IMG/VR virus record: IMGVR_UViG_3300034106_006602 | Coordinates: 1-33,062 of that record | DNA: 33,062 nt | Source of the DNA: a virus | Reading direction: 5' to 3' (one strand) | Part shown: positions 1 through 33,062 of the stretch, piece after piece | Position numbering within the stretch: the stretch's first letter is position 1 | Layout: each line of letters starts with the position of its first letter | Notes under the pieces: model-generated | Told to the model about the DNA's origin: nothing | The model's database searches: none | What the model saw: only the letters and a program-made list of their open reading frames with translations | Translations under genes and position numbers: made by a program

Positions 1-241
1 GGAGGCGTTGCAGGGCGGTCGTCAGGCGGTCGATGTAGGTGACGACGAGTTGGTCCAGTTTTTCGCCACCGAGTCCGATGCGGTGTTTTTGGACGCATTC
101 CTGGAGGCGGGTGCACAGGGCAACGTAGTTCAGTTTGAGGTCGTCGTGGTCCTTTTGCAGTTGATCGACATCGTTGCTGGTCATTTTGAGCGGGATGACG
201 GTTTTGCCGATTTTGCCGTACAGTTTGCCTTTGTAGTTCAT
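1..241 (-). CDS. Small phage protein, C-terminus cut by window edge
   Basis: The frame opens with ATG at 241 and stays open to base 1, giving about 80 residues that begin MNYKGKLYGKIGKTVIPLK and continue with a helical, charged stretch (QLQKDHDDLKLNYVALCTRLQE). The N-terminal 'KYKGKLYGKIG' type of opening is one I associate with small phage proteins of unknown function, but I cannot name a family. It starts six bases after the stop of the preceding gene in the same direction (stop at 247), so it is probably another member of the small-gene operon. The start lacks a Shine-Dalgarno site; the upstream bases are TAACGACC. The gene is partial, so its length and role cannot be judged. Confidence 0.7.
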   Translation of the reverse strand, partial: MNYKGKLYGKIGKTVIPLKMTSNDVDQLQKDHDDLKLNYVALCTRLQECVQKHRIGLGGEKLDQLVVTYIDRLTTALQRL

Positions 242-246
242 GGTCG

Positions 247-495
247 TTAGAGTTTGAGTTCGCGTTCGATGAGGGCGCCGGGGGTGAGTTTGGCTGCTTT
301 GGCCTTGCGCTTCAGGGCGGTGCGTTTTTTGGCGTTGCTCAGGACGATCTGGAGGACGACGGCTTTGTCTTTGGCGGCTTTCCTGGGCCGTCCGATGCGT
401 TTGCCGGGTCCGGGGGTGCGGGGGCCACCTCGGCGTTTTGGGCCGGTGGTTGGAGAAGGGGAGAGGGGGAAACTTGAGGATGGGGAAATGGTCAT
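247..495 (-). CDS. Small basic protein with AT-hook-like motif
   Basis: An 82-residue protein. I chose the ATG at 495 because it overlaps the TGA of the upstream gene as ATGA, the coupling used repeatedly in this operon; an ATG at 513 in the same frame is possible but lies inside that gene. The N-terminal third is a Ser/Pro linker (SPSSSFPLSPSPTTG) encoded by the dispersed GGGAGA-type repeat also found in the giant gene. It is followed by GKRIGRPRKAAK, which resembles an AT-hook (the core of AT-hooks is GRP flanked by basic residues), and then a Lys/Arg/Ala-rich helix. DNA or RNA binding is a reasonable inference; nothing shows a specific target. Confidence 0.65.
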   Translation of the reverse strand: MTISPSSSFPLSPSPTTGPKRRGGPRTPGPGKRIGRPRKAAKDKAVVLQIVLSNAKKRTALKRKAKAAKLTPGALIERELKL

Positions 496-806
496 GGACG
501 ATTGAGGAGGCATTTGTTGTCGGGGTAGCGCTGGCGCAAAAAAACGGACAAGCAGTTTAGCTCAAGTTTGCGAAGTTGGGCTTTGGAGAGGGTTTCGCGA
601 TAGGCTTTGTATTCGGCGAGCATGTGGACGAATTTGTCGCCGATGATTTCATCTTGCAGCCATTTGAGCAGGCGTTTGCGGGGCCGGTATTTCTGAGACT
701 CCATGCGCAGGGCATCACGGAGGATGGGGAGCGGTTGTCCGCGCAAGGCGCGTTTGGCGTGGGAGATGTCCCATTGGAGCGAGGCGGGGATGTCGGCGGC
801 GGTCAT
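492..806 (-). CDS. Hypothetical 104-residue helical protein
   Basis: The frame begins MTAADIPASLQWDISHAKRALRG and ends NKCLLNRP. It is rich in Arg, Lys and Leu, with helical segments such as RPRKRLLKWLQDEIIGDKF and a C-terminal LRKLELNCLSVFLRQRYP. I do not recognise the family. Its ATG at 806 overlaps the TGA of a 12-codon frame upstream, and its own TGA overlaps the ATG of the next gene at 495, so it is probably translated by coupling within the small-gene operon. No signal peptide or membrane segment is evident. The basic composition might suggest nucleic-acid or protein binding, but this is not demonstrated. Confidence 0.65.
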   Translation of the reverse strand: MTAADIPASLQWDISHAKRALRGQPLPILRDALRMESQKYRPRKRLLKWLQDEIIGDKFVHMLAEYKAYRETLSKAQLRKLELNCLSVFLRQRYPDNKCLLNRP

Positions 807-841
807 GGTGTGAGGAGGGTTTCGATGTCAGCGTGGGTCAT
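803..841 (-). CDS. 12-codon micro-ORF linked by ATGA at both ends
   Basis: An ATG at 841 overlaps the TGA that ends the upstream gene, and the frame MTHADIETLLTP stops in a TGA that overlaps the ATG at 806 of the next gene. Both junctions are ATGA. It may be a short translated bridge that keeps ribosomes moving between the flanking genes, or a decayed gene remnant. The overlaps could also be chance, since TGA and ATG share bases easily. Confidence 0.3.
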   Translation of the reverse strand: MTHADIETLLTP

Positions 842-1083
842 GGTGTGGTAAATATTGGCGGATGTTGCTTCAGATGCTCGGCGAGTTTGTGCTCGAGCGC
901 TTGGCGGGCTTCCAGTTGGGCTTTGGCCAGCATGAAAAGCATGACGACGCAAGCAAAGCCCTGTTGGGCAGACTGGTCCATGACTTGGCGGGTGATGGCG
1001 TCTGTGTGGTAGAGATCTTCCAACAGGGGGTGGGCGTCGACGTAGTTGTCGAGCACAAGTTCGCTGATATGAATGGTGTCCAT
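838..1083 (-). CDS. Hypothetical 81-residue protein
   Basis: The protein begins MDTIHISELVLDNYVDAHPLLEDLY and is acidic at the N terminus. A short hydrophobic run (FACVVMLFMLA, about residues 43-53) is too short for a convincing membrane span and is followed by a helical, charged C-terminal half (KAQLEARQALEHKLAEHLKQ). I recognise no family. It starts four bases after the stop of the upstream gene and ends in a TGA shared with the micro-ORF start, so it sits inside the continuous small-gene operon. The leader TCCTAGCACC has no Shine-Dalgarno site. Confidence 0.6.
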   Translation of the reverse strand: MDTIHISELVLDNYVDAHPLLEDLYHTDAITRQVMDQSAQQGFACVVMLFMLAKAQLEARQALEHKLAEHLKQHPPIFTTP

Positions 1084-1087
1084 GGTG

Positions 1088-1309
1088 CTAGGATTGGAGG
1101 TTTCGGCCGAGTTGGATGAGTTTGGTTTTGGCGAGCTCTAGGGTGCCGGAGTCGATGAGGCGATAGATGACGCGAAGCTCGGCGATGGTGTCCTCGCGGC
1201 TGATGACGGCCGGTTTGGGGCCTGGGGCGCCGGGGAGGCGCGGTCGGCTGTCGGCCGGGGCGGTCGCGGCGCCGGAGACGCGGCGTGGGGTGGAAAGGAA
1301 GCGGGGCAT
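1088..1309 (-). CDS. Hypothetical 73-residue protein
   Basis: The N-terminal half is Pro/Arg/Ala-rich and probably disordered (MPRFLSTPRRVSGAATAPAD). The C-terminal half is helical (REDTIAELRVIYRLIDSGTLELAKTKL). The helical part carries the charge pattern of a small protein-interaction module, but no known family is recognised. It lies between two small genes in the same direction; the 34-bp gap upstream holds a short TTGG/TTAATGG-type repeat. The start context CAATCCCCCATG has no Shine-Dalgarno site. Confidence 0.55.
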   Translation of the reverse strand: MPRFLSTPRRVSGAATAPADSRPRLPGAPGPKPAVISREDTIAELRVIYRLIDSGTLELAKTKLIQLGRNLQS

Positions 1310-1343
1310 GGGGGATTGAGGTTATGGGTTACTGGTTAATGGT

Positions 1344-1652
1344 TCAGACCGTGGTGATGCTGATGGTGCGTTTGGCTTTGAGGAGAAACCTTTCCCAGAG
1401 GGGATTGGCTTGGGTGTCCAAGGCGGCTTCGACTTCGACCCCTACGTCCAGCCATAGGTCGCCGCGGTCGATGAGAAAGGCTATGTCGCCGCCGTCGCCG
1501 CCAGCGGAGCCACACCGTACGCACAGGCCGATGGCTTTTTCGCGCAGGGCTTCCTCAGCGGCTTGGGCTGTGGAGATGGCGAGGACATCGGGGCTGGTGG
1601 TCCATAATTCGTCGCCTTGGACGCGTAGGCGGGTGAGGTACCAATTTTTCAT
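1344..1652 (-). CDS. Hypothetical 102-residue protein
   Basis: The protein begins MKNWYLTRLRVQGDELWTT and ends with KRTISITTV. A CVRC pair (about residues 44-47) sits in the middle, followed by a Gly/Asp stretch and an acidic beta-like region (LWLDVGVEVEAALD). Two cysteines alone do not establish a zinc site. The ATG at 1652 overlaps the TGA of the upstream gene as ATGA, so translation is probably coupled. No family is recognised. Confidence 0.6.
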   Translation of the reverse strand: MKNWYLTRLRVQGDELWTTSPDVLAISTAQAAEEALREKAIGLCVRCGSAGGDGGDIAFLIDRGDLWLDVGVEVEAALDTQANPLWERFLLKAKRTISITTV

Positions 1653-1987
1653 GAGGGTTGAGGTTGGGAGAGGTAGTCGGGGCGTTTTTGGTTGGAGCGG
1701 ATGGCGTGGTGCAGGCGCTGGAGGAGAGGTTTGTCGTTGGTGCTGATGTTGAAGACGTGGGAGCGGTGGAGGAAGTTCCCCCAGACATGGACGAGCTTGT
1801 CGCGGCGGGCGGCGGCGCGGAGGTCGGGCTGGGTGAAGCCGTGGCGGTGGCTGCCGGCGGCGTAGATAAAGTTGCCGAAGGCCTCGAACTTGCGGTCCAG
1901 CGGCTCGGTGGCGAGCAGGTGGAAGAGGTCGTCGAGCGAGGCTGTGGGGTGGTGCGGGATGCCGTTGGAGTGGATCTGGGTGGGCAT
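1649..1987 (-). CDS. Hypothetical 112-residue phage protein
   Basis: Starts MPTQIHSNGIPHHPTASLDDLFHLL and has a recognisable core, PLDRKFEAFGNFIYAAG, followed by VWGNFLHRSHVFNISTND. I associate this arrangement (SLDDLF, then FE.yGNFIY, then WGNF..sHVF.i.T) with small conserved phage proteins of unknown function; this is from memory and is not verified. It is rich in His and Asn, with no cysteine cluster and no membrane segment. It follows the upstream gene by seven bases and overlaps the next by four. The leader GACCCTGCC has no Shine-Dalgarno site. Confidence 0.65.
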   Translation of the reverse strand: MPTQIHSNGIPHHPTASLDDLFHLLATEPLDRKFEAFGNFIYAAGSHRHGFTQPDLRAAARRDKLVHVWGNFLHRSHVFNISTNDKPLLQRLHHAIRSNQKRPDYLSQPQPS

Positions 1988-1994
1988 GGCAGGG

Positions 1995-2381
1995 TCAGGC
2001 TTTGGAGATTTCGGCGGTGCGGCGGTAGTGGCCGCGGTCGTCGCGGGTCCAGAGGGCGTAGCCTTCGGGGCAGAGGTCGCCGGCCTCGGCGCTGCGGTGG
2101 AGGTAGTCTTGGCTGATCAGGGTGATGGCCTCGATCTCGCTGCTGGCGAGGCAGACGGGTTGGTAGCAGGCGATTTCGCCGGGGCCGTTGTATTGCTCGA
2201 CGCAGATGAGGCTGTGGCCGGTGAAGAGCGGGCGGCAGGCGGGGTGGGGTTGCAGCGGTTGGATGGTCCAGAGATCGCCGTTAGGGTCGGTTGTTTGGTA
2301 GGCGCTGGCGGCGAGGGCGTCGTCGTATTCGTCGGCGAGGACGGAGTCGCCGAAGCCGTGGGTGGGGGCGGGTGTGTTCAT
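1995..2381 (-). CDS. Hypothetical 128-residue protein
   Basis: An acidic, aromatic-rich protein without a recognised family. It contains five cysteines scattered through CRPLF, LICVEQ, IACYQPVC and DLCPEG, which is a high number for a small cytoplasmic protein. The spacing does not match a standard zinc finger. The C terminus is charged (WTRDDRGHYRRTAEISKA). It is preceded by the leader ATAACACCCACC directly before ATG, one of two almost identical leaders in this operon. Confidence 0.6.
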   Translation of the reverse strand: MNTPAPTHGFGDSVLADEYDDALAASAYQTTDPNGDLWTIQPLQPHPACRPLFTGHSLICVEQYNGPGEIACYQPVCLASSEIEAITLISQDYLHRSAEAGDLCPEGYALWTRDDRGHYRRTAEISKA

Positions 2382-2397
2382 GGTGGGTGTTATGGGG

Positions 2398-2571
2398 TTA
2401 TTCGAGGGTGTTGAGGAGTTCCTGGGCTTCGTTGTGCTGGCGTTTGAACTGCTCGGCGAGGCGGTGCTGGCCGGACTGGGTCAGGGTGTCCGCGTCGGCG
2501 GCGTAGGCGGCGATGGCGATGTGCAAGGCGTTGATGACGATGGCGGTTTGGGGGGTGGTGAGGGTGTGCAT
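2398..2571 (-). CDS. Hypothetical 57-residue helical protein
   Basis: ATG at 2571 opens a 57-codon frame that ends in TAA at 2400-2398. The protein starts MHTLTTPQTAIVINALHIAI and is predicted to be almost entirely alpha-helical, with a hydrophobic, Ala-rich first half and a charged second half (LAEQFKRQHNEAQELLNTLE). It fills what would otherwise be a 235-bp gap between two genes of the same operon. Its leader, CCCCACCCCACCACCC, is of the same G-poor type as its neighbours. No function can be assigned. Confidence 0.6.
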   Translation of the reverse strand: MHTLTTPQTAIVINALHIAIAAYAADADTLTQSGQHRLAEQFKRQHNEAQELLNTLE

Positions 2572-2596
2572 GGGTGGTGGGGTGGGGTTAGGTGTT

Positions 2597-2620
2597 AGTG
2601 GTTCTTGGTTCTTGGTTCAG
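2597..2620. repeat. Dispersed repeat B, intergenic copy
   Basis: GTTCTTGGTTCTTGG-type tandem units directly after the stop of the gene at 2617-2958. Same family as the copy at 20221-20262. Confidence 0.5.
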
Positions 2621-2958
2621 ACGGTCAGGCCGTGCTGCTGGAGGGTGTGTTTGGTGGCGGCGACGAGCATCTGGCGCTGGTAGAGGTCGGCGGCGGGCAT
2701 GAGCTGGCCGTGGTGGAGGAGGCAGTTTTCGAGGGCGGCGGTGACGTTGGCGAGAGTGTCGAGGAGGCTGCCGGGGGTTGTCGGCAGCGTGTCGGCGATG
2801 CCGCGGGCGAGGATGGACTCGCACTGGTGCCGCACGAATCCGGGGCCGACGGGCAGGTTGTCGGTGTGGTGGCGGAGTTCGTGGACAAAGTTGCGCAGAT
2901 TGTTGAGGACTTGCGTGGGGGTGTATGGGGTGGGGGTGTATGGGGCGGCGGTTTTCAT
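2617..2958 (-). CDS. Hypothetical 113-residue protein
   Basis: The N terminus contains a small repeat, APYTPTPYTPTQ, followed by a helical body with several His residues (NNLRNFVHELRHHTDNL; LENCLLHHGQLMPAADLYQRQ). No conserved family is recognised. It is preceded by the leader ATAACACCCACC before ATG, nearly identical to that of the gene starting at 2381. Directly after its stop lies a TTCTTGG repeat (2597-2620). It is cytoplasmic by composition and lies within the small-gene operon. Confidence 0.6.
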   Translation of the reverse strand: MKTAAPYTPTPYTPTQVLNNLRNFVHELRHHTDNLPVGPGFVRHQCESILARGIADTLPTTPGSLLDTLANVTAALENCLLHHGQLMPAADLYQRQMLVAATKHTLQQHGLTV

Positions 2959-2966
2959 GGTGGGTG

Positions 2967-3167
2967 TTATGGGTTAGGAGGAGTTGTTTTGATCCATTGA
3001 CTGTCTTTGACCTTTTGGATCAGCTTTTTCCGAGCGAGGGCTTTTGCGGCTCCGTTGTGGACGTTGGTGCAGCGGGAATCGATGGGGTTTATTAGCCAGA
3101 AACCGAACATGCTACTGTGAAGTGTGCAGCCTTGGTCCATCGCTTTGAGTATTTCGGTGCCGGTCAT
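2967..3167 (-). CDS. Hypothetical 66-residue protein
   Basis: ATG at 3167 overlaps the TGA (3166-3164) of the upstream gene as ATGA, which fixes the start; the longer open frame upstream lies inside that gene. The protein, MTGTEILKAMDQGCTLHSS onward, has the look of a small winged-helix or phage 'single-domain' protein: a helix, a short Phe/Trp-rich strand (FGFWLINP), then KALARKKLIQKVKD. The pattern of NVHNGAAKALARKKLI is reminiscent of a helix-turn-helix, but this is only an impression. No function is assigned. Confidence 0.6.
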   Translation of the reverse strand: MTGTEILKAMDQGCTLHSSMFGFWLINPIDSRCTNVHNGAAKALARKKLIQKVKDSQWIKTTPPNP

Positions 3168-3943
3168 GCAGTGAGGGTGGTGATCAGGGCGTCGCGGGCG
3201 GCGGCATTCTTTTGGGCGCGGCCATACATGTTGCGGGCGACGCATTCGGCCTGCCGTGGGCTGAGGGTGCCGCGCTGCACGAGTTGGATGGCGAGGCTCT
3301 GGTGGAAGTTTCCCATGTCGCAGGGTGGGGAGAACTCGGCGAAGAGTGTGCTGCAGTAGCCTGGGTGGCGGGCGGTGTAGTGTTCGAGCCAGTCCTGCGC
3401 CAGTGACGGGCCGACCAGCCACTCGATGAGGCCGAGGTGGCGTGTGAAGCGCTCGATGATGGTGGCGTGCGCGGTTTCGAAGGCGGCCTGCGCCTTGGCC
3501 TGCTGCTCGCGTTGGCGGGCTTCTCGCTCGGGGCGTTCAGCTTCCCATTTGGCAGCGGCGATGGCCAGCCTGCGCTCCTGGGCTTTGGCGCGGGTTTTGG
3601 CGTTGCGGCGGGCGGCGAGGACCGCTTTGGCTCCGGTCCAGAGACCGCCCTGGCTGCATTTCTCGACACAGTCCTCGCCGACGCCGTAGAGGTCACCGTT
3701 GCCGACGCGGACGATGCAGATGTTCAGGATGGCGGTGCCGCAGTGGGCGCAGGTGCCGAGGCCGGCTTTGAGCTTGGGCGCGTCGGCGAGCCACCCGCGC
3801 AGGTTGCCGAAGTTGCTGGCGCTGGTGGGGTCCTGGGCGGCTCCAAGGTCGTAGCAGCCAACGAAGCGGTAGGGGCCGGGTCCGAGGGTTTCGTAGAAGG
3901 GGTGGAGCGCGGTGGTGGTGGGTGGGGGGGCGAGGGTGGTCAT
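3164..3943 (-). CDS. Putative zinc-binding phage protein with Cys cluster
   Basis: A 259-residue protein starting at the ATG at 3943 (MTTLAPPP). This start falls after the upstream stop and has the CACCCACCATG context used elsewhere; the longer frame from 4000 would overlap the upstream gene. Five cysteines form a cluster: C65 and C68 (TCAHCGTAI), C76 (NICIV), then C92 and C96 (GEDCVEKC). This C..C...C..C layout suggests a metal-bound fold, and similar 'CxHCGTAI ... VG.DCVEK' proteins occur in phages and plasmids. A long Arg/Glu/Ala coiled coil follows (about 105-165). The C-terminal domain contains LVQRGTLSPRQAECVARNMYG. The role is unknown; the layout would fit a nucleic-acid or host-factor binder. 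Confidence 0.7.
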   Translation of the reverse strand: MTTLAPPPTTTALHPFYETLGPGPYRFVGCYDLGAAQDPTSASNFGNLRGWLADAPKLKAGLGTCAHCGTAILNICIVRVGNGDLYGVGEDCVEKCSQGGLWTGAKAVLAARRNAKTRAKAQERRLAIAAAKWEAERPEREARQREQQAKAQAAFETAHATIIERFTRHLGLIEWLVGPSLAQDWLEHYTARHPGYCSTLFAEFSPPCDMGNFHQSLAIQLVQRGTLSPRQAECVARNMYGRAQKNAAARDALITTLTA

Positions 3944-3959
3944 GGTGGGTGGGGGTGGG

Positions 3960-4202
3960 TTAGCGGATGCCTGCGGCGTATTCGGCATCGTGGATTTCAT
4001 CGAAGGGAACAGCGAGCCATTGAGGGTCGTCGTCTTGAGTTAGATATTCGATTCTGGTCGGTATGTAGCTGTTGGGGCCGTTGCTTCTGCGGACTCGGCG
4101 CTGGAATTTGCTGGCGGCGATGACTGCCGTGCGTAGCGACCGATGGCTGCTGACGATTCGGCGGTTGAAGGTGTCGAAGATGCGGTGGGTGTGTGTGCTC
4201 AT
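3960..4202 (-). CDS. Hypothetical 80-residue protein, first gene of small-gene operon
   Basis: The protein begins MSTHTHRIFDTFNRRIVSSHRSLRTAV. It has a basic N-terminal half with a stretch of Arg and Ser, and an acidic C-terminal half (IEYLTQDDDPQWLAVPFDEIHDAEY). No family is recognised. It is the promoter-proximal gene: 13 bases upstream of its ATG lies the GTCGCAACAAAACCCT element, and further upstream are possible -10/-35 boxes and a perfect palindrome. First genes of small phage operons are often regulators or host-takeover factors, but nothing in the sequence proves that here. Confidence 0.65.
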   Translation of the reverse strand: MSTHTHRIFDTFNRRIVSSHRSLRTAVIAASKFQRRVRRSNGPNSYIPTRIEYLTQDDDPQWLAVPFDEIHDAEYAAGIR

Positions 4203-4215
4203 GGTGTGTGTGGTG

Positions 4216-4231
4216 AGGGTTTTGTTGCGAC
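4216..4231 (-). promoter_or_regulatory. 16-bp upstream element, copy 1
   Basis: Reads GTCGCAACAAAACCCT on the minus strand, 13 bases before the ATG of the small-gene operon. It is identical to the copy in the portal/terminase divergent region and differs by one base from the copy before the gene at 32839. This placement points to a shared operator or promoter part. Confidence 0.6.
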
Positions 4232-4234
4232 AGT

Positions 4235-4262
4235 AGTATCGGGGTCTTTAGCTTTTAGTCCA
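4235..4262 (-). promoter_or_regulatory. Possible sigma70-type promoter of small-gene operon
   Basis: On the minus strand TGGACT (4262-4257) and GATACT (4240-4235) lie 16 bases apart, each matching four of six consensus positions. Transcription would begin at about the 16-bp element. The match is weak and a phage-specific promoter is equally possible. Confidence 0.3.
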
Positions 4263-4290
4263 CAGGATAAGCAAAGATTTTTCAGGGAGG

Positions 4291-4320
4291 GAGCGCAACA
4301 AGGGGTGGCTTGTTGCGCTC
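4291..4320. promoter_or_regulatory. Perfect 12-bp inverted repeat with 6-base spacer
   Basis: GAGCGCAACAAG (4291-4302) and its exact complement CTTGTTGCGCTC (4309-4320) flank GGGTGG. No run of T follows on either strand, so it is not a standard terminator. Each arm contains CGCAACAA, which is also the core of the 16-bp element 60 bases away. An operator for the same regulator is a sensible reading; an RNA hairpin is the alternative. Confidence 0.6.
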
Positions 4321-4375
4321 TTGCGCGGCGGGTGAGTCTGACGGGTCCGACGTTTCGGACGGGTCGGGGTGGTAT

Positions 4376-4412
4376 GAAAAACCCGCCCACGGGGATCAGT
4401 CCGGGGCGGGTT
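4376..4412 (-). terminator. Rho-independent terminator of the virion operon
   Basis: AACCCGCCC (4412-4404) pairs with GGGCGGGTT (4388-4380) across a 15-base loop that can itself pair weakly (CGG/CCG). On the minus strand the stem is followed by a TTTTTC run. It lies about 100 bases beyond the stop of the giant gene, in the right place to end that transcript. Confidence 0.8.
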
Positions 4413-4516
4413 GTTCGGGCGACTCATGAGCGCGGGTGGGGGTAGATCCAGCCCGTTGCCGTCTTGCAATGGTGTCAGTGTGACATGGGGTGTGGATTTG
4501 TCAAGGTGGGGGTGGG

Positions 4517-7285
4517 TTACTGGTTGCGGGCGCGGGTGATGATGACCGGGGCGCGGGCGAGGATGCGCTGGTAGAGTTGGAGGGTCTGCTCGTAGTTCTG
4601 GCGGGCCTCGGGGGGCAGGCTGGCGCGGAAGCGCTGGCGGGCGTCGGCGGCGGTGATGCCGGTGCCGTCCTTCCGGTGGCCGCCGCCGATGACCTGGGCG
4701 GGGTCGATGATTTTGAGGACCTTCTCGATGTCCTTCGGTGTGGCGAGGCTGATGCCGAGTTCGCGCAGCTTTTCGGCGAGCACCTTGACGCGGGCGAGAT
4801 CCGGCTCCGGCTGGGCCAGGGCGGCCACCAGGGCGCGTTTGGCGCGGCTTTCGCGGGTGGTGCCGTAGTCGTAGCCCTGGGTGCTCTGGATGCCCTGGGA
4901 GACGCGGAAATCGTCGGCGAGGCGGTAGAGGTTCGGTTCGGCGGACTTGACGTTGAGGCCGAAGAACGAGCGCAGCCAGGTCTGGGTGGGGTCGTAGGTC
5001 TGGAGCGTCTTGTTGGTCTGGACCTCCCCTGCCCTGCTCAGCGGACCTGCGCCGATGAGGTCGGGCGCCAGCGGCGGGAGCATGACGCCAGCGGCGTGGC
5101 CAGTGTAGGCGCGGAGTTGTTCGCCCGTCGTCATGTCAGCCTCGACGATGTGGCGGCCGGAGAATGTGTCGCGGTTGGTGGCCCAGGAGTAGGCGAGGCC
5201 CATGACGGGGCCGGCGGAGAGGAGCTTGCGCCAGGCGGTCTGGAACGCGGATTCTTTCTCTTCCAGCGGGACGATGCGGGAGCCGAGGAGGTCGGCGAAG
5301 GGCATGGTGCTGGAGATGTCCCACTGCTGCACCTGGCCCTGGCTGCTGCGCATGGGCAGCAGGATGGAGAACAGGTGGGCATTGCCAAGGCCGAGGATGC
5401 CGAGTCCGCGTCCGGCGAGGTCTTTTTCGATCTCTTCGCGGTCGCGGTCGTCGAGGCCGAGGAGCATGGCGGAGAGCGAGGACAAAGCGGCGGGGAATGC
5501 CAGGGCGGCGGTGAGCGCCAGCGGGCGCTCGTGGGCGGCGGTGAGCAGGATGCGGGTGGACTCGCGGAAGAACGAAAAGAACGGGTTAATGAAGCGACCG
5601 ATGGCCTTCGTGGTGCCACTGGAGCCGAGGCGGTCGTAGTAGGGGAACCACTTTCTGACCTCAGCCGCTGCGCGGCTTTGGAGTTCCAAGTTTGAAGTTT
5701 CAGGTTTCAAGTTTTTGAACTGGCTCTTGTAGCGCAGGTAAGCGGCGATCTTGTAGAAGTCGTCAGGGACTCGTCGGATGTCGGAGAGCCATTCGTTGGT
5801 GCCGTGGAAAGCCGACCCGAAGCCCATCAGCGTGCGCTGCAGGCGGCCGGGATTGAAATCCTCGATGGTCTTGGTGTCGGGTAGGAGGCCTTTCAGGCGC
5901 TCCTTGACCTGGGTGGAGTAGGCGTCACCACCGAGGACCTGCTGTTCGAGCAGTTCGGCGAAGGTGGTGCCATCCTGGGACTGGCCTTCGCGGAGGATCT
6001 GGATCGCGTCGCGGTAGTGCTGCCAGTTGCCGGGGTTCCAGATGGAATTGCCGCCGAGGTAGGCGAACACGGTGTTGCCGATGGCGTCGCGGATATGGGA
6101 GCCGGGGTTCCAGACGAGCTTGGCGGCTTTCCATTTGCGCAGGAGGCCGTCGTAGGCGCGGAGGGCGGCGTTTGGCACGTCCACGAGGTCAAGGATCTGG
6201 CGGGCGATGTCCTCGCGCAGGTATTTACCGGCGAGGGGTCCGAAGCGGGGGCTGTCGGGAATGAGGGTGAAGCCGGCGGTGTCCACGTCGGTGGTCCATT
6301 CTGGGTTCGCCGCGGTGGAGCGCATGAGTTCCATGGTGGCGGCGTTGTGCGACTGGCCGAGGACGTAGCGGGCGACCGCATAGACGGGGTCTTTGACGAG
6401 CTTTTCGGGGGTGAAGGGATCGACCGTCTGGAAGCGCTGCTGGGCCTGGTAGCTCAGGTCCTTGATCATGCGACGCAGGACCGGGGAGAGCGCTTCTTTG
6501 GCGGCGAAGTCGTCGAGGGTGAGCTTGCGGATCTGGTCGCGCACGGCGGCGCGGTCGTTGCGGCCCATGGGGGTGAGCATCGCCTTCACCTCCGGCGACT
6601 CGTCGCGAAGCTGGGTCAGGATGTGCTGGCGGAGGAAGGTCTGGAACCAGGCGTCGCGCTGGGCTTTGTCGCGGAAGCGCCAGCGGTTGCGCTTGCCGCC
6701 TTCCTCGCGGTTCACGGTGACGTATTGGCCGGTGCGGTCGCGGCGGGAGGTATCGACGACGTGGTAGGCGGTGGAGCGCTGCTGGAGGAGATCGCGGACG
6801 CCAAGCTTGAAGGCTTTCAGGAAGGAACCGCCGGCGGCGAGGGCTTCGTCCTCGGTGTAGCGGGGCATCCAGCCGTTGGCCTGGAGTTCCTCGAAGGTGT
6901 CCGGGTTCATGAGGCCCTGTTTCACGAGTTCCTCACCGGTCTGGCGCAGCATGGTGCGGAGGCGCTCGGCGAGGCGCTGGAGCGGCTCGGGGAGGCTGGA
7001 CAGGGGGAGTTTGCCCTCCATGGCGTCGAACATCTGCATGCGCCATTTGGGGTCCTGGGAGAACTCCGGCGGGTAGGCGAGGTCGGAGAGGCGGGCTTTG
7101 TCGCTGAGGGCGCGGATGAGGTCGTTGGCCTGCTCGGCACCGAAGGCGGCCTTGCGGTCCATTTCGTGCTTCAGGGCAAGCCATTCGCGGGGCATGAGGG
7201 CGTTTGGCAGGAGCTGGTCGATGAAGCCCTTCACGGTGGGTGCGGCTCCTTCGGTCTGGTTCAGCCAGGCGAGGGCGGCGGCTTT
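4517..7285 (-). other. Giant protein, virion-type C-terminal region
   Basis: Residues about 6115-7036. LPREW-type opening (NALMPREWLALKHEMDRKAAFG), a long helical body, AAKLVWNPGSHIRDAIGNTVF (resembling the 'NP..h.RN..GN' block common near the end of large phage proteins), INPFFSFFRESTRILLTAA and a hydrophobic segment (LALTAALAFPAALSSLSAMLLG, about 6702-6723). The layout matches the C-terminal portion of large internal virion proteins. Confidence 0.6.
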
Positions 7286-10200
7286 GGCGGAGTTCACCTT
7301 GGGCGCGGCGACGCGGTCGAGGGCGGCGGAGAGGCGTTTGTCGAGGTTGTTGGAGCCGAGGGTGGCGAGCGGCGCTTCGAGGCCGGTGAGGCGGGCGATG
7401 GAGGCCGCGGCGGTGGAGGTGGTTTGGGCGGCGCGGGAAACGGTGGAGCTGAGGGCGGAGAGGGGGCGGGGGGAGGCGAAGAGGGCGAGTTCGAGCTGCT
7501 GGTCGCGTTTGCCGTCCAAGGTGGGGAGTCCCATCGAGACGCGGATGGCGTTGATTTCCTTGGTGGCCGGTTCGTAGGCCCCGAGTTGGTCGGGCGAGAT
7601 GATCGTGTCGTCGAGGGCGATGTCGTAAAGTTCGTTGATGCTGGGAGCGCGACCGAGTTCGGGGAATTGCTGCGCACCGAGGTCGTTGCCGTGGACATTC
7701 AACTGGTCGAGCATGCGCTCGAGTTTCGGCAGGTTTTTATCCGGGCCGAAGGCGAGGTAAGTGCCATCGACGGTGGAGGCTCCGACGATTTGGGCGATGC
7801 CGGCGATGCGGTCGTTGGTATTCACGCGGCCCATGTGGACGGGGATAGACCGGCGGTGGGCCTCCATGAAGATTCCGGCCCAGGCCGCCCGCTTTGCCGG
7901 GGCGATCTGGCCGGTTTTCCATTCGGTGGATCCGCCGATGAAGAGCACGTCGATGTCATCCCATGGGATGCGGGCGCGGATGTCCTCGAGGCCATCCTGC
8001 GCGGCGAGGGCGACGGGCAGTTGTTTGTCGTGGATGAAGCGCGCCCATTCCGGGAAACGGTCGAGCGTGGCGGCGGCGTCTCCCACGACGTCTGGAGCGA
8101 CGACGAAGAGTGTTTTGGCGCGCACCGCTGGTGTGGCGGCCACACGGTCGACGAGTTGTTTGAAGGCCGCCGGGTCGAAGGGCGTGGCTTTCGAGAAGAC
8201 GCCGTTGTCGATGGCGACGAATGGGTAGTCGGTCGTGTGGGCGAGGTAACTGGGGATCAGTGGCGTGATGAGGAGCCCGATGTCGCCCCGCTCTTTGGCG
8301 CGGGCGGCGATGGTGGCGTTGTGCTTGCCGCTGATATAGCCTGTCTGCAGCGATTCGGGATCGCCTTTGCCGGGGACATTCTGCCAGGCCTGGAGGCGTT
8401 GAGCGCGGGGGGAGGCGGCCAGACTGGGAGAAGAGGAGAGGGGTTGGCCGTTGCGCTCGATGATCTTGACGAGTTTGTCGTCGAAGAGGACGTAGTTGTA
8501 GGTTTGCAGCTTGGCCATGGCGGCGCGAGCGGCTTCCTCGGTGGGTTCTTTGGCAACCAGTTTGCCCGTACTGGTCAGCACTTCCCACGCGTGGCTGGTT
8601 TTCTCGATGCGGTAGCGGCTGGCGGCGTCGGTGTAGCGGATGCCTTTGATGCCGGCCTTGGCTAGAGCCTCAGACACCTTTTGCGGTGTCATGCCCTTTT
8701 GTTGGGAGGCATCACGGTAGGTGCTGCCGATGTCCTGGTAGGCGTAATTGTGATCGAGTTCCTTGCGGCCTTGCTCCGCTTCCTCGCGGGTCGCGTAGTC
8801 GTTCATGGTCGAGTAGCCTTTGGTATTGAGCACGAGCCAAGGAAATTCTGTGCTGGTCATCGAGCGGCGATATTCAGGCAGTCGGCCATCGACGACTTGG
8901 TGTCCAATCACGGGCAGCAGGGCGTCCATGAAGCGCTGCTGGATTTCTTGGGGGTGGTTGATGAGGTCGTCATTCCAATCGAGAAACTCAGCCGGGTCAC
9001 CAAGGAGTTCGACGGTGTAAAGGTTGCCGCGGCGTTTGTTAGCCTCGGGCACGACTTTGCCGGAGTTCAGGAGGTCGAGGGCGGCCTGGGCGAGGCGGAC
9101 GCGGGAGGAAGTGTCCAGAACCATAGGGTCCGCCGAGGTCCTGCCACTGTCGAGGAGGCGGTCATATTCCTCGGACTGGACGTTGAGTTGTGCTTCATAC
9201 TCGGACTTCAATCGAGCAGGCGCGTCGGCGAACGTGGCGGCATACCAGCCAAGGCGGCTCCAGATGTCGTTGAAGGCTTTGGCGTCTATGGAGAACGATT
9301 CCTCGCCGGGTTTCCATCCGACGGCGCGGGCGGTCCAACGGCCTTCGAGGGAGTCGTAGGGGGTGGTGTCGATGGCGTTGTCAGTGATGCGGCTCAACGC
9401 GTCGGTGACCTCCTGGATGCGGTAGCTCTCGACCTGTTCCTGCGCGAGCAAGTTGCGGATCGTGTCTTTGGCACGTTTGGAGGCGGCGTCGAAGCTGTAG
9501 CCGTAGGTGGTGCTGTCGTGGTAGAACTGGTCCACGGCGTGCTCGAAGTAGCGCACGGCAGCGCGAGGCCAGTCCTGGCCGACATGGGCGATGGCCCATT
9601 TTTTGAATGCCTCGGGTCCTTCGCGCTGGAAGAACTCTTTGTCGCCAATGCGGAAAATGGGATAGCTGAGGGCCTTGCGGTATTGCTCGGCGACCTTCAT
9701 GGCCTCGGCGAAGTAGAGGCCCCAGCCATAGACCTGGGCACCTTCGCCGGAGCCGATTTTGGCGGTGGAGAAGCCTGACTCGAGCGGGATGTCGTGCGGG
9801 GTGCCGTGGTGGGCGCGGATGCTGGCGGGCAGGAGGTGCAGGCCAGGGCCGGTGAGGTGGTAGCCGTCCGGGAGGGTGTGGGTGGTCGCTGGGCGGGCAG
9901 CGGCGGCTGCGGTCAGAGGGACCGGATTGACTTTGCTGACATCATTGACGGGGATGTCGGAGGGTTTGGCGGGGCGGGTGTGGTTGCCGTGGGTGAGCCA
10001 GTGTTTGAGGCCGGCGACGGTGGTGGGGACGGCGGACTGGAGGCCTTTCCAGCCGGGTTCGTAGGCGGCGAGGTAGCCGCGGGCGGCGGAGGCGGCGTCC
10101 GGGAAGCCGAGCATGATTTTGTGCTCGTCGAACTGGGCGGCTGCGCCAGTTTCAAGTTTCAGGTTTGAAGTTTCAAGTTTCCGCTGGTTGATGATGAGGA

Positions 10201-13200
10201 CGTGGTCGGAGTCGGGGTTTGGCCCCATGAAGAAGTCGATGTGGTCTTTGTCCTTGCCGGTGGTGCCTTTGATGTAGCCGTAGTGGTGCGGCAGCGTGAC
10301 GGACCATTCGCGGCCATCTTTGCTGCGGCCGGTGCGCTCGGTGCCGCGTGGGTTTTCGAGGGTGAGGTCGAGGCCGTTCCAGCGCAGGTGGCCTTTCTGG
10401 TAGTTGCCGGCGTCCTGCTGGGCTGGGGTGGGATTGGGTTCGACTTGGGCGGCTGCCTGCTCGACGCGCTGGGCGGCGGGGAGGGGCGAAGACGGGGAGA
10501 CTAGGAGACTGGGAGACGGGGCGACTTCGGAAAGTGAGCCGAGGCTGGTGACGATGACGTCAATGGGGAAGAGTTCTTTCCCTTTGACGAGGATGTTGCC
10601 AGTGTGGGCGTCGCGAATGATGGCGCCGGTCGGGGGGTGGCGATAGACGATGGTGTCGTCGCCGGGGCCGTCGATGCGGACCCAGCCTTTGGCCTCCATG
10701 AGGCTTTGGAGGCGCTTGTCATCCTTGAGTTCGATGCCTTCGACGAAGGGCTGAACGGTCCAGATGACGCCGTTGCCACGCGTGTTGCGTGAGACGCCGA
10801 TCATGCGCGTCTGGATGCCGGGGAATGCGGTGTTGTAGCTCTGGAGGCGCTGGAGGTATTGAGCCGGAGAGCGGCCTTGGAAGCCGTAGCTGTCGAGGAT
10901 GGTGCTGCGGATGACGATCAGATGGCGTTTTTCGCCAGTGATGTAAACATCGTGCTCGGTGCCGCCGCCGGCGTCGCCAAGGTAGGCGATGATTTTTTCG
11001 ACTTGGGCGTTGTCCCAGAAGAATCCTTCAGCACTGGCGCGTTCGATCAGCTTTGCTTCTTCGTAGGCAAGGTCGGAGAGGTCTGCGCGTTCGGTGTAGG
11101 GCGGAATTGATCGCCCGGTACGCGTGTAAGTTTCCGGTTTTTCTGATTCGCTCGAAACAAGGCCAACGCCTGTTCCTTTGAAAGCGTCTGCTTGGGCGAG
11201 CCCTTGAATAAGCCGAGATTCTCCATGCTTCCAAGCTACACCCTGCGGGGCTAGAAAGCCACTGGTTTGTCGCGAGTTGCGGCGATTTGAAGCGGCGAGC
11301 GCGGACGGAGCCAGTGTCATGTCCGTGACGACGATGCCGGAGGCGTTGCGAAGCTGGAAGGGGCCTGCGGCGGCGACGGTGGCGGCGGACTCCGGCGGGG
11401 AGAGATAGACCGTGCCGGCGTCGTCGGCGGCCTTGACGGCCGCCATGAAGGCGTCCGGGGTGAGGCGTGGGTCGAGGAGGCGGGCCTGGGCGAAGACGGC
11501 GCGGATCGGCAGCCATTGGCTGCTCTGGCCGCGTGCTGCGGCGGTGTAGGCGGCGTTTAGCAGACTTGGAGACGGGGAGACAGGGAGACGGGGAGACGGC
11601 GCGAAGAGGGCGTTTGGGGCGGTGGCGGTGGGTGCCAGGGCGCGGTCGAGCGGGAAGCGTGTGGCGGCGAAGAGGGGCTGGCCGCGGGAGACGCTCTCGC
11701 GCATCTGGGGGGTGATGGTGATGCGCCAGATGGGGGTGGTGCCTTGGCGTGGGGTGGCCACGCCTTCGCCCACAATGGGCTGGAGTTCGCGCCAGAACTT
11801 GCTCATTTCGACTTTCCAGGCGATCTCGACGGCGGACTGGGCCGATGCGGCGGAGCGCCACCAGCCGGAGGAAGTCTGACCGGGGAAAACGTCATTGGGG
11901 GCCATCCAGTTGGTTTCGCCTTCAGATGACACCATTTGCAGACCGTTGGCATCGATGATGACAACCACGGATTCCGGCTGGCCGTCCACATTGATGGTGG
12001 TTTCCGCAAATAGAGGCCGGTCACCATTGGCGAAAGCCTCAGCGCCAGCGAATGTTTCCCAGTCGCTGCCTGAGATGGGTTTAAATTCGGGGGTGGACAG
12101 CGTGGTGCTGGTGTTGATCTCAGACTGCTCCACCTTGCCGCCCCACTGCTTGACGTATTTGCCGAACTCTTTGACGAGGATGTCGTCGTAGAACTTGCGC
12201 ATGCCTTCGCCACCGACGCGGAGGTCGAGGCCGGAGAGTTCGTGCTGTGCGCCACCGAGGGCGTCAATGATGCGGGTGGGGTTGTTGAGCAGGCGTTCGG
12301 CGATGTCCTTGCCTACATGGTCGGCGAGTTTCTCGGGCGGCACTGTTTGGTCGATCACGTTCGTGCCGCCTTTGTCGGCGAGCAGTCGTTGGTGTCCCGG
12401 GATGTAACGAATTCGGTCCACCTGCTTGCTGAGGTCGTAGCGGTCGGCTTGGGTGTCGCCGGTGGTCCAGCCGATCCAGGCTTTGCCGGCTTCGACGGCG
12501 TCGCGCAGGGCACGCTTGAAAAGCATCAGGGGCCAGGCGGTGCGGTAGGGGGCGTCGGGGATGCCGGTATCACTTCCTCCTTCGTATTTCAGTGCTGCTT
12601 TGATAGCATCCTCTTGTGTTTCTGCCCAGCCTGCATCGCGTCCTTGTGCGTCATAAACGCTCCATCCCCCTGCGTTTTCTTTGAGGGTGAAAGCGGTCGG
12701 AAGCCCATTAGCCTGTCGGTCCCCCCGATAGCCCTTGTCCCGTCCAAGCTGGTGCCATTTGGACTGGAATTCTTCGACGAAGAGGCCGGGGGAGCCGTCG
12801 AGGGTGCGGTCGTTGGCGCGATACCAGGCGAGGGCGTCGAGGTCGCCGTAGTGGGTGGTGTCTTCGGGGTAGTTGGGGGAGACGCGTGGAGGCGTTTTGT
12901 AGTAGGGGTTGTTGCTCGGGTGGAGGGTGGCGTTTTGGATGAACAATTGTCGAAGCCGCTCGGTTGTGACGGCGTCTTCGGAGGCGTCCTGGGGGATGTC
13001 GTCGAAAATATGCGTGCGATACCATTGGATCAATTCGCGGCGCGACATGGAGTTGGCGCGGTCCTCATGGGTCGGCTCAGGTGGTAACGACTGATTCCAG
13101 GTGATGACGACTTCTTGGGGATTGGTGCCGCCGGGGAGTTGCCATTGGGTGTTGCGGGTTTCTGCGGTGCTTTTGCGAGCGTTGTGCCGGCGATGGAAGA

Positions 13201-16200
13201 TGGCGATGCGTTCGGCTTCTTGCTCAGGGGTGGGGTCCGAAATGCGGACTAGTTCACGGTAGCGCTTTTCATCGTTGGCGGGGATGAGGGGTCCGCCGAG
13301 CTGCGTGACGCTGAACTTCACGGCCCCTTGGGTGCGGAGGTAGTCGAGGAGGGCGGACTGGGCGATGGGGCCGGTTTTGGCTTGTTCCTGGAGCCAGGGG
13401 AGGAGGCCGGACCATTTGATTTCATCGGTCTTGACGCCGTTATTTTCGAGGAGGGCTTTGACGCTGGCGGGAGAGTTGCCTTTGGCGGGGAGTTTGTCGG
13501 TGATGACCTGCTCGAGTTTGGAGTAGAAGCCGGGCTCGACTTCGCGGGGCGCTGCCGCGAGACGGGGAGAGGTGCGGGCAGAAGTGCCCGCATCACTTGG
13601 GGTGCGTGCTGAGGCTGGGAGGGGGGCGAGGGGTTTTTGGCCGGGGCGGGTGGTGCGGAGGAGGACGACCCAGTCGTCGGGCATGCCTTTGACATAGACG
13701 CTGTCGTAGCCGGACTCCATGAGGAGCTTGGTCAGGATGTCGCCGGCGAGCTGGGCGTCCCAGCGGCCTTTGCCGAGGTTGTGGGCGTGCTGGGCGGCGT
13801 ATTTGCTGGCCTGGAGCCAGGGGGTGTCCTTGGCGGGGTCGATGGGCTGGTCGAGGTCCTCGGACTCGTTGAGGAGGTAGAGATCGTCGCCGGTGACGAG
13901 GAAGGGGCGGTGCGGTTCAGGGAACTGGACGCGGCGTACATGGCCGAACGGCTCGGCTTCGTCGCGACTGCGCATGAGGTAGATGCCATTGCCTTCGGTG
14001 TTGCCGTAGCCGGTGCGTTCGCCGGGTGTGGGTTCGCCACGGTAGCCGTAGAGTGAATTGGCGTAGCCGAGTGCGGCTGCCCATTCATCGAAGAGTTCAG
14101 GGCGCGGCGTGGGCGCGGGCAGCGTGGGCTTCTTGAGTCCGGGGAAGGTGGGTCCTTTTTTGCGGGATGATGCGGCGAGGGGCTGGCCGGTGGCGGGGTG
14201 GATGCGGCGGGAGGCTTGGAGTGCCTCGGGGCGGGTGTTGCCGTTGATATCGCGGTAGAACTGGCGTTGGCGCTCGATCTCGGCGCGTTCGAGTTCGTCG
14301 AGGGTGATGGCGTCCTCGGTGTCGTCGATGCCGCCGGCGGCCATCATCTCGGCATCACGCTCGTCAGCGGATCTCCATCCGGCGTCGAGTTCAGCGGCGA
14401 CTTGGGCGCTTTGGGTGAAGTCCCAGTCGGGACCGCCGGACATGGTGGCGTCTAGGACTGGGGTGCGGGGATCGGTTTTTTTGCCGTCGCTGCCAGGCAC
14501 CGGTCCAGCACTTGGGCTAGGTCCGTTGGTATGGGTTGGTCCACGGAGTGATTGAGCAGCTTCGAGGCTTCCTCCTGTGTGAGGACTTGGCGTTCGACGA
14601 GGTTGTGCTGCGCGATCAAGTCCTTCCAGTAACCGCCGTGGGCCTGTCCGATAGTCAAGTCCTGCTGAGGTGTCTGTTCCATATTTGGGTGCTCCTGTGG
14701 TGGGATTAACGACTCCTTTTCGCAGGATAGCAAGGTATTCTGGCCGCTCGGTGGACCAAAGAACGCCCTTGCCATCCGGGTGGCGCATGAAGCCGTCCGG
14801 CACGGGACGGGTGCGGTGGGCGTAACCAAACCAGTGACCGGCATCACCGAACTCCGCGAGGAGGCCGTTGATGAGGTCGGGGTTCATGTTGTTGGTGGCG
14901 ATGACGGTGCCGCCGGCGTCGAGGACGGCACGATAGACGGGGAGTTTCTGCGTGAGCAGTTTTTTGGGGTCTTTGCCGATGAAGTCGGTGATTTTGCCGG
15001 CATTGAACATGTCCGGATGCGTGTCGATGTCTTTGTATTGGTCCTGGGTTTTTTCGGCGTAGAGGTCGGCGTAGTTGGAGTCTTCCAGCAGCGTCACGCG
15101 TTTGCCTTGCTGGGCGAAGGCAGTGGCGCGCTCGAAGGTCTGGACGTCATTCCATGGGAGGATTTTGACATTAGGGCGCTGGAGAAGTGCGACGAGGTTG
15201 GGGAGTTGCGCTGCGGCACCAGGGGAGAGCTTGCGGACGATGCGTTTTTTCGACTTGGTGTAAAACACACGCACGAGGGCCTCGCCGGCGTCGGTTTGGG
15301 GTTTGTGGTTGATGTCGCTCAGTATGGCTTGAATGTCCGCCAGGGCGGCGGCATCGCCACGCTGGAGGGTGGTGTAGATGAGATTGCGGTCTGGCTCGAA
15401 CTCCTGGCTGGAGGCGATGAAGACGGGCTTCGTGGTGCGCAGGAGAGGTTCCAGGTTCTGGAGATAGACGAGGCCGCCACCGTAGGGCTCGATGTAGATG
15501 TCGGTGTGGTCGTCGAGCTGTGGATCGGCGATGCGGAGGGCTTTGTTGATGTGGCCGGTCCAGTTGGATTTGTCGCCTGCGAGCGGGAGGAAGCGGACGC
15601 CGGGGGCGTGACCGGTGCCGATCGATGGCAAGGCCACAGACCGGATGGCGACGTGGGGCTGGCCGTCGATGGCGAGCATGAGTCCACGTCCACGCATGAT
15701 GTGGGGCACGGTGTCGCCGTCCTGGTTCTGCGTCTCCATGACCTCGACGCCGGGAGCGAGAGGGCCGTACAGCTCGTCGATGGCTTGGAGGCGTTGCAGT
15801 TCGGTGGAACCGCGATTCTGCACCTTGTCTTCTGAGTCGCCAGATTCGTCTTCATCCTCCTCTTCGTGTTCTGCGATTGGGTTGCCGAGCAGGTCGGTAG
15901 GGGGGACGGGTTTAGCTTGCTTGGCGAGTTTGACGGTGGGGATGCCGAGGGACTCGGGGGTGATGGATTCGTCGCGGGCGGCGATGTCGGGCGGCATTTC
16001 GCCGAAGCGGCGCTCGATCTTCGGGCTGCCGTAAGGGCGCAGGGCGTCGGCCTCTTCGGCGCGGGTGATCTCAGGAAAGTCTTTTTCGTTTAGGATGGTG
16101 TTCCAGGCGCTGCGCAGGTGCGGGGTCTTGAGGACCGGGAAGGCCTCGGGGACGGTTTTGGCGGCGAAGTCGAGGAAAGCCGGGAAGCTGCGGATGTTTT

Positions 16201-19200
16201 TGTTCCAGGCGGTGTCGGCGAACTGGGAGGCGGCGTTGCGGAAGCGGGGGGAGGCGGGGAGGGGCTGGGGGTCGAGAGAGAGTTCGGTCTGCCGTTCAAT
16301 GGCGGTGTTTTCGAGTTCGCGGCGTTGAGCGGGAGTTAGGCGACCGGTGTGGAACTCGGCATGCAGCAGCATGGAGTGGGCCACGCGCACGAAGCCCGCT
16401 TGATGCATGGCGTCGTAACTGTGCAGAATGTGGGGTTTTGGCGGGAAGACCTCGCGATGCTCCTGCACATTGATCCATTCCGCTCTTGGGGTGAGCCAGG
16501 CACGAGGACCACGCATGCGGGATTCCAACAGGTTGGAGCGCAGGACATCGTCGCGGAGTTTTTCCAGTTGGCGAGGGGAGGCGGAGAGAAGGTCGCCGGT
16601 TTCGTCGTCGTATTTTTTGCCGTAGTAGCGTTCGGCGTGGGGGTCGTAGGCGATGTTGTCGGGGTCGATGCCGCGAGTGAGGGCGGTGTCGAACATGACG
16701 CGCTGGATGCGGCGGGTGAGGGGACCGTAGAACTCGACGCCGAGGGTGCGCTCGCCACGGGAGTTGGTTTCGGTCACGACGCGAGCCCAGCCATCCACCA
16801 TGGCGGGGCCGTAGCCCCATTGGTGGATCATCGGCGCGGCCATGAAGTGGGGTTCCATGCCGAGATTGATCCACTTCTGGGTGCGCGGGTGGAACCAGGC
16901 GTTGCCGCCCTGGTAGGCATCATCCAGGCGGTTGGATGCCAGTTCTTCGCGAACGGTGGCGATTTCCTCGGGGGTGAAACGGTGGGAGGCGGGGAGTTTA
17001 CCGTGGATTAAGTCCTGTGTTTTGAGGCTGGACTCAGTGTCACTGGTGAGGATGTTTTTATGGCGCGGGGATGAATAGCCTCGGCGTTCAAATTCGGCGG
17101 CCACCGCTTCCTGTTCGAGTTCGGTTGGGGTTTTCCACCAGAACACGGTGCCTTCTGCTGCGACATAACGGAAGGTGTTTTGGGCGTGTTTTGTCTCTGA
17201 GTGACGGAGTTTGCTGAGTTGGCCGAATTTAAGAGAGACAGAACCATTGTCATTCACATAGCCGATGGCTCCCATGCGGTCGGAGGCGGAGAGCATGCCG
17301 GCCTCGCGCATGGCGGCGAGGAGTTCGTCGCGGGCGGCGATGACGTCGGGGTCGTTTTGGAGATCGCTCAGCGAGGGTTGAGCGACGGTTGAGCGAGTCG
17401 CTGGCGAGTCGCTGAGCGACTCGTCACCGATGGCACGGAGGCGGATGGTTTGGTCAGGCTCAATGGCTTGGGGGCCGTAGCGGTCGCTGTCGAGGGCGAC
17501 GGTGCCTTCCTCGGCATCGATGTCGGTGACGGTGAGCCATTCGGAGCCGATCTGGATTTCGTCGCCGGTTTGGACGCGGGCGGCGAGGGTGCGGCCAGTG
17601 AAGGGCTGGCCGGGGGCACCTTCGGCGACGGCACGGAAGTCTCCGCCCTGCTGGATGGCCTGCTTTTCGGCTTGGACGACGGGGTCAGGGGCGGCATCGC
17701 GGGCGGTGAGGCGGGTGGCGATGGCGTCCATGATGGCGCGGCCGAGTTCCTCGCCACTGGTGATCGGGAACTGCTGGTACTCGGACTCATTGAGCTCGGC
17801 GGCGGCCTCGTCGATGGAGCGACCGCCGGTTTGCGAGACCACATGCATGTCGATCCACGCGAGGCGGGCCTTCGCGTCGGTGATGTCGCCAGCCTTGGCG
17901 AGGCGGTTGGCCTCGCGGGGTTTCATCTTGGACATGGCGGCGTCGGCTTTGAGTTCGCGATACCAGGCCCAGCCGTCGCTGTTGTCCGGCGGGCCGAGGT
18001 GGCGGATGCCCTGCGCCTTCATGCCGCTGATGATGTCGCCACCGACGGGAGCGGGCAGCGTGGCCTCGCTGGTGTCCGTGATCGCGCCAGCGAAGGCGTG
18101 GAACGGGGTGGGGCGGTAAACCTCGACCGGATCCGCTTTTTTCGCGCCGTCAATGACGGCGCGGTGGTAGTCGGCGAGTTTTTGCTCGATGGCCTCCTTG
18201 GTAGCGCCTGACTCGTCGATGAGGCGGGCACGGAGGGACTGGATGCGTTCGGTGGCCTTCCGGCGCTCGGCGGCGGTGGTTGTCTCGCGCAGCAGGGACT
18301 CGCGGTCGAGTTGGTAGTTGAACGCGTCGAGATCGTCCTGGGACGCGAACTCGGCGGGCAGCGACAGTTTGCCACCGAGGGGGATGCGGGCCTTTGGCGA
18401 GGGGCGTGCGGCGGGTGCGCGGGCTGCCGGGGGTGCCTCCACAGGGGTGGTTTCGTCTCGCGCCTCCACGCGTGTGTGTGTGGGTGAGGCGGTGGGTGTG
18501 GGGGATGGACTATCCTGCTTTTTCTCTGCGGAGACGGGGCGTTCGGTGGTCGGGGCGGGCTGGGCGGGCAGGCCCAGGGTGGCGCGGCGCTCGGACTCGC
18601 TGTGCGGGATGGCGGCAGCCACGTTTGGCATGGTGAGGGCCAGGTCGGCCAGCGCGCTGTCGCGGATGATGAGGTGCTCCCATCCGCGGTGCCACTGGAC
18701 GTAGGCGGGTTTCGAGTCGTCCGGGGCGGTCTGCCACTCGACGGGCTGCTGGCGCACGTAGTCGAGTTCGTCGAGCGCAAGCTGGCGCTCGGCGCTGCCG
18801 TCCAGGGTGTATTCCACGGCCAGGAGGGCGGACTTCAGGCGGCTGAGGGTGTAGTAGTAGCCACCGTCCGTGGCGGTGTCCACACCGATGCCAAGGGCGG
18901 CGAGCATGCGCTTCTCCGACTCTCCCATGAGGCGCAGGTCGGCGGCGCCACGGCGGCGGCCGATCTGACCGGTGCCAAGGAGGAACATGAGAGACTCCTT
19001 CTCGACGTTGCGGCCGTTCTGGCGGGCCTGCTCGATCTCGCGCAGGGCGTTGTCGCGCAGGAAGAACTTGGCGCGGTTTTCGGCGATCACCTTGCGGCGC
19101 TCGGCCTCGCGGCGCTCCTGTTCCTCGAGCTTGTATTTGGCCGTGACGAGGTTGTCGATTTTGTTGCGCTTCGCGAATGCCTCGATCTCGGCATCGCGTT

Positions 19201-22200
19201 TGGCCAGAGCTTCTTCGACCTCGGCGATGCGCTGGCGGCGGTCGGCCATGTCGGCGACCATGGCGTCGATGGCCTGCGGGTTGACGTAGGCAGGGCGGCT
19301 GGCGCCGGGGCGCGGCGCCTCAGTGATGGCCAGCGGCGTGCGCGGCACGGGGCGCGATTGAGGCGCCGTGTTGACTGCTGGCGCGGGCGGTGGTGGCGGG
19401 GTGCTGGTGACGGCGGCAGCGACCTGGCGTGCCAGTGTCGCAGGGGTGATGGTCTGGCTTTGCGCGAACTGGGCGCCGGCGAGATCGGCGCTGGCGCGGA
19501 GCAGGCGGGCGTGCAGGCTGGCGAGGGTCTTGCGGGCGGCCTCGGGCTGCTGTTTGAGCAGGGCGAGGAGGTCGGCAGGCGGGGCCTCGGTGCGCTGGGT
19601 GAGGCGGGAAACGAGGCGGGAGAGGAGATTCGTGGAGCGGGTAGATGCAGGGAGATACCCACGTTGCGAGTCAGCGGTGCTGCTCGTAGTGCCTGGCGCT
19701 TCTCCGGCAGGTCGGCCTCTCTCTCCCTGCATCGTTCCTGCCGCCATTTTTGCTGCCGACATGAGTGTATCGGCGGTGTTTTGCGCATTTTCGGGGCTTT
19801 CCCCCAATTCTTCGGTCAATTCACGCACAAGCAGTCGAGCGTGGCGATCCATCGCGGGCTGGCTGCCCGCTTTGGCGGCCTGATACATGGCCAGCGCAGT
19901 GGTGTTGAGGTGGGTGCGTCCGAAACCGTGTTTTCGCACAAACTGCGCTTCGTCTGGCCAGACCATGAGACTGCCATGACCACCAGCTGGGGTTTCTTCG
20001 CGTCCTTCAGCCTCGGCGGCTTCGATACGAGCACGCTGGCGGGCATTCGGCATGCTGCCACCTTCATTGGTGCCCCCTTGGATGAACTGGGCAAATTCGA
20101 GTTCGGGCGGGAATCCCAAACGGTCGGAGGATGCCAGCAGCGCAGTCTGCACCTCGCGGGACACACTGCGGTCGCCGGTCATGGCGGTGAGCAGGTGGCG
20201 GAGGAGGTCGGACTTGTTCTCTTTCCGTTCCTGGTTCTTCGTGCCTGGTTGTTTGCTGGAGCGGTAGGCGCGGTACGCGATGGATTGAAGCTCGGGGGTG
20301 AGCAGGTCGAAGGCGCGGGCCATGGCCTCGGGGGAGAGGCTTGGGTCGGTCTTGGCGAGGTGGTCGAAGAGGACGCCGTTCTCCATGGCCTGGAGGGCGA
20401 TGCCGGCGGGGTCGCGCAGGTAGTCGAGGGTGGCGAGGCGGTCCTCGTTGCCACGGCTTTTGCCCTCGTAGATGCGAAGCTGGTCGGCGATCTGGGCCAC
20501 CATGCCTTCGAGTTCGGCACGGAGCGGGGCGTCAACCAAGCCCATGAGGTCACGCAGGGTTTTGGACAGGTCGCGCAGCAAGTCGCGGATCCACGCGACG
20601 AGCGTGGTGGGGGTGTCTACCGTCTCGGTGATGGCCTGGGCGAAGGCCTGGTCCTGCACCAGCATGCGCAGAAACTCGTTCTGCATGTGGTATTCCTGTG
20701 CCGCGGTAAGCTTTGCGGGCATGGTGGTCCGGCCGTAGTCGTAGGCTTGCCAGACCTGGGCACGGAGCATCTGCGGCAGACTCCGCCACTGGCGGCGGAT
20801 GGCTTCGCGACCGTATTTCTCCGGCTGGGTGCGGGCGAGGCGCAGGACGACGGCGTGGATGTCCTCCTCGATGCCGGTGGCGCGGATGGCGTCGGCCGGA
20901 TTGCTGAGGTAGTCGAAGTTCGCCACGATGGCGTCGAGGTCGAGCAGGCGGGTGATGCGGCCGTCGATCTCTTCCACGGCGGTCATGCTGCCATTCAGGC
21001 GGCGCACCGCGGCGGGACCGACAGCGATGGCGTCATACAGCGCGTGGTGGCGCTGGAAGCTGTCCTCCATGGCGGCGAAGGCCTGGCGTGCCCAGGCTTT
21101 CTTGGCCGGGTCTTTGATGCGGGCCAGAGTCAACAGTTTGGAGCGGGAGTAGGCGCTGTTTTTGCGCAGAGGCGACTTGCTCTTGATGCTGAGGTCCGGT
21201 CCCATGCGTGCGGCGCTGGGGTCTTTGCCCTCGTCGGAGAACGGCGTTGGCTGCGGGCGGTTGGCGGTGTCGGCGCGGTCGCCGGTGGCCAGCGGAGTTT
21301 CGGACTGGTCCTTGGTGCCGAGGTGGTTGTGCGCGGCGACGTTTGAGCGCTCGGTGGTCCAGCCAAGGCCGAGTTCGAGGGCTTGACGGAGTGTGCTGTG
21401 TGTGAGCGTCTGACCGCTGGCTTCGACGGCTTGGGCCGCAGCGGCGGTGGCGTCGGCCTCGGTGATCTCCTTGGCCTTCACGGACGCCTTCACTGGAGCG
21501 AGGTCGGCCACGACCTGGCGTTCGCGCAGGTAGGCGATGCGTTTCTCGGCGGCGGCACGTTCGGACGTGCCTTCGATGGTGTCGTCGTAGGCAGCCTGCG
21601 CCTTGGCGAGCGCGTCGGCGATGTCCTCGGGCGACGTTGTTTTGGATTTGTTGACGGCGTTGAGTAATTCGTCGGCGGCTTTGTTGGCGTTGGCCTTGGC
21701 AGCGGCGAATGGATCTGCTGACGCGCTGTTGTAACGCAACGGGTCGTCGGCGGCTTTAGACTTGGCCTTGCTGCCAGTGATGCCGAGTTCGGCGAACAGG
21801 GCGTCGCGTTGGGAGCCGGCCATCTTGTTGAAGTCCTCGAAGGACTTCCCTGCCATTTGCGGGTGGGCGGCGATGGCTTTGGCGGCGGCCTCGGCTTCCT
21901 TGTCCGGCATGTAGCGGTCCACGAGCCAGTCGGCGATGGCCTTCTCGGTCGTGGGTGCTTTGGTAGATGGGGCCTCGGCGGCTACCGGAGCGCCAGATTG
22001 TGCAGGAGCACTCCCGCTTCGTGTCGGCTGAGTCCCTTGTTGAGCAGGATTTTGAACTGGGCCTGCGTTGGTGCTGCTGCCAGCGTTTGGTGCAGCACCT
22101 TGCGCTGCTGCGGGCTGAGGTTGCTGAGGTCCGGGTTGATTTGCGCTGGCAGGCTGTGGTCCTTCGGCGGTGGGTTTTTGGGCATAGCGGTTGCGGGTCT

Positions 22201-25200
22201 GAGTCTCGGTCGAGGGGATGGCGTCGGCCACGGCGGCGAGGCCGTCGTCGCGCAGGTTTTGCACGTAGCTGTCCTTGATGATGGGCCGTCCGCCTTTGTC
22301 GATGTCGAGCACAGCGGGGCCGGTGTATCCCTTGAGCGGCTTGAAGGTGTCTCCATCACGGGTCCATCCGGCAGCGTTGAGGTCGGTTTCCTCGACGTCG
22401 AAGAGTTCGCCACCTTGGGCAAGGCTCAGCACGAGCGCTGCACGGCGCTGGGCCTGCTCACGCGTGGCATCGTCCATGCCCGGGAGTTGCAGTTTATCGA
22501 TGGCAGCTTCTGCCCGGGCGATGGAGTTCGGCAGGTTGGCGCGATTGGTCGGCGTGTTCGGATCCACGCGGCTGCGCTGGAGGGCGTCAATGCCTTCCCC
22601 GAGGCCGCCGAGGGCGGTGGTGGCGACGGTAAACGAGGGCAAGGTCTGGAGGAAGTCCGCAACGGCCTGCTGGACGCTGTGACCGGTGCCGACAGCCTGC
22701 GCCACGGCGGAGATCAGTTCGTCCGGGGCTTCCTCGAGGAATGTCTCGCGCAATCCGCCCTTGAGAAACTCCTTCGCAACAAAGCCGAAGCGGCTCATCT
22801 GGTTGGCGAAGGCTTGGCCCAGCATCTTGCGGACTCCATCCGGGCGGGTGAGTAGGCGCTCAACGCCTTTGGGTCCGCCCATCACGGTCAGTGCGGCGGT
22901 GGCGAGACCGGAAACCACGGCGGGCATCTGGGCCTGGCGCAGCGCGGTCTTGTGGTCCAATTCGGGGTGTTCCTTGCGCAGGGTGGAGTAAATGTCCACG
23001 AGTTGCGCGGCGTAGGTCTGGCCTGCGCCAGCGGCGGCGGCGCCACCAAGACCGGCACGGGTGAGTGTGTCGATGGCTTTGATGGACTGGGCCGGCGTCT
23101 CGCTCTTGGCGATGGCCGCGGCCAGTGATGGCAGCCAGCGGGCACCAAGTTTGGTGCCAGCGAACAGACGGATGCCGCCTTGGGCGATCTTCGCACCACC
23201 AGCGGCGGGCAGGATGGAGCCAGCGACACGCGGCAGCATGCCAAAGAAGCCCTCGCTGATGAAGTTGCCGGAGGTATGTCCGCCGAGTTCGAGGCTGGAT
23301 TGGTGGGCCTGCGCTTTGCGGTTGGCCCACTGGGCGTCCTGCATGGCCGTTTCGTTGCCCGTCACGCCAGCGACGAGTCCCGAGAACTGCGCACGCAAGT
23401 CATTGCCGGCGGCGGCCAGGTTGCGGGTGAACTGCTTGGTTTTGGAGAGCAGTGTGCCGAGGATGCCGGTGTTCTTGCTTTTGTTGTCCTCGCTCCAGCG
23501 CAGTGCCCATTCGGCGGGATCGACGTCGGCGGGCCGTTTGGCCTGCCATTCTTTCCACGAGGTCCAGTCGTTGAGCGAGTCCTCGCCGAGCACGCTGCTG
23601 ACCTCCTTGATGGTGTCGAGCGTGTCCTGCGCGACGCGTTTGCGGATCTCTGGATAGCGCTCCATGGCCTCGGCCTGGGCGTCTGGGGTGGCGCCGGAGG
23701 CTTTCACGGCGGCTTCGTATTCGGCCTTGTCGGTGATCGTGGGATTGACCACGATACCGCCATTGCTGAGGAGGCGGGTCTTGACACCATTGCCACGGTT
23801 TTTGGCGGGCACGAAACCGGTGCCTTCGGCTGCTTTGACGATGGCTTTGGCAGGGGCTTCCAGCCATCCGGGCTGCTGCTCGTCGGTTTTGTCATCGCCT
23901 CGCACCATGTCCCACTGAGTGGCCTTCTCGGCGTCGTCGATGAGGGTCTTGGCCTCAGCGGGTGAAATGCCGAGGGCTTCGGAGAGGTTTTTGGCGGCGT
24001 CGTTGTAGAGTTTGCCTGCGTCCGCGTTGAGGTCCGGGTTGGCGGCCAGTTGGGACTGGATGCCGGAGACGGCTGCGTCGGCAGCGGCGAGGCGCTGCTG
24101 CTGCGTGGCCAGCAGGGTATCCATGCGCGTCTGGATGTCCTGGTCGAGCGCGGCGCGGGCTTCCTCGGGGAATTCGGATCCGTCCTGCTCGAGCACGGCG
24201 GCGCGGTCGGCGTGTTCCTGGCGCAGGGCATCGAGTTGGTCGGCGACTCCTGCCATGCCGGGGGCGTAGCGCAGGCGGCGGTCGGTGCTGGTCTTGACCT
24301 GTTGCTGCACGGTCTGCTCCTTGGTCTGGAGCAGTTGGGCGCTCTCGTTGTGCAGGTCGATGAGGCGCTGGAGGTCGGCACGCTCGGCCTCGATGCCGGT
24401 GAGCTCGTCGGCCTGCTGGGCCTCGTCGTCGGCCTGCTGGGCCTGGACGCGCTCGAATTGCTCAGCAAGGTCCTTGGGCCAGTGCTCCACGGTGCCGTCC
24501 GGTTTGGTAAAGGTGACGATTTCGCCAGCGGTGAGGCCGGACTGGCGGCGCTGGGCAGCCTGCTGGGAAAGTTGATCGATCTGCGTTGCGGTGACCTCAC
24601 GCTTTGCGTTGATGGTCTGCACTCGGGTGGCCAGCGCGGTGTCTCGCTGCTCGATTTCGGCCTTCGACTGGTCGAGGTCGCTGGCGAGCGTCTCCGGGTC
24701 CATTTCCGCACGGCGCTGGCGGGTGATTTCCGCCCATTTTTCGGGCGCGTCGCGGCGCAGGGTCAGGTCGGCAAGGCGCTTTTCCTGGGCGCTCAGGTAG
24801 TCCTGGGCCTCCTTGTCCTTGGCGAGGAGGTCGCGGAAGCGGGTAATGTTGTCGAGGTGCGGTTTTGTCGCGTCATTGGCTGCCAGGTCGGCCAGGTCCT
24901 GCTCGTCGAACGGTGCGGTGGGATCGGAGAGGCGTTCGAGGCGCTGGCGGGCCGTCTGGGCCTCCGGGCTGGGCGCCTCGTTAAAGGGAACCCAGTCGTT
25001 GTCATTCACGAGGCTTTTGGTTTTTTCGGTGAGAGTGCCTTGCAATGCGAGGCGGGCGGCTTGCTCGGTCCCGGTGATTTTTTTCTCGATGGCACGACGG
25101 GCGGTTTCGGTCAGTGGCTTGTAGCCTTTGTCCGCCACGGTGAAGTCACGCTCGGCCTGCGCGGCTTTGATTTCGTCGTCGAGTTTCTTGCGGCGGGCGG

Positions 25201-25627
25201 CCTCGGCTTTGGCGGCACGTTCGGCGGCGAGCGCTTCCTCGCTCTGGAGGTAGATCGGCTGGCCGGTGAGCTTGGACTCGACAAAGCGGCGGCCGGAGCG
25301 TCTGGCGGTGTCGATGGCGGCGGCGTTTGTGCGCTCCTGCTCGGCCTTCCGGGCTTCCTCGGCCTGCTTCTGGTCGTGCAGCGGGTCCGGGTAGAGGTTG
25401 CCATCGGCGCCGGTCCATGGCGTGATGCCTTGCGAGCGCAGTTCGTATTCGGTCTGGGTCAGAGCGGCCTTCCGGGCGGCGTCCGCGGCGGCTTTCTGCT
25501 CCTTGGCAGCCTGCTTGGCCTGCTGGGTGGCGAGGCGCTCGGCGTCACGCTGCTGCGCGGCGACATAATCCTCGGCGGCGGCTTGTTCTTGTTGTGCTCG
25601 GCGGTAGGGGTCGTTGGTGGAAGGCAT
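4517..25627 (-). CDS. Giant 7036-residue polyvalent, virion-type protein
   Basis: One uninterrupted frame of 7036 codons, ATG at 25627, TAA at 4519-4517. The next in-frame Met is several hundred residues in, so this start is probable; there is no Shine-Dalgarno site. Approximate domains: coiled coils 1-565; Gly/Ala-rich membrane-active region 715-1015; Pro/Gln linker 1146-1220; possible degenerate zincin-like segment near 1583-1660 (EEDIHAV); coiled coil 2115-2205; duplicated module 2900-3090; D12-like methyltransferase 3340-3640; ADP-ribosyltransferase-like 3840-4000; 'YDLSKQ' domain 4030-4657; kinase-like 4860-5030; pyrophosphatase-like 5072-5220; second ADP-ribosyltransferase-like 5265-5730; TGT/DpdA-like 5745-5980; virion-type C terminus 6115-7036. 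This is the plan of the 'polyvalent proteins' of phages and conjugative elements. It is the last gene of the portal operon, so an internal head protein ejected with DNA is likely. Domain calls rest on motifs read by eye. Confidence 0.9.
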   Translation of the reverse strand: MPSTNDPYRRAQQEQAAAEDYVAAQQRDAERLATQQAKQAAKEQKAAADAARKAALTQTEYELRSQGITPWTGADGNLYPDPLHDQKQAEEARKAEQERTNAAAIDTARRSGRRFVESKLTGQPIYLQSEEALAAERAAKAEAARRKKLDDEIKAAQAERDFTVADKGYKPLTETARRAIEKKITGTEQAARLALQGTLTEKTKSLVNDNDWVPFNEAPSPEAQTARQRLERLSDPTAPFDEQDLADLAANDATKPHLDNITRFRDLLAKDKEAQDYLSAQEKRLADLTLRRDAPEKWAEITRQRRAEMDPETLASDLDQSKAEIEQRDTALATRVQTINAKREVTATQIDQLSQQAAQRRQSGLTAGEIVTFTKPDGTVEHWPKDLAEQFERVQAQQADDEAQQADELTGIEAERADLQRLIDLHNESAQLLQTKEQTVQQQVKTSTDRRLRYAPGMAGVADQLDALRQEHADRAAVLEQDGSEFPEEARAALDQDIQTRMDTLLATQQQRLAAADAAVSGIQSQLAANPDLNADAGKLYNDAAKNLSEALGISPAEAKTLIDDAEKATQWDMVRGDDKTDEQQPGWLEAPAKAIVKAAEGTGFVPAKNRGNGVKTRLLSNGGIVVNPTITDKAEYEAAVKASGATPDAQAEAMERYPEIRKRVAQDTLDTIKEVSSVLGEDSLNDWTSWKEWQAKRPADVDPAEWALRWSEDNKSKNTGILGTLLSKTKQFTRNLAAAGNDLRAQFSGLVAGVTGNETAMQDAQWANRKAQAHQSSLELGGHTSGNFISEGFFGMLPRVAGSILPAAGGAKIAQGGIRLFAGTKLGARWLPSLAAAIAKSETPAQSIKAIDTLTRAGLGGAAAAGAGQTYAAQLVDIYSTLRKEHPELDHKTALRQAQMPAVVSGLATAALTVMGGPKGVERLLTRPDGVRKMLGQAFANQMSRFGFVAKEFLKGGLRETFLEEAPDELISAVAQAVGTGHSVQQAVADFLQTLPSFTVATTALGGLGEGIDALQRSRVDPNTPTNRANLPNSIARAEAAIDKLQLPGMDDATREQAQRRAALVLSLAQGGELFDVEETDLNAAGWTRDGDTFKPLKGYTGPAVLDIDKGGRPIIKDSYVQNLRDDGLAAVADAIPSTETQTRNRYAQKPTAEGPQPASANQPGPQQPQPAAAQGAAPNAGSSTNAGPVQNPAQQGTQPTRSGSAPAQSGAPVAAEAPSTKAPTTEKAIADWLVDRYMPDKEAEAAAKAIAAHPQMAGKSFEDFNKMAGSQRDALFAELGITGSKAKSKAADDPLRYNSASADPFAAAKANANKAADELLNAVNKSKTTSPEDIADALAKAQAAYDDTIEGTSERAAAEKRIAYLRERQVVADLAPVKASVKAKEITEADATAAAAQAVEASGQTLTHSTLRQALELGLGWTTERSNVAAHNHLGTKDQSETPLATGDRADTANRPQPTPFSDEGKDPSAARMGPDLSIKSKSPLRKNSAYSRSKLLTLARIKDPAKKAWARQAFAAMEDSFQRHHALYDAIAVGPAAVRRLNGSMTAVEEIDGRITRLLDLDAIVANFDYLSNPADAIRATGIEEDIHAVVLRLARTQPEKYGREAIRRQWRSLPQMLRAQVWQAYDYGRTTMPAKLTAAQEYHMQNEFLRMLVQDQAFAQAITETVDTPTTLVAWIRDLLRDLSKTLRDLMGLVDAPLRAELEGMVAQIADQLRIYEGKSRGNEDRLATLDYLRDPAGIALQAMENGVLFDHLAKTDPSLSPEAMARAFDLLTPELQSIAYRAYRSSKQPGTKNQERKENKSDLLRHLLTAMTGDRSVSREVQTALLASSDRLGFPPELEFAQFIQGGTNEGGSMPNARQRARIEAAEAEGREETPAGGHGSLMVWPDEAQFVRKHGFGRTHLNTTALAMYQAAKAGSQPAMDRHARLLVRELTEELGESPENAQNTADTLMSAAKMAAGTMQGERGRPAGEAPGTTSSTADSQRGYLPASTRSTNLLSRLVSRLTQRTEAPPADLLALLKQQPEAARKTLASLHARLLRASADLAGAQFAQSQTITPATLARQVAAAVTSTPPPPPAPAVNTAPQSRPVPRTPLAITEAPRPGASRPAYVNPQAIDAMVADMADRRQRIAEVEEALAKRDAEIEAFAKRNKIDNLVTAKYKLEEQERREAERRKVIAENRAKFFLRDNALREIEQARQNGRNVEKESLMFLLGTGQIGRRRGAADLRLMGESEKRMLAALGIGVDTATDGGYYYTLSRLKSALLAVEYTLDGSAERQLALDELDYVRQQPVEWQTAPDDSKPAYVQWHRGWEHLIIRDSALADLALTMPNVAAAIPHSESERRATLGLPAQPAPTTERPVSAEKKQDSPSPTPTASPTHTRVEARDETTPVEAPPAARAPAARPSPKARIPLGGKLSLPAEFASQDDLDAFNYQLDRESLLRETTTAAERRKATERIQSLRARLIDESGATKEAIEQKLADYHRAVIDGAKKADPVEVYRPTPFHAFAGAITDTSEATLPAPVGGDIISGMKAQGIRHLGPPDNSDGWAWYRELKADAAMSKMKPREANRLAKAGDITDAKARLAWIDMHVVSQTGGRSIDEAAAELNESEYQQFPITSGEELGRAIMDAIATRLTARDAAPDPVVQAEKQAIQQGGDFRAVAEGAPGQPFTGRTLAARVQTGDEIQIGSEWLTVTDIDAEEGTVALDSDRYGPQAIEPDQTIRLRAIGDESLSDSPATRSTVAQPSLSDLQNDPDVIAARDELLAAMREAGMLSASDRMGAIGYVNDNGSVSLKFGQLSKLRHSETKHAQNTFRYVAAEGTVFWWKTPTELEQEAVAAEFERRGYSSPRHKNILTSDTESSLKTQDLIHGKLPASHRFTPEEIATVREELASNRLDDAYQGGNAWFHPRTQKWINLGMEPHFMAAPMIHQWGYGPAMVDGWARVVTETNSRGERTLGVEFYGPLTRRIQRVMFDTALTRGIDPDNIAYDPHAERYYGKKYDDETGDLLSASPRQLEKLRDDVLRSNLLESRMRGPRAWLTPRAEWINVQEHREVFPPKPHILHSYDAMHQAGFVRVAHSMLLHAEFHTGRLTPAQRRELENTAIERQTELSLDPQPLPASPRFRNAASQFADTAWNKNIRSFPAFLDFAAKTVPEAFPVLKTPHLRSAWNTILNEKDFPEITRAEEADALRPYGSPKIERRFGEMPPDIAARDESITPESLGIPTVKLAKQAKPVPPTDLLGNPIAEHEEEDEDESGDSEDKVQNRGSTELQRLQAIDELYGPLAPGVEVMETQNQDGDTVPHIMRGRGLMLAIDGQPHVAIRSVALPSIGTGHAPGVRFLPLAGDKSNWTGHINKALRIADPQLDDHTDIYIEPYGGGLVYLQNLEPLLRTTKPVFIASSQEFEPDRNLIYTTLQRGDAAALADIQAILSDINHKPQTDAGEALVRVFYTKSKKRIVRKLSPGAAAQLPNLVALLQRPNVKILPWNDVQTFERATAFAQQGKRVTLLEDSNYADLYAEKTQDQYKDIDTHPDMFNAGKITDFIGKDPKKLLTQKLPVYRAVLDAGGTVIATNNMNPDLINGLLAEFGDAGHWFGYAHRTRPVPDGFMRHPDGKGVLWSTERPEYLAILRKGVVNPTTGAPKYGTDTSAGLDYRTGPRRLLEGLDRAAQPRRTPSPHTGGSLEAAQSLRGPTHTNGPSPSAGPVPGSDGKKTDPRTPVLDATMSGGPDWDFTQSAQVAAELDAGWRSADERDAEMMAAGGIDDTEDAITLDELERAEIERQRQFYRDINGNTRPEALQASRRIHPATGQPLAASSRKKGPTFPGLKKPTLPAPTPRPELFDEWAAALGYANSLYGYRGEPTPGERTGYGNTEGNGIYLMRSRDEAEPFGHVRRVQFPEPHRPFLVTGDDLYLLNESEDLDQPIDPAKDTPWLQASKYAAQHAHNLGKGRWDAQLAGDILTKLLMESGYDSVYVKGMPDDWVVLLRTTRPGQKPLAPLPASARTPSDAGTSARTSPRLAAAPREVEPGFYSKLEQVITDKLPAKGNSPASVKALLENNGVKTDEIKWSGLLPWLQEQAKTGPIAQSALLDYLRTQGAVKFSVTQLGGPLIPANDEKRYRELVRISDPTPEQEAERIAIFHRRHNARKSTAETRNTQWQLPGGTNPQEVVITWNQSLPPEPTHEDRANSMSRRELIQWYRTHIFDDIPQDASEDAVTTERLRQLFIQNATLHPSNNPYYKTPPRVSPNYPEDTTHYGDLDALAWYRANDRTLDGSPGLFVEEFQSKWHQLGRDKGYRGDRQANGLPTAFTLKENAGGWSVYDAQGRDAGWAETQEDAIKAALKYEGGSDTGIPDAPYRTAWPLMLFKRALRDAVEAGKAWIGWTTGDTQADRYDLSKQVDRIRYIPGHQRLLADKGGTNVIDQTVPPEKLADHVGKDIAERLLNNPTRIIDALGGAQHELSGLDLRVGGEGMRKFYDDILVKEFGKYVKQWGGKVEQSEINTSTTLSTPEFKPISGSDWETFAGAEAFANGDRPLFAETTINVDGQPESVVVIIDANGLQMVSSEGETNWMAPNDVFPGQTSSGWWRSAASAQSAVEIAWKVEMSKFWRELQPIVGEGVATPRQGTTPIWRITITPQMRESVSRGQPLFAATRFPLDRALAPTATAPNALFAPSPRLPVSPSPSLLNAAYTAAARGQSSQWLPIRAVFAQARLLDPRLTPDAFMAAVKAADDAGTVYLSPPESAATVAAAGPFQLRNASGIVVTDMTLAPSALAASNRRNSRQTSGFLAPQGVAWKHGESRLIQGLAQADAFKGTGVGLVSSESEKPETYTRTGRSIPPYTERADLSDLAYEEAKLIERASAEGFFWDNAQVEKIIAYLGDAGGGTEHDVYITGEKRHLIVIRSTILDSYGFQGRSPAQYLQRLQSYNTAFPGIQTRMIGVSRNTRGNGVIWTVQPFVEGIELKDDKRLQSLMEAKGWVRIDGPGDDTIVYRHPPTGAIIRDAHTGNILVKGKELFPIDVIVTSLGSLSEVAPSPSLLVSPSSPLPAAQRVEQAAAQVEPNPTPAQQDAGNYQKGHLRWNGLDLTLENPRGTERTGRSKDGREWSVTLPHHYGYIKGTTGKDKDHIDFFMGPNPDSDHVLIINQRKLETSNLKLETGAAAQFDEHKIMLGFPDAASAARGYLAAYEPGWKGLQSAVPTTVAGLKHWLTHGNHTRPAKPSDIPVNDVSKVNPVPLTAAAAARPATTHTLPDGYHLTGPGLHLLPASIRAHHGTPHDIPLESGFSTAKIGSGEGAQVYGWGLYFAEAMKVAEQYRKALSYPIFRIGDKEFFQREGPEAFKKWAIAHVGQDWPRAAVRYFEHAVDQFYHDSTTYGYSFDAASKRAKDTIRNLLAQEQVESYRIQEVTDALSRITDNAIDTTPYDSLEGRWTARAVGWKPGEESFSIDAKAFNDIWSRLGWYAATFADAPARLKSEYEAQLNVQSEEYDRLLDSGRTSADPMVLDTSSRVRLAQAALDLLNSGKVVPEANKRRGNLYTVELLGDPAEFLDWNDDLINHPQEIQQRFMDALLPVIGHQVVDGRLPEYRRSMTSTEFPWLVLNTKGYSTMNDYATREEAEQGRKELDHNYAYQDIGSTYRDASQQKGMTPQKVSEALAKAGIKGIRYTDAASRYRIEKTSHAWEVLTSTGKLVAKEPTEEAARAAMAKLQTYNYVLFDDKLVKIIERNGQPLSSSPSLAASPRAQRLQAWQNVPGKGDPESLQTGYISGKHNATIAARAKERGDIGLLITPLIPSYLAHTTDYPFVAIDNGVFSKATPFDPAAFKQLVDRVAATPAVRAKTLFVVAPDVVGDAAATLDRFPEWARFIHDKQLPVALAAQDGLEDIRARIPWDDIDVLFIGGSTEWKTGQIAPAKRAAWAGIFMEAHRRSIPVHMGRVNTNDRIAGIAQIVGASTVDGTYLAFGPDKNLPKLERMLDQLNVHGNDLGAQQFPELGRAPSINELYDIALDDTIISPDQLGAYEPATKEINAIRVSMGLPTLDGKRDQQLELALFASPRPLSALSSTVSRAAQTTSTAAASIARLTGLEAPLATLGSNNLDKRLSAALDRVAAPKVNSAKAAALAWLNQTEGAAPTVKGFIDQLLPNALMPREWLALKHEMDRKAAFGAEQANDLIRALSDKARLSDLAYPPEFSQDPKWRMQMFDAMEGKLPLSSLPEPLQRLAERLRTMLRQTGEELVKQGLMNPDTFEELQANGWMPRYTEDEALAAGGSFLKAFKLGVRDLLQQRSTAYHVVDTSRRDRTGQYVTVNREEGGKRNRWRFRDKAQRDAWFQTFLRQHILTQLRDESPEVKAMLTPMGRNDRAAVRDQIRKLTLDDFAAKEALSPVLRRMIKDLSYQAQQRFQTVDPFTPEKLVKDPVYAVARYVLGQSHNAATMELMRSTAANPEWTTDVDTAGFTLIPDSPRFGPLAGKYLREDIARQILDLVDVPNAALRAYDGLLRKWKAAKLVWNPGSHIRDAIGNTVFAYLGGNSIWNPGNWQHYRDAIQILREGQSQDGTTFAELLEQQVLGGDAYSTQVKERLKGLLPDTKTIEDFNPGRLQRTLMGFGSAFHGTNEWLSDIRRVPDDFYKIAAYLRYKSQFKNLKPETSNLELQSRAAAEVRKWFPYYDRLGSSGTTKAIGRFINPFFSFFRESTRILLTAAHERPLALTAALAFPAALSSLSAMLLGLDDRDREEIEKDLAGRGLGILGLGNAHLFSILLPMRSSQGQVQQWDISSTMPFADLLGSRIVPLEEKESAFQTAWRKLLSAGPVMGLAYSWATNRDTFSGRHIVEADMTTGEQLRAYTGHAAGVMLPPLAPDLIGAGPLSRAGEVQTNKTLQTYDPTQTWLRSFFGLNVKSAEPNLYRLADDFRVSQGIQSTQGYDYGTTRESRAKRALVAALAQPEPDLARVKVLAEKLRELGISLATPKDIEKVLKIIDPAQVIGGGHRKDGTGITAADARQRFRASLPPEARQNYEQTLQLYQRILARAPVIITRARNQ
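5681..5720. repeat. Dispersed repeat A (CAAGTTTGAAGTTTCAGG), copy 1
   Basis: Reads FKNLKPETSNLEL in the giant frame. The matching copy is at 10148-10182. It sits in a loop of the virion-type C-terminal region. Confidence 0.7.
7688..8395 (-). other. Giant protein, TGT/DpdA-like TIM-barrel domain
   Basis: Residues about 5745-5980. The motif order follows tRNA-guanine transglycosylases: AIDNGVF (D about 5807) for DSGGF; APDVV (D about 5846) for the second Asp motif; ALAAQDG (Q about 5877) for the VQGG motif; FIGGSTEWK (G about 5898) for the GG-lid motif; HMGRVN for the YLMGVG motif; TVDGTYLAF (D about 5954) for the nucleophile strand MFDCV. No zinc-binding cysteine cluster is seen. DpdA proteins of this fold insert 7-deazaguanine bases into phage DNA, so a base-exchange activity is inferred. 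Confidence 0.55.
8438..9835 (-). other. Giant protein, second ADP-ribosyltransferase-like domain
   Basis: Residues about 5265-5730. AHHGTPHDI (NAD-binding His), GEGAQVYGWGLYFAEAMKVAEQY (the 'G.G.YF......A..Y' strand and helix), LYTVELLGDPAEFLDWN, AGIKGIRYTDAASR and YNYVLFDDKLVKIIERNG are in the order typical of phage polyvalent ADP-ribosyltransferases. A helical insert of roughly 250 residues separates the two halves. This is a better match than the first copy. Confidence 0.7.
9968..10414 (-). other. Giant protein, inorganic-pyrophosphatase-like domain
   Basis: Residues about 5072-5220. NYQKGHLRWNGLDLTLENPRG, HHYGYIKGTTGKDKDHIDFF, then VLIINQ and FDEHKIMLGFPDAASA follow the soluble-pyrophosphatase-like pattern known from polyvalent proteins, with the acidic D.D..D metal site. 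A 13-residue segment encoded by the ETSNLKLET repeat is inserted between INQ and FDEHK, inside the domain. Confidence 0.65.
10148..10182. repeat. Dispersed repeat A, copy 2
   Basis: Composed of near-tandem AGTTTCAAGTTTCAGG units and reads RKLETSNLKLET in the giant frame. It interrupts the pyrophosphatase-like domain between two conserved blocks. Confidence 0.7.
10493..10520. repeat. Dispersed repeat C (GGGAGAC units), copy 1
   Basis: Tandem GGGAGAC/GGAGACTA units on the plus strand read VAPSPSLLVSPSS in the giant frame, between the kinase-like and pyrophosphatase-like domains. Confidence 0.6.
10538..11050 (-). other. Giant protein, kinase-like domain
   Basis: Residues about 4860-5030. HDVYITGEKRHLIVIRS resembles the beta-strand pair with the ATP-anchoring basic residue. 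VIWTVQPFVEG is in the hinge position. IIRDAHTGNILVKGKELFPID (about 5001-5021) matches the catalytic loop 'D.H.GNi' and the metal-binding Asp. This fits the kinase-like fold described in polyvalent proteins. The substrate is unknown. Confidence 0.55.
11567..11605. repeat. Dispersed repeat C, copy 2
   Basis: Four near-tandem GGGAGACG units read APSPRLPVSPSPSLL in the giant frame, between the YDLSKQ domain and the kinase-like domain. Weaker relatives lie at about 8422-8445, 13557-13575 and 437-475. Confidence 0.65.
11657..13540 (-). other. Giant protein, phage 'YDLSKQ' large polyvalent-associated domain
   Basis: Residues about 4030-4657. Conserved blocks in order: FYSKLEQVITDKLP; KWSGLLPWL; THYGDLDALAWYRANDRT; LFVEEFQSKWHQLGRDKGY; APYRTAWPLMLFKRALRDAV; IGWTTGDTQADRYDLSKQV; LADHVGKDIAERLL; LSGLDLRVGGEGMRKFYDD; ITPQMRESVSRGQPLF. 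I recognise this block order from large proteins of many unrelated tailed phages. Its function is unknown. Confidence 0.65.
13628..14110 (-). other. Giant protein, first ADP-ribosyltransferase-like domain
   Basis: Residues about 3840-4000. LYGYRGE stands for the Y.G NAD-binding strand, EGNGIYLMRSRDEAEPFG for the 'G.GIY.a....A..yG' strand and helix, and ESGYDSVYVKGMPDDWVVLL for the closing 'GyDgv ... vvf' strands. This is the layout of polyvalent-protein ADP-ribosyltransferase domains. The catalytic Glu cannot be fixed by eye. Confidence 0.45.
14708..15610 (-). other. Giant protein, D12-like N6-adenine methyltransferase domain
   Basis: Residues about 3340-3640. FLPLAGDKSNW with a following helix corresponds to the opening 'GGK' motif of Dam/D12 methyltransferases. 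IYIEPYGGGLVYLQ (about 3376-3389) corresponds to motif I (EPF.GGG). A segment NLIYTTLQRGDAAALADIQ follows as the usual 'N..L...Y..i' part. VTLLEDSNYADLY (about 3510-3522) stands where motif IV, DPPY, is expected. GGTVIATNNMNPDLINGLL (about 3570) matches the late strand/helix. Motif IV lacks the two prolines, so activity is uncertain. Confidence 0.5.
16358..16930 (-). other. Giant protein, duplicated 'AW..P...WIN' module
   Basis: Two segments share a pattern. Near residue 2908 is AWFHPRTQKWINL, followed by a His and then AMVDGWARVV. Near residue 3040 is AWLTPRAEWINVQEH, followed by AMHQAGFVRVA. Common positions are A-W, P-R, W-I-N, a His, and A-M..G-[WF].R-V. This looks like a tandem duplication of a small domain of unknown function. 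Confidence 0.5.
17360..17428. repeat. TGAGCGA repeat cluster with a hairpin
   Basis: Several TTGAGCGA/TCGCTGAGCGA units within about 70 bp, including CGAGTCG (17405-17411), CTGAG and CGACTCG (17417-17423), an exact 7-bp inverted repeat. It reads as a Ser/Asp-rich linker in the giant frame and resembles a short palindromic element. Confidence 0.5.
19013..19285 (-). other. Giant protein, second coiled coil
   Basis: Residues about 2115-2205 form a strong charged heptad pattern (IAEVEEALAKRDAEIEAFAK, then EEQERREAERRKVIAENRAK). It is flanked by Pro-rich linkers and probably separates two globular parts of the protein. Confidence 0.65.
20221..20262. repeat. Dispersed repeat B (TTCCTGGTTCTT) inside the giant gene
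   Basis: Reads KQPGTKNQERKEN in the giant frame. A related GGTTCTTGGTTCTTGG stretch is found at 2597-2620 in an intergenic position. Confidence 0.55.
22583..23485 (-). other. Giant protein, Gly/Ala-rich membrane-active region
   Basis: Residues about 715-1015 contain several hydrophobic, glycine-rich segments: near 794 (FFGMLPRVAGSILPAAGG), 860-875 (GLGGAAAAGAGQTYAAQL), 900-920 (VVSGLATAALTVMGG) and 994-1014 (FTVATTALGGLGEG). An acidic stretch, LRETFLEEAPDELISAVAQ, lies between. The same order of glycine-rich membrane segments and an E/D-rich helix is seen in large ejected phage proteins, so insertion in the host envelope during DNA entry is inferred. Confidence 0.55.
23933..25627 (-). other. 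Giant protein, N-terminal coiled-coil region
   Basis: Residues about 1-565 are rich in Ala, Gln, Glu, Lys and Arg with long heptad-like stretches (for example residues 10-55, 90-175, 300-370 and 395-450), broken by a few globular insertions such as 'GEIVTFTKPDGTVEHWP'. Such regions commonly form elongated rods or oligomers in virion proteins. No enzymatic motif was seen. Confidence 0.7.
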
Positions 25628-25701
25628 GGGGTGCGGGGTGCTGGTGATTGATCCCTGCTATGAGGCCGCAGGACGGAGGCGCTGCATTGAATGGGCAGAA
25701 G

Positions 25702-25923
25702 TTATTGATTATTGGCGGCGGGATTGAGGATTTCGCCAAGGTATTCGGCATGCGTCACTTCCCAGCATTTATACTGAGAAGTGAGTGTGCTTTGGATGGC
25801 ATTTTTAATGGATGGAATACTGGGTTGTTCAGTTAGAAGGTAAGCCGCATGAGTGGTGATGACTGGACTCCCGGTGCCGTAGTCAGCTCGAATGGTGTAG
25901 GTGACTTTCCACAAGTATTTCAT
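25702..25923 (-). CDS. Hypothetical 73-residue protein
   Basis: MKYLWKVTYTIRADYGTG begins a small beta/alpha protein that ends ECWEVTHAEYLGEI-like (KCWEVTHAEYLGEILNPA). No signal peptide or membrane segment is evident. I recognise no family. It starts four bases after the lysin stop and is followed, after 74 bp without a gene, by the giant gene. It therefore belongs to the virion operon by position. Base composition is slightly less GC-rich than its neighbours. The short gap downstream shows no convincing promoter or ribosome-binding site. Confidence 0.65.
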   Translation of the reverse strand: MKYLWKVTYTIRADYGTGSPVITTHAAYLLTEQPSIPSIKNAIQSTLTSQYKCWEVTHAEYLGEILNPAANNQ

Positions 25924-25927
25924 GGGA

Positions 25928-26470
25928 TCAGGCTTCGTTGGTGGAAAGAAAACCGCCGGCGGCGACGCGGTAGGGCTTCACTGAGGCGGGCTGCTTGTTG
26001 TAGGGCAGTCGGCGGCAGGCCAGCAGGCGGTTTTTGGCGATGCGGGTGACGCACACCTTGTTCGACTGGTTGCCACCGAGGACATGGAAGGCGCTGGCGT
26101 CTTCGGCCACATAGAAGCCAACATGACCGCCCCCGTTGCGACCGAACACGAGGACGTCACCGAGGCCTGGCTCGGGTGATTTCTCGCCAAACTTGGCCCA
26201 GTTCCTGGCCCAGAGCGGATCCTTGACGACCGGCTTGCCTGCGCGATGCGACACAATGGCGGCGAACAGTCCGCACCAGGGAATGTCGTCGTCGGAGTAG
26301 CCTTCGATCTTGACGCCGGCGAGGTTGAGTTCGTCACGCCAGCCGATGATGGTTTTGTTCGATCCTTTGCCGACCACCTCGGCGGTCCCGTAGAGGCGCA
26401 TGGCCTCCTGGATGGTGCGAGGCAGTTGGCCGACATTGGCGAGCCAGACGTAAGCGGGTGGCGGGTTCAT
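25928..26470 (-). CDS. TIGR02594-type peptidoglycan hydrolase (lysin)
   Basis: A 180-residue protein with the core of NlpC/P60-CHAP-like cysteine hydrolases of the TIGR02594 kind. PWCGLFAA carries the probable catalytic Cys66, GDVLVFGRNGGGHVGFY carries His116, and LGGNQSN offers Asn134 as the third residue. Upstream blocks typical of the family are present (EAMRLYG, then a Trp-containing loop before the Cys). There is no signal peptide, so export would need a holin or delivery by the virion. It lies between structural-type genes in the portal operon, which favours a virion-associated wall hydrolase over a classic late lysis cassette; no holin was seen nearby. Confidence 0.85.
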   Translation of the reverse strand: MNPPPAYVWLANVGQLPRTIQEAMRLYGTAEVVGKGSNKTIIGWRDELNLAGVKIEGYSDDDIPWCGLFAAIVSHRAGKPVVKDPLWARNWAKFGEKSPEPGLGDVLVFGRNGGGHVGFYVAEDASAFHVLGGNQSNKVCVTRIAKNRLLACRRLPYNKQPASVKPYRVAAGGFLSTNEA

Positions 26471-26482
26471 GGCGGTGCGGTT

Positions 26483-27598
26483 TTATTTGCCCATGGCGAT
26501 TTGCGTGTTGCGCATGGGCATGATTGGTTTACGCAGAGCCATGGATGGTTTCTGCGGTGCCGGGACGGTGCGCGACGGAACTTGGGTTGGCATCATTGGC
26601 GTGGGGGTCCCAGCGACAGCAGCGCGGCGCTCATTCAGGATGCCTGGGCGTATTTGATTGGCAAGTTGCTCAGCGCTTGTGGAGGGTTGAATGGCAGCAC
26701 GAGCGGCATCGGTGGACGCTTTGTTTTTGCGAAGGAAGTAGGCGTTTTGGGAGGCATCCGCGTTGAGTTTGTTATGGGGAGCCATGGCAATGTTGCGCGA
26801 GTCTGCCTGCGCCTTGGCGACAATTTCCTCGCTGCGTTTGGCTGTCATCATGGCCTGCCCGAGCGCGGCGGCGCGGGATTCCAGGCTTGGGGCGGGTGTG
26901 GCTGGTAACGGCGACTTGGAATTGATGGCAGCGACGTTCGGCATAGTGAATGCTGACGGAGCGGACGGATTGCGGGCCGTCGAACGCGGCGCCATGCCTT
27001 GGGCGGTTTTCAGATTCGCAAGCGTTTCCGCAGCGGGTCGGCCGTCGATGAGACCGGGCTGGCGTGGCGCAGCGGGTTTGCGCAGGCCCATGGGGGGCGC
27101 GGCAGGCGTGCTGGGCGACGCAGGGATTTTGATCATCTTGTTGCCGCCCATGCCATCCGGTGCGGAAGCGAATTGCGGTTGTGAAAGCGGTGTTGTTTCC
27201 GTGGTGGTGCCGTCGCGCTCAGGACGGTATTCGAGTGTCCTTTGGCTGCCGGGAACATCATCGCGTCCATAACGGTATTCCAGTGTTCTGCTCATGGATT
27301 CCGGCTTTTTGAGGTTGCCAGCCTCGTCCATGTAGTGGCCGGTTTTGGCACCAGCGGCGTTGTAGGCATCGCGTTTGCGGTCGAAGCTGCCGTCCATGCG
27401 GGCGGCGAGGATGTTGTCCATGCGGCTGTTGCCGGTGGGCATGCGCAGGCCGGTGGCGGGGCTGCCAGTCTGGCCGGCGTCCATGCGGTTGCGGAAAGCG
27501 TCCGGCGATTCACCTTGGCGGCGGGTGCCACCGACTTGGCGGGTGGGTGCTGCGGCGAGACCGGTCTGCGGGCGGTTGAGCGGGGATGGGCGGGCCAT
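26483..27598 (-). CDS. Pro/Ala-rich hypothetical virion-operon protein
   Basis: A 371-residue protein of low complexity, rich in Ala, Pro, Arg, Ser and Met, with no clear globular domain. An internal repeat, SRTLEYRYGRDD followed by QRTLEYRPERDG (about residues 103-130), stands out. A helical part (about 230-320) contains ALGQAMMTAKRSEEIVAKAQAD. The C terminus ends in KPSMALRKPIMPMRNTQIAMGK. It starts two bases after the preceding stop and precedes the lysin by 12 bases, so it is almost certainly co-transcribed with the portal. A disordered internal virion or assembly protein would fit, but no family is recognised. Confidence 0.7.
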   Translation of the reverse strand: MARPSPLNRPQTGLAAAPTRQVGGTRRQGESPDAFRNRMDAGQTGSPATGLRMPTGNSRMDNILAARMDGSFDRKRDAYNAAGAKTGHYMDEAGNLKKPESMSRTLEYRYGRDDVPGSQRTLEYRPERDGTTTETTPLSQPQFASAPDGMGGNKMIKIPASPSTPAAPPMGLRKPAAPRQPGLIDGRPAAETLANLKTAQGMAPRSTARNPSAPSAFTMPNVAAINSKSPLPATPAPSLESRAAALGQAMMTAKRSEEIVAKAQADSRNIAMAPHNKLNADASQNAYFLRKNKASTDAARAAIQPSTSAEQLANQIRPGILNERRAAVAGTPTPMMPTQVPSRTVPAPQKPSMALRKPIMPMRNTQIAMGK

Positions 27599-27600
27599 GG

Positions 27601-27891
27601 CTAGGAGGTGGTTTTGCGTTTCTGGGCGACTTCGACGCGCTTTTTGAGGCGCTCGATGGTTTTCACAATTGGGTCGAAGGCTTGGAAGGTGCTGACATCG
27701 TTGGTGTCAGGTAGTTTCCCAACGGCATGTGCGGCGAGGATGCGCTCCTTCGCTGAGGTGTGCGCCTTCACGATGATGGGTTCCAGCCACTCCTTCCAGC
27801 CGGGGCAGCGCTGCAAACTGTCGAAGTGCCGGAAGGCGAGGGCGTCCTCGGCTTCCTGCTTCTGGCGGGCGATGTCGGCGGGAGCGGGCAT
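27601..27891 (-). CDS. Hypothetical 96-residue helical protein next to portal
   Basis: MPAPADIARQKQEAEDALAF begins an almost wholly helical, charged protein ending in ERLKKRVEVAQKRKTTS. The central block, LQRCPGWKEWLEPIIVKAH, followed by LAAHAVGKLPDTND, looks conserved in style but is not recognised. It begins three bases after the portal stop. By position it could be a head-assembly or head-completion helper, but there is no motif to prove this. Confidence 0.65.
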   Translation of the reverse strand: MPAPADIARQKQEAEDALAFRHFDSLQRCPGWKEWLEPIIVKAHTSAKERILAAHAVGKLPDTNDVSTFQAFDPIVKTIERLKKRVEVAQKRKTTS

Positions 27892-27894
27892 GGT

Positions 27895-30087
27895 TTAGAC
27901 AGGCGGCGGGGTGGATGCGGCTGCGGGCTGGCCGTCCGGGCCAACGGGCGGGAAGGCCATGGTCAGCGGGGCGATGACGTCGTTCGGGTTCTTCACGCCG
28001 TTGGCCTTGAGTATGTCGCGGAACAGCGGCGCCAGACGGTTTTGGACCTCCGGGTTCTGCTGCTGGTAGTACATTTGGGCTGCATTGGCAGCCTGGCTGT
28101 TCTGTTGGAGTTGCTGTTCGCCACGGTACTTGGTGAGTTCGAGATCCACGTCGAGCGTGATGTTCTTAACTTCGTCCGGGCTGATCGTGGCGAGTTGTCC
28201 GACGTCGCCGTTGAAGAAGCGGAACGTCTTGGGTGACTGGAGATTGGCGGCGCACAGCAGCATGAGGCTGCGGAGGATGTCCTTCATGCCTCCACGCAGG
28301 TCGGCGACTAGCTTGTCGGTGATCTCCTGCCCGGATTTTTCGAGATTGCGCACGCCGGTCGCCAGTTTGGTGGTGTCGAGGCCCAGGGCCTGGCCGTCAT
28401 TGACGTTGGCGATCCCGCTCATGTTCATGGCGATCTGCATGAGGAATTCGATCATCTCGCGCAGCGGTTGGCCTTTGGTGTCGTAGATGTCCACGGTCTG
28501 GACCGTCTCGGCGAGCGTCTTGCCAGGCTTAAGGTGCAGGCATTCGCCACCGTTGATGTCGAGGTTCGGGTTATCCTCGCCTTCGGTGGTGTTCTCAGGC
28601 TGCCAGGCGATGACTTTGCCGCTCCGGCTGAGGCTAAACTGCCAGCGATTGAAGAGCAGGTCCACTTCGGTCTGGATCGGCTCGAAAATCTCCACAAGTC
28701 CCATGCCGTGGGCGCGGCCGGGGATTTTGTTGATCGTCGGCAGTCGGTAGGGCCGGCGTTTGTCGGGCGTGATGTTCTCGACGTAGTCGTAGAACAGCGG
28801 GATCTCGCCATTCCGGGTCATGATGAGCAGGATGTTGCCCTGGTTGCCGGTGTTCAGGGCGTCATACCACAGGCAGAAGCGGGACCAGTTGATCTGCGGC
28901 TCCTGGCGGTCGGCGCCATTGCTGTCGAGCGGCTCGTTGAGGTCGGCTCGGCTTTTGTTCACAGCGGCCTCGGGCGTGGTGCCGGAGTAGGCGATGAGTT
29001 GCTGGGCGAGCTTGCCGACGTACTCCATCACCTGGTCCGGTGGCAGGTTGCCGACGGTGAGGATGCGGTGGATGAGGTTGATCAACGGCTCGTCGTAGAA
29101 ATGCACGAGGCAGTCCGCGGCGTCGAGGTTCTTGCAGTTGAGCGGGTAGAGGAAATCGTGCGGCATCAGCACCTCGGCCTGCGCGCCGGATTCCACGATG
29201 GTCCGGCGCCAGATGATGCGTGTCTCGTACTTCTCGGCGTCCGGCATGCGGGTCTGGCCGTCCCGTTTGAGCACCATGATACCAGTCGGCTGCATGACCG
29301 GCGCTCCGGTGACGGGATCGATGGCGGGCTGACCGGTGGCGGGGTCCATGACGGGCATCTGCTGCTCGATGAACTGGTCCTGTCCCTGGATGATGTAATC
29401 GCCGTCCATGGCCAGCACGGGTTCTCCATCGGGGCCGATGAGGATGGGCTTTTCGCTCTGGTAGTAGCTGACACGCTCGTTGTAACTAAGAGCGACGGGG
29501 CAGTCGCCACAGATGAGGACGCGCTCGATGATGCTGGCCAGCGTGCTTTTGGTGTCGTTTTCCGCGTCGAGTTCGTGACGCAGCCAGCGTTCCAGGCGGT
29601 CGGCGAAGTCCTTGTCCTCGATGCCGACGTCGTAGGCGGCGAAGTAGGGGTCGGTGCCGAGGTAGTAGTTGATCATGCGGGCGATGACCTGCTGGAGAAT
29701 CCGGCGGGTCATGGGGATGTGCAGGTTGGAGTCCGTGAAGATGCCGCCGAGCACGCTGGGCCGCCATTCGAATCGCATCTCGTAGCCCATGATCGCCATA
29801 TGGCGGGTGTCGAGGTGGCGGCGACGGAACACGCCGGACTCGTCGTAGGCGGTAGAGAACCAGTTTGGGCTGTCAAACTGCCGGAGGCCTAATTCATTGC
29901 CAAGCTCGTCCTGGCGACGTTTGGCGTGGTTGATCATGGCGTCCTCCTGTTCGCGGGTCATGCTTTTGGACAAAGCTGAGGGAATGAGCACGCGTGGTTT
30001 GGTCGGATCGCTCTCCGGCATGGGCGGGAGCTTGCTGGCCAACGTCAGGGCTTGGGGCACGGCAGATACCATGCCTGCGGACTGCAT
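27895..30087 (-). CDS. Phage portal protein
   Basis: A 730-residue protein; ATG at 30087 is chosen because a GTG at 30090 lies directly before it and the same GGTGATGC context is used at two other genes. Features seen are a helical N terminus, a block RRILQQVIARMINYYLGTDP, a mixed beta region with low-complexity turns, DVENI-like 'LFYDYVENITPDKRRPYRLP', the block GRAHGMGLVEIFEPIQTEVD, and a C-terminal helical part rich in Gln (QQLQQNSQAANAAQMYYQQQ). This order fits portal proteins of the large podovirus-like type. The portal forms the ring through which DNA enters and leaves the head. It heads the operon that ends with the giant protein and is transcribed away from the terminase. Confidence 0.8.
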   Translation of the reverse strand: MQSAGMVSAVPQALTLASKLPPMPESDPTKPRVLIPSALSKSMTREQEDAMINHAKRRQDELGNELGLRQFDSPNWFSTAYDESGVFRRRHLDTRHMAIMGYEMRFEWRPSVLGGIFTDSNLHIPMTRRILQQVIARMINYYLGTDPYFAAYDVGIEDKDFADRLERWLRHELDAENDTKSTLASIIERVLICGDCPVALSYNERVSYYQSEKPILIGPDGEPVLAMDGDYIIQGQDQFIEQQMPVMDPATGQPAIDPVTGAPVMQPTGIMVLKRDGQTRMPDAEKYETRIIWRRTIVESGAQAEVLMPHDFLYPLNCKNLDAADCLVHFYDEPLINLIHRILTVGNLPPDQVMEYVGKLAQQLIAYSGTTPEAAVNKSRADLNEPLDSNGADRQEPQINWSRFCLWYDALNTGNQGNILLIMTRNGEIPLFYDYVENITPDKRRPYRLPTINKIPGRAHGMGLVEIFEPIQTEVDLLFNRWQFSLSRSGKVIAWQPENTTEGEDNPNLDINGGECLHLKPGKTLAETVQTVDIYDTKGQPLREMIEFLMQIAMNMSGIANVNDGQALGLDTTKLATGVRNLEKSGQEITDKLVADLRGGMKDILRSLMLLCAANLQSPKTFRFFNGDVGQLATISPDEVKNITLDVDLELTKYRGEQQLQQNSQAANAAQMYYQQQNPEVQNRLAPLFRDILKANGVKNPNDVIAPLTMAFPPVGPDGQPAAASTPPPV

Positions 30088-30157
30088 CACCTATGCAGAC
30101 AAAATGCAAAGGGTTTTGTTGCGACGCTTGATTTTCCTATGGAGGGGTGATGCAGTC
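30080..30157. promoter_or_regulatory. Divergent control region between portal and terminase operons
   Basis: A perfect 12-bp inverted repeat, GACTGCATCACC (30080-30091) and GGTGATGCAGTC (30146-30157), spans both start codons, so the two proteins share the opening M-Q-S. Between the arms lies the 16-bp element. On the plus strand GGAGGGG (30141-30147) gives the only strong Shine-Dalgarno site seen at a complete gene, and a TTGATT-like box lies at about 30128-30133. Confidence 0.6.
30110..30125 (-). promoter_or_regulatory. 16-bp upstream element, copy 2
   Basis: GTCGCAACAAAACCCT on the minus strand, 22 bases before the portal ATG; identical to copy 1. It is followed by TTTGCATTTTG and GGTGATGCAGTC, in the same order as at the gene starting at 32839. 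Confidence 0.65.
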
Positions 30158-30932
30158 AGCGGCCATGGCCAAGAAAGCCAGCGAAGCGCCCCCACCGATA
30201 AAGCCTGATGCTACCACCGTTGTCCCGGACAAGCTGGGCGGTGGCGAGGCACGTCTTTACTCATTGAAGCGTTCTAGTCTGCCGGACGTGCCGAATCCGC
30301 CGGCGGAGAAAGAACTGGCGGAATGCGAATGGTGGCTGGTGCATTTCCCCTCGCGGCGATGCGTGGCCGTCCACACCCGTCCCAACGGACTGGCCGCGCT
30401 CAAGGCGCTCGGTCGTGGCGAGGACAAGGTCGGGCTGCTGCCTCCTGCCAGGCCCAAGAAGGTCAAGGCGCCGAGCAAGCCCAAGCCGGAGGCGGATCCG
30501 GGGGGCGACGCCAAAGACGAGAAGCCACCGTCGAACCGGCTCGGCTTCACTCCGGTGCCGGAGGGCGCGGATTTCGATCAGGCGATGCAGTCGGTGTTTC
30601 CGGTGGCGAGGCTGACGCAAAACTTTGAACGGTTGCTCCAGGCCGAGGAGGAAATCTTCGACAAGGAAGGCAATGTCGTCGGGGCGCGTCCGGCCTTTAC
30701 AACGCAGTTCCAGACGTTGAAGGCCCTCATGGAATACCACCAGGGCCGTCCTCGCGAGAAGGAAAAGAAGGTCATGGAGAAGCCGGTGCTCACGTTGGCC
30801 CAGCTCCGCGAGAAGCTCCTGGCGTCGCCGGAGTATCGGGCAGCCATGATGGAAATGATCCACGACTGCGAGCAGGAGTCGAAACGCCGTGCCGGAGCGC
30901 TCGTGCAGCCTGAAGGAGGCAAGGCGGCATGA
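30150..30932 (+). CDS. Unrecognised protein in small-terminase position
   Basis: A 260-residue protein; ATG at 30150 follows GGAGGGG closely, while a GTG directly before it and an ATG at 30165 are alternatives. An N-terminal domain (about 20-90) with ECEWWLVHFPSRRCVAVHTR is joined by a Lys/Pro/Asp-rich linker (KKVKAPSKPKPEADPGGDAK) to a helical C-terminal domain containing RLTQNFERLLQAEEEIF, TLKALMEYHQGRPREKEKKV and LTLAQLREKLLASPEYRAAM. Its stop overlaps the large-terminase start (ATGA), so it may be the small terminase subunit. This rests on position, size and helical content only; I do not recognise a helix-turn-helix. Confidence 0.6.
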   Translation: MQSAAMAKKASEAPPPIKPDATTVVPDKLGGGEARLYSLKRSSLPDVPNPPAEKELAECEWWLVHFPSRRCVAVHTRPNGLAALKALGRGEDKVGLLPPARPKKVKAPSKPKPEADPGGDAKDEKPPSNRLGFTPVPEGADFDQAMQSVFPVARLTQNFERLLQAEEEIFDKEGNVVGARPAFTTQFQTLKALMEYHQGRPREKEKKVMEKPVLTLAQLREKLLASPEYRAAMMEMIHDCEQESKRRAGALVQPEGGKAA

Positions 30933-32797
30933 CGCAGGACTTCCAGGCCGAGGTGCTCGACCAACTGGTCATCCGAAAGCGTCCGGGCGCGTGGTTTGAG
31001 ACCGAGGGGCACATCATCGACAAGCTGGGCCGCGAGAACGGGAGCCGGTCGCTGGATGGCGTGCCGTTGAAAGCAAACTGGTTGCAGCGGCGGCTGTTTG
31101 AGATCGCCCAGTGGTGTCTCGACAACGAGCAGCCGTGCCGGTTGCTGGTTTACAAGCCTCGCCAGAAGGGCTGCTCGACGGGCACGATGGCGCTGGCCTA
31201 CTGGTGGAGCCGGCGTCAGCGGTCCAACTGCCTGCTGATGGGCGGTCAGTACTCGCAGGTCGAGAACCTGTGGGGCATCTTCACGCACTACGCGCAGCGC
31301 GACTCGTTCGAGTGGGGAAACACCATCACGAAGCTCAACACCGACCATGCGGAGTTTTCGAACGGCTCGGCATGGCAGTGGGAGACGGCTCGGGATCCGG
31401 AGGCGGGCCGTTCGGGCACGTATCAGGTCGTCCTGGCGACTGAGGTCGCACGCTGGAGCGAGCAGGGCGTGTCCAACGCGTCCAAAGTGCTCAACGGTGT
31501 GCAGAACTGCGTCCCGAAGCAGCCGGGGACGCTGGTCATCATGGAAACCACGGTAAAGGGCGGGTTTGGTGAGTTTTTCCTAAAATGGCAGGGCGACAAG
31601 GACAAGAACATTCCCGGTGCGGTGACCTTTGAGGACTTCAAGCGTGGCAAGCGAGGCAACGGCTGGATCAAGGTGTTCGCGCCATGGTTCGTGTTCGAGG
31701 ACTCGACCATGCCTTTGGCCGACCAGCAGGAGGCTGCGGACATCATGGCGGGTGTCGGGGCGATCTCCGAGGAGGAGAAACTGGCCGAGCAGGAGATGAT
31801 TCGGCGGTTTCAGCTTCGGCCGGAGCAGGTCAAGTACTGGCGTGATGTGCTGATCAATGAATGCCAGCGGGATCCCGACAATCGCGACCGCGAGTACCCT
31901 CCGACGCCGGAGGCGGGCTTCAAGTCCACGCTGCCGTCCCGCTTCTCGCGGATCGGGCTGCGCAGGCTGCGGGCCGAGGCCGAGCGGGCGCGGGACACGA
32001 TGAAGCGTGTCATTCTGGAGAACACGGCCAACGACCGCAAGATTTACGCGGCTCGGGTGGTGCGCGAGGAATCCGAGGCGATGTACCATGTCTGGGAGAC
32101 GCCGACCGCCGGGTATCGGTATCTCATCGCGGTCGATTTGGCGGCCGGCGAGGAGGTCACCGAAGGCGGTGACCGCGACTGCCAGGCGGTGCTGGTGCTC
32201 CGGCAGGGCTTTTTTGACTCGCGGCGCAAGGTCTGGGTCAAGCCCAAGGTCGTGGCGACCATCAAACCGGAGTGCCGGGTTGACCAGCTTGTGCTGGCCG
32301 ACATGACCTGGCGGCTCGCTCGGTGGTATGGCAACTGCTTGATCGTGCCGGAAGTGAATTATGATCGCGGCTTTATCCGTGCGCTGCGCGATCTTGGCGC
32401 CCACATCTACGAGCGCGAGCGTGCGGCAACGGAGAAGGACGACCAGCGTCCGACGAAGAAGTACGGCTTTCTCACGCGTGGCACGGATGGCGAAGGCATG
32501 CGAGGCTGGTGCATCGAGCGTCTCGCGCAGGCGATCCGCGAGTGGGATGTGGAGGGCAGCGGGATCGAGTGTCCTGCGCTGCATGTGCTCACCGAATTGG
32601 AGTTTTTCATACGCACCGAGTCCGGACGCGAGGAGGCCGCCCCAGGCAAGCACGACGACTGGGTGTTGGCGCTGTGCATTGGTCTGGCGACGCTGTCGGG
32701 CGCGACGCTTTACAAGCCTGCACAGACGCTGGCTCGGGTGCCTTCGCACCAGCAGCAGGCGGAGCAGCGCCAGACGGGGCAGCGCGGTTTGCGGTGA
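30929..32797 (+). CDS. terL: Phage terminase large subunit
   Basis: A 622-residue ATP-driven DNA packaging motor with nuclease. Walker A-type motif: YKPRQKGCSTG (about residues 75-85). Walker B-type strand: YQVVLATEVARW (about 165-176) with Glu172. The ATPase coupling segment TLVIMETTVKGG follows. The RNase H-like nuclease domain shows YLIAVDLAAG with Asp403, a GDRDCQAVLVL strand, LIVPEVNYDRGFIRALRD, and the closing KHDDWVLALCIGLA with Asp576 and Asp577. The length is usual for the family. It overlaps the upstream gene by four bases and points away from the portal, which is unusual because the two genes normally lie together in one direction. Confidence 0.93.
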   Translation: MTQDFQAEVLDQLVIRKRPGAWFETEGHIIDKLGRENGSRSLDGVPLKANWLQRRLFEIAQWCLDNEQPCRLLVYKPRQKGCSTGTMALAYWWSRRQRSNCLLMGGQYSQVENLWGIFTHYAQRDSFEWGNTITKLNTDHAEFSNGSAWQWETARDPEAGRSGTYQVVLATEVARWSEQGVSNASKVLNGVQNCVPKQPGTLVIMETTVKGGFGEFFLKWQGDKDKNIPGAVTFEDFKRGKRGNGWIKVFAPWFVFEDSTMPLADQQEAADIMAGVGAISEEEKLAEQEMIRRFQLRPEQVKYWRDVLINECQRDPDNRDREYPPTPEAGFKSTLPSRFSRIGLRRLRAEAERARDTMKRVILENTANDRKIYAARVVREESEAMYHVWETPTAGYRYLIAVDLAAGEEVTEGGDRDCQAVLVLRQGFFDSRRKVWVKPKVVATIKPECRVDQLVLADMTWRLARWYGNCLIVPEVNYDRGFIRALRDLGAHIYERERAATEKDDQRPTKKYGFLTRGTDGEGMRGWCIERLAQAIREWDVEGSGIECPALHVLTELEFFIRTESGREEAAPGKHDDWVLALCIGLATLSGATLYKPAQTLARVPSHQQQAEQRQTGQRGLR

Positions 32798-32799
32798 AC

Positions 32800-32815
32800 G
32801 TCACAACAAAACCCT
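32800..32815 (+). promoter_or_regulatory. 16-bp upstream element, copy 3
   Basis: GTCACAACAAAACCCT, one mismatch to copies 1 and 2, lies 23 bases before the ATG at 32839, starting two bases after the terminase stop. It is followed by TTGACATTTTC and GGTGATGC. TTGACA might itself be a -35 box, but no good -10 follows. Confidence 0.6.
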
Positions 32816-32838
32816 GTTGACATTTTCATGGAAGGGTG

Positions 32839-33062
32839 ATGCTCTCGACAGGCATGACTGAGGTTCATGCCCAGACTTCCCCCACTGCTGAGTCCGTCAA
32901 GGTGTCCATGCCTGCCGGTGAAGCCCCAAACGCGGTCGCGACTCCCGTGACCGACAACACCAACCCCAATCCGACAAATTCAGGCGCGACGATGGAGACG
33001 CGACCTGGCGCGGGCGGGGGAGTGGACTTGGAGACAATCGGTGCAAGCGACTACGAGCGCCT
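32839..33062 (+). CDS. N-terminal part of a further head-operon gene
   Basis: ATG at 32839 opens a frame that runs to the window edge (74 complete codons). It begins MLSTGMTEVHAQTSPTAES and continues with a disordered, Pro/Thr/Asn-rich stretch (VTDNTNPNPTNSG), then VDLETIGASDYERL. The start context GGAAGGGTGATG is almost the same as that of the gene at 30150. A disordered N terminus directly after the terminase would fit a scaffolding protein, protease or other head gene, but not enough is present to decide. The coding end lies outside the window. Confidence 0.65.
   Translation, partial: MLSTGMTEVHAQTSPTAESVKVSMPAGEAPNAVATPVTDNTNPNPTNSGATMETRPGAGGGVDLETIGASDYER

Follow-up and report, generated by a model that had tools for sequence, protein, structure and literature searches.

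A 7,036-codon phage gene encodes an unusually large polyvalent protein with conserved ends and an exchangeable middle

Introduction

What is a phage protein of 7,036 residues, encoded next to the portal gene, and what could it do for the phage? An earlier note on this DNA had read the frame as a chain of at least six enzyme-like domains that is packaged in the head, enters the cell with the DNA and delivers its enzymes before phage transcription starts. Here we analyze this frame in the window, i.e. the whole stretch of DNA under study, a 33,062-base virus record, together with related contigs found by searching IMG/VR with the terminase large subunit (TerL) and with the carboxy-terminal end of the giant protein.

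Results

A single intact frame beside the portal gene

The giant gene occupies positions 4517–25627 on the minus strand, with its ATG at 25627, and comprises 7,036 codons devoid of internal stops. Across 50 Markov-1 shuffles of this DNA, no stop-free run was longer than 637 codons, compared with the 7,036 observed, and the longest on the antisense strand measured 952 codons. Codon-position GC was coding-like in all 300-codon bins, with GC3 values in the range of 0.65–0.93 and GC2 values of 0.39–0.57. Furthermore, a second contig of 47.6 kb (IMGVR_UViG_3300042905_005722) matches the window to 100% and without gaps over 22,291 nt, an overlap spanning 5,924 codons of the giant gene. As this contig extends the window, the genome measures at least 58.4 kb (33,062 + 47,611 − 22,291), of which the giant gene, taking this length, makes up about one third. 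Homologous single frames of 4,769–7,369 aa were obtained for ten more contigs (G002 6,618; G003 6,630; G016 7,284; G020 5,610; G021 6,073; G022 6,921; G023 4,769; G024 5,590; G025 7,369; and G006 at least 7,292 aa, where the contig end cuts the amino terminus and about 465 residues are missing by alignment). The exact second contig and the homologous frames render read-level proof of a broken frame very unlikely and, together with the shuffles and the codon-position GC, bear out the single frame described in the earlier note. The exceptional size also noted there holds in comparison with the ~3,500 residues of the N4 virion RNA polymerase (vRNAP), but is not unique, the ten related genes being of similar order. 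In G006 (L034, L036) the giant gene leaves one contig end and the portal-side genes begin at the other, resembling a circularly permuted genome, but the join is not exactly in frame.

The proposed location in the portal operon was supported. The gene for a portal protein of the SU10_portal family (27895–30090, minus strand; PF23899, E 1.6e-17) lies upstream of the giant gene on the same strand, separated by a few small ORFs, some of them uncharacterised, and by a gene for a CHAP-type cell-wall hydrolase (25928–26470, minus strand), whose Pfam CHAP match of 25.8 bits falls just below the 26-bit cut-off. The TerL gene (30929–32797) is on the plus strand, divergent from the portal and giant genes. 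The order TerL–portal–giant gene is kept across the related contigs, and this late virion-gene setting, with adjacent portal and TerL genes and synteny in relatives, is that of polyvalent proteins. The ORFs at 30090 (minus strand), 30147 (plus strand) and 32836 (plus strand) have a common upstream repeat element, ACAACAAAACCCT...GGTGATGC, which may be a common promoter or ribosome-site element; it runs into the listed GTG, so that the true starts may be the next ATG.

One member of the family, G021, is a MAG contig labelled Verrucomicrobia bacterium. This label agrees with the report by Iyer et al. that the kinase type found in the window occurs mainly in phages of Verrucomicrobia–Chlamydia and Bacteroidetes (PMC5512222). 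The host of the window phage is thus probably, if tentatively, a member of the Verrucomicrobiota, as the G021 contig might be a mis-binned phage.

Conserved ends and an exchanged middle

With the window as reference, the relatives delineate three parts of the giant protein. The amino-terminal region (21728–25627, minus strand; aa 1–1300), which is Ala/Gln/charge-rich at its start, is alignable over 45–100% in seven relatives and shows 22–55% identity in five. The carboxy-terminal region (4520–7384, minus strand; aa 6082–7036, ~955 residues) is alignable over 87–100% in nine relatives at 27–63% identity. For the 4,781 residues between them (7385–21727, minus strand; aa 1301–6081), termed the exchangeable cargo region, the alignable fraction is 0–52%. 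In G024 and G020 the carboxy terminus is kept and the amino terminus is undetectable by BLAST, which we count against the best explanation given below. Profiles of the two ends gave no convincing match in the PDB or Pfam, leaving both ends without a relative whose structure or function is known, and the named phages of INPHARED yielded no match to the amino-terminal 2,876 residues (E limit 1e-3) or the carboxy-terminal 843 residues (E limit 1e-5).

The set of domains in the middle varies among the relatives; some of the helicase and methylase matches lie under the Pfam cut-off. The window encodes kinase, InPase, ADP-ribosyltransferase (ART) and DpdA-like domains, G003 kinase, InPase and LPD37, and G006 RadC and kinase. 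G002 carries ddrB-ParB and SNF2/methylase; G016 ddrB-ParB, NDK, SNF2, DarA_C and ART; G021 ddrB-ParB, zeta toxin and SNF2/methylase; and G022 ddrB-ParB, zeta toxin, SNF2, RadC and InPase. Helicase and InPase were found in G020, LPD37 and InPase in G023, and DUF7178 and ART in G024. Two cargo classes emerge from this comparison, as the middles of G002, G016, G021 and G022 are 60–86% common to one another and 1–10% to the window.

The gene as a whole follows a history different from that of its neighbours. Among the compared contigs the TerL of G002 is closest to the window (87% identical; portal 76%), whereas its giant protein is 42% identical in the carboxy terminus, only 1% alignable in the middle, and groups with G016 and G021. 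Conversely, the TerL of G020 is 28% identical to that of the window, but its carboxy terminus 48%. The tree of the carboxy-terminal region rejects the grouping expected from TerL (p-AU 1e-43), and the TerL tree rejects the grouping by giant class more weakly (p-AU 0.016). This conflict between TerL and giant gene, in identities as well as trees, indicates that the giant gene has been replaced as a unit between phages.

Enzyme-like domains of the cargo region

Two unrelated domains of the polyvalent-protein class exceed their Pfam cut-offs on the one chain. The Kinase-PolyVal domain (10550–11062, minus strand; aa 4856–5026; PF18762, E 2.8e-11) contains an RDxxxxN catalytic-loop motif at aa 5005, and the InPase domain (9995–10423, minus strand; aa 5069–5211; PF18823, E 5.1e-47) a DKDHID motif at aa 5126. 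InPase homologues occur in proteins annotated as internal head or minor head protein, and a DarB-like PHROG was matched via the same domain. A probable ART of the ART-PolyVal type, split by an insertion, follows (8447–9868, minus strand; aa 5254–5727), supported by its homologues: with the ART-PolyVal profile (cut-off 31.2 bits) the window scores 16.7 bits, G025 36.6 and G016 32.5. Class domains found in relatives further comprise ddrB-ParB, DarA_C, ART-PolyVal, SNF2/N6-methylase, RadC, Zeta_toxin, NDK and LPD37. Based on these curated Pfam domains in the window and its relatives, the giant protein is a polyvalent protein of the class described by Iyer et al. in 2017, and an unusually large member of this known class, as the earlier note had proposed.

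The count of at least six enzyme-like domains stood in part. Kinase and pyrophosphatase are established by Pfam and one ART is supported by homologues, while the remaining assignments turned out weak, corrected or unsupported. Of the two proposed ARTs, the first (13598–14140, minus strand; aa 3830–4010) lies inside a stretch 70% identical in G006 and yielded no Pfam match, an uninformative structure model and 4% in hhalign. The proposed methyltransferase is doubtful. The corresponding region, a possible D12/Dam-type fold (14543–15823, minus strand; aa 3269–3695), is 63% identical in G025, its only such relative, keeps SAM motif I (YIEPYGGG) and resembles D12 enzymes in this motif alone (hhalign 44%, P 2.3e-4; controls <0.3%), but motif IV reads DSNY instead of DPPY in both known copies, and Pfam MethyltransfD12 (PF02086) was unmatched in the searched records. 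The structure model of the slice covering the methyltransferase and first ART had a mean pLDDT of 41, with meaningless PDB matches. For the methyltransferase-like and DpdA-like slices, single-sequence PDB searches gave no matches, and scans for relatives that started from the window sequence alone, or from two rows, reached only the near-identical contig and G025. Likewise, the suggested membrane-active segments were largely unconfirmed, as a single TM-like stretch of the giant protein, aa 6703–6727, passes the hydropathy cut.

Two further domains are defined by conservation. One (20348–21130, minus strand; aa 1500–1760) is present in seven relatives with an invariant EExxH (EEDIHA at aa 1587 in the window) and a later E..RM; its profile gave nothing convincing against the PDB and Pfam, where it resembles no family, and the domain could be metal-binding. 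The other (12023–13540, minus strand; aa 4030–4535) is uncharacterised, common to G003 and G020, and partly to a phage from Manatee Spring (MW202675.1, L054). Between positions 14717 and 24520 of this phage, homologous cargo is distributed over individual genes, the second and third after a portal-like gene; the annotations there read 'peptidase M15', hypothetical and 'type I restriction enzyme'.

The giant gene also contains short repeats in frame. Repeats with an 8-nt unit (AGACGGGG) are located at 10474–10532 and 11546–11612, and AAGTTTGAAGTTTC-type repeats at 5657–5708 and 10130–10181, corresponding to the carboxy terminus (about aa 6641–6657) and the InPase domain (about aa 5150–5166). 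Of 19 genomes that are relatives of the Verrucomicrobia MAG, 3 contain a AAGTTTGAAGTTTC-type pattern and none its reversed form.

A DpdA-like domain

The transglycosylase of the earlier note is read differently here. No such domain was found other than a TIM barrel of the DpdA/tRNA-guanine-transglycosylase (TGT) type (7673–8419, minus strand; aa 5737–5985; phrog_15826), pointing to base exchange, and the lytic reading was dropped. The domain shares 39–42% identity with small proteins of actinophages, several of which are annotated 'DpdA-like tRNA-guanine transglycosylase'. Its structure model, based on 56 related rows, reached pLDDT values >90 across ~200 residues and shows a TGT-type TIM barrel, with TGT 5lpp as best PDB match (E 7.9e-6), followed by Cap10 (9.9e-6) and other TIM barrels at ~1e-5. 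In hhalign, which was informative for this domain with alignments and uninformative with single-sequence templates, it scored 86% (P 5e-6) against 11 DpdA proteins and 1.8% against the TIM-barrel control Rpe. The domain did not reach Pfam TGT (PF01702), for which a search of the records gave no match, and a 7-row profile yielded nothing significant against the PDB. All 40 of the 40 rows compared retain the aspartates D5807, D5846 and D5954, which are candidates for catalytic residues. Taken together, actinophage identity, model and profile comparison led us to read aa 5737–5985 as DpdA/TGT-type. Its candidate substrates would be DNA and tRNA, or protein in the manner of Cap10 (PMC6884629, PMC11996544).

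In a tree of the 56 rows, the window domain forms a clade with four others (support 100/99), all five residing in frames of 2,499–7,036 codons, where lengths are minima for contigs cut at an end; most rows outside this clade are stand-alone proteins. DpdA-like cargo is present in at least five large frames. The frames of other phages (L082, L083, L085, L089) range from 2,499 to 3,549 codons, two being cut by contig ends; L083 also contains ddrB-ParB above the cut-off and the more distant L085 LPD1. As the carboxy-terminal module of the giant family was absent from the tested large DpdA-like frames other than G025, we regard the domain as cargo common to different polyvalent-type proteins. Our search of the open-access literature found no paper describing a DpdA-like domain in polyvalent proteins. 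The text of the polyvalent-protein paper contains neither queuine nor guanine nor deaza, and 'transglycosylase' is used there for lysozyme-like and SpoIID-like enzymes (PMC5512222).

Discussion

We consider it likely, by analogy, that the giant protein is a late, head-packaged and ejected cargo carrier of an SU10-portal tailed phage that probably infects Verrucomicrobiota. It would be produced late from the portal gene cluster, and the head would take up a few copies, each leaving together with the DNA or before it as a single long, largely unfolded chain, similar to the presumed route of N4 vRNAP. The amino-terminal ~1,300 and carboxy-terminal ~955 residues would serve as packaging and passage modules, and the exchangeable middle as cargo refolding inside the cell. 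For the window phage this cargo would include protein kinase, inorganic pyrophosphatase and ADP-ribosyltransferase domains as well as a DpdA-like base-exchange enzyme, putatively acting on host proteins, nucleotides or PPi, and DNA (or RNA/protein) bases before phage gene expression. We infer packaging, ejection, enzyme activity, targets and pre-transcription action from known systems, the delivery role resting on analogy since the ends match nothing of known function or structure.

The chief rival to delivery as one chain is maturation cleavage, by which a virion polyprotein would give rise to a number of separate proteins of the head or of ejection, the cargo never travelling as one chain. 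We regard this as possible though clearly the less probable outcome: in MW202675 the homologous cargo domains have genes of their own next to a portal-like gene, Iyer et al. suggest that zincin-like metallopeptidases process polyvalent proteins (PMC5512222), and the conserved EExxH domain sits between amino terminus and cargo, but the giant frame yielded no match to a protease family, and the analogue studied best, N4 vRNAP, enters the cell as a protein of ~3,500 residues (PMC12633501). That the protein is instead a structural part of the tail, baseplate or injection channel with incidental enzyme domains is improbable, as tail-family matches were absent and the cargo is swapped wholesale and drawn from curated families of injected effectors, despite the large size, the conserved ends, the neighbouring CHAP-type hydrolase and the one hydrophobic stretch that would fit such a role. 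Equally hard to favour is the idea that the protein is not delivered at all but is made inside the cell as a toxin-like protein of a prophage or of the host, for instance against rival phages. Captured polyvalent proteins have been suggested to be turned on other elements (PMC5512222), and relatives carry zeta toxin and ART cargo; against this, the giant gene belongs to a late portal cluster with synteny conserved in phage contigs.

An extension of the ejected-carrier reading is more speculative and, in our view, rather doubtful: the protein could be an interchangeable head-packaged chassis with constant amino- and carboxy-terminal modules, in which effector sets are swapped and whose whole alleles are traded between phages as a counter-defence locus, delivering an early-acting DpdA-like base editor or protein deazaguanylator. 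Such an enzyme would act on bases of the incoming genome, or by deazaguanylation of host proteins, before any phage gene expression.

The delivery parts of ejected proteins differ from phage to phage without any relationship, which makes such proteins difficult to spot. In the present family, comparison alone of some ten related genes, constant at the ends and exchanged in the cargo, pinpoints candidate delivery modules, and whether the constant ends suffice for loading cargo into head and cell becomes a testable question. If active, the DpdA-like cargo would mean that DNA bases can be modified as early as the entry of the genome, and not just during its replication.

Several known systems resemble parts of this protein. 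The P1 antirestriction head proteins DarA and DarB are separate, smaller proteins; DarA_C is found in G016 and DarB-like SNF2/methylase modules in relatives, whereas DarA_C and SNF2 are both absent from the window protein. Phage DpdA and DpdA-like enzymes (PMC6884629; Arthrobacter phage Sonali gp81) have the TGT-type fold and the motifs D-N/S-G, D..GD, GG and VH in common with the window domain, but are stand-alone enzymes rather than one domain of a giant protein. Cap10 of type IV CBASS (PDB 9ntn), with its TGT-family fold the second-best structural match, works in host defence on CD-NTase (PMC11996544), and no such partner is known for the window domain. The N4-like vRNAP (gp50), mechanistically the nearest precedent, is a giant late-encoded chain of ~3,500 residues, with an amino-terminal domain, the enzyme and a large carboxy-terminal domain; present in few copies per head, it is ejected with the DNA and presumed to unfold in transit (PMC12633501). 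The end modules flanking the enzymes of the window protein correspond to this arrangement as an analogy only. N4 vRNAP is half as long, its ends have no detected sequence relation to those of the window, and scans of all slices with Pfam, PHROGs and NCBIfam found no RNA polymerase domain.

The protein also resembles the polyvalent proteins of Iyer et al., including the Acetonema longum prophage giant WP_004096050.1, which likewise combine disparate enzymatic domains on one chain and for which a virion location in phages was inferred from gene context (PMC5512222). Window and relatives have in common with this set Kinase-PolyVal, InPase, ART-PolyVal, ddrB-ParB, SNF2 with methyltransferase, RadC and zeta toxin, as well as the phage late-gene context. 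Unlike that set, the window protein measures 7,036 aa, has amino- and carboxy-terminal modules outside any Pfam family, carries a DpdA-like domain, and belongs to a family in which both the middle and the entire gene are shown to be exchanged. The fixed ends with a swapped middle, the whole-gene exchange, the giant size and the DpdA-like cargo appear to be new.
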